DNA from: Anadara kagoshimensis | Taxonomy: Eukaryota > Mollusca > Bivalvia > Arcoida > Arcidae | Direction of reading: 5' to 3' | NCBI GenBank assembly: GCA_021292105.1 | Contig: CM037869.1 | Location: forward strand, 36,335,835-36,399,834 | Length of the DNA stretch: 64,000 nt | Position numbers and translations under genes: made by a program | Notes under the pieces: model-generated | What the model saw: the letters and a program-made list of their open reading frames with translations, nothing else | Told to the model about the DNA's origin: nothing | Database searches by the model: none | Shown: positions 1 to 64,000 of the stretch, piece after piece | Position numbering within the stretch: position 1 is the first letter of the stretch | Layout of the letters: the number at the start of each line of letters is the position of its first letter

Positions 1-240
1 CAAATTTTAACTTGCAGCAAATTAAGACAATCGTATATTTCTGACAATAATACACAATTATTGCCTACTTAGTATTTTATATTCTCGGGGAACCAGCCAC
101 CAACATAGGGTTTGCCTTAACTTATGCCTGGGTTTTATTCCATGACCACCAAACTAAAGAAAAATAAACCAACCCGTTTGTCATGAAGGCTAAGGGTTCG
201 ACGTAATAACTGATCTCATAATTGTCTTATTGGGCTTTTA
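1..240 (+). repeat. Fragment of repeat C-associated element
   Basis: The stretch from the Leu-rich start through ttctgacaataatacacaat and the cctcgggg/accagccacca motif recurs at 47200-47310 and 49620-49720, next to repeat C copies. It is an old interspersed element cut by the window edge. Confidence 0.55.
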
Positions 241-404
241 TTGTTCAATGAAAAATATTCTATCAAATTAACACTGGTTAAAGTCAGTTGGTCCTGCAAA
301 AAAATGTAAAAATATTAAACCATTGGAAAAAGGAAATATATGAGATTCAATACGGCCTATTGAGTATTTTGATTGTACATCTTTTAATGTAAATTATAAT
401 ATAG

Positions 405-805
405 CTAAAAAGGAGGTGCTTACCCTTCCAGAGCATCCTGGCTCACTTACCTTGTAGAAGTTCGCGTGTCTAACCCGACTTGTCATTTCCAAAGTTTTTT
501 TACTTTGCTTCTGGATTGTGATTCGGGCATGGATAAGTATGATTGCTTTTGATCATTTATATTTATGAAAATTTATAATATTATGCAATATTACCCTGGC
601 TATTGTTGGCGTCCCATAGTTCCTTGTTTCTTCAATTCTTAAATTTTATAATTTATCTGCGGAAAGCGTAGCTATCTAAACAGGATGTGCGTACCTTTCC
701 GCAGCACACGGACCCGCTTCCCTGGTGGAAGTCAACGTGCTCAACTTAATTTGTCAGTTTTCAAAAATTTTACTATGCTTTGTGATTGTTATATGAAAAT
801 GAATA
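405..805 (+). repeat. Two tandem-oriented copies of repeat B
   Basis: Copies at 405-545 and 590-805 share ggaggtgcttacccttcc, cacttcc(c)tggtggaag, ttactttgcttctggattgt and the common 3' end near tagtatg(a/t)ttg. The first is more truncated at the 5' end. Confidence 0.7.
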
Positions 806-1058
806 TTTGTGTCTGTTTTTCATTTGATTTCTTTGGAAGCTTAGATGACTGCTGACTGTATTGCCAAAGGTTTACCATCACATCGAAACTGCCAACCTAG
901 GTCCTTGCCTAATGCCTGTCCTAAAGACAATGCAAGGATTTGCCACCTCGTTGTATCATCGTTGCTTTATGCTTCACACGTATGCTTCGTTTGTAGCCCA
1001 TAACATTTTATTTTATCAATGTATTTAGTCTGAATTCAAAATGCGTTACCCTTTTCAG

Positions 1059-1164
1059 ATTCCTGGCGTCAATATAATTGGTATTCTACCTGGATATCAA
1101 CATGACTCTCTTGATAACATATATGTTGTCGGTGCATACTATGACACAAAGGGTATAACTGAAG
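1059..1164 (+). CDS. Exon 1 (first seen): M28-like domain, first metal-site strand
   Basis: Reads IPGVNIIGILPG, then VVGAYYDT, the strand that in active M28 enzymes is VGAHxD with a zinc-binding His; here it is Tyr. The acceptor is cttttcag and the donor gtaaga; exit is phase 1. The upstream 1 kb holds only repeats, so the N-terminal part of the domain lies outside the window. Confidence 0.75.
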
Positions 1165-4100
1165 GTAAGAAAACTTATGACCTTTAAAATTTATGTTCGA
1201 TTTCACTTTTCAACCGAACATAAGGCATTTATTTAAAAAAGTAGAACTTTGATAATTCGAACTTCGATATCTCGAATACCACGGATAATTCAAACCATTA
1301 CATTGTCTCGACCGGTTTTCTGTATAAACTATATAAATACAACTTCGATAACTCAAACTCAAATAACCACAATATCTCCGATAACTAGAATTGCTTTCAT
1401 TATGCCCCCGCTTAAAAAGTGGGGGGTATATAATGATAGGGGGTGTCCGTCCGTCCTTCCGTCATTCCGTTACACCTTTGGGTACCTATCTCTTATTCGC
1501 AACTCTTCCTAAACCCTTAAATGGATTTTCATGATACTTTCACACAATCTTTGTGATATAATGTAGATGTGCACCTCCTATTTAAAAATTTGATCCGATG
1601 GATTTTTTGGAGTGGCGGGTATTTTTTGTGACCTTGTGGCTCACAGTTTTTCTAGTTTTTTTCTACTCAGGCATACTATATGTATGAATGTATTGACATA
1701 CTTTTGATAATTCTTTTTTACGTGCAGTATATTTTTCGTAAAATTTCAAAATGTACAGATATTTATTAATCTTTTATATATCAGGAATGTTTAACAACGG
1801 TGCTGGTGTTGTAGCAATGTTAGAATCGGCTAGACTTCTTGTTAAAGGCGGTAGAAAACGAAACACATTGTTGTTTGTCGCTTTTGACTTGCATGCAACA
1901 GGTAAATTGTCTAAATGACTGATAAATACTACACTACTTACCGTATACAAACATACAAATCCAGTAAAAAAACCACTGTGTTAGGTCAGTTGGTAGAGTG
2001 CTCGCTACGTAAGTGACAGGTCGTGGGTTAGAACCCCGAACAAGTCTGACCTAAAACTTGAAATGGGTATTGTCTGTTCTTTCGCCAAGCATTCGGCATT
2101 ACGAAATGAAAGTCACGGTTCCTTAGAATGGGAACCTAAAATAAAACAGGTCATGGTAGGTGTGGCACGATAAAGAACCCTGTTGTATATATAATGCCAT
2201 CAGTGCAACGTACAGGCAAAATTTCTGCACCTTCGCTTATAGCTGGCGACGACTCGATATAAGTTAAATACTCTTGACTTGGATGTTAAACACCTTTACT
2301 AAACTTAATCGTGTAAAGGAAGACAGGAATCGCAGAACATTCACCTCTTTGGGGTTAAGTCATTAACCAGAAGAGCAAATGTTTGTCCAAACCATCAATT
2401 AAAAAGCCAATAATAAACTTACACTTTTATTTGACCCAATTCTTTAAAGGTTTTATTTCAGTTTTTAACACTTATTTATGTCTCTGGTATTTTGGTCCAA
2501 GCACTACTGATGAGGAACTACAGCCTAGTGCTGTAAAATTAAAACTTGTATAATAAATTATGTAACTTGACCTATATAAATAGATATATAATATTCAGAA
2601 ATGACCAAAAATTATATGCATTTCTTCAGTGATCCAAGTTTTAGATGGGGCAGTACAAAATGAATAAAATTTTGGTTAATTGTTTTATCCCTACCAACAT
2701 GCTGATAAAACATTTCCTACTTTATTTGATGCCTCTGTGCCCAGGAATGCCCTGGGTATACGAGTATTTGACGTCCCAAAGTTCCGTGTTCCTTTTACAC
2801 AATTTTGGATACACACGTGGCGGGTGTAGCTAGCTAAACAGGAGGTGCTTACCCCTCCGGAGCACTTGGACTCACTTCACTGGTGGAAGTGATTATTTGA
2901 AAGTATACAAATCATCTATCTGGATATAATTTAGTAATCTACATTTCTTAGAAAATCGGGATCAGGAGAGGTGTTGTCAAGGATCGAAACATTTTGTGAA
3001 TGTATGGCTAGAAAACTATTTGATGGAAAGTCGCAAGAAGAACAAGAATGTCGAGTTTGGCGGTACTATTATTCTGGAATCCATCTTGAATTATGACAAT
3101 ATACCAAGTTCACAAGAAGTTAATTTAAAAGGTACTTTAGGGGCATTGGTAAGTATTACACAATAAATCAATTGACGGATCGCCTCCACCGACAGTGTTC
3201 CGACAAAAACCTGGCACGCTTGAATAACACACAAAAAGAATGTAAACTCGCTCTGAATTGTGCAATTTAATAACATCGCTGACACAAGAACGTCATTAGT
3301 TGCCGTGACGCTGCTTTATTATCTTGATGGCGGCTAGCTATATATAGTGTCGGAACATATTAAGCGTGACCGGCGATACGTTAATTCTTCTTTGTTTCAA
3401 GCATTTTGATTGGTCATATTTTCTGTTACGTTTGCGTGAATGGATTTGCTCTCATTGACGCCATCTTATTATGGATGACGCACAGAGGCATTTGAATTCC
3501 TACGCTATAACGATGCTATTTTTTTTACATGCTTAAGCAATATTGTTATTTAACCTGTTAATTTCTTGTTGAAAAAAGTTCTATCAATGAATTATAAGAA
3601 ATGAAATTAATTTTTCCTTTTGTTATGGAAGTATGAAAGAATTGCGCACGTAACATATTTTGCTACGCGAATTATTGTGCAAAATGTCTAATTCTTTGAT
3701 ACTTTCATAACAATAAATTTGTTGAGGCACGTATATTACAATACTATAGGTATTAGCCTAACGATCATTTTGATATATGAAAAAAGGTCATTAGTTTAAA
3801 GGTCAAGGTCACAGATGCAAACACATCTGAAACAGTTGATTATCTGAAGAAGAGGAATACGGGCTCAGTGGTTAACACTCACCTGAGAATATGTACACAT
3901 CTCATGCGGTTGTTCAATAGTCAATTATATAAATAAAAGAAAATATCTAAGTTTTCAGCAGATATGGTCAATATACCATGATGTTTGCAAATTAAATATA
4001 TCTTGTCTTAAGTATGCTTCACCTTAAACATCTAAAAACTAACTGCAGTATTTATAAACAGCTAAAATACATGTAGTAAAACAAAACTTAAAAACTAGTA

Positions 4101-7100
4101 AATGTTAGTGTTTGTTTGCATATGTGGTCTTTAAATCTATAATCTTTATAATCATATATCAAAATGATTTTTATGTCAATACTTACAATGTTCCAATATA
4201 AAAAAATTAAGAGCTCTTGAGATATTTAACCATATAAGTATTCGTTTGCACGTGTGACCTTGATCTTTCAACCCATTACCGTTCATATATCAAAATGAAT
4301 ATCAATAAATCAATACCAACAATATTTTTTTATACATACCTATACACAACGTTAATAGTTTTTGAGATAATTAACCATTTCAGTATTTGTTTGTTTTTGC
4401 TATCTTGACCTTTGAAACCATGACCTTCATTCATAAATCAAATTAGTTTTTAAGCCAATGCCTGCAATATTTAAATAAACATGTCAGACTATACAAAAAG
4501 TGATAGCTTTTAAGATAGTTTACCGTTTCAGTATCTGTTTGCATCTGTGACCTTGGACTTTGGACCGATGACTTTCATTCAAATATCAAAATGATCGTAA
4601 TACCAATGCCTATAATATTCTAATATACATGACTATACAAAACGTTTATAGTTTTCGAGATAATTAGCAATTTTAGTATTCGTTTGTATCTGTGACCTTG
4701 ACCTTTCAACCCATGAACTCCAGTCATATATTGAAATGATCATTAGGCCAATGCCTACAATATTGTAATACACATGCCTAAACAACTTTGTGTAAAGGAT
4801 GAGAACTTCTTTATTAATCTCTTAAGTAATTAATCTAAGGAGTAATCAATTTATGAACAAGTTCGTGAAGTGCGGGACCCGGTGTTTATAATGCTATGCC
4901 TTGTACCAATGCCCACTCAGGGCGACTTTAAGGTGCTAGCTTACTGAGCCAGTACGCCGCAGACAAGCGTTCCACTCCCCAGGTAACATTATGCTGACGA
5001 CACAGGGTGAACCAATAAAGACCAACGGCAAGGAAAATTCACTTTCCCACATAGAGTCTGAGCGGGATCCAACTCACAGCGGTGAGAAACCCTGGATTTG
5101 TAGACTGACGTTTTATCCATTAAGGCACCGCAGCCTCTACTTCCAATTAAGAATTTTAGCAATAACAGATTTTCAATTATAAATTATATTTTCTTTATTT
5201 AAAAATGCAGATGTTTAAAGACTTGTACACATTAGTGGCATTAGATAACAACAGAGGAAACTTTATTTTGGTGGTTTGTAGAGACCAAGATGCAGAGTTG
5301 CAGAAGCCATTTACGCAAATATGGAATTTCTTACCTGGAATGAAGGCCAAGATTCATTCATTGCAGTTTAGTTTAGGTTTTACAAATGACCTTATCTATG
5401 AAATAATCGAAGAAAAAGTATTTGAATCTGATTTATTACCATTTTATATGAAAAATGAAAATGGAATTGGAATTACCGATACAGGTAGGGTAAAATATAG
5501 AGTCATGCTGATAAAAGTAGTATGATAGACGACATTTTCGACCCCAAAAAATCAGAATAATTAACATGGAACAGCGCCATTTATCCTTTCAAAGCATTTA
5601 TCCCCGCCTTCTTTGACGTCACAATAAAGAATACAAACGAATCTTTTACGAGAGATTGACAGCCGATGCTAATTTACTGTATTGTAAACGTTATTCTTGT
5701 CAATAAATTTATGTAAGGAAAAGGGTTGAAATGTTTTTGCATAGCTCTGAACTATGGAGAGAAATTTTGTCGTATATAAGTGCCCCTTTTTGGGCTCCAG
5801 TATTGACGCCCAATGACTTCATGATATTTAAATAAAGTAAATGAGGACTTTCATAATATAAACATATTGACAAATTATTAGATGGGTCTAATTCGGCCTT
5901 TATACTTTTTTCGGGAAAACATATTGGTTTTAAACCATATCAAATCAATTCTTTGATGAATTATTGACGTATGTTGAGTTAGCCGTGATGCTTTTGTCTT
6001 GTGTATCTTCATTTAAAAAAAAACATTAATAGATATTTATTTATGTATAATATTCCCTGAATTTTTTTTATCGAAACACTATCTCAGTAACATTAAGTTA
6101 GGACTGAAATATAATACCCCCTAGCAAACAAAAAAATATGTGTACAATTTGCGTAACGTCAACGTCAATTTGTACTACTTTACTCTAAAGGCAAAATTCC
6201 ACCAAACAGTCTACATATTATGCACTGATATATATGATGTTACCTGTCGGAAACTGCTTATATCAGGGTCTTCAACATCTTGGCCGTAATCACAGTAGAG
6301 TTAATAATTTTGATGCATCTGTGTCCAGTATTGCCCTGGGTATATTTGACATCCCATAGTTCCATACCCCTTTCACTCAATTTTGATTACACGCATGGTG
6401 GGTTTAGCTAGCTAAATAGGAGGTTCTTACCCTTTCGGAGCACGCTGCCTCACTTCCCTGGTGAAATTCCACGTATTTAACCTAACTTTTCAGTTTCAAA
6501 GTTTTTACTTTGCTTCTGGGTCGAGATTTGGACATGGATCAGTATGTTTGCTTTATATTTGAACAATTTTCTTTCCGGAATTGTTAATGTCATTTAAGGG
6601 TTGAGAAAATTCAAACAGTGAAAAAAGCAATTTCATATAATTACCATTTAAAATTGCTTTTTGATCAAATAATTTTTCGCTTTGACTAGTCTTCGTCGCA
6701 AAACTATATGGGAAACATACTTGTAAAACTTTAGTCCTTGGTTAATTGTAGAGATTTGAGTTGAGTAGTTGTGTTTTACGTCCCAGTCAAGAATATTTCA
6801 CTTATATTGAGACGTCGCCAGCTTTAGGCGAAGGTGAATTTTTTTTACCTTTGCGTTATGCTTATGGTATTATATAGCAGGGTTTTTTTATTGCTCCAAG
6901 CCTACCGTGACACGGGACGTTTATTTTTAGTTCCAATGACTTTCATTTCGTAATGCCGAGTGCTTGGCGAAAGAACAGTAATTACCCACTTTCAAGTCTT
7001 GGGTCATACCCGGCCAAGGATCGAACCAACGACCTTTTACTAATGGAGCGAGCACTCTACCAACTGGGCTACCCCAGTGGTCGGGTAATTGTAAAGAATT

Positions 7101-10100
7101 TGACGATATACGTGGCATGTCCTAAAGTCTTGTTATTCTGTGATTTTTCTTTTTTGCTCTTAGTTATGTTGGGTATTGCGAAGTACATGTGCATATTTTT
7201 CAGATACAAATATTGCCATTTCATTTCAAAGCTTTGATATTTATGGTTCATTTCAAAGCTTAGATATTGATTGTGTTTTCTAATTGAAAAATTCATGTAC
7301 TTAAAAGTAGTTTTATTTTATTTGTAATGATTCAATTTGCAAAACAATTATGACCACTGATAAATTTTCATAATGATTATGTTTAACCAGAACAATTCAG
7401 AGGAGAAATGAAAACCTGTTATAAAACTCGATGTAATGAGACAGCTTTATTGACTAATGAGAAAATATCGTTTGTTGCAAAAACGATTGGAACAGTTATC
7501 TTGACGGCTGAGGTTTTAGGAAATGGTAATACGAGTGGTTTTATAATTGCACATATGCGGAATCAAAGTTATATAAGTACAACTACTACGCCAACAGTAC
7601 CGAAATCATTAGGTAAAGTACTAATACAATGATCCTTTTATTTGAGATCGATTTTTAAAGCATTTTGTCTATTTTGGGACCTAAAGGGTATCCGGTGTCT
7701 AGAAGTACATGTAGTAACCAAACCAGGCGTTCCAGCCCACCGTCCCTTCCATTACTTTAACATAGCCTCACAGACCCCTTCCCATAAGTGTGATTGACTG
7801 ATAGATATATAATTTGTATTCTTAATGATCCGTGACATGATAAGGTCTACCTTTATAGATAGTTCAAATAAATAGTTGTGAATAATATTGTTCGCATTTG
7901 TCTTCATTCATGGCACACACACACACACACACACACACTGAATAAGATGTACTTGACTCACTCTGCTATAAAGGCAGACCCTATCATGTCACGGATGATT
8001 AAGAATGAGAAGGGCTCTGACGGGTTAATTTAAAGCAATAGGAGGGGCGGCGGGCAGGAACCCCTGGTTTGGTAACTACTTTTAGAATAGAGAGTTTTCG
8101 GTTTTTAGAGGTTAAGTTTAGCATAAACGAAAAAGAAAAGTTCGGGCTAAAGGAATCTGTCTAGTATAGGGAGTCATCCGGTTAAGAGAATTTTCACTGT
8201 ATTTAAAGCAAAACATCGGCAAGAGCAGTAAGCCCTCCAGCAAATATCTTTTCATGAGAATGAATGGGCGTTGCACTGAGACAATTTTTGCACTCTAAAA
8301 TATTTTTTCACTAAAAGATAATGGAATACGCCAGGCATCCAATATTATTTATATAATCAGGAATATATGCATGCATTTCATAAATATTTTTTCCCATCTA
8401 GGTGTTAAATCATATATATATATATACAGTCCAACCTGCCTAAAAGGTCACCTCTATATAGGAGCCACCTGCTTAAAAGGCCAGTAGAATTGTATCCCAT
8501 TATTCTTTATTTATATTATTTGAATCAAAAACAAAATACTTATCCATTTCCGAATCACAATCCAGAAGCAAAGTAAAAACTTTGGAACTGACAAGTTAGG
8601 TTAGACACGTGAACTTCCACCAGGGAAGTGAGGCCGGGTGCTCCGGAAGGGTAAGCACCTCCTGTTTAGGTAGCTACACCCGTATATGTAAAGGCCACTT
8701 TTACTGGTTCCCTTTGGTGGCCTTTATAGACTGGTGTGACTGTTTATATTGTCTACAGATCATTGTATTCATGTAAAATATCTCGCATTCTGTCTATTGC
8801 TTCAGAACCAACATGTCCCAATGCAGACTATTTTTACGATGGAAAAGCGGATATATATTACAAAAGCTATATGAAATATATTGAGTTTGTTCCATGGAGT
8901 GAAGCAAAGACTGTATGTGAAAATGAAGGTGCACAATTGTTGATCTTACACAGTAAGAAAATGTTAGAATTTGCCGTCAGAAGTGAGTACCACAACACAA
9001 TTGTTATAAGTTTTCTTCTACGTCTCGCTATCTTCCCTCAACAGTTTTCTGGATGGTTCCTTTGTTTGTTGAGAGATCGCCAATTCATGGTTTTACCGGA
9101 CCCTATAAATGCGCGTCCTATACCGTATACGCTCATTTTTGCTCTCTGGACTTGGATGCATGAAAATCATACATTAGTCATCGTAGTTTCGATTTTGTTA
9201 TCCTGCCCCTTTCTCATTTCGGGTTATTATTTATAATCTATGTTACTGTGGTTGAACTTGAATGATTATAAACACATAATAACATTGTGTTAGCCAAACA
9301 AGCCAATCTTCTGTCTTTTTGTCTTGAATGAAACACATAAATAATAGAAGACTATGAAGTGCTCAATCCTCTGGACCCTCATTTCTTTTTACCCTGCGTT
9401 CCTGGGACCCCACATATTAAACATCTACATATTCATCTACATATTACATTGTTCCGTCAAAATTTTATGATTCTGCAATGGGATAATTACTGTAAAACCA
9501 TGCAGTTTCTTGTATGGTTCATGTTGGATCAATAATGACTTAAGGTAACATCTAAGAAAATAAATTTCCCTACACACACATGAGTCTAAACTTTACTCAT
9601 TTTTGCATTCAATTCGATCTGAAAGATCCTCTTGAGTAGTTGAGTTTAGTAATGGTGTTTAACGTCCCAGTCAATAATATTTCACTTATATCGAGACGTC
9701 GCCAGCTATAGATGAAGGTGCAGAAATTTTGCATGTGCGCTGCGCTGATGGCATTATACAGCAGGGTTTATTATCGTGCCAAGCCTACCGTGACTTCGTT
9801 TATTTTAAGTTCCCATCCGGAGCACCCGGTCTCACTTCCCTGGTGAAAGTTACGTGTCTAACCTGACTTGTCAGTTCCAAAGCTTCTACTTTGCTTCTGG
9901 ATTGTGATTCGGACATGGATTAGTATGTTTGTTTTGATTATACAAGTACAGAACCCTTTTGCACATTGCCCTGAGCGCACTGGAAAGGTAAAAAAATTGC
10001 CACTTAATCTATAACTGATGATGTCTGATTTTAGGCGAAAACATTTAAAATCACTCAAACATCAATCATATATTACACATATTCCAAAAATTATTTAAAA

Positions 10101-13100
10101 GGGAAATTCTCCTATTTAACATAGTAATCCATGTCCGAATCACAATTCAGAAGCGTGACACGTGCACTTATACCAGGGAGGTGAGACCAGGTGCTCCGGA
10201 AGGGTAAGCACCTCCTGTTTAGCTACCTACACCCGCCAAGTGTGTGATCAAAATTGTGTGAAAGGAACATGGAACTATGGGACGTCAAATATATCCAGGG
10301 CAATCCTTTTAGGCCCGGATAAACCAAGGCTTACAATATCCCTGAGTCAATAATTTATTTGCAAGCAGCCTGCTTCGTTGCACAAGGCTTATTAGAGCTT
10401 CCCTCTTTTTCTAAAGAAACGCCATATAGTATTTGGGTTGGAATGAGTGATATACAACATGAAGGCGAATGGAAATGGGTAGATGGAACAAATGTTACAA
10501 GTGAATTCTGGGATACCTGTCAACCTGACAACTCTCAATTAGGCGAAGATTGTGGAATACTGCATATCCATCATCAAAAGCTCATTGATGTCGATTGTAA
10601 CTTTTTTTATAAACCTTTTATTTGCACATGCAAAGACAACGAAACATTGAGTATGAAAGTTGATTTTCAGGAAGAAGGTAAAGTTTATATTTATTGTACT
10701 TTTGTACTTCCCGATTCCCGAAGTAAGGGTAAACACGTGATATTCAAAATGGGAATAAGGCGGGATGCTCCGGAAGGGTAAGTACCTCCTGTTTAGCTAG
10801 TTACATCCGCTACGTAAGTAATCAAAATTGAGTGAAAGGAACATGGAACTTTTGGACGTCAAATATATCCAGGACAATCCTGGACACAGACACATTAAAC
10901 TTATCAACAATACTGTGATGGCGGCTATAAAACTTTTTGAGGGCCCTGATTAATTTGAAACAAACATACAATGCAGAAGATTCGAGAATTACAATATATC
11001 TAATAAAATAAAAACGGTTCCGATATGATGATTGTGTATATAGTATAGAAACAATGACATATATACAATATTTGGACAGGATTTTTAGTTTCAAACATAA
11101 TATAACAGAGCTTAGTAATAACATCATTAGAGAGTTAAGTAAAGGAGCTTAACGTCCCAGTCAAGAATATTTAACTTATATCGAGACGTCGCCAGCTTTA
11201 GGCTGAAATTGCGACGATGCGTTGTGCTGATGGCATAATACAGCAGGGTTCTAAATGGTGCCAAGCCCACCGTGACACAGGACCTCGTTTATTTTAAGTC
11301 CCCATCCGAAAGAACCGTGACTTTCATTTCGTAATGCCGAGTGCTTAGCCAAAGAACAGTCGCTACCCACTTTCAAGTCTTAGGCCAGACCCGGCCGGGG
11401 TTCGAACCCACAACCTACCACTAACAGAGCGAACACTCTACTAACTTAGCTATCGCAGTGGTTGTATTACCTTAAAAAAATTTCATTCCGATTGTCAAGG
11501 TTACTCGACGTTATTCTATTGTTACATCATGTAATGACGTTATTTTGTTTGGCATGTGTGCGTATTGCCGAAACAGTGGTTTTTTTTTTAAAAAATAACT
11601 GCCCTTTTTACATATAGGATATTTTCAATTTTCACGAAAATACAAGAAAAATAATTGTTAATTGCATGTTTATGTGATTTTTATAATATTTATGTATTTG
11701 AACAATGTTTGTTTCAGGAATAAATTTTTATTGAACCTTTATAAATCCAGCATTTTATTAATATACATTAATGTAAGCTTCTCTTAATTCTTAAATCTGT
11801 AATTGCCATTTAAGAATGTTTTGTAACTGGGTACACCATGGTAGAAAAAGAGGTACTTTACTATAAAGTGTTTGAAACATCTCTGAACCACGACCAAGCT
11901 GAAAATGCCTGTATCACTGACGGCGTACATCTTCTTTCTATATCTACGTTATATGAATACAGCTTTATCAACAAGTTAAGCTCTGGTAAATATTATTATT
12001 GGTCATTTTATTTTACCACCTGCTGTTTGCAAATCAATTGTTGACTCATTGACATTGCAAGCCTAGGCTTATCAAGTCCCTCAAAAAGTTTTATGGCCGT
12101 CATCACGATATTTGTCTCTGTGCCCTGAATATATTTGACGTCCCATTGTTTCATGTTCCTTTCACACAATTTTAATCATACAAATGGCGAGTGTAGCTAG
12201 CTTAACAGGAGGAGCTTACCCTTCCGGAGCACCCGACCTCACTTCCATGGTGGAAGTTCGGATGTCTAACCTAACTTGTCAGTTTTAAAGTTTTTACTTT
12301 GCTTCTGGATTGTGACTTGGACATGGACCAGTATGTTTGTTTTTTAGTATCTCATTGTAACCAGCTCTCGGTTATAATGTACCTTTACAGTATTTGTGTT
12401 AAAATACAAACCCATTAGTCAGACAGATAAAATTTGTAAAAGTGTCTTCTAAAATCCCCAAATACCGATTGGCATAACTTATTTTATGGACCTCGTTTAT
12501 TTCAAGTTTTCTTCCGAAAGAAAATGTGACTTTCATTTCATAATGCCGAGTGCTTGGCGAAAGAACAGTCACTACCCACTTTCAAGTCTTGGGTCATACC
12601 TAGTAGGGGTTCGAACCCACGACCTCCTTCTTACGGAGCGAGCACTCTACCAACTGAGCTACCGCAGTGGCAAAGAAGTACAAACATATACATTAAAGCG
12701 TGACTTATACTGTTAATCGATAAATATTATATTACCTAAAGATGTATTTCCACATGCCTTTTAGAACTAAGTGGCGGATTATACCATATACATTCAGACG
12801 AACGATTTTACCAATTGTTTCTGAAAACCGATTTAGAAAATGCATCGTCAGAAATATTGAATGCTGGTAAAGACCGATGTTATGTACTTGATGGTTTTAC
12901 GCTTTCTCTGGATACTAGAAACTGCTCTGATAAACTACCTTTTATATGTGGATTATATTGCAAAGAAAAAGATTTAATCAAGGCGGTACCTGATAAACCA
13001 GACTATGAACAGGGCTATTTTGGTATGTAAACAAAAAAGTGTTATATTTGTTCTTTTGTGTTTATCATTTAAGAAAACAATAGTTGAAGTATTAGTAAAC

Positions 13101-16100
13101 ATTTTTGACCTGTCCGCTTGAACTTTCATTTAAAAATATTTATCATGGACCAAGTACAACTGTGTATAGGGAACACAGGTGTTTATTCTGTATACATCAT
13201 GAGATATGCTCACCTCGTAAAGTACACCTGTGCAATGTGTATGTACAAGTATTAACTTGGATCTTATCACTACCCATGTATTGGGTGAAACATCCTATAT
13301 GAATATTCCTAATGAAATGTCAAATGGACAGGTCAATAATGTTTACCTGTATATTTCATTTAATACAAAATGTAAACATATACAATTTCCTACCTTACCG
13401 ATGGTTTAATAATGAATAGTATTATACAGTAAAATTATAGAATTATACACTCAAACCTGTCTATGATGGCCATCAAAGGGAACCAGTAAAAGAAACATTT
13501 ATGGGCAGGCGGCCTTAATAAACAGGTTCAAATAATATGAATAAAGAATAATTAAGATACAATTGTACTGGCGTTTATAAGCAGGTGGTCTTAATATAGA
13601 GGTGAGCTTTAAAACAAGTTGGACTGTATATAGAATTTTAGGTTTTGCTCATTCGAGAAATAAATTTGGTAGAAAAATATGTAAATATTTTTTATCCTTA
13701 AAATTGATTTTGAATTAAGCCAATTAAGTTTTCCCTTTTGTATTTTCCTTAAATTACTTTAAATGTCAAATATCAAGATCAGAATTCTGATATTAATATC
13801 CTTGCAAACTAGATTGAGAAGGGTATATAGGGACTACCATGCCCGTCTGTCTGTCCATCCGTCTTAGTGGTAGCTCAGTTGGTAGAGTGCTGGCTCCGTA
13901 AGTGGGAGGTCGTGGGTTCGAACCCCGGCCGGGTCTGACCCTAGACTTGAAAGTAGGTATTGACTGTTCTTTCACCAAGCACTCGGCATTTCGAAATGAA
14001 AGTCACGGTTCTTTCGGATGGGAGCTTAGAATAAACGAGGTCCCGTGTCAAGGTGGGCTTGGCTAAAGAACCCTGCTGTATAATGCCATTAGCGCAACGC
14101 ATAGGCAAAATTTCTGCACCTTCGCCTATAGCTGGCGACGTTTCGATATAAGTGAAATATTTTTGATTGGGACGTAAAACACTATTACTCAACTCTCAAC
14201 TCGTCTTAAAAAATTAAGATATTTATTTTTGTACTTTCCTTACATAAAGTTTTGAATGCATTTGTATTTATTTTTGCATGTTATAGCATGAAAAAAAATG
14301 TCATGAAATGTGTCATACCTACACCGAAAACCAATTTAAATATGAAGTGTTTAATTACCATTAAAAGCACTAGCATCAAACTTTCGGTTCAGAAGACAAC
14401 TAGTGTTTCAGAACCACTGGACATTATCTATTTTCAGAAAAATATGAAATACTTGCATCAACGGACAATGGTTTAAAACATTATAATATAGAGACGGAAG
14501 TTCGAATGTCATTTATTGGGGAAATTTCGACAGGCGAACCTGTATACAGTATGGATATTTTGTATGAAAAGAATATTTTATTCTGGCACAGTCGAGAATC
14601 GACATTTATTATGGAGACTGCCATGGAGGATTCCCCCAACTACAGTCATCGGCGATTTGTTAATACCGGTGATCACTACACGTATATAGCTGTTGATTGG
14701 TTTTATGAAAATGTTTATTGGTCGTGCATGGTGTTGCAGACAATAAGTGTTTCAAATGGAAATTATACTAAGATACTGTATATGCAAGATATAAATAAAC
14801 CTAGATTTCTTCAGTTAGATTCTTTTACAGGGTAGGTATGATATTTTAGGTACTTACTCTACTGTAGAACCTAGTTAAGTGGTCCTGTCTGAAGTTCACA
14901 TGTTACACAAAAATTTTCCTTTTTTTATTGTGATTTGAAAACGCACCGGTATATTTGTTTTTGAATACAGCAACATAAAAATAACCACAACCATTCTAAC
15001 ATTATCGAATCTAGACAACAGAAAATCGTTTCTTTTTAGTAATTAAATTATTATACGTCCACAGACAAGGAATTTAGCTTTTACCTTCTACAGTTTAGGG
15101 AATAAACGTGTTGATAAAGCTTACAAATCACTGTGTTTATTTCACTTCAATAATAATAAACTACCAGATTTTTAACCATTGAACATTTCCCTCTTTAGCA
15201 TAAATTATTTTATATAAGGAATCGTTCATTTAAGAGCAGAATGAAACTTCTTTCATGTCTGATCAATTAGAATAAAGATCCATTTTGAGTGCAAACACCC
15301 GTTTTGTGAAATCGTTAATTTGATGACCAATAAACATATAAGATTATGCTATTTCTTTGAAATTGATGTGTATTTTAAACTAGTTTTTCAGGACTAGCTG
15401 CAATTTTTTGTAGGGTTTCAGATTGCTTCCGTATGACAATAGAATGTATTTTGTTCATATCACTTGCGGGAGAGCTTAAAATAGGTTGTGGAATTAATTA
15501 AAACAATCTTGCTTACAAACGTGAGGAGTGTAGCTACCTCAACAGGAAGTGTTTACCCTTTCGGAGCACCCGGCCTCACTTCCCTGGTGGAAGTTCACGT
15601 GTGTAACCTGATTTGTCAGTTCCAAAGTTTTTACATTGCAGCTGGATTGTGATTCGGACATGGATTAGTATGATTGCTTTTGTTTATTCTCATACAATAT
15701 AACTGACAGCTTGATCCTTTATATATCTGTTATAATATTACGCTTATACAAAAACTAATTCTTAACTAATGATGTCTTACAGATTATTAATTTGGCTAGA
15801 ACCTTTGGGGGTAATATTTGGTACTATGGACGGTCAAGAGAAGATACAGGCTATAAATGGAAACTTTGATCAACTTGTTGTTGATAGCTTTTTAAAAACC
15901 ATGTTTATCAGTCATGAAAATTTCATCACAAGAGAGCGGTTACGGTCCATTGAAGATAATCTTAACCATCTCATTTACCATAACGATTTCGAATCGGTAG
16001 ACTGCCTAAACAAATTTCGTTCAAGCAATCATTTCGATGCCAAAGTTCATGGAGGAAATGTACCATTTAAGGAATACACGCATTTAATCTTTACAGATAA

Positions 16101-17211
16101 TTTTTATGTAATGGCATACGCAGACATTATTTTTATTGATAACAATTCGCTCATTGGTATGAAAAACATATTTCAACCAAGCAAACGACATTCACTTTAT
16201 CTGCAAAATGTCATTCATTTGAATGAGACTTGGAGCAACGTAAAAATAATTGATGAACGCAAAATAAAATGTTTACATCAAGGTAAATATTATTTTATAG
16301 TCCTTTTATTTTTCTTATTTCAATATCTTTAAAAGTTTTTGGAATTTTCACAATTTTGGTACTAAATCAACGTAATTGTTATTTTATTAAAGATTATTGG
16401 CCCTTCTTTTTTCTCATTAGAATATCTTTAAAAGTATTTGGATTTATCACAAATTTGGTAGTAGTTGAATTGAGTAATAATGTTTAATGTCCTAGTGAAG
16501 AATATTTCACTTATATCGAGACGTCGCCAAGTATAAAGGTGAAGATGTACAAATTTTGACTGTGCGTTGCGCTGGTGGCATTATAAAGCAGGATTCTCTA
16601 TTGTCTTACGTCTACCGTGACGCGCGACATCGTTTATTTTAAGTTCCCATCCGACAGAATCGTGACTTTAACTTCATAATGCCGAGTACATGGTGAAAAA
16701 ATTACTTTCAAGTTTTGGGTCAGGCGCGGTCGGGGTTTGAACCCACGACCTGCCAATTACGAAGCTAACATCAACTGATCAGTTGCCGCAGTAGTAATTT
16801 TGGTACGAGCAATAGTGAGGATTAATTTAATTCTGAAACGACCGTCAAGTGCAGAATAAAGACAGGTTAGGGAATCTTTATTTTTGTATGATAAACAGTC
16901 AACATGAAAATTAACATGTAGCAGATCACAGAACTAAAGCACACGATATGAATTGTGGTTCATTGGGACAATATGAATATGAATTGTTACCGGATCTTAC
17001 AAATAAGTGTAAAGAAGATTTGTGACAACTTCAGTTTTGTTTCTGTTTAATTGCATTAAAACTTAATTTTATTTATTATATTGGTCCTTAGTTGCTTTAA
17101 AAGATTTAATTTGCTGTTTTCAAATCGTAGTATGTAATACATTTCTCATCAATGAAAAGATGTTTTGTAAATACATACATTGTAATTACGTGGATTTATT
17201 CTGAATGACCA

Positions 17212-17252
<41 letters not shown>

Positions 17253-20200
17253 AAGTTGTTGTTCTGTCTTTTGCCAAACATATTTACAACAGCTTCATAA
17301 GTACGTTTAATTTTCAGAATGTTCGTATGTAAATGACAGTTGTTCGAAACTCAAATTACCATCATTTAAAGGCTCATTTAGTTGTGTTTGTCCTCTGGAT
17401 GGAGTGTTTTTAACTGCTAAAGAAGGATCGTGTGGCAAGTGTAAATAATTAGTAGAACATAAACGTTTATTACGCATTTATTTCAAGCAATGCATTTGTA
17501 TTTATTTTCTAGCAGTTTATGTGTGATTCGAGATAAAAGCGTAATAACTCCGAAAGAGTTCATTTTGATTACAAATGTTCCGGAGAAGCTAGCCAAACAG
17601 AACACCCGGCCTCACTTCCTTGGTGGAAGTTCACGTGGCTAACCTGACTTGTTAGTTCCAAAGTTTTTACATTGCGATTCGGACAAGTATTTGTATGTTT
17701 GCTTTTGATTAGTTACTTTCTAGTTTCACAATTTTTGTTTAATACACTACTGATGAGGAATTGTATTCAGAAGCGGTCGTCTAGTGTTGCAAAATCAACA
17801 CTGGTATAATATGCTATTAAGTAGTTTATAAAATTGAGTTGTCTAAAATTACAAATAATGACATCAGTTTATCGATTATATGTCTACAGATTATAAAGTA
17901 TATGTAACTTTGACCTGTTCGCTTGACCTTTCATTTAGATATTTATCACGGACTAAATACATAATTTTATGTATAGGGAGCACAGGTGTTTATCTGTATA
18001 CATTAGGAGATGTACTCACCTAATAGATTATACCTGTTCACTGTGTATGTATTAACTTGGATCTTAACACTACATATTTATTGAGTGGATCCTCCTATAT
18101 GAATATTCCTAATGAAAGATCAAACGGACAGGTCAGTGTTGTTTGTCTATATATGCATACTCAATTTCTTAATGTTTATGCTTAGATTTCTGTAATTAAA
18201 TTTTGATATGGTTTTTTTTTCAATTAAATACTATACTCCAACTCGATTTCCTTATTTTCTTTGACTAAAATTAAGTATAGTATTTCCAGCAGGGTAATGT
18301 GCCCAGGTGCTCAAGTTAAAATTAATTCTTCTTTAACTTGTATTCATTATAGATATCAATATATGTTTAAAAGACAATGGAAAGTGCTCGCAGCAGTGTA
18401 CTGAGATGGATTATTATCCGTATGTCAACTGTTCTTGTTATGAAGGATTTCAGTTGCTGTTGGATGAGAAGACGTGTATCAAGGAACATGGTAAGTCAAA
18501 CGATTGGAATCGAGAATATTAGAAACAAAGTGTTAGGAAGATTGCGAAGAAGCGTTTGATTACCAAACAAATCACAATTCCAAAAGCAAAGAAAAAAATA
18601 AAACACGTAAAATTTCATTGGAGTAGTGAGACCGCATTTTATATTTCTATTGTCAGCTAACCAATGATAGAATCTTCAATTAAAACAAATGTTGTTAATG
18701 TGTTTTGCACTTAAATTTTCGGTTGGGAACAGTAATCAAAGCATAGTTTTAGTAAAATTATTTTTCTACAGGGGATTGAATGTTTTGAGCATGACCCGTT
18801 CCTGTTTATTATCAGGCTTCAGTTTCACAATTATTACATAACTTCCTCCTTTTTTCCTTAACTTAAATCTATCAATTTTTATTGATCTTTTATCGTACTT
18901 ATATAAACAGTTTAAGCAAACTTATAATATAGGTGTTTTAAGCTCTTCAAAATGACACCTTAATATCAAATCTTAAAACCTAATAAAATTATTCAGATTT
19001 TAAATTTGTCAGATTTAAGTTAAGGAGAATCTTAGCTAAGAAATGATTGTAAAACCGGGTCGAGTAGTCTATTATTTTCCTTTTTATGTTTTTTGTTCCT
19101 TATTATTTCCGAGTATAGAAAATCAGTTACTTCTATATTTTATTATTTGTATTATAACTAGAGGCTCAGACACTGATTTTGTTCAGCGATAAAGTAGATT
19201 TGGAACTTTATCTTCCACAAGGGAAATTTGAATATCGCAAGAAAATTAGTATAGAGGATTTTGAAACTTATGACACCGCTGGAATTACCTTTGACCCACT
19301 CGATTTCCATATTTACTGGGTACAAGATAAAGCGTTTAGTATAAGAAGAGCTTACATCAATGGAACAGGTATATTTGATATAAATAGATGGATAATACAA
19401 AAAATACAAACGCCTTCATTTCGTTTCTAAACTTGCAACAATTACAGCATTAGAAGTTCAACATTTTTTAAAATATAACATATGGCATTTTTTTTTATTA
19501 ATTTTTTTTTTGTAATTCTCTTTTTTCATTTCATTCAATATGCATTGACAACACTTTAACATTATACACAAAACATACAATGTATAATGAATGTTCTAAA
19601 TAAGAGAGAGCTTTTACCTTAAAATAGAACATTTACAATATATACTCTTGTAGGTTTATGTTATCATACACATAATATACTGGTACATAAATCACTTTTT
19701 AAATTTATTGTTAAAAAAACCCCGACAATGATCTACAAACTATGTGTGATCACTTTCTTTTGCAGCAATACATTTTCTGCATGTTATAGACATGTAATTT
19801 GAATGTAAATAAATAATTTTGTACAGTCAAACCTGGCTACAAAGGCCACCCAAGGGAACCAGTAAAAGTGACCTTTATGGGCAGGTAGCCTTTACATACA
19901 GGTTCAAATAATATGAACAGAACAATTGGGATATAATTCTACTGGCCTTTATAAGCAGGTGACCCTTACATGGAAGTGGCCTATAAGGCAGGTTGGACTG
20001 TAATTTAATTAAAACTGGTATATTATGTAATTATTATATTTGGAATCACTGTTTCTGACAGTGTGTTATGTTTTATTCCAATAGCAAATCAAATACACTT
20101 CAATAATTATGTTTGATATTGTTCACTAACTTGTGCTTAGTTTTAACTGGAAATCTGTATGCGCTTCTGCGACTGTCATGAAGTACATCTGAAGAAAGGA

Positions 20201-23200
20201 AAACGTTGGCAATGTAAGGATTTAACATGGCGATTATGAAGATATTAACAACGGAACTGATTTCCGACATGTAACACCATACGTGCAATCCATCATTTTG
20301 CTTTGCTTTTCAATATGCTTACCCTTGCGGACCACCCTTGGTGAAATTTCACGTGTCTAACCTAGCGTGTCAGTTCCAAAGTTTTTACTGGATTGTAATT
20401 CGGACATGGATTAGTATGTTTGTTTTTGATTTCTTTCCCATAGCGCCTATGTTGTATTCTGTGCAGAAATATACCCTAATAGCGGGTGCGAATACAGATT
20501 TCATGTTAAAAGTGTAGATACAAATCAATGAAAAATAATTTGTGTATGGAAATAACGCATTACTCTGTCACAAACACAGAGATTTCGACAGTAATATCTA
20601 AAACTAATATGTGATGAAAATAACTGTCAGAAAAATTAAATTAAATACATCGAGTAAATTGAACCGTAACTGGGTAGACAATGTTATAAGATAATGCATA
20701 CATTTTTGCCTAGGAAAAGAAGAATGCTACGCAGGTTCGTCAAAAGAATTATGGTCGTTAACGCTTGATGTGTTTCAAAGACGTCTTATGTTTTCCGTTC
20801 CCGAAAATTCCTCAATCGAATCGGTTGATACTAACGGAAAACTTTACCAGATAGACCACCAACTATCCAATGCTTATTTTCCAAGTTCATTTGTTTTAGA
20901 TAACTTTAATGGGTAAGAACTTTAATACATTAAGGATGTGTCTAACTAAACATGAGATGCTTACCCTTCCGGAGCACCCGACCTTGTTTCCCTTGTAGAA
21001 GTACACTTGTTTAGCCTGGCTTGTCAGTTCCAGAGTTTTTACTTGGCTTCTGGATTGTGAATCCGACATGGATAAGTATGTTTGTTTTTGACTGAAACTG
21101 TACCATATTATTTTACAATTTCACCGAAACTTTTTAGTAAAATTATTCACAAAATGTGAACTGTATTCAAATGGATTTCTTAAATACGAACGGTTAATAT
21201 AGGAAATAATTTGAAACTTCTCGAAAACATACAAAGTTTTATCACTAGAGTCCATATGATTCTGTAAATAGCAGGAATTCGACAACGGTCAAGAAAACAT
21301 TAAAATTAAACAAAAAACTGAAAGAAAGTGTTATTAAAATTCTACTTTTAGATTTATCTACTATCATCAACAAAATCGATTTAAGCTTACCGACACTGAG
21401 ATAATCAGACTTGATATTGAAACAAGAGAAGTAGAAGTAATTATAGAAAAGATAATAGGTTCAGCAGCGCCAAGGTCATTTGATGTTGATCATAAAGAGG
21501 GGATGATATTTTTCATAGGCGGAACGTTTAAGGAACAAATTGAAAAACAGCAAATCCATGGCACAGAAGGAAAAGTTATCGTACCGAAAACGCAAATGAT
21601 TCAATATACACATATATACCTACATGGTAAGATATGTTTTACAAATATGTTCTAAACACAAATTTTCAATAATCTCTATCTCTCTAGGCATTATTTCTGC
21701 TAGACACGTGGACTTCCACCAGAGAAGTGAGTCCTGGTGCTCCGTAAGAGTAAGCACCTGCTGTTTTGAAGAATATTGTTGACATTGGTGCAATGATGAT
21801 TTTTTAGATTAAGGCCATGTATTTAAAGGTTGGAGTTAACTCCATTTTTAAAATATTTCAATACATTATAATTATTTAATTAATATTATTTTAGATTTGT
21901 CATCCTTTCTAAAGTGAAACAATACACGTTAACTGACCTAAAATATCAAAGAAAGACAGGAATTCAAATCTGACCTGTAATACACTTATCGTTTTTTTTT
22001 TTTTTTTTTTTTGGGGGGGGGGGTAATTTAGACATGGATTAGTATGTTTGTGATTTTGGTAAAATATATTGCTGTGCTTTGGGTTTTATTTAAACATCTT
22101 GAAAAAAACAACGTTTTGGTTTCATAATTTTCGTCCAAGCACTACTGACGAAGAATTGTTTTCCGAAACGAGCGTCTAGTGCTTTAAAATTAAGACTGGT
22201 ATAATATGTAATTGCACACTGCCTCCTTCATTCACTATTTTGATCATGGAAAACGAAACGAGAATTAATAATGAAAGCAACAAAACATCTAAAAATTAAA
22301 ATCTTGTTTAGATGATGAATTATACACCATTGGAAGACAAGGGGAGTTTGGTAGATATAACATAAAAGAAGATACTGGTGAACTCTTCAATACGATACAT
22401 CATAAAATAATTTCTATAGCTGGAGGACAGTATCACTCCAAATCAAGTAAGAACATTTAAGATACGCTTATTACTTATTTAACATTTAACATGCAACATT
22501 TTTCTTTTGCTCAATTAACCACTGCAGAAGCTTAGTTGGTAGAGTGTTCGCTCCGTAATTGGAAGGTCGTGGGTTGTGGGTTCGAACCCCAACCGGGTCT
22601 GTCCTAAGACTTGAAAGTAGAAAGTGGCTGTTGTTTAGCCAAGCCTTCGGCATTACAAAATGAAAGTCATGGTTCTTTTGGATGTGAACTTATAATAAAC
22701 GAGGTCCCGTTTCACGGTAGGCTTGGCTGATGTATAATGCCATTAGCGAAAACGCACAAGCAAAATTTCTGCACCATAGCCTATAGCGACGTCTCGATAA
22801 AAGTGGAATATTCTTGACTGGAACGTTTAACACCATTATTCAACTCTTGGCTTAATTAGGTTGAATATGCTTGTTCTTTTTCAGTTTGTTTTCAATCCTA
22901 TTTATATTTGTCAAAGTAGTACTGGTGAGGAATTCTATGTCGACACAGTCGTCTAGTGCTGTAAAATTAACACTGTTACAAACTGTGACTCATTTATTGT
23001 CATAGTGACTGTTAAAACGGGTCTACCCAAATGTCAAGAACCTATCAGTTCATAATTATATTATTAAATGTAACTTCTTCTTTGAGTACAGTAATAAAAA
23101 CTGTCGTTTCTTTTTTCTTTCATTCGTAATCAGGTTTAATTCCACATGTGGCGGTGCACTTAGCTTATCAGGACGTGGTTACCTTTCTGGAGAATAAAGG

Positions 23201-26200
23201 TCCACGTCGTTCGTAGATCATGTTTTGAATTAAATTTGACAGTTTTTCAAGATTTAGTTTGCTCTCTGGAATTGTGATTTATATTAAGAGGTATATCTGG
23301 TTTTGAATATTACTAAATAAGGATAGTAAGTCTTGGTATAAATGAAGATTTGTCTTGTTACCAACTTTAACAGCTTGTTCATCATTTACATTACGTAAAT
23401 CAGTCAGCTTGATGAAGTGGATTAACAACTGTTAACTTACGCCATAAGCTATTTGACGTCGCATAGTTTTAGGTTCCTTTCACTCAATTTTGATGACAAA
23501 CGTGGCGGGTGTAGCTAGCTTAACAGGCGGTGCTTACCCTTCCTAAGCACCCAGTCTCACTTCCCTGGTGAAAGTTAACTTGTTCAACCTAACTTGTCAG
23601 TTTCAAAGATTTTACTTTGCTTCTGGATTGTGACATTGATTGGTATGTTTGTTTTTGATAATCATCATTTTGTGTGCTAAGATCAGCAATTGTATCTGGC
23701 ATGTTATCATATAGATATCTCAAATATGTATGTCAATGTCAAGTCATTCGTTTGGTTAAATGGGATTCGTATCAGATGCAATGACTTATAAAGTCTAAGT
23801 ACTTTCACAGTATTTTGAAACATGAGATGAAGAATGTCTTCTCATGAACAAATGAAACAATATGGTACTGTATCAAATTATAACTACACTTTAATATTTG
23901 TGTGTTTTTTAATGACGGATCTCTGTTCTCGCTTTGTTGGTCATAAGGACGACAACGTGCGGCTATCGTCTTAGTGATTGATATTCGTATGGTTGCATGA
24001 CTTAGGGACATATCGGGTTGGTTGTTATGGTATGGGCGGGAATACTAGTACCTCAGCGTAAAAACATGATGGTTACCCATGGCAATCTACAGCGATAATA
24101 TATGAAAAAAGTTCTTTGGACTAGCTGTCACACTTTTATCTATCAAATTGCATCTAACGTTGCAACATGACAACACCTGCCGATCAATTATGGACGACTG
24201 GACAGAATGTTAAGAATCGTGTTAATAAACCATATGCAGCCACACAAATCACTTATTCAGAGTAAAATAATATACATCTAAGGACAACAGCTTTATGTGG
24301 TCAATGTTAAGGACATTAAAAGCAACGGCTTAGGACAAATCCGGTTTCACACACAACTCGATCAGAACATTGCGCATATACTCTTGTTTTTACGCTATTC
24401 AAACAAACGCCCTCTGTGACTGGACAACTAACATTCGAAAATTCAGAAAGATAAAAAACAGAAACTAAACACTCTACTCATCATCAAAGACACATGTGAA
24501 ATTGTGACGATCAAAATTAAACTTTTTTTTCTCTAGTGAATATTTTCGTAAGATATAACGTGTTCTATTTATAAGCCAAAAAAGGATGGCTAATTATGAC
24601 TGAATGTTAATATTTGTTGACCAAATTTTCATCATAATCATGTTAAATGACAGTTATTATAGAATAACTTATAATATTTATTTTTCTCGTTTCTTTGTTT
24701 GTAAACTAAAATTAAGAAAGTTGCAACGACACAAATTTTTAATTTTAAACTCAAACAGCGCTTTTCTAACTAGGTCGCAAATATAGTTTTCTATCTTTCA
24801 CCATCATAGCGTTTAAGTGATTTAAAAAAATCAAATTTTATTCTTATGACGCACAGAGGTCAGTTTTTTTTATAACAAAAATATAATAATAATAAATGTT
24901 TGCAAAACACTATATTAATGCTATACCGTAAAAAACCGTCTTGTACGCGAGGATTTACGGTTAATGTTTTGATATTATTTATTCAAAGTATCTTCACCTC
25001 AGCTGTTTAATATTATATTTTTATCTGTTTCAGATAAAAATAGAACAAATGTCGAAACATGCGTTGGAATATCAAAGTGTCTTGATGTAAATGGGTTGGA
25101 TTTGTTTAACACCTGAACAAATATGTGATGGTGTTGACCAATGTTATGACAGTTATGATGAAATGTATTGCGAATATGAGGAACATCGACATAAATACAC
25201 ATATATTCACCTTTCTTGTCTAAAACAATTCCCACCACATGGATATGTTTACGATAGACATGATTTGTTATTCGTTAATTGGAAAACTCATCTTTTTTCA
25301 AGATACATCAACTTTGAAGCATTTTTGCTGATACGATGCAGTGTTGAATATGAAATATCAAATCTGATAGAATCATCGAAACAAACATTTAAGCTTCCAT
25401 CATTTAACGTAAATCACAGATTTAGGCAGATTATCAAATCAAACGTATTACGTGGGCGCCATCACTATATCAGAAAACTTGTGTTATCAGGACAAGGTCT
25501 TTCTCAAACATGGTCTCGAAAAACTTTCGAAGATTTAAAAAATCTCCGTATTCTTGAATTATTGGATATTACTCTCCAAGTTTTAAGAAATGGAATTTTA
25601 ATCAACCTTTCACAGCTGAATACTCTTCAGTTACGCTTGAAGTCATTGGTACAAATAGAATCAGAAGCATTTATTGGAATACATCAATGCCAGACGCTGA
25701 AAATATCTGATACCAAAATAAGTCGCTTCCATCCAAAAACATTCAATAATCTAAAGAAATTAATAAGCTTAGACATATCAAATAATAAACTTGTTTTGCT
25801 AGAAAAAGAAATGTTTACATACATGACGTCACTTCAAACTTTAGATACTCGCGAGAACGATATATACATAGTAGAACGATTATTTGATGCAAATATCAAT
25901 CTTAAATTGATATATAGTGATACTTTTTCGTTATGTTGTGTAACACCAAAACATATGCCAGTTGATGGTTGTAAAGCGCCACGGTTTGATGTTTCTAGTT
26001 GTGAACATTTAATAGAAAACAACGATCTCCGTATATTTCTGTGGGTAATTGGATTACTAGCCGTTGTTGGAAATATATGCGTATTAATTTATAGAAAGAC
26101 AAATGAAGGATTGTTTAACGATACATTTTCGGTTTTAGTTGGAAATCTAACTGTAGCGGATGGTTTAATTGGTGTATATCTAATATCGATAGGAATTGCT

Positions 26201-29200
26201 GATGCAATGTTTCGGGGAGAATATATATGGAGAGAATACAAATGGCGAAATAGCACACTTTGTTCACTTCTTGGAATCTTATCCGTTTTGTCATCTGAAG
26301 TATCCGTACTATCAATATCTTTAGTGACAGTTGCACGATATTTTGCAGTGAGATTTCCATTTAAAGAACATAAAATATCAAGGAGAAATGCCGTGACTGG
26401 ATGTATTTTAATCTGGATTTTTTCTCTTTCTATGGGTTTATTCCCATATTTTGCGTTTGAAAATTATTACTCCTCATCTGGTGTATGTGTATCACTTCCT
26501 TTAAGAAAAGAGCCAACAGCAACAGCAGGGTGGACTTATTCATTTTCACTCTTTGTTGTTTTTAATTTTCTAACGTTTCTCTTCATCGCACTTGCACAGG
26601 GCCCAATCGTATTGGAAGTAAAGAAAATATCATCTAGAGTTCAGAGAACAGGAGATTTAAAACACATGAAAGTAGCAAAGAGATTGTCTTTAGTTATAGC
26701 AACAGACTGTTTATGTTGGATTCCAATTGGAACAATGGGTACGTAAAAATCTATATACATACATAGTGTGTATGTACAACCCTCCGTACCAAGTCGAGTC
26801 CTGTTTTAGTAGTCGGATCACTACGACGAGTAGTGATACGGCTACTAATAAAAAGGACGAGAAATGATTGTTTTGTCTAAATTTTCAACTAGGTTTTTTT
26901 AAAATAATAAAAACAACTCTAAATGTGAAAACAATTATATTGTTACCACAGAAAAACACTGAACTATGTTTTTACATCTGTTCTGTAGTAATGACATCAT
27001 TATTAATTTGACATTGACGTCACAATGAGAAATCCTACTAAAAGTGCACGCGAACTTTACCGCCAATGTTGTATTTATCATCACACTGGTGATACAAGAT
27101 TATGTATCAAACGTAAGCGATAAAACTTGTATTTCGTCAAATCAGATAGAAAAAACTAGTGTAATGTTCAATAAATCATTTGCCTAAGTGTGGCGTGCGT
27201 CGAAAGTTGCATTATAGATACAAATAGATACGTTATTAATTGCGATTTATCTTGGTATGTGCAAATTTTCAGTAACAGAAAAATTGCATTAGGTTTTAGC
27301 AACACATTATTCAGTCCAAATGGCTTTTATTATATTTATTTTAAATATGATGATAAATTAAAACATTATTCCACCTTACTAACATCTTTTTTACTTATCG
27401 AAGTGGAAAAAATAATGTAAAGATTTATACCTTTATCCCAGTAAAAAGGCATGAAAGTATTATTTTTAGCGCTGTAGAATCAGTCACAATAATTTTACAC
27501 AATTCTTAAAAAGAAAAAGAACCTTTTCAACTTGTCCCTTGTCAAAGGTTACGTCCCATTGAACCATGTAACTGGACTATTATTTCACCTACAATGGATA
27601 CTGTTTACTCAGCGTTACCGACGCAACACTTTATTAATGAAGTGGACGAAAAATTTTAAGCGTCTTTCGGAAAAAAATTTGAATAAAAACTGATTGTTTG
27701 TACATATTTCATCCAGAGTTTGTAATGTTAATTGTGGCATTATTTGTATTTATCTAACATTAGACTAGTTTTTCTATCTGATTTGACGAAATACATGTTT
27801 TATCGAACACGCATGATACAGAATCTTGTGTGGTGATACAACATTGGCGGTAAAGTTCACGTCGCATTTCTCATTGTGACGACATTTAGGAATCTCCGAT
27901 TTGTCAAATGTAAATAATGACGTCATTACTACAAAACATATTTCATAACATAGTTCTGTTGTAAATGAATTTTTCACATAAAGTATTGTTTTTTATCATT
28001 CTTTTTCCCTCTACCGGTCTAAGGCGATACAGAATTTTAAAGTTTTATATCATTTTAGACCATAATATCAAAATTATTACTCTATTAAAGTTTAAATTGT
28101 GGATAAATTAACTGATTATATGATACTGTATAAAATGTTCAAATATTTTATTTAATAACCTAATTGGAAATGTTAGATAAAAATATCAGGTCTCGTCCTT
28201 TTTTCGTAACCGTATGACAACTTGTCGCGCAAGCGCAATTCGTAGTGATACGGCTACGAAAAAAGGACTCGAACTGATACTGAGGGTTGTACATACACGC
28301 TTTGCATATAATATGTATGTATCAAAGTACTACTGTTGAGGAATTGTATTTCGAAATAGCCGTTTATTGCTGTAGCATTAACACTGGTATTCTATGCATT
28401 AATCGTCGTTTAATCACTTTATATTCTATTTAGTTTAGTATTATTATAGTTCTGATGACACTATTTTATCTTTTACATGTTAGACACGAAATGCTTACAG
28501 CTGATGCAGCTTTTAACAATAACTCACTCACTCACTCACGCTCCTTAAAGATCTAGCTTGTTTTATATGCACAAATATATTTTGGATCAATGACCATATA
28601 AAAGTAATATTTGACCAAAGAACAATATTCACATAACTGGATAAGTATTTGCATAATGGTTTTTAACCGTCCATAATTAAGAGAATTGTGAAGTTATGTT
28701 TTCCGTTAAAACTTGATGTGAATTTTCATTTTTCTTTTTTCACTTTTCTGTATATTGGTAATAAATCTCATTTCATTTCATTGACAGGTGTAATGGCAAT
28801 GTTTGGTTACGATATGCCGAGGACAATATATGCATGGACCGTGGTGTTTGTTTTGCCAATCAATTCTGCAATCAATCCGTTTTTGTACACATTTATCGAT
28901 ACACAGGTATATAGATCTTGAAATTATCTTTAAGCATACAGTTGACGCATCGCCGGTCACGCCTACAATGTTCCGACAAAGGCCGCCATCACGGTGCCAA
29001 AGCAGCGTCACGGCAACTAATGACGTACCAGTGTCAGTTACGTCATTTAACGACACAATTGAGCCGAGTTTTTATTCTTATTGCGTATAATTCAAGCATG
29101 CCAGACCTTTGTCGGTACATTGATGGCGTGGTCAGCGATACGTCAATTAGTGTTTAAAAAGGGATGGTGTCAGTTCCTTGCTTCTATATGTGTTGATATA

Positions 29201-30196
29201 AATTTCCAACAGATTATTTTTGTCCTTTTATAAATATATCTTTCCGTCAGTCTAGATTAACAAGCAAGTCAGGATTTAACCAATGTATATTGAAATATTA
29301 AGGACGCTTGTTGAAAGTAACAGAAAGGAAAATAAAATCTCCAATAATTAGCAACTGACTAGTCCGAGTAATCAGCCTTATAAACCCTCATTTTAATTTT
29401 TTGACTTGGTGGGGGTTTGTGATCTGATAGGTTCCATTATTGAATTCTTGAAATTTCTGGCGAAAGCGGAAACACGCGTCGATAACTTCCGGTATTTCCG
29501 TACCTTGCTTTTGCTGACAACACGTATCATTTCCTAAAATATTCTTCTACCGATCCATGCTAAACTTTTAATTATAATCCATCGATATCGGTAGAAATAC
29601 CAAGTTTTCTGATGTCTCTGTATTTCTGACATCACAGAACATAGTATTTCTACCGATATCGATGGGTTTTAAAGAGCCAGGTAAAGAAATACTGAACGTT
29701 ATCGACTCGTGTTTTCATTTCTGCCGTTTTCACCAAAAGTTTCAAGAATTCCATAATAGAAGCTTTTAGTCCACAAACCCCTAAAAGTAAAAAAGGTTAA
29801 ATGGGGGTTTATTGGGCTGATTAGTCGGATTACAACTGACGTACTAGGTAAATACAAGACAGACGATTTATTCTTATTTCTTTTTTATTTTTGCTTACCA
29901 TTTTATATACTGTTTGCATTTCCTTGAAACAAAGTCAGTCTGGCAATAAAGAGAATATTTATTTATACAACTTTAATACTGGTATCAGTCTGTTGATGAC
30001 AGACTATTGGATGTTACTATCTAGCAAACATGAAACTGGAAATTGTAATTTTGATAATGAGACAAAATTTAACTTCAAATTTGTGCGTATTGTATGTTGG
30101 AAACAAATAGGTCTTACCAGATATACTCAGAAAAACAGGAAATCTGTTACATCTGGAATACATGATTTGATGGCTATGTCTACAATGCCATTATAG
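1059..30196 (+). CDS. Giant mosaic LGR/GRL101-like GPCR (5' end outside window)
   Basis: Twenty exons join with matching phases into one chain: M28-like domain, CTLD1, CTLD2, YWTD propeller 1, two EGFs, YWTD propeller 2, LDLa, LRRs, 7TM, tail. Exons: 1059-1164, 1785-1901, 2982-3148, 5211-5484, 7391-7612, 8806-8982, 10417-10677, 11815-11985, 12765-13022, 14438-14831, 15783-16282, 17318-17440, 18353-18490, 19162-19368, 20714-20912, 21352-21626, 22312-22446, 25034-26738, 28788-28906, 29939-30196. Most junctions are phase 1; the two inside the propellers are phase 2; the exon 3/4 and 19/20 joins are phase 0. LDLa-LRR-7TM is the known plan of GRL101 and relaxin-type LGRs. The added ectodomain modules are inferred to belong to the same protein because no stop codon, signal peptide or poly(A) site separates them. 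Signal peptide and first exon lie upstream. A one-base frameshift sits in exon 18. A polyadenylation signal follows at 30269. Two fused gene models remain possible. Confidence 0.72.
1240..1680. repeat. Low-complexity satellite remnant and GTCC-rich repeat
   Basis: 1245-1400 has irregular repeats of cttcgata-ctcgaa. 1395-1670 has a small palindrome (tgcccccgct..gtggggggta) then gtccgtccgtcc and a long spacer. No coding potential is seen, although an 87-codon open frame crosses it. Confidence 0.5.
1785..1901 (+). CDS. Exon 2: M28-like domain, second metal-site segment
   Basis: Encodes MFNNGAGVVAMLESARLL, then RNTLLFVAFDLHATG. This is the M28 block DNGSGVAxLLExAR ... NTLLFVAFDLEExG, but the bridging Asp is Asn and the Glu-Glu catalytic/metal pair is His-Ala. 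Acceptor tatatcag, donor gtaaat, phase 1 to phase 1. Confidence 0.78.
1976..2335 (+). repeat. tRNA-derived SINE (SINE-1), near full length
   Basis: The head has a pol III A box (ggtcagttggtagagtgc) and B box (ggtcgtgggttagaacc), then a body with gcattcggcattacgaaatg, tatagctggcgacg and a 3' end like ttgact.ggacgttaaacacc. The head is not a functional tRNA: its stems do not pair properly. Other copies: 6757-7082 (-), 9641-9815 (-), 11135-11462 (-), 12484-12672 (-), 13863-14192 (+), 16470-16797 (-), 22518-22850 (+), 32741-33050 (+), 37405-37625 (-), 46230-46560 (-), 51620-51955 (-). Confidence 0.85.
2485..2565 (-). repeat. Repeat C copy
   Basis: The core, read on the minus strand, is ttttaattttacagcacta ... 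cctcatcagtagtgcttg. Copies also at 17728-17815, 22118-22205, 22925-22985 and 28322-28392 (-), and 44121-44180, 44340-44415, 47005-47080, 48408-48485 and 49720-49790 (+). Always about 70-80 bp; class unknown. Confidence 0.65.
2725..2900 (+). repeat. Repeat B copy in intron 2
   Basis: Runs from the cccaggaatgccctgggtat segment through gtgtagctagctaaacagga and ends early after tggtggaag, so it is one of the few copies lacking the usual 3' end. It produces a spurious 62-codon frame. Confidence 0.6.
2982..3148 (+). CDS. Exon 3: M28-like domain, GxIxLDxI-type segment
   Basis: Reads GSKHFVNVWLENYL ... GGTIILESILNYD ... SSQEVNLKGTLGAL. The canonical metal ligand Asp of the LDxI strand is Glu. The acceptor (caag, 2978-2981) is weak; the donor gtaagt at 3149 is a perfect consensus and gives phase 0, matching exon 4. 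A MITE begins only about 20 bp past this donor. Confidence 0.68.
3170..3384. mobile_element. MITE D copy 1, just inside intron 3
   Basis: The ends attgacggatcgcc... and ...ggcgatacgttaat are inverted repeats of about 45 bp that include tgttccgaca / tgtcggaaca. A second copy is at 28941-29147. It lies about 20 bp past the exon 3 donor. Confidence 0.7.
3395..3740. repeat. Element shared with 47380-48400
   Basis: ttttgattggtcatattttc and ctgttacgtttgcgtgaatg recur at 47385-47430, and an inverted pair around agtatgaaagaattg / attctttgatactttcat (3625-3715) recurs at 48265-48360. Probably a decayed foldback element present twice. Confidence 0.45.
4020..4780. repeat. Tandem array, unit about 146 bp
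   Basis: About five diverged units, each with gtgaccttgacctttcaacc, atatatcaaaatgat, aatgcctacaatatt and a gataattaaccatttcagtattcg block. The same unit forms the arrays at 56340-56520 and 57610-58080. Confidence 0.75.
4855..5135 (-). repeat. tRNA-derived SINE family 2 (SINE-2)
   Basis: The minus strand begins gaggctgcggtgccttaatg with a tRNA-like B box region near 5070-5090, followed by gggaaagtgaattttccttg and a gtacgccgaagac-like tail region. It matches the plus-strand copy at 35295-35590. A weaker head fragment sits at 51290-51350. Confidence 0.7.
5211..5484 (+). CDS. Exon 4: M28-like domain, C-terminal half
   Basis: Begins MFKDLYTLVALDNNRGNF, which aligns with the M28 segment FPxxYxxLxxxxxRGDF. 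It later has SDLLPFY ... GIGITDT, matching the SDHxPF ... GIPAIxxTDT block, with Leu replacing the His. Entry is phase 0 after tgcag; donor gtaggg at 5485, exit phase 1. Confidence 0.78.
5525..6290. other. Intron 4, left part: nothing recognised
   Basis: AT-rich intron sequence between exon 4 and a repeat B copy. No exon with matching phase, hairpin or known repeat was seen. Confidence 0.4.
6300..6560 (+). repeat. Repeat B copy
   Basis: Longer copy starting near tgcatctgtgtccagtattg and running to the standard 3' end gacatggatcagtatgtttg. Confidence 0.7.
6757..7082 (-). repeat. SINE-1 copy
   Basis: The left side is the 3' end (cgtcccagtcaagaatattt) and the tRNA-like head is at right (gagcgagcactctaccaact). 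It accounts for the overlapping open frames on both strands here. Confidence 0.85.
7391..7612 (+). CDS. Exon 5: end of M28-like domain and Ser/Thr linker
   Basis: Continues QFRGEMKTCYKTRCNETALL in the place of the M28 block FRNPxYHTxxDTxxTL. The last zinc-binding His is absent and two Cys are present instead. It then has a helix like the closing helix of M28 folds and a Thr-rich linker (STTTTPTVPKS) before the first lectin domain. Acceptor aaccag, donor gtaaag, exit phase 1. Confidence 0.72.
7703..8086. mobile_element. Foldback element with internal (AC)n
   Basis: Outer arms agtaaccaaaccaggcgttc (7711 on) and its inverse ending at 8086, and inner arms 7821-7856 / 7970-8005 (aatgatccgtgacatgataa and inverse), pair around an (AC)n run at 7915-7939. 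Intron 5. Confidence 0.7.
8425..8743. mobile_element. TACAGTC-type MITE split by a repeat B insertion
   Basis: The left end tacagtccaacctgc and right end ...gactgt belong to the MITE seen whole at 19822-20002. The middle, about 8524-8692, is a minus-strand repeat B copy, after which MITE sequence resumes (tatgtaaaggccac). The right end is 62 bp before the exon 6 acceptor. Confidence 0.72.
8806..8982 (+). CDS. Exon 6: C-type lectin domain 1, N-terminal half
   Basis: PTCPNADYFYDGK ... YYKSYMK ... WSEAKTVCENEGAQLLIL is the standard CTLD opening: first Cys pair, WxxAxxxC helix and the Gly-Ala-x-Leu strand. Acceptor cttcag at 8805, donor gtgagt at 8983, phase 1 at both ends. Reading past the donor gives only intron. 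Confidence 0.85.
8983..9640. other. Intron 6, left part: nothing recognised
   Basis: The open frame of exon 6 runs on to 9236, but the CTLD pattern stops at the donor. No repeat was recognised. Confidence 0.4.
9641..9945. repeat. Truncated SINE-1 (-) fused to repeat B (+)
   Basis: SINE-1 body to about 9815 breaks off at cccatccgg without its tRNA head and joins directly to the agcacccggtctcacttccc part of repeat B, which then runs to its normal 3' end. Confidence 0.7.
10120..10375 (-). repeat. Repeat B copy abutting exon 7
   Basis: Minus-strand copy that includes the distal ggacgtcaaatatatccagg and aatttatttgcaagcagcct segments. It ends about 40 bp before the exon 7 acceptor, so the branch-point region lies next to or inside it. 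Confidence 0.75.
10417..10677 (+). CDS. Exon 7: C-type lectin domain 1, C-terminal half
   Basis: Contains IWVGMSDI (WIG-type core), EWKWVDG, CQPDNSQLGEDCG and a closing FICTC. The QPD tripeptide is the motif of galactose-preferring CTLDs. The second Ca2+ motif WND is not intact (LIDVDC). A repeat-B copy ends about 40 bp upstream of the acceptor (cttccctctttttctaaag). Donor gtaaag at 10678. Confidence 0.86.
10755..10935 (-). repeat. Repeat B copy after exon 7
   Basis: Starts within the element at ggatgctccggaagggtaag, 75 bp past the exon 7 donor, and reaches the gtgatggcggctataaaact segment. Confidence 0.7.
11135..11462 (-). repeat. SINE-1 copy
   Basis: Near-complete copy with the head at the right (gttcgaacccacaacctacc). 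Confidence 0.85.
11815..11985 (+). CDS. Exon 8: C-type lectin domain 2, N-terminal half
   Basis: Entered in phase 1 after tttaag, it reads CFVTGYTM ... LYYKVFETSLNHDQAENAC ... GVHLLSIS, a clear CTLD start. The Met at 11838 is internal, not a start codon. Donor gtaaat at 11986, phase 1. Confidence 0.8.
12048..12345 (+). repeat. Repeat B, long copy
   Basis: Contains the whole order gcaagcctaggcttatcaag, aaaaagttttatggccgtca, tatatttgacgtcccattgt, gtgtagctagcttaacagga, then the common 3' end at 12340. Confidence 0.8.
12484..12672 (-). repeat. SINE-1, head half only
   Basis: Retains the tRNA-like head and first third of the body; the 3' end is missing. Confidence 0.75.
12765..13022 (+). CDS. 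Exon 9: C-type lectin domain 2, shortened C-terminal half
   Basis: Reads LSGGLYHIHSDERFYQLF ... DRCYVLDGFTLSLDTRNC ... LPFICGLYC. The closing Cys framework is kept, but the WIG core, the long loop and both Ca2+-site motifs are missing, so this domain probably does not bind sugar through Ca2+. Acceptor cttttag, donor gtatgt at 13023, phase 1. Confidence 0.78.
13105..13336. mobile_element. GACCTGTCC-type MITE, complete
   Basis: The ends tttgacctgtccgcttgaac and ...gtcaaatggacaggtcaa form terminal inverted repeats around a 230-bp AT-rich body. Related copies: 17910-18136 (complete), 46769-46952 (complete, diverged), 32361-32540 and 35836-35920 (partial). Confidence 0.78.
13440..13630. mobile_element. 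TACAGTC-type MITE copy
   Basis: Ends (ac)actcaaacctgtc and aagttggactgta; body shares gggaaccagtaaaag and aggttcaaataatatgaa with the copy at 19822. Confidence 0.75.
13863..14192 (+). repeat. SINE-1, best-preserved copy
   Basis: tRNA-like head tagctcagttggtagagtgc and gtcgtgggttcgaaccccgg closely match pol III A and B boxes; full body and 3' end follow. Confidence 0.88.
14438..14831 (+). CDS. Exon 10: YWTD (LDLR class B) propeller 1, first half
   Basis: Starts EKYEILASTDNGLKHYN, the usual opening strand of an LDLR propeller, then GEPVYSMDILYEKNILFWHS and YTYIAVDWFYENVYWS, which are successive xxALDWxxxxxYWTD blades with drifted YWTD cores. The donor after DSFTG at 14832 (gtaggt) gives phase 2, matched by exon 11. 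Confidence 0.82.
14832..15515. other. Intron 10: nothing recognised
   Basis: Unique AT-rich sequence between exon 10 and a repeat B copy at 15520-15690. Confidence 0.4.
15520..15690 (+). repeat. Repeat B copy
   Basis: Begins at gtgaggagtgtagctacctc and ends at gacatggattagtatgattg, 90 bp before the exon 11 acceptor. Confidence 0.75.
15783..16282 (+). CDS. Exon 11: YWTD propeller 1, second half
   Basis: Opens with LLIWLEPLGVIFGTMDG (blade strand GxLYWTDxxxxIxxxxxDG, diverged), then INGNFDQLVVDSFLKTMFIS. About 167 residues complete a six-blade propeller with exon 10. Acceptor tcttacag, donor gtaaat at 16283, exit phase 1. Confidence 0.78.
16470..16797 (-). repeat. SINE-1 copy
   Basis: Full length but diverged; head at right reads ggtttgaacccacgacctgc. 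Confidence 0.8.
17213..17251. repeat. (GT)n microsatellite
   Basis: About 18 GT units, 66 bp upstream of exon 12. Confidence 0.9.
17318..17440 (+). CDS. Exon 12: EGF module 1 (five Cys)
   Basis: Reads ECSYVNDSCSKLKLP ... FKGSFSCVCPLDG ... SCGK. This is the EGF that closes LDLR/LRP propellers, but the third Cys is Lys, leaving five. Acceptor ttttcag, donor gtaaat at 17441, phase 1 to phase 1. Confidence 0.75.
17575..17815. repeat. Repeat B (+) followed by repeat C (-)
   Basis: Repeat B to about 17715, then repeat C from 17728 (tttttgtttaatacactact ... agtgttgcaaaatcaacac). Confidence 0.65.
17910..18136. mobile_element. GACCTGTCC-type MITE, complete
   Basis: Ends ttgacctgttcgcttgacc and gatcaaacggacaggtca; interior shares agggagcacaggtgtttatc with the 13105 copy. 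Confidence 0.78.
18353..18490 (+). CDS. Exon 13: EGF module 2 (six Cys)
   Basis: Reads ICLKDNGKCSQQCTEM ... NCSCYEGFQLLLDEKTC with all six EGF cysteines and the GFxL turn typical of LRP-type EGFs. Acceptor cattatag, donor gtaagt at 18491, phase 1 at both ends. Confidence 0.85.
18491..19161. other. Intron 13: nothing recognised
   Basis: AT-rich; the exon 13 alternative frame runs on to 18559 but has no domain signal. Confidence 0.4.
19162..19368 (+). CDS. Exon 14: YWTD propeller 2, first blades
   Basis: AQTLILFSDKVDLEL is the opening strand, followed by AGITFDPLDFHIYWVQDKA (YWVQ in place of YWTD) and IRRAYINGTG. Acceptor aactag, donor gtatat at 19369, phase 1 both ends. A complete TACAGTC-type MITE lies downstream in the intron. 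Confidence 0.82.
19822..20002. mobile_element. TACAGTC-type MITE, reference copy
   Basis: About 181 bp with inverted ends gtacagtcaaacctggc and gcaggttggactgta; internal sub-palindromes of the aaaggccac / gtggccttt type. Confidence 0.8.
20315..20440 (+). repeat. Repeat B, 3' part
   Basis: From cttacccttgcggaccaccc to gacatggattagtatgtttg, with a short deletion in the middle. Confidence 0.7.
20714..20912 (+). CDS. Exon 15: YWTD propeller 2, middle blades
   Basis: KEECYAGSSKELWSLTLD ... SVDTNGKLYQIDH ... SSFVLDNFNG. The exit after DNFNG is phase 2 (donor gtaaga), the same position and phase as DSFTG in propeller 1, which suggests the two propeller gene segments share an exon layout. Confidence 0.75.
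20930..21095 (+). repeat. Repeat B copy
   Basis: Starts about 20 bp past the exon 15 donor (gtgtctaactaaacatgaga) and ends at ggataagtatgtttgttttt. Confidence 0.72.
21352..21626 (+). CDS. Exon 16: YWTD propeller 2, later blades
   Basis: FIYYHQQNRFKLTDTEIIRL, then SAAPRSFDVDHKEGMIFFIG and QIHGTEGK are propeller blades; FFIG stands for YWTD. Acceptor cttttag at 21349-21351, donor gtaaga at 21627, exit phase 1. Confidence 0.78.
21700..22205. repeat. Repeat B fragments, homopolymer run and repeat C
   Basis: Minus-strand repeat B at 21700-21775; T-run then G-run at 21993-22023 (assembly-prone); a 30-bp repeat B 3' end just after it; repeat C at 22118-22205. Confidence 0.6.
22312..22446 (+). CDS. 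Exon 17: last segment of propeller 2
   Basis: DDELYTIGRQGEFGRYNI ... IISIAGGQYHSKS, about 45 residues, phase 1 at both ends (acceptor tgtttag, donor gtaaga). No EGF exon was found between here and exon 18, although LRP-type propellers normally close with one. Confidence 0.68.
22518..22850 (+). repeat. SINE-1 copy with duplicated B-box sequence
   Basis: Full copy; the B box carries a repeated gtgggtt, giving gtcgtgggttgtgggttcga, a small duplication absent from other copies. Confidence 0.85.
22925..23660. repeat. Repeat C and two repeat B copies
   Basis: Repeat C (-) 22925-22985; diverged repeat B 23140-23300; better repeat B 23445-23660 with standard 3' end. Confidence 0.65.
23665..25030. 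other. Intron 17, right part: nothing recognised
   Basis: About 1.35 kb without a recognised repeat, domain or phase-compatible exon. An EGF exon would be expected here by analogy with LRPs but was not found. Confidence 0.4.
25034..26738 (+). CDS. Exon 18: LDLa + leucine-rich repeats + TM1-TM6 of the GPCR (frameshifted)
   Basis: The large exon encodes a six-Cys LDLa (TC..KC..IC..IC..QC..YDEMYC, about 25070-25170), four to five LRRs (for example LKKLISLDISNNKLVLL), the Cys-rich hinge FSLCCVTPKHMP ... DVSSCEHL typical of LGRs, and TM1 from about 26027. The conserved Cys before TM3 (TLCSLLG) and in extracellular loop 2 (SGVCVS) are present. The D/ERY position reads VARYFAV, with Ala for the acid. 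TM6 has IATDCLCWIPIG, as in relaxin-type LGRs. The phase expected from exon 17 reads into LDLa but hits a stop at 25111; all later codons are in the next frame, consistent with one extra T near 25096. Reading that later frame from upstream is blocked by TAA at 25088. Donor gtacgt at 26739. Confidence 0.9.
26767..28298. mobile_element. Foldback transposon with long inverted arms
   Basis: Ends gtgtatgtacaaccctc and gagggttgtacatacac are exact inverses. Arms of about 400 bp (26767-27162) and 540 bp (27761-28298) continue the match, including gtagtgatacggctac and tcgtcaaatcagatagaaaa with its inverse. A spacer of about 600 bp has only a 76-codon frame without similarity I know. It fills most of the intron between the TM1-6 and TM7 exons. 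Confidence 0.82.
28788..28906 (+). CDS. Exon 19: end of TM6, loop 3 and TM7
   Basis: GVMAMFGYDMPRTIYAWTVV, then LPINSAINPFLYTFIDTQ. NPFLY is the NPxxY motif of TM7, and YAWTVVFVLPINSAINPFLY is the form seen in type C LGRs. Entry phase 1 after ttgacag. The donor cag|gtatat at 28907 gives a phase 0 exit; without splicing the frame ends after VYRS at 28921. Confidence 0.92.
28941..29147. mobile_element. MITE D copy 2, just past the TM7 exon
   Basis: Inverted ends gttgacgcatcgccggtcac and gtggtcagcgatacgtcaat, with tgttccgacaaaggc and its inverse inside. Lies about 34 bp past the exon 19 donor. Confidence 0.75.
29360..29832. mobile_element. Near-perfect palindromic MITE
   Basis: Arms of about 235 bp: tagtccgagtaatcagcc at left is mirrored by ggctgattagtcggatta at right, and ccatcgatatcggtagaaat is mirrored by atttctaccgatatcgatgg near the centre (about 29620). 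In the last GPCR intron. Confidence 0.82.
29939..30196 (+). CDS. Exon 20: predicted cytoplasmic tail and stop
   Basis: After acceptor aaagtcag, phase 0 coding runs 85 residues to TAG at 30194: hydrophilic, with a basic run RYTQKNRKS and several Ser/Thr near the end. It is assigned because it is the next open stretch of compatible phase and is followed by AATAAA at 30269. There is no family signature, so the link to exon 19 is inferred. Confidence 0.55.
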   Translation, partial: SGNKENIYLYNFNTGISLLMTDYWMLLSSKHETGNCNFDNETKFNFKFVRIVCWKQIGLTRYTQKNRKSVTSGIHDLMAMSTMPL

Positions 30197-30268
30197 TAAG
30201 TATCTCTACGTCCATTTACCAATAGCGTATATTTTAAGCTTGTTCGATAAACACAGAACTTAAATGAT

Positions 30269-30274
30269 AATAAA
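30269..30274 (+). terminator. Polyadenylation signal of the GPCR gene
   Basis: AATAAA lies 73 bp after the stop codon at 30194-30196, the first such hexamer downstream. Confidence 0.5.
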
Positions 30275-30760
30275 GCCAGCTCCATATTATTTGGGAAGCC
30301 TCACATAGCAAACACGTATAAAGGTTATGTTATTTAAGTTTATTTAAAGTTTTGATTTTTTTATCTGATAATTTTTACATTAACTGTTTTTAAGATGTTG
30401 CTGATTGTTAAGCAGTTTCTGAGAATGGTATATAAAGGTATGGTAATTCTCTGAAAACAGTAGTATTTGCAAGTTTATGATACAACAGACTTGGCAAATT
30501 TAAGTTTCAATACAAACTATTAGGGAAATAATTACACGTCTAAAAATCTGCATTACTTCGAATTTTATCAGGTGCTGATACCGGGCACATTGATAAAATA
30601 GTATCATTATTATCTCTTAAAATATTTTCTTTGACAAGATTTTTTAACATCGTGTACTTTTCCTAGATTGACTCTTTCTTGTTTTTACCCAACTAACAGT
30701 TCGGATTTTCCTAGATAAATAAATCCATATTAATATTTACTTGATGAGTAAATCAAAATC
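30275..30760. other. Between GPCR gene and repeat cluster: nothing recognised
   Basis: AT-rich; could hold the lectin gene promoter or first exon, but no start exon is identifiable. Confidence 0.35.
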
Positions 30761-31875
30761 AAAAAAAAAAAAAAAAAAAATGTCCGAATCACAATCCTGA
30801 AGCTAAGTAAAAAAAAACTTTGGAACTGACTGACAAGTTAGGTTAGACATGTAAACTTCAACCAGTTAGGTGAGGCCGAGTGCGCCTGAAGGGTAAGCAC
30901 CTCCTGTTTAGCTAACTACATCCGTCACGTGTGCATTAAAAATGAGCAAAATAAAAATGGAACTATGGGACGTCAAATATATCCAGGACAATCCTGGACA
31001 CAGAGACATCAAACTTTTTACAATACTGTGATGACGGCCATAATTGTTTTAAGTTTTGATACGCCTAATCTTGCTATATTCCTGGGTCAACAATTTATTT
31101 GCAAGAAGTCTGCTTCGTAAAGGTAACGCAGCAGTAAGCACCTACCTTTCCGGTTAAACCAGCCTCACTTCTCTGACGGGAGTTCATGTGTTGAACCGAT
31201 TTTCAGTTTCAAAGTTTAAATTTTGTTATGGGATTTGGATCGTTCATGTGTTTTGACAAGTGAAAAAGAAGAGGCTAAAAAGGCCTGTAATGCTCAACTT
31301 CAAAATTTGACCTCATTTGCATAATTTGCTTAAATTGGGGTAATGAAAAATTTCCCGAAAAAAATATGTTGTATATGTCAAATGGACAGGTATCTGAAAA
31401 ATTTCTCGGAAAAAATCGCTACATTTTTTAAATGGCTAGGGTATCTACTTTTTATGTTTTAAATTGCAGAAAATCTGTGAAAAATTGATTGCAAAATGGC
31501 TATTTCTGTGTTCTTGCTATTAATAGTAACATCAGCCATTTTGGATTTTGTACATGTTCGCCTTAACCGTATAAACGTTGGTCTACTTAACCAAGGGACA
31601 TTCCACACCAAATTTGATCTAAATTGACCCAGTTGTTTCAGAGAATATCAAAGTTTTTGCACGGACGTACGCTTCATTATGTCATAAGCTCAGCGGGCTA
31701 TATCCAGTTGAGCTAACAAAACTGGTTTATTTATACCGTTTGAACGCGTTTACTGGCGGAATAAAAATCCGACCTCACTTACATGGTGAAAGTTCGCGTG
31801 TTTATCAGTATTCAAAGATATTACTTTTAGGAATATAATTTGGACAATGGTTAATATGTTTGTATTTGGAGATTA
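30759..31875. repeat. Repeat B cluster in the intergenic gap
   Basis: A long minus-strand copy at 30780-31125 (starting after an A-run at 30762-30780), a diverged plus copy at 31130-31230 and another at 31740-31875. Between them, 31440-31700 is an old repeat with ccaaatttgatctaaattga / ccagttgtttcagagaa, distantly like the 165-bp array unit. Confidence 0.6.
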
Positions 31876-32049
31876 AACATATACCGCACGCTTTGTAACG
31901 ACACACGTGTATATTGTTTACTACATTCCCCTATACATGAGTATACTTCTTTTGATATGATCCGAAATTACATGAATATGTCCCAAACCAATGGAAACAA
32001 CATATCAAAAATTATTGTTGATATAAATAAATATGTTATTTCTTTTTAG

Positions 32050-32151
32050 CCTCTTCAAAATTATTCTGGAAAATGATGGGAACCTTAGCAGTTGCCATTT
32101 CAATTGTAATGATAATTGGAATTTTGTTACTGCTAATAAAAGACTTTGAGG
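32050..32151 (+). CDS. Lectin gene exon 1 (first seen): transmembrane segment
   Basis: Encodes SSKLFWKMM, then a hydrophobic run (TLAVAISIVMIIGILLLLI) ending KDFEG. Acceptor tctttttag, donor gtaaga at 32152, phase 1. The two adjacent ATGs (32073, 32076) are possible starts. Confidence 0.72.
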
Positions 32152-35100
32152 GTAAGACTTTCCAATATTAAAATTAACATGTCGAATATTATCCTGTAAA
32201 CATAAAATTCAATAAACCAACTAGTATTTAAAAAAATAAAATTAAAATTCCTAATTTTTTTTTGTCAGTGATCATATGCATTTTATAAATCATTCTGTTC
32301 AAGTATATAAATTACCACATTTTTATTCAAGAGGTAATATTTTGTATAGGCAAACAACATTGACCTGTCAGCTTGAACTTTGATTTAAATATTCATTATT
32401 GACGAGTTCATTCAAATATAGGCCCCAAGCGTGTAAACTTCGTCTCTGTGATGTAATGAGTATATTATTAACTGTTAATCTTAACAGTACCCATGTATTA
32501 CCTATAAGTGTTTTATATACCTAATAATTAAAGTGTATGTTAAGATTTGATTTATTAACAACACATACCTTATTTGATTTTGTTATTTCGTCATCATCAT
32601 CATCACCTGCAATACTAGTAGAGAAGTAACACATGTCCTAGTTACAAACCAAGTTATTTACATTTTAGAACATATGCAGTGACTGATAATGTATTCTCAT
32701 TCATCGATTATATTTTGTTTGATTATCCTTTGTTTATATCGGACCACTGCGTTGCTCGCTCCGTAAGCGAGAGGTCGTTGGTTCTAACCACGAACGGGTC
32801 TGACCTAAGAAATGAAAGTGGTTAGTGACTGTTCTTTCGTCAATCACTCGGCATTACGCAATAAGTCACAGTTCTTTTGGATGTGAACTTAACATAAACG
32901 AGGTCCCGTGTCGCCATGGGCTTGACATGATAAAGAACCCTGCCATCAGCGCAACGCACAGGCAAAATTTTCTGCACCTTCGCCTATAGCTGGCGACGCC
33001 TCGATATGAGTGAAATATTCTTGACTAGGACGTTAATCATCGTTACTCAACTTTATTTTTATCATTTATATATTCCTGGAAACACGGTATTTATTTTCAG
33101 AAACTACCCCCCTTTCAGTAACACTTACTACCATATTACGCGTTTAAAAGCATTTTGGCTGAAAGTTGTCTTATAAATAAATTAAGTGTTCATGTGCATC
33201 ATGTTGGCTCGATCATGTTATCATTTTTACAACCCTCTTGTGACAACTACTTGGTTCCCTCTTTTTCATCACTCTCATATTAAAGCATTATGTCAACTTG
33301 TTTTTTCAAGACGTTATTTGTGAAATCTACATTTGAGCAAAAACCCACACATAATTAATGATATCAAGTATTTAAAAACTCTATTATCTAATTTTTGGAG
33401 ATGTTTTGACCTGTACATGAACGGTCTCTAGATTTGCTGACAGAACAAATGCAAACAATAAACAAGAAAGAATAAGCTTCGACAATCAACAATTGTAAAG
33501 ATAAGATATGATGTCCATTCCCGATTTGCAATAGATACAAAGCCATGAACGAGTGTCAAGATATACTTGGGGCTTCAATGATACTCGCCTAACTTGAAAA
33601 TTTAATAATTTGAGTCATTTTTATCTTTTACAGATATCTTTAGACGCCATCGTGAGTTATATCAAGAACTATCAGAAAAGCGACATGGTATCATATGATT
33701 TATTTTAGATTTTTTACTTGGTATACAATTCAACTGTATCATTACATAATTAAATAAAGCATAAATCAATAAGCCAAACCTAACTATGTTGGGGTGACTT
33801 AATTACACAAAATAAAAGTTTGGAAAAAACCGTACATAAGCTCAATAAGTACCACTGATATATATACATAGAGGATCTTGCATGAGTCATTGTGTAGTAT
33901 TAAAAAATCTAACTATGTTGGGATGACTTAATTACACAAGATATAAGTTGGAAATGTTATTCGTTCGGGAAAAACGTACATAAGGACAATAAGTACCACT
34001 GATATCATATATAGAGGATCTTATTGTGTAATATCAAATCTGAATACTAAATTAATAATTTGAAAACGAGATAAAAACAAATGTTACATTTTGTTCATTC
34101 TATAAAAGAACCAAAGTAGAAAATCACATGCCACGCCGTCTAAAATATTACGTAACGATATGTTATAATAATTGTATGACGTCATTAACCAAGTAAACAT
34201 GAGCGATAAAACTGGTGTAATATGATTTTACTACATTATTTTGTTTATGATTCGGGGTTACTGAAATAACTGAATATAAATGACAATGTATTGACGTTGT
34301 CATCTAAAACATCTAATCTCTTCTTTTAGATCGCTTACCGTGTTTTCTCCGGAGTATGAATGACAATATATTGATATTGTCATCTGAAACACCTACAATG
34401 TATTGAATGTATGTCATTTATACTCCGGAGTAAACACGGCAAGCAAACTAAAATTAAGGTTATTGTCACCTTATCCCTGCGCACAGTTCGCTTGCTTGTT
34501 TTTTTCCGGATACTCCGTTGTCCACCGCCATCGTTTAACTGATCACCAGTATCTCGACTTTGACGTAAACACCATTTCTTCACCTCACTGGGTGATACAT
34601 TCACCTATCTTTATACAATCATGAGTCCCAATCATTTTGTTTCAACATGTTTTATTAAACTTACAAATTAGTTTTAACTATCAAGTCATTTTTCATTATA
34701 ACACGACAACTTATTTTTTCAGATATTGACAGTTTGAAGTCTCTTACAATATCATTACATTTGAAATTGGATTATCTCAGAGAAGATGCACAAAACGGTA
34801 ATATTTATGTATTAAAAAGGAAATGTATCAAATGTGATTACTTGGTTTAAAAAATCAATAGCATCAACGATCTAATCAAAAACAAACATACTAATCCATT
34901 TCCATTAAAAACTTTGGACCTGACAAGTTAGGTTAGACACGTGAACTGCCACCAGGGAAGCGAGGCCGGGTGCTCCGGAAGGGAACGCACCTCCTGTTTA
35001 GCTAGTATATATCAAAATCGCTTCATGTCATTCTGTATTGTTTCGATTTTCGTTTATCAAATCGCATTCATTTTGTGGTGCAATTGAATTTAATAAGTAT

Positions 35101-38100
35101 GCCTAGATGTTGATGTCAGACCATCGGGTTTTCGGTCCTTGTAGGCCATAAAGCTTGACTTGGCAAATAAAGGACCAAATGAAATCACTCATTGTAGAAC
35201 CCTTTAAAATACAGCTATGGTTCAAATTTGACACAATGGTGTTAAATAGTCACAAAAACGTGTTTATCTCAATCAGATCACCAAACATCCCACCAGAGGC
35301 CGCGGTGGCCTAATGGATAAGACACAAGTCTTCAAATCCAGGGTGTCTCACCGCTGTGAGTTCGAGTCCCGCTCGGACCACATGTGGGAAAGTGAATTTG
35401 CCTTGTAAAAGTGAATTTCCCTTGCCCTTGGCCTTTACTGATTCACCTGTTATCAGTATAATGGACTGGGGGAGTGGTACGCTTGTCTTCGGCGTACTGA
35501 CTGTGAGCTAGCACGTTAAAGTCGTCCTGAGTGCGCGCTAGTACAAAGCAGACGATACAACACACTCGCACTTCACATTCATACACAAAATTGTTTACCT
35601 TATGGGCGTTGTCTTATAGTCTTCTTATATTTTTACAGGCTATTTAATCTGACTCGTGTCATATTAGCTCCATTTATCGAACATATTCATGTATAAAACA
35701 TCTTAGTTTTACTTTGTCAAGGAGGAGAATGCAATAACATTAATTAATTCTGTTTTTAATTGTAGATAACTGCCAACATATGTTAAAGAAAACAGGTCAG
35801 TTTTGTTTCACCATAGTTATTAGTATAGTGTAATTTTTGACCTGTCCGCTTGACCTTTCATTTAAATATTTATCATGGACAAAGTATATATGTTTATAGG
35901 GAACACATTGGTTACGAATGTTAAAAAATATGTATCACTGTTGTCTGTTTACGTTTTGTTGACACAAATCAAACATGTGGGTTTTTTTTATTTTGTTGTT
36001 TGGGGTAGTAAAAATACATTGAGATAGACAAACAGTCATTTAACAGTCAAATTCAATGCCTTTTTATCCAATATGTCGTCATCACAATATTGTTGATAAG
36101 TATGATGACCAAGTTTCATAACTTTTCTTTGATATATTTGACGTTTGATAGTTCAATTTTCCTTTAATTCTCAATTTGTATTTTACACGTGGTGGATGTA
36201 GATAGCAAGACGGATGATGCATATTCTTTCGAGATTTTTTCATTTAACTTTTAGTTGCAATTGAACTTTCCTTTATGTCTTTATGCGAACCCATGTAATT
36301 TCGTATATTAAAAGTCATCAGGTGTTACATCGGCTATCATTTCGGTTGATGTTTATTTTTCAGGGCTAAAGTTTTCGCCTACACCACTCTCGCTTCCCCG
36401 ATGTCATGTGCACATGATTAACTTAATAAACCGGATCTCAGTTTTTAGTTTCCTGTTGGGATAATGATTTGAACATGGACCGTTATATTTGTGCCCGAGT
36501 TATAAATATAACTGGTCTTGTTCATGTCGGTCTTGACAATATCTTCAGAGTGTCGAACCTAGAATAAAAGAAATATGAGATCGTGTTTCAGCTGGAACAG
36601 TGTTGTAAATAAACGTTGAGCATTGCAATTGTTACTATGACCAGTAAAATGTGATTGTATCAAGTAGAAATTGGTTGAAATCTCAAATTGTCACAAAAAT
36701 ATTCTTTGTCTTTAAAATGTATAAAAATTAATTTTCTGTCTTTTTACAAAATTTTACATAAAAATTCTAACGAATACTAAAGTTATGATGTCATTTATGA
36801 CGTAGCTATTTACGTATCATCCAATTGTAAATGCGCGCAAAACTACTTGAATTTTCAAAAATTATCGGAAATTCTAACAATATAAGGACGTTAAGTCAAG
36901 TACAATTTTCAGTCACATGCAGTATAAATATAGTATTCATTTGCTTGTTCTATAAAATATCTGTCTCCATGTTGAGCACTGTGTTGTTGATAAAGGCGCA
37001 CAGGTACCTGTTTTCACGGCAATGATCTCGGTATAATAATGACGTCGTTCTTCCAACTGTTACGTCACAATACTGAAAATGTTGACGTGGAGATTTCTAC
37101 TTGATACAATCACATATAATATTTTGTATATGAATATAACGCTTGACGTAAAAATAAATAAAGTTTACAAAATCATAAAGTTAAAATATTTTTTTCACTA
37201 TTTTTTTTTAATGAAAAGTTATTTAAAATACCTTTTTAAGAAGGTAAAAAATTGAAAACATATAGACTTCAAATAAGGGTTTTGGTGGTCCTGTTTGCAA
37301 TTTAAAGATGGCTTAAAGATTGAATATGTCATAGGTTAAGGACGTTTGTTTGTTTTTTTTTTTTTTTGGCCAGCCAGACATTTGATTTATTGTCCATTAG
37401 CGATGTGTCCAAATTTTGTCTGTGCGACGCGCTGATGGCATTATACAACCGGGTTCTTTATTATGTCAAGCCTACTTTGACCTCGTTTATTTTAAGTTCC
37501 CATCCGACAGAACCGTAATGCCGAGTGCTTGGAGAATGAACAGTCACTTCCCACTTTTAAGTCTTGGGTCAGACCTGGCCGGGGTTCGAACCCACGACCT
37601 CCTACTTACGAAGCCAGCACTCTATTAATGTAATAGTATAATACGTATTATTTTAGGGACTGGATTTTGTTGTATAGATTGGACAGCTATTGAATTACAA
37701 TGCTTCAAAATAAGTAGTGACAGAAGGAATTGGCCAGACGCAGAGGTAATTTATGTTATAGAATAATAAAAACAGTTTTAATTGGAACATTTTCTTAATT
37801 CTTTAAAAACTTGGCATTTGTCATTTTATTAGAATAATGACATACATGTATTTCCTTTTACAGAATAATTTTATTTTAAGTGTTTGTTAAATCTAATTGA
37901 GTATTTCATTGAAATGTGAACATGCTATTTCTATTCTATGAACCAAAATGTGTTATGATGATTATTATGTAAACCTATGGTGAATATAAATTTGTAAGGG
38001 TACATATGAATGGAAGTGTATCATATTTAATATTCTACCTTGGTAAACATAGTTTTTAGGCACATTCTATTACTTAATTAGCAGGTGTTACCTTGCGATT

Positions 38101-41100
38101 AATATATTATTTGATATGTGTCCATATAATGAAAAAAATATTATGATACTCTTTAAATGTTATTTAACATATATTTTATATTTTTAAAGATGTCCTCGAC
38201 AAAACTGGAGTTTAATTACATTATTAATATATATTGGCTTCATTTGATATTATTGACTCATAATCTGACCGACTGGTGAAACATAGTTAAAAGTGATTTG
38301 AATATATGATTTTAATTTGACTACATTTGTGTTGATTCATTTGAATTGTCAATTTTTTTCAATTTCATTTCCGGATTTTCCCCTGTTGGTTATACGTTAA
38401 GTACCAAACAGAAACAATAAGGTCATTGGAATTCAACCCATGAGGCATATTAAATACAATCGTAATATTGACTGTAACCAGTGATTTATTAACATATTCT
38501 CTATTTACATAATTCGTATATCAGTTGCCTTAGAATTGGTTTAATATATTATCGAAATTTATTGATTTTGTTATCTTTTAGGTCGGATGCCGTCAATATG
38601 GCCACTTGGTCACTTTAGAATATGATTATATTTCAAGATTTCTGAAGTCGATTATGGTTAATTCTGGCCATCAAAGTAAGTTACTAAAGTTACTAAATGC
38701 CCAGAAACAGATATTCATAATAATAGTATGTGTAACATTTTATTTTTTTGAAACACTTGCAAAGGTGTTCATTTAAATAGTTTACAATTAAGAAATGACA
38801 TTCTGATCATGTCTTGCATCACCTCTTAAAATACCATGAGCAGAAATGTCATTATATTTACAATTTTTTCTTTTAATCAATTCTTTGTACCTTGGCGCTT
38901 TTTGTTTCATATGTTATCGCGTGAGATGTGTTTTTAGCCATGCGAAATCGGCGTATCTCACAAAACCACGTGACCCCTGTGTGGGACATGACGTAATGTT
39001 GCGGAAAAATTGATATGCACCTAGGGTCATGACATTATTTGACTTTCAAAGGGAATCGCAATACAATTGCTTCTGTATGTTTTATTGGAAAGAGATACAG
39101 TCCTATTGTAAATATTTATTTTTTAAAAAAATGAATATGAAAAATTCTTGATGAAACATAGTCATGGCTAATATTGTAAACAAAATGACATACCATCTTC
39201 AGTTATTTTGGGGATATTCAGATCATCAGCAATATTAGGCGGTTTCATGGGTTATAAACATTGTAAGTTGTACAGTATAGTTTTTGAAAGAAAATAAGAA
39301 AAATAGTTTTTTTTCTTTTACAAAGAGTGAAGTTTTAACGTCCAGAAAGAAAATCTTCCATTAGGCAATATGATATTAAACATTGTGATACAGGGACATG
39401 TAAAATATACAAGCAGATAACGAGAACGAAGTGTACATTTTCTTACTGTGCACCATTGCTTGCTGAGCACTTGTTTCTTTATTCTTATGAAGCAGAATAC
39501 ATGCAGAATCTTGTTAATCTGGAGATAAGACTCGCCAAATCATTCAACTCAACATACAGATATATAGATGACGTTCTGTCTCTTAAAGGTCACCGGTCAC
39601 CAAATTTATTAATTTTGTATTTTGCATTCCTATTGGTAGAATAGTCAATATTGATGTGTCTGACGGTTTCCCACGCCTTACATTTACCTGTTATACACTT
39701 AAACCTTACCTAAACGAGCTACTAATACTCCGTAGTTTCTGACACCGCTCGTAACTTTCCGGCGACGGAATTGATGACGTACATATGCATGGTGTTAAGC
39801 TGGAAAGACACATTACCTATATATGTATCCATATATTACATGATGGTTTTTGTGGGGTTTTGAAGGGTTTTAAAGTTTGATTTCAAGTCAAAATGATATA
39901 TATTTGTGAAGTTTGGATATAATAAAATCACAATGACCGTTTTTTCCACAAATTTCAGCACAAATTAAAGCCAGATTTACACAAGTCCTTAATGAAGCTT
40001 TTTATATAAATTGTTTTGAATGTATTCAGATTAAACATTAATGAGATAAGTCAGGGAAATAACAGCGGTATAATTATTGAAGACTATTCAAATTAGTATG
40101 AATGAATTTAGTCAAATATATAGATTTTAAACAATTTTAATTTTCAAAATTAATTTAATTCCGTTATTCAATTAGTTCACCAATTCACACGTTCAAACAG
40201 AGACGTATGTTTTGTTCAAATTAACTAATCTAAACGAACTTTAATTTATTCGATTTTCAGAATCCATCAAAAATAAATAACATTTACCGGGTATATCAGA
40301 AAGATATACGTACGTGTCAATTAATGTTGCATATTGCAAGATAAACTCTGTTAATTACAGGTGGTAGATGTCTACGTCTCAACAGGATGTTTCCCAATGT
40401 AGCATATTATTCTTTTAATTACTAGTATGTGAGGGGTGTAAATCACATTTTGACCGATATTAATTTATTGTGAATAAATGAAAGAAAGTTTCACTCGAGT
40501 TTTGAGTCCTTAGTTAGTCGAACATAATCCCACTGGTATCACATTTTGATGACGTTCTTTTCATCCCATTAAGCGTAATAAAGTTATTATATGAAAATTT
40601 TTATTTTTTTATTTATATTTTATCATGGAAACAGTAATGATGATGATGACGATGATTATAATTATTATTAAACGTACTGCAAATAAGGAATAGGAAGCTA
40701 TTGAATTGAAATTGTTTTCATATTTAAGTAATACTGGGATGAAATATTTTATTTGAGAGACAATAAGAAATTATTTTGATATTTTCGTTGTATAAAAAAC
40801 TACAGACTGATTCTATCCGAAAACGTGGTTTTTGTTATTCATTACATGGGTAAATAATAATAAATCTTTGATTATAATCTAAAAAGGAATTAAAAATGGG
40901 ACATTTTCTAAAACAAATATGAAGTCATAATATAGCTGTTCTAGAAAGAAAAAAAGTTTTTTTAATAAAAAACAAAAATTGGGGTTCTTTTTATTATTCC
41001 TTATGATAAAAAGATAAAATAAATAAATAAAATTAATTTATTTATGTATTAATCAGAGATATGTAAAGATAATCAAATGATATTAAATATTAATAAAAAT

Positions 41101-44100
41101 TAATATGAACAATATTTTAAATAAAAAAACGGAAATTTGGGTTCTTTTATTATTTGTTGTGATAAATAAATAAATAAATAAATAATTCAAAGAGATATGT
41201 AAAGATAATTAAATGATTTTAAATATTAATAAAAATTAATATGAACAATATTTTAAATAAAAAAAACGAAAATTTGGGTTCTTTTATTATTTGTTGTGAT
41301 AAATAAATAAATAAATAAATAATTTAAAGAGATATGTAAAGATGATTAAAATGATATTAAATATTGATGAAAATTAAAATGAACAATATTTTAAATAAAA
41401 AACGGAAATTTGGGTTCTTTTATTATTTGTTGTGATAAATAAATAAATAAATAATTCAAAAAGATACGTAAAGATGATTAAAATGATATTAAATATTAAT
41501 GAAAATTAATATGAACAATATTTTAAATAAAAAAACGGAAATTTGGGTTCTTTTATTATTGTTGTTAGATAAATAAATAAATAAATAAATAAATAAAAGG
41601 ATATTAAATATTAATGAAAATTAATATGAACGATATTTCAAATAAAAAACGGAAATCTGGGTTCTTTTATTATTTGCTGTGATAAATAGATAAATAAATA
41701 ATTATATTTCAAAAGAAATTTAAAATTATGTTTTGTAAAAAGTGTATTATACTAAGAGCAAACACAAATATAGTTTTTTCTTTCTTTATTCATTTCTCAT
41801 TATGTTAATTTTTTATTTATTTTTTTCTGCTGAAGGAAACTGAAATACCCAATGCTAATAAATAAATAAATATATAAAAACACTAGAAGTTATTTCCGAT
41901 AAATCTGGGTAATAAATGCATTTCACTATTCAAGCTTCATTTACTAAATAGAATGGAATAACACCTGCGTTACTTTCTGGATTGTAAATCGGACATGAAT
42001 AAATATTTGCGTTCTATCTCTTAATGATACTAAATGCAAATAGTATGTGAATGTTATCTATCATAATGAGCTTGTAATAAAATATATGACTGATTGCTCA
42101 AGGTCTGCTTCATATTTGGAATTCAAGTGCATTGATGACACCCAAGATGGATTTGAAGTCATCAGACAATGTGGTCACGCCCTATTAACGTTCCCTCTTT
42201 ATGAATCAAGATACCTGTTTTCTCTAATTATGCCTATTTAGTGTTCTCGGTAAAACCTTTATGGTAAAGTTTGCTTCCACTACAAGAACTTAACAATACC
42301 AGTTGCTTACAAATTAAGTTTTGACTCGGTGATGTTGCATGACTATATATAGTTATAAATTCACTATCTCCAAAATTACCCTGAATATAGCCCTATAGAT
42401 CTATTTTTATTAGGCACGTAAATGAATGTACATATAATTTTAAAAAACCCGGCATCACCTCCCTAATGAAAGTTAGAAAGTTCTTTGCACGATTCTTTAA
42501 TAATACATGCAACGTCAAACCGTCTGAAGTTGAAATTTTATGCATATATTAGAAGATAGGTCAAGGCCCTCAAAAAGTTTTATGGCCGTCATCACAGTAT
42601 TGTTGATAAGTTTGATGTCTCTGTGTCCAGGATTGCCTTGGATATATTTGACGTCTCATAGTTCCATGTTCCTTTCACGCAATTTTGATTACACACGTGA
42701 CGGGTGTAGCTAGCTAAACAGGAGGTGCTTACCCTTCCGGAGCACCCGGCCTCACTTCCCTGGTGGAAGTTCACGTGTTTAACCTAACTTGTCAGTTCCA
42801 AAGTTTTTACTTTGCTTCTGGATTGTGATTCGGAAATGGATAAGTATGTTTGTTTTTGATCATTCTTAAAAGACTCCATATTTTAAAACATCTTTGAATG
42901 CAAATTCGCTGGTTTTGCTGGGGGATATATGGTCGTTCCACCCTCAAAGTCTACAAAGGATAGAGTGTTTTGATTATTCTACTTATTGTATGGGTACGAA
43001 GTCTTAATTGTTCAAATTGCAAAAAAAATGTTTTCTTCGTGTAGACATGTTTCGAACTTTGTGAATGAAATTTGTGAATATGAAATAAACACTATAATTG
43101 AAACTGTTTTAGATACAAAATCCAAATTTTATTTAGGTTTGTGATTTTTTTACTTTCAAATATTTTTATCTGATATTTTATTATTTAGATTCGTCATTTT
43201 GGATTGGAAACAGATTGTTTCAATTCAGCGGCAGGTCTAAAGACTTTGATTGTTATACCTTACAAGGTTCCGGTAGATCTCAAATACGTAAACATCCTTG
43301 TTTTGAAAAGAAGGGTTTTATATGTAAAATAGAGTGAGTATAAGATAAAGCTAAATCTAATCTTGAAGTAAACACACAACTTATATGAATATACAAACAT
43401 GCATCCGCTGATTGATTTGTTTAAAAACGAATGATCATATATGGTCAGCAGAATACCAGTAGATATAGTGATATCTCAGTAGGCGCGCCAACACAGTATA
43501 ATCCGCAAAAATATGTTTCTAGCAGTCGTTAGGTATCCAATTGGAATCATCTTAAAAGGCGTGGGTTTGTATACTTTCGGTGGACTTGTTTAACCCTTCC
43601 GGAGCACTAAGCTTCACTTCCCTGGTGGAAGTCCATGTGTGTATCCTAACTTGTCAGTTTTCAAAGTTTTTTTTTACTTCACTTTTAGATTGTGATTCGG
43701 ACATGGATTGGTTTCAAAATAAAACATACTAATTCATGTCTTAATCACACTCCAGAAGCAAAGCAAAAACTTTGGATCGAACAAGTTAGGTAAAACATGT
43801 GAAATTTCCATCAGGAAAGTGAGACCGTGTGCTCCGGAAGGGTAAGCACCTCCTGTTTAGCTAGCTACGCCCGCCACGTGTGTAATTAAAATTCTGCGAA
43901 GGAACATGGAACTATGGGACGTTAAATATATCCAAGACAATTGGTATGTTTGCTTTTGATGATTACAGTGGTAATGAGCATATCTTTGAGTGATATAACT
44001 GTATCATGTGGACAGCGGAGAAATAGACTCAGAGAATGGACTTGTAAAGTTTATTATTCTAGTCAATATCACTATAAAAACAACCAATCAGAAATCAAAA

Positions 44101-47100
44101 GTCCATAATTGTATACTTTAATACTATACCAGCGTTAGTTTTACATTGCTGGTCGTTTCGAATTTCAATTTCCCATTATGCATGCACATAAATTGTAAAT
44201 AAAAAAGCATTCAAGGGGTTAAAAATACATATATTTAAATACAATCATATTTAAAACTTCACCATGTGTGTTTCTTGTTTGCAGTTATCTTTTTAGTAGT
44301 AAAATTGCGTCTTAAATGTTTAACTCGTGATTAGTTAATTATACCAGTGTAAATTTTTCAGTACTATTAGTTTCGGAATTCAGTTCCTCATTATGTGCTT
44401 AGAACAGATTTGTGCAACAAAAAGGGGTTAAAATAAATACATATTTAAAAAACAATCATCATATCGAAAGATTCAAGATGTGTGTTTCTCTTTTTCATTT
44501 GTCGTTCGAGTGAAATTGTGTCTTAAATCTTTAAATGCATAGTTAGTTAATTTCTTTTTTTAAATATACGTGAATATCTTTATTTAAGGTTATAACTGAA
44601 TACTTGACTTGGGAATAGTCAAATTATACCAAGAACATAACGGAAAACATTGCATAAGTGTATACAGTAATGAGTCAACCGATACCAGAGTTTTAACAAT
44701 CGTTTATAAAAACGTGGCAGTGTGGTGTAAAACAAATCTTCTTTCAATGGAAAGAATCTTATCATAAACGTATTTCAAAGTTAGTCAGTGTCATGTTTTT
44801 AACTCTTAAAAGGAAACTAAACTGTTACCAGACTTATCAAAACTTTTTTATATTTACATGTATTCTGAATGTTTATGTTGAAGCCTCTTTATTACTATTT
44901 GATTGATATATAGAACACACTTTTTAGTTTGTGTTGTCTAATTTAATGCTTACAAGGGATACTTTTGATTCAGCATCGTCAATTTAAAATCTTTTTAGCA
45001 ATGCCACTGATCATTTAAAACTTCCTTCGGGAATAAACTTGTTCAGTAAATATAATCGTTTTATAGTGTATAATCCAGTGTTTTATTTATAAATTATCTG
45101 TGATATAACTGGTTTTTATCATTTTAATTATAACTAATATATTGTAATTTTCAATTTTATATTTTATTACTTTGGTGTTATTGATACTATTGTATATTTT
45201 ATTTTTTTCTAGCCGCGAATAGCTGCAATATTGCTGATGCGGCTTTAAACAATAACTCACTTACTCTTATTTCATACCACCTTTTAAAATTCATTAATTT
45301 ATAGAATCCCTAAACAAATGTTTAGAGTTCCTACTAATTCTTTCAAAACACATAACTTTGAATATAGACACTTAGTGCTTTAATATCGTTATTGAGAAGT
45401 ATATGTATGATCATCTACAGCACATTACAAATTATCGAAAGACCGACTGATAGACAGTCGAAGCAGTGACTAAGATTCGCTCACGTCTATATCATTGCAT
45501 CTTTAAAGGATATTTATTTATCAAATATTATTATTATAGGTATTTTTCTTTTCTTTCATCAGACTTTCATGGTTTTTGTAGTCTTTTTAAAAGTATTTCA
45601 TTTATATATAATTGCATATTAATAACAGATGTTTTGTTTTTCAGATTTGGTAATCGGCGGACATATGTTCCAGCCTCTATTTGTCCGTATGCGTGGTATA
45701 AAATAGGAATGTCGTGTTTTCTGATTGATTTGACATTTAAATCATGGATTCTAGCAAACGTATGTAATAATTATTATTTATGCTCTAAATCTGTTGTAAG
45801 ATCACACATAGATACACCATAAGTTATTTGACGTACCATAGTTTCAGGTCCTAACCACTCAATTTTAATTAAACAAGTGGCGGTTGTAGCTAGCTAAACA
45901 GAAAGTGCTTTCAATTCAGGAGCGCACGGTCTCGTTTTCCAGATGTAAGTGCTTCTGTGTTGTTATTCAGACATTGATTAGTATGTTTGTTTTTGATTAC
46001 AATACAAGGTATATTAACAAGAATAAGAATTGATATTTTCGTCTTGATGTGATAAATGGAATTTTGGTATATATCATATTAGACTTCTTAAAATTACTTT
46101 GCCTTTCGGGTGTCAGCAATTAGTTGCAGTGGAGTCGAAAGCTTTTGCTTATAATGATAAGTAAAAGTTAAATTACGACTAACATGGTCAGTCAATTCAG
46201 TGCGTTCTCACTCCACTACAAAACACAATTACGAGTTGAGTAATGGTTTTCAACGTCCCAGTCAGGAATATTTCACTTATATCGAGACGTCGCCAGCTGA
46301 AGGCGAGTGTGCAGAAATCTTGCCTGTGCTAATGGCATTATACAGCAGGGTTTTTTATCGTTCCAAGCCCATAGTGACACGGAACCTTATTTCTTTTAAG
46401 TTCCAATCCGAAAGAAACGCGACTTTCATCATGCGGAGTGCTTGGCGAAAGATCAGTCAATACCCACTTTAAACTCTTAAGTCAGACCTGGCCGGGGTTC
46501 GAATCCACGACCTACCACTTACGGAGCAAGCACACAACCAACTAAGCTACCGCAGTGGTACACTAATATATGATGTACAAACATCACATACATAATGATG
46601 ATTTATTACCATAACGAATTTTTCTTTTCAGGAAAGATGCCAGCTGTACGATGATGCGTATCTTGCTACCATAGATAGCGCCGAAGTCAATGATCTTTTA
46701 CAACCATTACTACGGAAAAGAACACAATGTAAATTGTCATAGAACTCGTCATTGATCGGCATACAACTTTGACCTGTCCACATGGCCTTTTATTTGGGAG
46801 TTTCCATAAAGGAATGGGGAGGAACTACCAAATACATTGGTGGTGTTAAGATTTGCAGTTACTGCATACAACACAATCCATGTGTTTGAATAAAAACACG
46901 TGCACTCGTCCACAGTAAATATTTAAACAAAAGGTCAAGGGGGACATGTCAATGTTGGTAACCTATATATAATATATATATATATATATATATTACATAT
47001 TATACCAGTTTTAATTTTACAGCACTAGACGGCCGTTTCGAAATTTCAATTCCTCATCAGTAGTGCTTGAACCAAAATTATGAAACCAAAATTATTTTGC

Positions 47101-50100
47101 AGATGTTGAAAAGCTACCCAAAGAACCAAAATATATTTTACCAAATTAAGCTAAGGAAATACTTTGCATGAAGGAGTATACCTTAGTTTTTGAGATATTT
47201 AAAATTTTAATTTGCAGGAAATTTAGACAATTATAGTATATTTCTGACAATAAAACGAAATAATTGCCGACTGAGTTGGTGATATCCTCGGGTCACCAGC
47301 CACCAGCAGAGATATCGGCTCAGAGGTTTAAATTACATATTATACCAGTTTTAATTTTACAGCATAATTCAATTCTCCTTTTTTCAAGCATTTTGATTGG
47401 TCGTATGTTTCTGTTACGTTTGCATGAATGGATTGCAATGCAGATAACAAGTTAAAAAAGGTATTTTGGCAGTATTTCTTTTTTTCTTATCAAAGTCATA
47501 AATTTATGTCATATATCATTATTTTTCAAATTGTTTGCCGCACAAGACTAATCATATTAAAATTTAAAAAAAAACCAAAAGGAAAAAAGTTGTTTAAGAA
47601 ACTATCAATAAAATATTGTCCTCGTTTACAATGCTTTGCGATGGGAAGATAGACACGGTTTTAAACAGCCAACAGAACAGGTAATAGGTCATAGGCAACA
47701 GATAATTTTGCCATTTGATATGCAAATTAGCTTCTTTCCCAGGTACAATAGATACTTTAAAGCCATAGATGTGTTTGTATACCATATTAGACACTGCTAT
47801 TGATAGCAAAAATCCGTGCTAAAGTTTAAAATTACATTGCACTGTATAAATAAAGAGGAATTTGATATGTACCCACATGGAACAATAATTGTTTCTTAAC
47901 ATGTTTTGAATGTAGGTCTACAGGTTTCATGTATATATAAAGGTCATGAACCGAATTCTTATCTGTATAATAGGTCCGGAAATATTCATTTGTCTAAACT
48001 TTCACCCTCTACACAAATTTTTAATGACACATTTGGAATTGGTATTGATTACTAAACAACTTTGTTGTTTTTTGCACAAAAAATTCTGAAATTACACAAA
48101 ATGACGCGGCAAAAAATTTATGAAAAATGATATATTGAGTTTTAATATTCAATTTGAAATAATAAAAAAATATTTTACCAAAATACTGTTGATTTGTTGT
48201 TGGATAAAAATCTATAAATTGATTTATTAGAAATAAAATTATTATTTCTTTTTTTTATGTTAGTATGAAAGAATTGAACATTAAACACGTAATATAATTT
48301 ACTATGCGAATTAATCAGTGTGCTAAATATGCAATTATTTCATTGTTTTATAACAAAAATTATCTTCATTCCTATAATTAAGTGTTTTTATTGAGCATAA
48401 TTTATAACATTATACCAGTTTTAATTTTACAGCACTAGACGGCCGTTTCGAAATACAATTCCTAATCATCAATTCTTTGACCAAAATTACAAAACCAAAG
48501 CTGTTTTCAAGATGTTGAAAAGAATATCAAAGGACTGAAATGTATTTTAACAAATTTAGCTAAAGTATAATCAGAAATGGATTACATTCAGTTTTACAGA
48601 TTTTTCTCAAAAACCAGTCGAAGATAAGAAACAGAAATTTGGCTGTGTATATAACAAGACTCGATCTAATTTATTATAATGGTTTGAGTTTTTGATCGTT
48701 TGAGACTTTACCTCTGTATAGTGTAAATTTTTGTCAAAAATGTTTTAGCTGAAAAAATACAAGTTTTTGACTCCACCTTTTATGACAAACCCAACCCTTT
48801 TTACTATGAGTTTCATTCAAAGTTTAAAAGTTGTCACAGGTGATTGACTTATAGACTGGACAACAGCTGCTTGATGACACCAAAATGAGGCAAAAGGAAA
48901 ATAAACACCTGTGTATAAGGTTATGGAGAGAGTAACATAGATCCAACAACTGTCAAGTAAATTGCAAAATGACTTGCATTTGAAGTGAATGCAATTTATA
49001 CATGTTTATTTTGTAACTGTTTACAAAGCAGAAGCGTATCACTAATTGTTTTAATCAAGAGCTAGGGATAAAAAGGTAGTATTAGGTTTCAAATGTACAT
49101 CTCTGTATATTTCTGGGAATTAAAAATGAATTCCAGATACATACCTAACTTCCCTCTACTTGCTCATATAAGCATTTTCCCATCTGAATCATAGCGGAAA
49201 TTTCTTTAGAATGTGTTATGGTAAAATAAGATTAAACAGAACTTGATTTGGTTTGGCCTAAATACAGGGCAGAGCACGTGGCTGATTAGTCTTCCTTGTA
49301 TAATAAACTGGTTATATGATAAAAAAGGTCATAAACTATCATTATGCCTTACATGAGAAAAAGGCGGAGTAAATAGACTTTGTTAATTTTTCATCATTGC
49401 AAAAATTGTGATTTTTTCTCAGTAAAGCTGGGTTATAGCAATCTATACATTATGGAAGCCTAAAGGGCATATTAGGCCGGTTGATTATAAATATATTAAG
49501 AAAAAATAAAACATTTTCAGTAATATTTTTGTAGAGACAAATAACTGAATGTAATCTATTTCTGTTTATACTTTAGGGGAATACTTTGCATAAGGGAGTA
49601 TACCTTTGTTTTTGATCATTTTTAAAACTTGCAGCAAGTTTAACCAACAGTATATTTCAGACACCAATACACAATTATTGCCTACTGATCCACCAGAAGA
49701 GATATCAGGTGTTTAAATTACAAATTAAACCAGTTTTAATTTTTCAGCACTAGACGATCCTTCCGGAATAAAATTTCTCAATTACTGATTGACCATTTAT
49801 TTAGTACATTGTTATGAAAAAACAACCTGACATATGTTAATTATTGTTTTAACATATGCAAAATGAAAAAATACCTTACGTTTTTTACGAAACATGTCAC
49901 TTTATAAATTATATTTTTGAGAGCCTCCATTTTCTGGACCTGTATTTTTACACTATATATGGGTCATATTAAGATGTCCCTAAAAATGTGAATTTTGAAG
50001 TGATCAATTGACCAGAACCTTGTTTTATGGAGTTGTTTAACCCCTTCCCGTTCCTACCGTACAATTGTACCGGTAAGCATCTTTTAGCCTATGCGTCATG

Positions 50101-53100
50101 GGAAAACTGCGATTTGGATATTTTTGAAGCGATTTTCTCGCGGGATATCTCATTTGAAACAGCAAAACATACAGAAAACAATGGTATAATTTCCAAAATG
50201 AAAGCAATTTTATTTTCAATCAAAAATCTTCAGTTCAAAAACGCCGACAAAGAAATATTTTCTTCACTTTTCGTGAGAGAGCCGTAATTTACATAGATTT
50301 AGAAAGAGATTACTCACTTCGCCATTATACCAAAATAGAGACAGATATCAAAAACTTGTATATCACGGTATTCACAAGAATTTACGGTTTAACAATTTTT
50401 TATGTAAAAAATTCATCAGCCGGTCACAGCAACCGAATTATGAACGATTCATATTTTCCAAGGTGAAATTTTAGGTTACAACGGTCGATAAATATAAAAA
50501 AATTCTTCTGTTGAATTTTTCTCATAACTAAACCTTAAATAGGGAAAACAAAATCCAGGTAGCATAAACTTCATCATTTTCTTTTTCATTTGTATAATTT
50601 TGTATAGTTTAATCGTCTTAATCACATTTGAATCAACGTGTGAAGTTGCGACCCTGACGCAATATTTTCAGAAAATGTGGGAAAAGATGACCGTTACGAA
50701 AGTTTTCTTTGTACATGCCGGCTTATCGCGTTCCTTCAAGATTACCACAATTCAGTAAATATTCCACATATCTTGGAAAATTCACACCACAATAACAAAA
50801 TTTATCATAGTATCATTTTATGTAAAGAAAATGTCTATCTCCGATCACTTTTGAGACAGTTCATTGAAAAGAAAATGAACCTAATTTCGGTATAGAACTT
50901 GCTGGGTACACATCGTATTTGTCTAAGAAACGGATATAGTCGTGTGTCATTGGGATGAAATAAAAATAAATACAACCCAATAACAAAAAATAATAAAAGT
51001 CCTTAAATAATAACAAGAATATAATGTTGTTTTGATGGCATTACGTGAAAAAACGATGGAAACTCTGTGCAACCGCCACCGTACGCTCAAAGTATTCAGT
51101 ATGTCGATCACATGTCTTCTACTACGTCCGTAACATATTTATAAATAAACAAAAATCAAATATTGACCGCTGTTTGAAAAGATTTTGTGTTTACTATTCA
51201 CGACAATAAAATACCATTCAAACTGTCATATTTTAGTCAAAAGTCACCATCAGTTAGAGTGATTTAAACGGTAGGGAAAAAAACAAAAACTGCGGCGTCG
51301 AGGTGGTCATGGCGTTAACCTTAAAACTTAAGGCATCTCACGCTGTGGGGTCGATTATCAAAACAAGTGCTTTAAAAGAAATGTATCATTTGTCGTATAT
51401 CTCTAGTGTATGATGAACCGAGAGACACCATGCTAACAAGGTTCACGGTAACAACTAACAAGAATTATGTAAATGTAATTCATGTATAAAGTTTCGTACA
51501 GGCCTGTCTAAAGTTTAACACTGAAATAACGAAAGGTCGACGCTCGGCTACCGAGTAGCCAAGTTATATTAGGAAGAGAGCTAATGGACAAGAGATAGAT
51601 AATAGCCGTGTCGAAAAGCTGTCGAGTTGAGTCCTGGTTTTTAACGTCCCAGTCAAGAATATTTCACTTAAAATATCGAGACGTCGCCAGCTGTAGACGA
51701 AGGTGAAGATATTTTGCCTGTGCGTTGCGCTGATGGCATTATACAGCAGGATTCTTTAGTGTGCAAGCCCACCGTGACACGAGACCTCGTTTATTTTTAA
51801 TCCCATCCGAAAGCCAGCGACGTGACTTTCATTTCGTATGCTGAGTGTTTGGCGAAAGAACAGTCACTACCTACTTTTAAATCTTGTGTCAGACCCGGCT
51901 TGGGATCAAACCAACGACCCCCAGTTACAGAGCGAGCACTCTACGACAGTGGTTGCGAAAAGCTGCCGAGATGTACATAGCTATCGAGGGTATCAAGACA
52001 ACCCGTACCATGGACAACCCCCACCCAACAACTCGTACCCAAGAAGCAAGGAAATTAACACATTTTTTAAATTTTAAACTTAGATATTTTGATATCTTTA
52101 AATCAATTTTATGTAATTAGTTCAAATTAATTAGGTATTGCTAGAAAATAGTTTTTCTAAATAAATCTTATAAACTCTAATTGATAGGAAGACCGTGAAT
52201 AACAAAAACGGATGAAGTTTTCTTAAATTGTTTTCTTTGTCTCGGCTGGGTACAGGGTGTCTTGGGTTCTTGTTGTCTCATTATGGGTTCGAGTTGTCCT
52301 GCGTGCGAGTTGTCTTGGGCACGAGTTGTCCAGCATTCGCTAACAAGGGGTCGATTTGAACGATCGATTCGGCACAAATTCGTTAGTCTACGGTTAAACT
52401 TTCGACAGGCATGTACTGTAAGTTTTACAAATCAACGCGTGTTACATATACACACATTTCAACGCCTTGTTGTGCATATTTTGTATTAAAAAATTAAAAA
52501 TACAATCACAGTCTTATTAATTTCAACAGTTTCTAATACAATCCGACGAAGTTCCATGAAATGGTAAAACGTAACTCTAGAAGACTACGGATACAAACAT
52601 ATCGGGAGAACTTACAGTCATTTTGACAGTATCACTTTTCGATCGAAAACTGCTTAGACACTCTATGAATAGTTGATCTTGAACATAAACGATTTCAACT
52701 TTTAACGTTTCAACATAAAATATTTAATTTGTGTATTTATTTCGTTCAATTTTACTATAGATTGATCTGTATAGAAAGCATGAAATTAAAATTAAGATGC
52801 AGGGAAAAAGTAATTCATATGGTCTACAGAATTTACAAAATTAAGTTCTAATTTCAAATCATTTAGGAGTGTATGTATGCCCCAAGATTCACCACAGCAG
52901 ATTATTGTTTTAGTATATGACCTTCCATTACCAAATTATATGAATACTTAGTATAAGAGGCCCTATACTGAAACAAATGTCTGTATATTAGCTATCAATT
53001 AGAGGCGCATTGCACTTTGCATTTGTAAAGAGCCAGATGAACAAAATACAATGTATCTTTATACAAACGCATGATATAGTTGATTTCAGATTATCCATGT

Positions 53101-54673
53101 GACCTTTGACCCCTACTCACGTGTCCTCTCATGCTATTTTCAGAAACAACAATTACTATTTTATCTGCCTTACTTCTAAAATATGATACCGTACGCTTGA
53201 TACAGGTATAACAATGTAATTAATTGATTATTCAAATTGTCCATTGATTATTTAAATTGCCCACCCGATTTCCCATTCAAGCTCAGCAGTTTTTTAACAA
53301 CAGGGACTTTGACCTTTGACCTTCTGGTTGCCATGGGAATCGTGTTATTAAGAATATCACATCCGAAATTCTTCAATACTCATTCTTGTTGATTATCTAC
53401 AAGTCATCTGGTATTGTCTTTACTCTTTGATGTAGCAAATGACAAATAAGCAGCAAGACAGCGAGATATTCTTTTAAAGTCTTGATTAAGTTTGACCTTT
53501 GACCCAAGGTCACGTGACCTTTTATGCTATTTTTAGAAAGACTAACTTTGGCATGAAAGTCTCCCGAAACTCAACCTTCAGTCTCTACACAAGATTATTA
53601 CAGTTAATATCGGTTTAAGTTAACAGGTAACTTTCCGTTGATTATAACACCTTTAAAACATGAAATTTGGTAAAAAGTACACGTGACCTTTGACCTTCTA
53701 GTTGCTATGGGCAATGTCTCATTTTCAAAATTTCATAAGTATTATTTTAAGGACTAAATATTCTTTAAGAATTAAGAGTCACTTCACTCTATTTGTACAA
53801 AGGGTTGACAGAATTGAGATATTTGTTACGAAAAAAGCTTATTTTTGGCTAAAATTCGTGTTTTAAATTGACCTTTGACCCCAAATCACGTGACTTATTT
53901 TCTATTTTTAGAATCGGCAATCATTTTCAAAATCTTGCCCGACATATATGCTCTACAATGGTACCACACACCATAGCACGGTCCCTTTCAATCATCTTGT
54001 ATTTTACATTTATTAAACCACACCTGAAATCCCATGTAAACTTGGCATTTTATCCAGAACGGGAAAGGGTTAATACACCCAAGCGTGTAGACTATCATTA
54101 TTCCTTACTTATTACTCCATAGTTATAACAAGTTTTCTTCTGTTATATAAGTGGTATACAGTTTTTACAAATAAAAATCACTCAAATTCGTAGGTTTACC
54201 AACTTAAATGTAAATAGCAATTGTGTTCATACACCTGGTCTTAACAAAACTAAATCATTACGTCATTCATCAGAGTGTAAGCAGTGTCAATCAAATCCGC
54301 CGTACCAATCTGTTAACTATGTCCGGATTTATTGCACCTATGTTAATCTAATTAAGACTAACGAATAACAAAATTGACTTTTTGTAATTGTAATTTTCAT
54401 ATAATTTCCTCTATGTTCTTAATTTTAGATTTTAGAACAGGAGTATTTTGGACCGGTTTGAGATATTGGCAAGGTGATTGGCGCTGGGTTAAAACAGCAA
54501 AACCGGCCAGATATACTAATTGGGGAAATGGTCAACCACAGACTCTGAACCATTGTGTGGTATATGAAAGGAACAATGATGATTTTACATGGGTTGCATC
54601 AGAAAAATATGATTGTGACTATCTTTATTATTCGTTTATTTGCGAAAAAGAATTACATCATTTTTATCATTAG
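32050..54673 (+). CDS. Single-pass membrane protein with two C-type lectin domains
   Basis: Ten exons join in phase: 32050-32151 (TM), 33634-33687, 34723-34797 and 35766-35795 (helical stalk), 37657-37745, 38582-38675 and 43189-43333 (CTLD a), 45645-45759, 46632-46728 and 54429-54673 (CTLD b and stop). The sequence starts SKLFWKMMGTLAVAIS followed by about 20 hydrophobic residues, which fits a type II signal anchor like CD209/asialoglycoprotein-type lectins; a cleaved signal peptide is the alternative. The start is either ATG 32073/32076 or an unseen 5' exon, because the exon is open upstream through a phase 1 acceptor. Neither CTLD keeps an EPN/QPD plus WND pair, so Ca2+-dependent sugar binding is doubtful. 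The gene lies about 1.8 kb past the GPCR stop, same strand. AATAAA at 54864. Confidence 0.78.
32361..33050. repeat. Partial GACCTGTCC MITE, then SINE-1 (+)
   Basis: MITE left end at 32361 without a clear right end; SINE-1 from 32741 lacks the first part of its head (starts ccactgcgttgctcgctccg). Confidence 0.65.
33051..33633. other. Lectin intron 1, right part: nothing recognised
   Basis: AT-rich unique sequence up to lectin exon 2. Confidence 0.4.
33634..33687 (+). CDS. Lectin gene exon 2: stalk
   Basis: Eighteen codons, DIFRRHRELYQELSEKRH, charged and helical. Acceptor tttacag, donor gtatca; exactly phase 1 to phase 1. Confidence 0.62.
33777..34040. repeat. Direct tandem duplication, about 127-bp unit
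   Basis: ctaactatgttggggtgact, agtaccactgatat and agaggatctt occur in the same order at 33780-33905 and 33906-34040. Confidence 0.75.
34333..34444. repeat. Hairpin-forming inverted repeat
   Basis: Arms 34333-34365 and 34412-34444 share gcttaccgtgttttctccgg / ccggagtaaacacggcaagc; shorter internal repeats tgacaat(a/g)tattgatattgtca form extra small hairpins. Likely a MITE core. Confidence 0.7.
34723..34797 (+). CDS. Lectin gene exon 3: stalk, coiled-coil-like
   Basis: Encodes DIDSLKSLTISLHLKLDYL and a short acidic end, with Leu spacing suited to a coiled coil that could oligomerise the receptor. Acceptor ttttttcag, donor gtaata, phase 1 to phase 1. Confidence 0.65.
34885..35590. repeat. Repeat B (-), then SINE-2 (+)
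   Basis: Repeat B at 34885-35010. SINE-2 at 35295-35590: head ggtggcctaatggataagac and gtgagttcgagtcccgctcg resemble a tRNA with a long variable arm; body has gtgggaaagtgaattt. Confidence 0.72.
35766..35795 (+). CDS. Lectin gene exon 4: ten-codon stalk exon
   Basis: DNCQHMLKKT between acceptor attgtag and donor gtcagt, phase 1 to phase 1. Very short; supported only by phase and position before the lectin domain. Its Cys could form an interchain bond. Confidence 0.45.
36085..36500 (+). repeat. Highly diverged repeat B
   Basis: Order kept (catcacaatattgttgataa, tatttgacgtttgatagttc, gtggatgtagatagcaagac, ... gaacatggaccgttatattt) with an insertion near 36300. Confidence 0.5.
36648..37115. mobile_element. 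MITE with 21-bp perfect inverted ends
   Basis: gtgattgtatcaagtagaaa at left and tttctacttgatacaatcac at right are exact inverses, and the match extends inward to gaaatctc / gagatttc. About 468 bp, lectin intron 4. Confidence 0.78.
37405..37625 (-). repeat. SINE-1, head and mid-body
   Basis: 3' third missing; deletion of the gtgactttcatttc block around 37515. Confidence 0.75.
37657..37745 (+). CDS. Lectin gene exon 5: CTLD a, first strand
   Basis: TGFCCIDWTAIELQCFKISS, then RRNWPDAE, is the opening of a CTLD up to the WxxA helix; the exon ends in phase 0, the usual CTLD intron position before the xxC of that helix. Acceptor tattttag, donor gtaatt. Confidence 0.82.
37746..38581. other. Lectin intron 5: nothing recognised
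   Basis: 836 bp of AT-rich unique sequence. Confidence 0.4.
38582..38675 (+). CDS. Lectin gene exon 6: CTLD a, middle
   Basis: VGCRQYGHLVTLEYDYISRF continues the helix Cys, the GHLVTL strand and helix 2. Phase 0 in, phase 1 out (donor gtaagt at 38676). Confidence 0.82.
39430..39590 (+). pseudogene. Penelope-like element reverse transcriptase fragment, part 1
   Basis: Reading CAPLLAEHLFLYSYEAEYMQ, then RLAKSFNSTYRYIDDVLSL matches the RT core of Penelope-like elements (LLADLFLYSYEAEF ... YRYIDDVLSLNN), including the catalytic YIDD box. The similarity stops after VLSL. Isolated fragment in lectin intron 6, plus strand. Confidence 0.72.
40600..41700. repeat. AT-rich minisatellite, unit about 110-155 bp
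   Basis: About six units, each with gggttcttttattatttg, a (TAAA)n run and aatattaatgaaaattaata, starting at about 40983, 41139, 41278, 41412, 41548 and 41659. Unit length varies mainly with the TAAA run. Confidence 0.82.
42060..42180 (+). pseudogene. Penelope-like RT fragment, part 2
   Basis: ELVIKYMTDCSRSASYLEFK, then CIDDTQDGF resembles the RT segment that follows YIDDVLSL after about 15-20 residues (ELEIKDTT..SASYLDL). Same strand as part 1; 2.47 kb lies between, including the minisatellite. Confidence 0.62.
42565..42860 (+). repeat. Repeat B, well-preserved long copy
   Basis: Good reference with ccctcaaaaagttttatggc, tatttgacgtctcatagttc, gtgtagctagctaaacagga, acttccctggtggaagttca and the 3' end gtatgtttgtttttgat. 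Confidence 0.85.
43189..43333 (+). CDS. Lectin gene exon 7: CTLD a, shortened end
   Basis: SSFWIGNRLFQFSGRSKDF, then DCYTLQG ... HPCFEKKGFICKI. The WIG core and closing Cys are kept, but the WxW strand and the long Ca2+-binding loop are missing. The donor gtgagt at 43334 gives phase 2, matched by the next exon. Confidence 0.8.
43590..43945. repeat. Two repeat B copies joined tail to tail
   Basis: Plus copy 43590-43715 ends at gacatggattggttt, where a minus copy 43715-43945 starts with its own 3' end (ctaattcatgtcttaatcac). Confidence 0.75.
44116..44560. repeat. Direct duplication of a repeat C-containing 225-bp unit
   Basis: Units 44116-44342 and 44343-44560 each have repeat C, then aggggttaaaa, acaatcat, atgtgtgtttct and attgcgtcttaaat / attgtgtcttaaat. 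Confidence 0.7.
44561..45644. repeat. Lectin intron 7, right part with SINE-tail fragment
   Basis: 45196-45270 reads ctagccgcgaatagctgcaa, then gctgatgcggctttaaacaa and an ACTC tail, the same piece found with a target duplication at 60067-60134 and partly at 28497-28540. The rest is unrecognised. Confidence 0.55.
45645..45759 (+). CDS. Lectin gene exon 8: CTLD b, first strand
   Basis: FGNRRTYVPASICPYAWYKI, then GMSCFLIDLTFKSWILAN, a second CTLD start. Phase 2 in, phase 0 out; donor gtatgt at 45760. Confidence 0.82.
45820..46000 (+). repeat. Repeat B copy
   Basis: Starts 60 bp past lectin exon 8 (taagttatttgacgtaccat) and keeps the 3' end ttgattagtatgtttgtttt. Confidence 0.7.
46230..46560 (-). 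repeat. SINE-1 copy
   Basis: Full length; right end head ggggttcgaatccacgacct, 70 bp before lectin exon 9. Confidence 0.85.
46632..46728 (+). CDS. Lectin gene exon 9: CTLD b, middle
   Basis: ERCQLYDDAYLATIDSAEVN, then a helix rich in Leu and basic residues. Acceptor tttcag, donor gtaaat at 46729, phase 0 in and 1 out. A GACCTGTCC-type MITE starts 40 bp past the donor. Confidence 0.82.
46769..46952. mobile_element. GACCTGTCC-type MITE, diverged
   Basis: Ends ttgacctgtccacatggcc and ggtcaagggggacatgtcaa. Confidence 0.7.
47005..49790. repeat. Repeat C-bearing elements in the last lectin intron
   Basis: Repeat C at 47005-47080, 47335-47365 (truncated), 48408-48485 and 49720-49790; companion sequence (tttgcat.a.ggagtatacct) at 47165-47310 and 49575-49720. 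47380-48400 is the relative of 3395-3740. The stretch 48500-49550 has nothing recognised. Confidence 0.55.
51620..51955 (-). repeat. SINE-1 copy inside the TTAA element
   Basis: Full-length body, diverged head (gggatcaaaccaacgacccc). Confidence 0.8.
53085..53920. repeat. Diverged tandem repeat, unit about 385 bp
   Basis: gtgacctttgacccc.a.tcacgtg at 53098, 53504 and 53872 alternates with gacctttgaccttctggttg at 53311 and 53685. Confidence 0.65.
54429..54673 (+). CDS. Lectin gene last exon: CTLD b, long-loop half and stop
   Basis: VFWTGLRYWQGDWRWVKTA, then YTNWGNGQPQTLNHCVVY, FTWVASEKYDC and YSFICEKE before TAG at 54671. WxGL, the WxW strand, the loop and the closing Cys are all canonical. 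The EPN/QPD slot reads QPQ and the WND slot is not conserved, so the Ca2+ site looks lost. Confidence 0.88.
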
Positions 54674-54863
54674 ATACTATTAACAGGTCCAACCCGAACG
54701 TTTGAAGGCCATTTATATAAACTTTGTAAAACAGCAGTTATGACTGCCTAAGCAATTTATGTTTTTAACTGTTATATGTCCAACTAAAACATTTAGAAAT
54801 TCGTTTTGGTGAGTGTATTTAAAGATTATTTATCTTAAGTGAAGTGTGCATTTCTTACTACAA

Positions 54864-54869
54864 AATAAA
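54864..54869 (+). terminator. Polyadenylation signal of the lectin gene
   Basis: AATAAA 190 bp after the stop codon; another follows at 55031. Confidence 0.45.
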
Positions 54870-55559
54870 AACATTTGCCATACTAGTAGCAATATTTGAC
54901 GTAGAAAAAGTTTCGTTGAGAAACATATGCTTTGTTCTCAGTGTGAAAACATTTTATGAGAATTGAAGGCAATTTTTGTGTCTGAAATGTATAAAGTGAG
55001 ATAAATGTGTCTTTTTTTATTTTATTGCGGAATAAAAGCATAAAAATTTAAAAATCATTAATAAAACTTCTCAAAATTTGGTTAGCTTAAATAATGTTTT
55101 ATTCAGAAAATACAAAAACACACATATACATAATGATAAGGATTCGAGAACAAGACCAAGATCTTATATACAAAATTTGGTTCTTCCCAGCTATAAACTA
55201 TGTTATTTGGGCCTCATAATTTCAGAATTGACTCGTTATACACTTGGTATGGTGTCATTACTTATTTTATTTATAATATTGCTGTATTGTTGTATTACAA
55301 AAATAAACGTTTACAGTTATTACATTTTTTTGTCAAACACCATTTGCTAATTACGCTTCCGACTGCTTCTGTCGTAAACCTGTTTACAAAGCCAGAGGTA
55401 TGTCGGTATTCACACAATGCTTTATATGACATGGTTGACCAAGACTGATCGGACATCGTACGTAAATACATATGTTCTTACTTAGCATTGAAATAAAGCC
55501 ATTAAACAAAGTGAAATATATGTTGTAATAACGTATAAGTAGTATAGTAACATACTATC

Positions 55560-55650
55560 CATGTCCAAATCACAACCAAGAAGCAAAGTAAAACTTTCAA
55601 ACTGACAAGTCAGGTCAGACACGTGAACTTCCACCAGAGAAGTGATAAGC
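55560..55650 (-). repeat. Repeat B fragment
   Basis: 3' part only, catgtccaaatcacaaccaa to ccaccagagaagtga. Confidence 0.65.
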
Positions 55651-56311
55651 CGTTTGGGAAACGGACAGAAAACATGTACATTGTAGAAAATGTGACGTTT
55701 CGTTAAAATACAAATTTGATAACGCTCATTCAGCGGAAACATCAGGTTGTATACTTTGTCTTTGGCAAGGAAAAAAGAACGCACATTCAGCGGAACCATC
55801 AGGTTGTATACTTTGTCTTTGACAAGGAAAAAAGAACTGATATTTATGTCGCAAGTAAGTCAACTTCAAGCGCAAGCAGCGGAAAAAGTAGACACCATCC
55901 CTGGGATGCTTGGTGCACCAAAAATGCAAAAATTTTACAGTACTCGTGCTAGGTCAATAACTACGGCAAAGGAGATAATTATCGCAAAAGATCTCGGACC
56001 TTATAGTGTAGTGGAAGTTTAGGTTTTCGTGAAAGGATTCAAAACTCTAGAGCCCCAATACACAGTACCTTCACGTAAAACCTTCTCTGATGTATTTCCT
56101 GAGCTATATGAAAACGCTTAAGGTTAAGGAATAAAATGCTTGGATGACGTTAAATATGTGAGCATTGCAACTGATGGTTGGACTTCAATGGCACTTCAGT
56201 CCTATGTAACAATAACCGTGCATTATATTGATAAAAATGGTGTAACAATGTGCTACAGACTACAATGCAAGTTAAATCTCAAAAAGGGCAAAATATTGGT
56301 CAGGAATTAAA
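55650..56311 (+). pseudogene. hAT/ZBED-type transposase remnant
   Basis: Begins with a BED-finger-like HCRKCDVSLKYK, then ITTAKEIIIAKDLGPYSVVE, GFKTLEPQYTVPSRKTFSDV and VSIATDGWTSMALQSYVTIT, which match the ZBED/hAT transposase block (DLRPYSVVE ... YxVPSRxxFS ... TDGWTS ... SYVTVTxHYI). Frameshifts and a stop at about 56020 break it. A 57-bp segment (55729-55785) is directly repeated inside. It ends abruptly at a different repeat at 56312. Confidence 0.75.
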
Positions 56312-58640
56312 CAAGAGGCCCATGGGCCTAAACGCTCCTCTGTGATCTTGACCTTTGAACAATGACCTTTATTTATATATTAAATGATCATAGGCCAATA
56401 GCTACAATATCCAAGTAAATATGCTTATAAAAAGTTTATAGTTTTTAAGATAATATACCATTTGAATACTTGTTGGTATCTGTGAACTTGACCTTTGAAC
56501 CCATAATCTTCATTGACATACCAGAGGCTCAGTGTGGCTGAGCCTGTATCGCTCACCTGACTAAAATGCTTTTAAAGCAAATTTGTATATATGCTTTTCC
56601 AATAGGGTCCAATGTGAAACAACGTTCTCCGCTGGCAGCCATGTTTTATGGCAGATCAGAAAAATTTTGGCAATCTATGTAAAGGACCTTCTATACATCA
56701 TTCCTGTAAAATTTGATTCAATTTGCTTCACTAGCTTCAGAGGAGATAGAATATATATGCTTTTCCCATAGGGTCCAATGTTAAACTATCTTCTGCGCTG
56801 GCGGCAAGGTTTTTAGGTGGATCAGAAAATTTTTGGCAATGTTTGTGAAGGACCTCCAATACATCATTCCTCTAAAAGTTTAGTTAAATTTGCTTCAGTA
56901 GTTTCAGAGAAGATAGCCAAAATGTGTTTTCCCATAGGGTCCAATGTTAAACTATGTTCCCCGCTGGCAGCCATGTTTTTAGGCAGATCAGAAAAATTTC
57001 GGCAATCTTTGCAAAAGACCTTCCATACATCATTCCTGTAAAGTTTAATTGAATTCGCTTCAGTCGTTTCAGAGGAGATAGCCAAAATGTGCGTTTTCCC
57101 ATAGGGCCCAATGTTAAACTTTGGCCCTGGCGGCCATTTTTTTGGCGGATCAGAAAAATTTGGGCAATCTTCGTAAATGACCTTACATACATTATTCCTG
57201 TAAAGTTTGGTTCAAATTAGCTCAGCGGTTTCAAAGAAGATAGCAAATATATGCTTTTCCCATAGGGTCCAATGTTAAACTATCTTCTGCGCTGGCGGCC
57301 ATGTTTTTTAACGGATCAGAAAAAATTTGGCAATCTAAGTAAAGGACCTTCCTTACACCATTCCTGTAAAGTTTGGTTAAATTTGCTTCAGTCATTTCTG
57401 AGGAAATAGTCAAAAATTCATTTTTCCCATAGGGTCCAATGTTAAACTATCTTCTGCGCTGGCAGCCATGGCTTTTGGCGGATCAAAGAAGTTTCGGCAA
57501 TCTAAGTAAAGGACCTTCCATACATCATTCCTGTAAAGTTTGGTTAAAATTGCTCTAGTGGTGTCAGAGGAGATAGTCAAAATGTGAAAAGTTTACGGGC
57601 GGACGGACGACGGACGCCAAGTGATGGCAATATTCGAATATACATGTCTATACAAAAAGTTAAGTTTTCGAGATAATTAACCATTTATGTATTGATTTGC
57701 ATCTGTGACCTTGACCTTTGAACCCATGACCTTAATCTACATATCAAAATAATCGTTAAATCAATTCCTACAATATTGTAATATACATGTTTATACAAAA
57801 AGTTAATAGTTTTCTAGATAATTAACCATTTCGGTATTGTTTCGCATCTGTGACCTTGACCTTTGAACCCATGACCTTTATCTATATATCAAAATGATTG
57901 TTAGGCCATTATCTACAATATTCTAATATATATGCCTATACAAAAAGTTAATAGTTTTGCGGATAATCAACTATAACGGAAATAGTTGTGCATCCTTGAC
58001 CTTGACCTTTAAATTCATGACCTTGATTTATGTATCAAAATGATCGTCATGTCAATACCTACAATTAACTGAAAATCCCATGCCATTCTCACATGAAATG
58101 TTTAAAAAATAGCATTTCTTATCAAAGGTAAAAAAAGGGGACATGACCTTGACCTTGACAATTTTTTGGAAGAAAGTAGCAAGACAAGATCAACAGTGAA
58201 AACTCCATACAATTATCTTCAGCCGTTATTGGGTTATAACAATAAATGTCTCATTTTCAAAATTACACAATTTTATGCAAAAAACGCGTAACCTATTTTT
58301 CGTTCATTTTCATGAAAAAAAAATACAATTTTAATGTTCCCAGGCATGCTGAATCTAAATATCTAATCAAAATTTGCCTGCACCTTTTGGTTTCAGAGAA
58401 GAAGATTTTTTTGTCTTTTTGCTATTTTTAGTAACGGCGGCCATCTTGTTAGGCGTGGCCAAACCCCGAACACAATTTTTAAAGACTGTTACCCAGGCAT
58501 GATAATCGCCAAGTTTCATCAAATTTGCCCCAGTAGTTTTGGAGGAGAAGATTAAAATGTAAAGTTTACACACGACGGACGGTGATAGATTGCAATAGAT
58601 CATCTGAGCCTTTGGCTCAGGTGAGCTAAAAAAACAACAA
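56312..58640. mobile_element. Composite repeat element with tandem arrays, inserted in the hAT remnant
   Basis: Left edge aacaagaggcccatgggcct, right edge gagcctttggctcaggtgag. Inside are 146-bp-unit arrays (56340-56520 and 57610-58080) split by a 165-bp-unit array. The motif ggctgagcctgtatcgctca at 56538 and the right edge are inverse relatives (gctcacctga / tcaggtgagc). Confidence 0.6.
56525..57595. repeat. Tandem array of about six 165-bp units
   Basis: cccatagggtccaatgttaa recurs at about 56603, 56770, 56935, 57102, 57263 and 57430 (spacing 161-167). Each unit also has gctggcggccatgtttttgg, cattcctgtaaagtttg and tttcagaggagatag. Confidence 0.88.
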
Positions 58641-59109
58641 GTCATAAAAAGTGCATGGTCAGACAATACTGTTTTATTTGAATAGAATATGCCTCAACAA
58701 TGATCAAGTAATATAGAAACTTAGCTTTTATAATCTTAACTTGGATATTTGGTAGCCTTGAAATAAAAACTATCACGCCTGGCACACGCATTTTTTAAAA
58801 TAAATAATTAATTGTAGAACAACCTCAACCTTAAATTGTCGAGTTTTCAAAAAACCTCGTATTTCTTGAAAAAAAACTCTGGCCCATATGCACCGTTTTA
58901 AAACGTTGAATATATATAAAAATCTCTTCATTTTTTTAATGAACTTGTTATACAATGTAATACAATGTAATAATTATTTTCCCCAAAACGTGTATTTTTG
59001 CACAATTTCCATAAACATGCACCAAATATTTTAAAATTGTGTAGGCAATTTCATAATTGTACCCCTCTTTAACGTTTTTCAACCAAATGGTTTTCACTTG
59101 AATTTTTCT

Positions 59110-59285
59110 ATTCAGTTTTGATTCAACACGTGGCGGGTGTAGCTAGCTAAACAGGAGGTGCCTTCCCTTCCGCAGCACCCGGTCTCACTTCCCAGGTGTC
59201 TAACTTCTCACGTGTCTAACCTTACTTGTCAGTTCCAGTTTTAACTTTGCTTCGGGCATGTATTAGTATGTTTGTTTTTGATTAC
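59110..59285 (+). repeat. Repeat B copy
   Basis: From cgtggcgggtgtagctagct to gtatgtttgtttttgat with an internal duplication/deletion around ctaacttctcacgtgtctaa. Confidence 0.75.
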
Positions 59286-59399
59286 CATCGAGAAATGCGA
59301 TTTGAGAAAAAACTCAGCTTAGTTTTTTCAGATAAGATCAGATGAAACTTAAGTTTTGACGCAAGATTTTTTTCGAGAAATCGGGGCCCGTTTAATACA

Positions 59400-60175
59400 C
59401 GAGCTAACAAAACAACAGCTTGAACCCTATACAGAGGTTTGATCCCAAAACTACTAATAACGTCCCAACGCTTGGTTCGTTACAATGCATCACTGTGCCT
59501 ATGATGCAAGAACGGGCATTACATTTTGCCAAGGACTAAGAAAATAGAGACTTTAAAGCGGCTAATGGATGGCTTGATTCATTTTTTGAAAAGACACAAT
59601 ATTGTTTTTGGTGTAATGAGTGGGGAATCGGGTGAAATTGACAAAATGCACTGAATAACTGCCAGAAGTATGTAGAAGATACAGTCCTAGAGACATTTTT
59701 AACATGGACGAATCTGGACTTTTTTCCGAGACACTATAAACAAGAGTTTCCATGTAAAAGATGGCACATACAGAGCTGGCAAACGTTCAAAGGAAGGACT
59801 ATCATTTCGTTTTGTTTAACATGCTTGGAGAAAAGGAAAAAAAAATCTTTTTATTGGTGCTAAACCACAGTTGTTTAAAAACGTTTTTGTAACACAACTA
59901 CCCATACATTATTAAAGTAACAAAAAGACCTCGATGACTTGGGTGATATTTCAGGACTGGCTTAAGTAAATTGACAAGAAAATGCGAAGACAAAAGAGAC
60001 ACGTATTATTGCAAAGAGTGGTGCAGTTTGTTTTGATCGGTATACCGATTATTTGCTGGAAAATGAAGTGAGTGAGTTATTGTTTAAAGCCGCATCAGCA
60101 TTATTGCAGCTATTCGCGGCTAGAAAAAATAAAATGCTGGAAAATGATTTTACCAAACACAGCAAATATGTTGTC
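59400..60175 (+). pseudogene. Decayed pogo/Tigger-type transposase
   Basis: Frame-broken pieces in the right order: MMQERALHFAKD, then FKAANGWLDSF and KRHNIVFGVMSGESGEID (CENP-B/Tigger helix-turn-helix region), NMDESGLF (the DxxETG-like first catalytic block), GKRSKEGLSFRFV, and MTWVIFQDWLK. At least several frameshifts and stops. Not functional. Confidence 0.7.
60054..60147 (-). mobile_element. 68-bp retro-insertion with 13-bp target duplication
   Basis: tgctggaaaatga occurs at 60054-60066 and 60135-60147. Between them is the 3' end of a SINE-like element (minus strand: ctagccgcgaatagctgcaa ... gcggctttaaacaataact, ACTC tail). Same element as 45196-45270. Confidence 0.85.
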
Positions 60176-60179
60176 TAGT

Positions 60180-61420
60180 TAAAACTATAGTTATGTGTAT
60201 ATTTTGTATCCCAGTATCGGAACATCCCTACTATACGATTGTTCAAAACGTTGAATAAAAGGACCAGACCTTGATACCCGACTTTCAGTAATTGAAAAAC
60301 TAAACTTTTTTGACAAAAAATTCCACACGAGGACAAATTCAACAAAATTGTGAAATTAAGAATTTAAAAATGATAAAAAGTAATAATTTCTAACGTCGAA
60401 TTAATTTTACTAAGGATATCTTAGTTGAACCAAAAGTGCATCGTGTTACACTTTTCATTTTATTCTTACTGTATGATATATAAATAAAAATAAATGACGG
60501 TTGTATTGTTACATGATTGTTTTTATTATAAATATTTGTTTTGCAATTACTGTTACAAGGAATGACATGATATTTTGCATAAACAATTTTGTAACTGATA
60601 ACCGATACATCAGGTAAATGTTTATCTAGATTCAGAAGTACTCTATTAGTCATTTTGCAAACCATTGTATCATCAGTATCATCGTAAATCAATATAACAG
60701 ATAAAGTTTCCTAGCTATTGTGAGACTTGATTTTCATGGTACTGCATATCAAGACTAAAAACTAAACGTCATAGTGGCTTATGAATAATCTGTAATTAAA
60801 AATATTTTTATCAAAAGTGATTCATCAATGTATCATCTGGGTTGAGATTTTTTCCGCCATATGAACATTTTTTCATCAATGTTGATGGCTGATTTATGTG
60901 TGGCAAGACACTCTCAATAGTCTTAAAACGAAATCTTCAGCAGAAATAGAAATTTAAAACTTTCGTAGAGAAGGAAGCTGAAAACCAAAGTGTGTCAAAG
61001 CGAGAACTGTTCAGATTGTTACTTGCATGCAAAAGAAAATCTACAGTGGAAAGATGTGCTTGCTGAATGACTATTCCAAACTCCAGAACGAAGAGTATTA
61101 TTGGGTTGGATTTAAAATTGGGTTTTCATTTGCACAAGGGACAGAATCCCTTCAGGTGTTTTCAAATGGCATTGCGGTCTACCATTTAGGCAAAGAAGCT
61201 TTAAAAATATCATGACGGTTTTTTTTAAACAAATTTGGCAGAACAAATAGCAGACATTGATCCATTTATGTACCAATGTCTAAATTGTGCAGTTGATAAA
61301 GATTTACAATTGAAGTAAAGCAGTTAACCAACTACTAAAATTTCAAAAAGACAACGATAAGACATCTCCAAAATGAGGCCATTCCAATTTACAATGAACT
61401 TATCCACAGATCACATGAGG
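60180..61420. other. Nothing recognised
   Basis: AT-rich, several short frames (for example 61027-61215, 62 codons) without recognisable domains; possibly more decayed transposon. Confidence 0.35.
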
Positions 61421-61432
61421 GTGGGAAATATA

Positions 61433-61702
61433 CCATTTGGTTTAAGAAATGCATTACTGGCTAGAAAGATCAAAAATATTGTTAAATGAACAGACGAACA
61501 TCTCCAATCATCCTGAACATAGTAAGGTTTTGTTTCTTTATCCTAGCGGGAGACATTCGTCTAGATTTAGTTCATACTATTTGGTTTCAGAAATGCCAAA
61601 CTGGCAAGGAAAAGATCAATAATATTGTTAAATGAACATCTAAAATAAGCCAGAACATAGTAAGGATTTTTTTTTACAACCTAGTGATTGACATTCATCT
61701 AG
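61433..61702. repeat. Direct tandem duplication, about 140-bp unit
   Basis: catttggtttaagaaatgca / tatttggtttcagaaatgcc starts two units that share aatattgttaaatgaac, gaacatagtaagg and gacattc.tctagattt.gtt. Confidence 0.75.
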
Positions 61703-61709
61703 ATTTGGT

Positions 61710-63320
61710 TCACAAACCACCTTACAATATCATCTGGATGGTTTTGTTCAAGTTGTGTAACTTTTTCTTATTTTACAACACGGTCGTTTCATGACAGATA
61801 TCCACTTTTCCTACATGTGTTATGTCGTGCGATACCTTTTTAAATTCCTTTTGTTTGTTTGTCATATTGGTTCTGATAATTTTGAAGTGGTTTGAAGTAT
61901 ATTTATTTTAGCTACAACTTAGTGGGTTTTTTTTATCTATGTGTGAAGTTATGGTAAGTTCTGCTAGACATGTTTTCATTTAATTGTGGTAAACTAAGAC
62001 CTTAACTTTTATTTATCTTTACTGTTACAGATGAAAGTTCAGATTTGAACAGTTATCTGGTACAACTGGTGCATTTAACTATTCTAGATTAACTGGGTTG
62101 GCTTCAGTACTGACTGATTTAAAGTTGTAGTGAAAGTTCAAAAAGGAACAAAGTCCATACTTGACCGAGCTCGAGATGAAGTCCAAGCATACAGGACAGA
62201 TGATAATTTTCCACTAAACAAATTTACGACGTTGTGTTGAAAAAACATTGATAAAACATTCTCATCATCGTAGTTTTGCACCAGGATATCTGTGTATTGT
62301 ATATTGCAAGAACATTATTTTAGATATAATTTACTGTGATACACGCACTGTTTTATTACGGTTGTGCGCGTTTTATTACAGTTTGAATTAACCAATCAGT
62401 CACTATCTAGTGACAAGTGTGCATTGCAGTTTTTTAAAAAAATAAAGAGTACTGTTTACTTAGTACTTAATATTGTGCATTAGTGGTCAAATAAATACTC
62501 AATTTTACTTTAATATTATACATATATTATTTAAAATGGAATGCATCTGGGAGTGCAAATTAAATGTGCATAATTGAATGCACTCTCAGACCAACCCTAT
62601 GAAAAAACATCCAAATTAGAGCTACTCTTCACGTGATACATTTGAGATTGACAAGTGAGCACAGAGCTTTAAAGTGTCACAAGTGAAGGAGTCCACAAGA
62701 TCCTGTGCCTTTTACCAACTATCAGCAGCGGAACAAGTTTCAAACCGGGAGCATCGCTTTTCAACTAGAAGTGCCTTCTTCGTAGTTGCCGCTATTTAAA
62801 ACTTTAACCAAATGCATTAACTATAATGAGCAGAGGTTCATTAACAGTCCGTCACTAGAAAATCTTAAATGCATAAAAGCGGAGGAACTTGTTAATGACA
62901 AAGCGGGCAAAGTTCTGTGCAACTAAAGCAGTATGGTGACGAAACAGAGAGGGAATACTTAAATAGGGTTCAAAAACTGGCCATGGACCATGGTTGCGTC
63001 AAAAATAACCCACCGTCCGAATCGAGTTGCGTCATTCTTAAAATTATTGCGTCAAAAACGCACTATGGAGAAAACACAGATATAAAAACCCGTTTTAATG
63101 CATCTCTGTTGATAGGCATATCTTGTGTAAGTGACCCAATCATAATATACTGTATATTAATCACATGCGATTTAGATATGCCAGCATTTTTAAGATTCTA
63201 TCATTACATTTAATAACATACATTCGAATATGTAATTTCTCACTACCGATGTTGTATTATTAAGATATAAAACATTACACTAGGAATACATCTGTACTTG
63301 TTACATATAGAGTTTGTTCC
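61710..63320. other. Possible decayed element, no clear gene
   Basis: A 98-codon frame at 62917-63213 (LKQYGDETEREYLNRVQKLA) vaguely recalls retroelement gag but stands alone. The rest shows no domain. Confidence 0.25.
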
Positions 63321-63329
63321 CACTACAGG

Positions 63330-63685
63330 GACTTTGTACACCGAAGCAGGCTGCTTGCAAATAAGATGTTGTCTTAGGGACATTGCAGGCCTAGGCTTGT
63401 CAAGGCCCTCAAAAGGTTTTATGGCTGTCATCAAGTTTGATGTCTTGGGTGTCCAGGATTGCCCTGGATATATTTGACGTCCCATAGTTCCATGTTCCTT
63501 TCACATAATTTTCATTAAACACGTGGCGGGTGTAGATAGCTATACAGGAGATGCTTACCCTTCTTAAGCATCCAGCCTCACTTCCCTGGTGAAAGTTTAC
63601 GTGTCTAACCTGACTTGTCAATTCCAAAGATTTTATTTTGCTTCTGGGTTGTGATTCGGACATGGATTAGTATGTTTGTTTTTAT
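63330..63685 (+). repeat. Repeat B, longest copy (reference)
   Basis: About 355 bp: gaagcaggctgcttgcaaat, gcctaggcttgtcaaggccc, ttgccctggatatatttgac, gtggcgggtgtagatagct, cacttccctggtgaaagtt, tgcttctgggttgtgattcg, ending gtatgtttgttttt. About 28 copies or fragments occur in the window on both strands. Most end at the same 3' point and start at varied points, as 5'-truncated retrocopies do. No tRNA-like head or coding frame was seen, so the class is unknown. Confidence 0.8.
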
Positions 63686-64000
63686 TACATGTAGAGTTTA
63701 AATCATCTACTATTGTTCCATGTAACTTGTATAGTCGATTTAACTTTAAATCAAATTTTATCTCTAAAATTCAACTTGAATTGAAAACAGGTATATACCG
63801 AAACTTTTGTCGTTTTTCATAACAGAAAAATCAATGTGTTGATGTACCTCAGATAGGTGTACATCACACCTGCTTGACTTGCATACTCATTATTATCACA
63901 TTAGTCAGGGGGCAGATGTTAAAAAGTAGCCTCTTTATTGCCCCCCCCCCTAAACTTTTTTGTTAAAAGCAGGAAACATGGTGGATCTTATTGCCCCATA

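Follow-up and report, generated by a model that had tools for sequence, protein, structure and literature searches.

The window (the whole stretch of 64,000 nucleotides analysed here, C13:36335835-36399834) belongs to a genome of 1.115 Gb in 36 contigs. Its plus strand harbours nineteen exons between 1059 and 28906, with matching phases and with borders adjusted against paralogs, which together are predicted to encode one membrane receptor. The paralogs are C13a (C13:36183049-36211552, 150 kb upstream), C9b (C9:7253766-7280651) and two copies on contig C1 (C1a and C1b). The exons are as follows.

E01, 1059..1164, + strand: M28 fold, with Tyr at the metal His position (GAYYDT); AG/GT borders, phase 0 to 1; Pfam M28
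E02, 1785..1901, + strand: M28 fold (FNNGAG, FDLHATG); 85-100% identity across four paralogs
E03, 2952..3148, + strand: M28 fold; paralog comparison
E04, 5211..5484, + strand: M28 fold; paralog comparison
E05, 7391..7612, + strand: C-terminal part of the M28 region and linker; phase 1 to 1; acceptor corrected against paralogs
E06, 8806..8982, + strand: C-type lectin domain 1, first half; Pfam Lectin_C
E07, 10417..10677, + strand: C-type lectin domain 1, second half (QPD motif); Pfam Lectin_C
E08, 11815..11985, + strand: C-type lectin-like domain 2, first half; Lectin_C E 2e-5 (E08 and E09 together)
E09, 12765..13022, + strand: C-type lectin-like domain 2, second half, degenerate
E10, 14438..14831, + strand: YWTD-type propeller 1, first half; LDLR and LRP6 structures at E ~1e-13 to 1e-14
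E11, 15783..16282, + strand: propeller 1, second half; paralog comparison
E12, 17318..17434, + strand: EGF-like module 1, GC donor; paralog donor comparison
E13, 18353..18490, + strand: EGF-like module 2; FXa_inhibition/cEGF under the Pfam cut-off; LRP alignments
E14, 19162..19368, + strand: propeller 2; paralogs and LRP structure matches
E15, 20714..20912, + strand: propeller 2; paralogs and LRP structure matches
E16, 21352..21626, + strand: propeller 2; paralogs and LRP structure matches
E17, 22312..22446, + strand: propeller 2; paralog comparison
E18, 25034..26738, + strand: probable LDLa module (LDLa-like, frameshifted near 25,090), LRRs and TM1-TM6; LRR_8, 7tm_1, RXFP1
E19, 28788..28906, + strand: TM7 with NPxxY (NPFLY); identity 93% to C9b and 100% to C13a

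The open frames on the plus strand agree with the exons of an earlier sequence-only reading, which had counted twenty exons of matching phase on one strand; nineteen of these stood, and the last, running to 30196, was dropped. All borders are of the AG...GT type except for one GC donor after 17434 (E12), where C13a, C9b and C1a have GT in a comparison by eye. Most introns of the gene are in phase 1. An extra exon between E04 and E05 was rejected, as the paralogs place the E05 acceptor further upstream. The identity of E10 across four paralogs is 73-95%, and E01 is conserved in C13a and C9b.

Position 1059 is not the start of the gene: two exons were found before it. A signal-peptide-like exon of 49 bases, with an ATG at its start, lies 1.7 kb ahead of the window (-1720..-1672 in window numbering), and an exon for the M28 N-terminus lies at -424..-225; both have counterparts in the C9 copy, where the stretches that match are 50% and 64% identical. 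The former is the sole conserved signal-peptide-like exon seen, and it is located 5' of all domain exons. Spliced together, these two exons and E01-E17 give 1,332 amino acids, stop-free to 22446, and the intact form reaches about 1,940 residues once E18 and E19 are added. At the other end, the terminal exon that had been proposed at 29930-30196 was rejected: against C13a, a 92-100% identical copy, it shows ten nonsynonymous and no synonymous changes as well as a stop, and no homolog of it was found in the C9 copy. A tail in the next frame, at 28914-29087, was also discarded, being repeat-like and matching other places in antisense. In the window copy, as in C13a and C9b, E19 runs to the border CAG/GTATA, which may mark either a donor or the beginning of a very short tail.

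Other features were observed further downstream in the window. Five short conserved coding-like pieces at 32037-43208 (+), namely a hydrophobic span at 32037, two further pieces (33615 and 34716) and two lectin-like ones (37632 and 43188; no Pfam match for either), are also colinear downstream of the C9 paralog, which suggests a putative type II membrane lectin gene duplicated together with the receptor. A further C-type lectin exon was found at 54362-54670 (+; Pfam Lectin_C E 3e-6). The stretch 40001-42000 is very AT-rich (GC 0.21; the remaining 2-kb bins range from 0.28 to 0.38) and has a strong G-over-C skew. A short open frame at 56128-56307 (+), for which no Pfam match was obtained, contains a DGWTS-like motif reminiscent of hAT/ZBED transposases.

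The Pfam search identified Peptidase_M28 (E 2e-12), Lectin_C twice (3e-18 and 2e-5), LRR_8 in three stretches (3e-14) and 7tm_1 (5e-21). E06 and E07 together are closest to the LY75 structure (E 7e-27) and the mannose receptor family. The QPD motif is present in the first lectin domain in all five copies read (window, C13a, C9b, C1a and C1b), with a variable WND position, and no QPD was seen in the second lectin domain of the window copy; QPD and WND are motifs of the sugar-binding Ca2+ site of C-type lectins. Pfam gave no Ldl_recept_b match for the propellers, and the EGF modules stayed under its cut-off; the propeller/EGF part matches the solved structures of LRP4 (best E 1e-45), LRP6, LRP2 and LDLR, with the LDLR match (E 2e-13) falling inside the first propeller. 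The single transmembrane span of LDLR and LRP proteins is absent, and the propellers are followed by the LRR-7TM part.

The LRRs lie directly N-terminal of the 7TM core in the same exon, with an open frame over the LRR-7TM part at 25091-26743. The closest solved structure for this part is relaxin receptor 1 (RXFP1; E 8.6e-70), aligned over the length of the 7TM. NCBIfam returned a sub-cut-off LRR match for the 7TM exon and nothing else. The NPxxY and CWxP motifs are retained; the DRY-type motif has the form VARY in the window, C13a and C9b copies. The start of E18 is a probable LDLa module, as judged by the pattern CDGxxxCxDxxDExxC in C13a and C9b; no Ldl_recept_a match was obtained from Pfam, even in these two copies, where the LDLa-like module is open. 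Of the modules named in the earlier reading, the M28-like, lectin, propeller, EGF, LRR and 7TM identities were thus recovered, and the LDLa module is present as a pattern without a Pfam match.

The M28 fold was matched by Pfam in four of the four sequences scanned, and its nearest solved relative is YwaD. The M28 head was aligned to YwaD and to S. griseus aminopeptidase; in the alignments to both, the first metal His is replaced by Tyr and the bridging Asp by Asn. The first Glu of the Glu-Glu pair is His in two alignments against YwaD, and the second is Ala in one alignment and Glu after an 8-residue gap in the other. The FNN and FDLH of E02 are identical in all four paralog copies (C13a, C1a, C1b and C9b), and the Tyr of E01 is also found in both paralog copies read. 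Because of the His to Tyr and Asp to Asn changes at metal-ligand positions, the M28 head is probably inactive, a pseudopeptidase that has lost at least two metal ligands. The term M28-like therefore holds for the fold, as the name of a probably inactive domain. A Pfam M28 search of the genome yielded 19 matches, in short exons, and added little.

Copies of the whole gene are present elsewhere in the genome. With tblastn of the exon peptides, E01-E19 were found in order in C13a (92-100% identity) and in C9b (55-93% per exon), and the two C1 copies keep the same order for the exons located in the stretches compared (E02-E17 and E02-E11). Splice borders and phases agree between the window copy and its paralogs. 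Nei-Gojobori dN/dS between the window copy and C9b was highest in E05 (0.48), the first propeller (0.38) and the two lectin domains (0.32 and 0.31), intermediate in the second propeller (0.28), M28 (0.27) and LRR (0.20), and lowest in 7TM (0.16), EGF (0.14) and LDLa (0.12). All ten domains are thus constrained, the first four named the least. Judged by these ratios, purifying selection is acting on the receptor domains.

The exon 18 frameshift that had been noted earlier was located near 25,090, as an isolated lesion inside the LDLa-like module, and the C13a and C9 copies are open there. The window, C13a and C9b copies each have at least one frameshift, at different places, and may be pseudogenes or owe these lesions to assembly errors. 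Among the matches listed, 41 7TM clusters (that of the window included) reach at least 50% identity; in 14 of them, other than these three copies, the frame is uninterrupted across the full query of 550 residues. Paralogs with an open 7TM exon lie, for example, at C9:5823621-5847300 and C1:34105391-34147315. Unrelated GPCR genes, too, come in equal-scoring pairs, with 0.4-1.2 Mb between partners that share a contig (for instance C1:11964203 and C1:12873477); they suggest haplotypes retained in the assembly, and the receptor copy number may therefore be inflated. As the counts come from the best matches listed, it may equally be too low.

It is a considerable possibility, if somewhat short of even, that the window copy itself is a pseudogene or an allelic haplotype copy, so that the family is real and this locus makes no receptor. 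The frameshift inside the LDLa-like module, the GC donor of E12, the 92-100% identical copy 150 kb away and the equal-scoring GPCR pairs would all fit such a copy. However, the window copy and C13a differ with dN/dS of 0.07-0.44 in nine domains (the tenth, LDLa, is unchanged), a single frameshift was found in about 5.8 kb of coding sequence, and that frameshift could be a sequencing error.

The association of the modules was followed across the genome with the best 150 of 219 M28 candidates, 87 7TM matches (the best 79 of 545 candidates) and 97 propeller matches. Among these matches we found at least 46 M28 clusters, 41 of which have a same-strand 7TM within 90 kb downstream; the order M28, propeller, 7TM on one strand occurs in 40 of the 46. 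These 40 loci are distributed over 15 contigs, with 15.4-51.2 kb from M28 to 7TM, and the first lectin domain lies between M28 and propeller in every one of them. One further M28 cluster leads solely to a distant 7TM of 39% identity. Seen from the other end, M28 lies upstream of 40 of the 41 7TM clusters with at least 50% identity among the matches listed; the remaining one (66% identity) lacks an M28 match on that side.

For five of the 46 M28 clusters, the 90 kb that follow downstream contain no 7TM among the matches listed (C3:69710459, C3:46017288, C17:32832872, C11:16735865 and C11:17320748). They look like truncated or broken copies, or their 7TM falls outside the matches listed. A lectin exon lies downstream in all of them except C17:32832872, and a propeller as well at C11:17320748. 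At two loci on another contig (C7:19611014-19626855 and C7:23353829-23369613) the M28 exons E02-E04 stand twice in tandem before one propeller and 7TM.

A second M28 query detected 11 distant M28 clusters, ten of them new and the other already among the 46; a 7TM lies downstream of eight of the 11. These eight correspond to seven distinct 7TM loci, as two share one, with 34-43% 7TM identity, and a propeller lies between M28 and 7TM at six of the seven. The matches listed include 34 7TM clusters with 31-43% identity, seven of which are preceded by M28; the other 27, where no M28 was detected, are presumably ordinary GRL101-like receptors. The M28-7TM linkage thus extends to at least 47 loci, and its presence at 7TMs of 34-43% identity indicates that it is older than the family expansion. 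As a test of co-inheritance, the rank correlation between M28 and 7TM identity was not significant (rho 0.16, p 0.36; 36 loci), and those between M28 and propeller (rho 0.54) and between propeller and 7TM (rho 0.46) were significant.

The joins in dispute are 7612/8806, 13022/14438 and 22446/25034. Twelve of the 18 introns between E01 and E19, these three included, were compared with the C9 copy, and no further conserved exon was found among the best matches; intron matches beyond the exon edges were weak or repeat-like. By match coordinates, the corresponding joins of C9b (E05-E06, E09-E10 and E17-E18) measure 533, 1,310 and 634 bp. Donors and acceptors are kept at the first two joins in four copies and at the third in two, counting copies in which both sides are readable. 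The proposal that the M28-like, CTLD, YWTD and EGF modules form one ectodomain on one receptor is supported by the recurring order, the 40-locus linkage and the single 5' signal-peptide-like exon. On this evidence the exons very probably belong to a single gene, with a membrane receptor of about 1,940 residues as its product and with many relatives in a large, old and still-changing family. The predicted order is signal peptide, inactive M28, CTLD, degenerate CTLD-like domain, LRP-type propeller, two EGF modules, second propeller, LDLa-like module, LRR and 7TM.

That neighbouring genes, one for a secreted M28-lectin or M28-lectin-LRP-like protein and one for an LDLa-LRR-7TM receptor, were co-duplicated as a block and fused by an annotation artefact is highly improbable: such duplication would also keep the order, the prevalence of phase-1 introns makes a phase match at a single join weak evidence, and the introns at the three joins contain one, four and five copies of AATAAA, which resembles a poly(A) signal, but only one signal-peptide-like exon was seen, at the 5' end, the joins hold no conserved coding sequence beyond exon edges and repeats, their splice sites are kept in the readable copies with C9b joins as short as 533 and 634 bp, and the linkage persists at the distant 7TM loci.

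For a single receptor of this build, the outer pseudopeptidase, lectin and propeller heads would act as binding sites for glycans, proteins or lipoproteins from outside. The LRR and LDLa-like parts, which form the coupling region in relaxin receptors, would relay the binding event to the seven-helix core, and this class A core would activate a G protein; coupling of a core with the VARY motif is predicted from anatomy. A pattern-recognition or endocytic function, as suggested in the earlier reading, is plausible. The expansion, the local clusters, the broken copies and the finding that E05, the lectin domains and the first propeller are the least constrained parts fit a recognition receptor, for which immunity is the most likely role and chemosensation the main alternative. 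We tentatively propose that this old class of giant mosaic GPCRs, with dozens of loci, may represent a G-protein-linked pattern-recognition repertoire, an invertebrate innate immunity that would signal directly via heterotrimeric G proteins.

A chemosensory or hormone receptor in place of an immune one appears unlikely, though far from negligible. The core is relaxin-receptor-like, and according to PMC6267866 the olfactory organs of starfish express a GRL101-like receptor. Nevertheless, the presence of several lectin and LRP heads, in a family that is large and includes broken copies, is reminiscent of recognition repertoires, and PMC12297450 places related CTLD receptors in a region associated with schistosome resistance. 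It is improbable that the protein is mainly an endocytic receptor for LRP-like uptake, with the 7TM as membrane anchor and not as signalling unit. Its EGF-propeller blocks are of LRP type, and the three copies read have VARY as their DRY-type motif; however, the 7TM is strongly constrained (dN/dS 0.16 against C9b), aligns over its length with the signalling relaxin receptor 1, and has kept NPxxY and CWxP.

Similar to RXFP1/2 (type C LGR), the receptor has an LRR-7TM part, for which RXFP1 is the best solved match. RXFP1/2 have the order LDLa-LRR-7TM, with the LDLa module as N-terminus, and are not known to carry lectin, propeller or M28. EGF and YWTD propeller blocks are shared with LRP4, LRP6, LRP2 and LDLR, which are single-span membrane proteins and not GPCRs. 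An inactive M28 fold also serves as receptor head in transferrin receptor 1, whose match to the M28 head was non-significant (E 0.03); it is a single-span protein not known to carry lectin, propeller, LRR or 7TM. Lymnaea GRL101 has repeated LDLa modules and, as far as we know, no M28, lectin or propeller. It shares LDL class A, LRR and a class A 7TM with the present receptor (P46023; PMC12297450, available text).

The nearest published relative in plan, going by the part of PMC12297450 available, is the group of CTLD-bearing GRL101-like receptors of Biomphalaria sudanica SudRes2, a cluster associated with schistosome resistance. These GPCRs combine CTLD, LDL class A, LRR and 7TM in one protein and form a clustered multigene family, as here, and some SudRes2 genes are present in one of two haplotypes and not in both. 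The available text of that paper does not mention an M28 fold or an LRP-type propeller/EGF block for them, and the word peptidase is absent from its main text. The terms 7tm, GPCR, peptidase, LDL, LRR and seven transmembrane do not occur in the main text of a survey of bivalve C-type lectins (PMC10140915). An inactive M28 with tandem CTLD and two LRP propellers on a class A GPCR was not found in the open-access literature searched. The earlier reading knew no described receptor with this order; a part of it, CTLD-LDLa-LRR-7TM, has been reported from Biomphalaria (PMC12297450).

M28, lectin and LRP propellers on a relaxin-receptor-type core look like a new receptor design, which would extend the ectodomains of class A GPCRs to an inactive M28, tandem CTLD and two LRP propellers, in an expanded, evolving family and not as a single oddity. 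Together with the GRL101-like genes of schistosome resistance in snails, this family turns the role of GPCRs as pattern-recognition receptors into a testable question.
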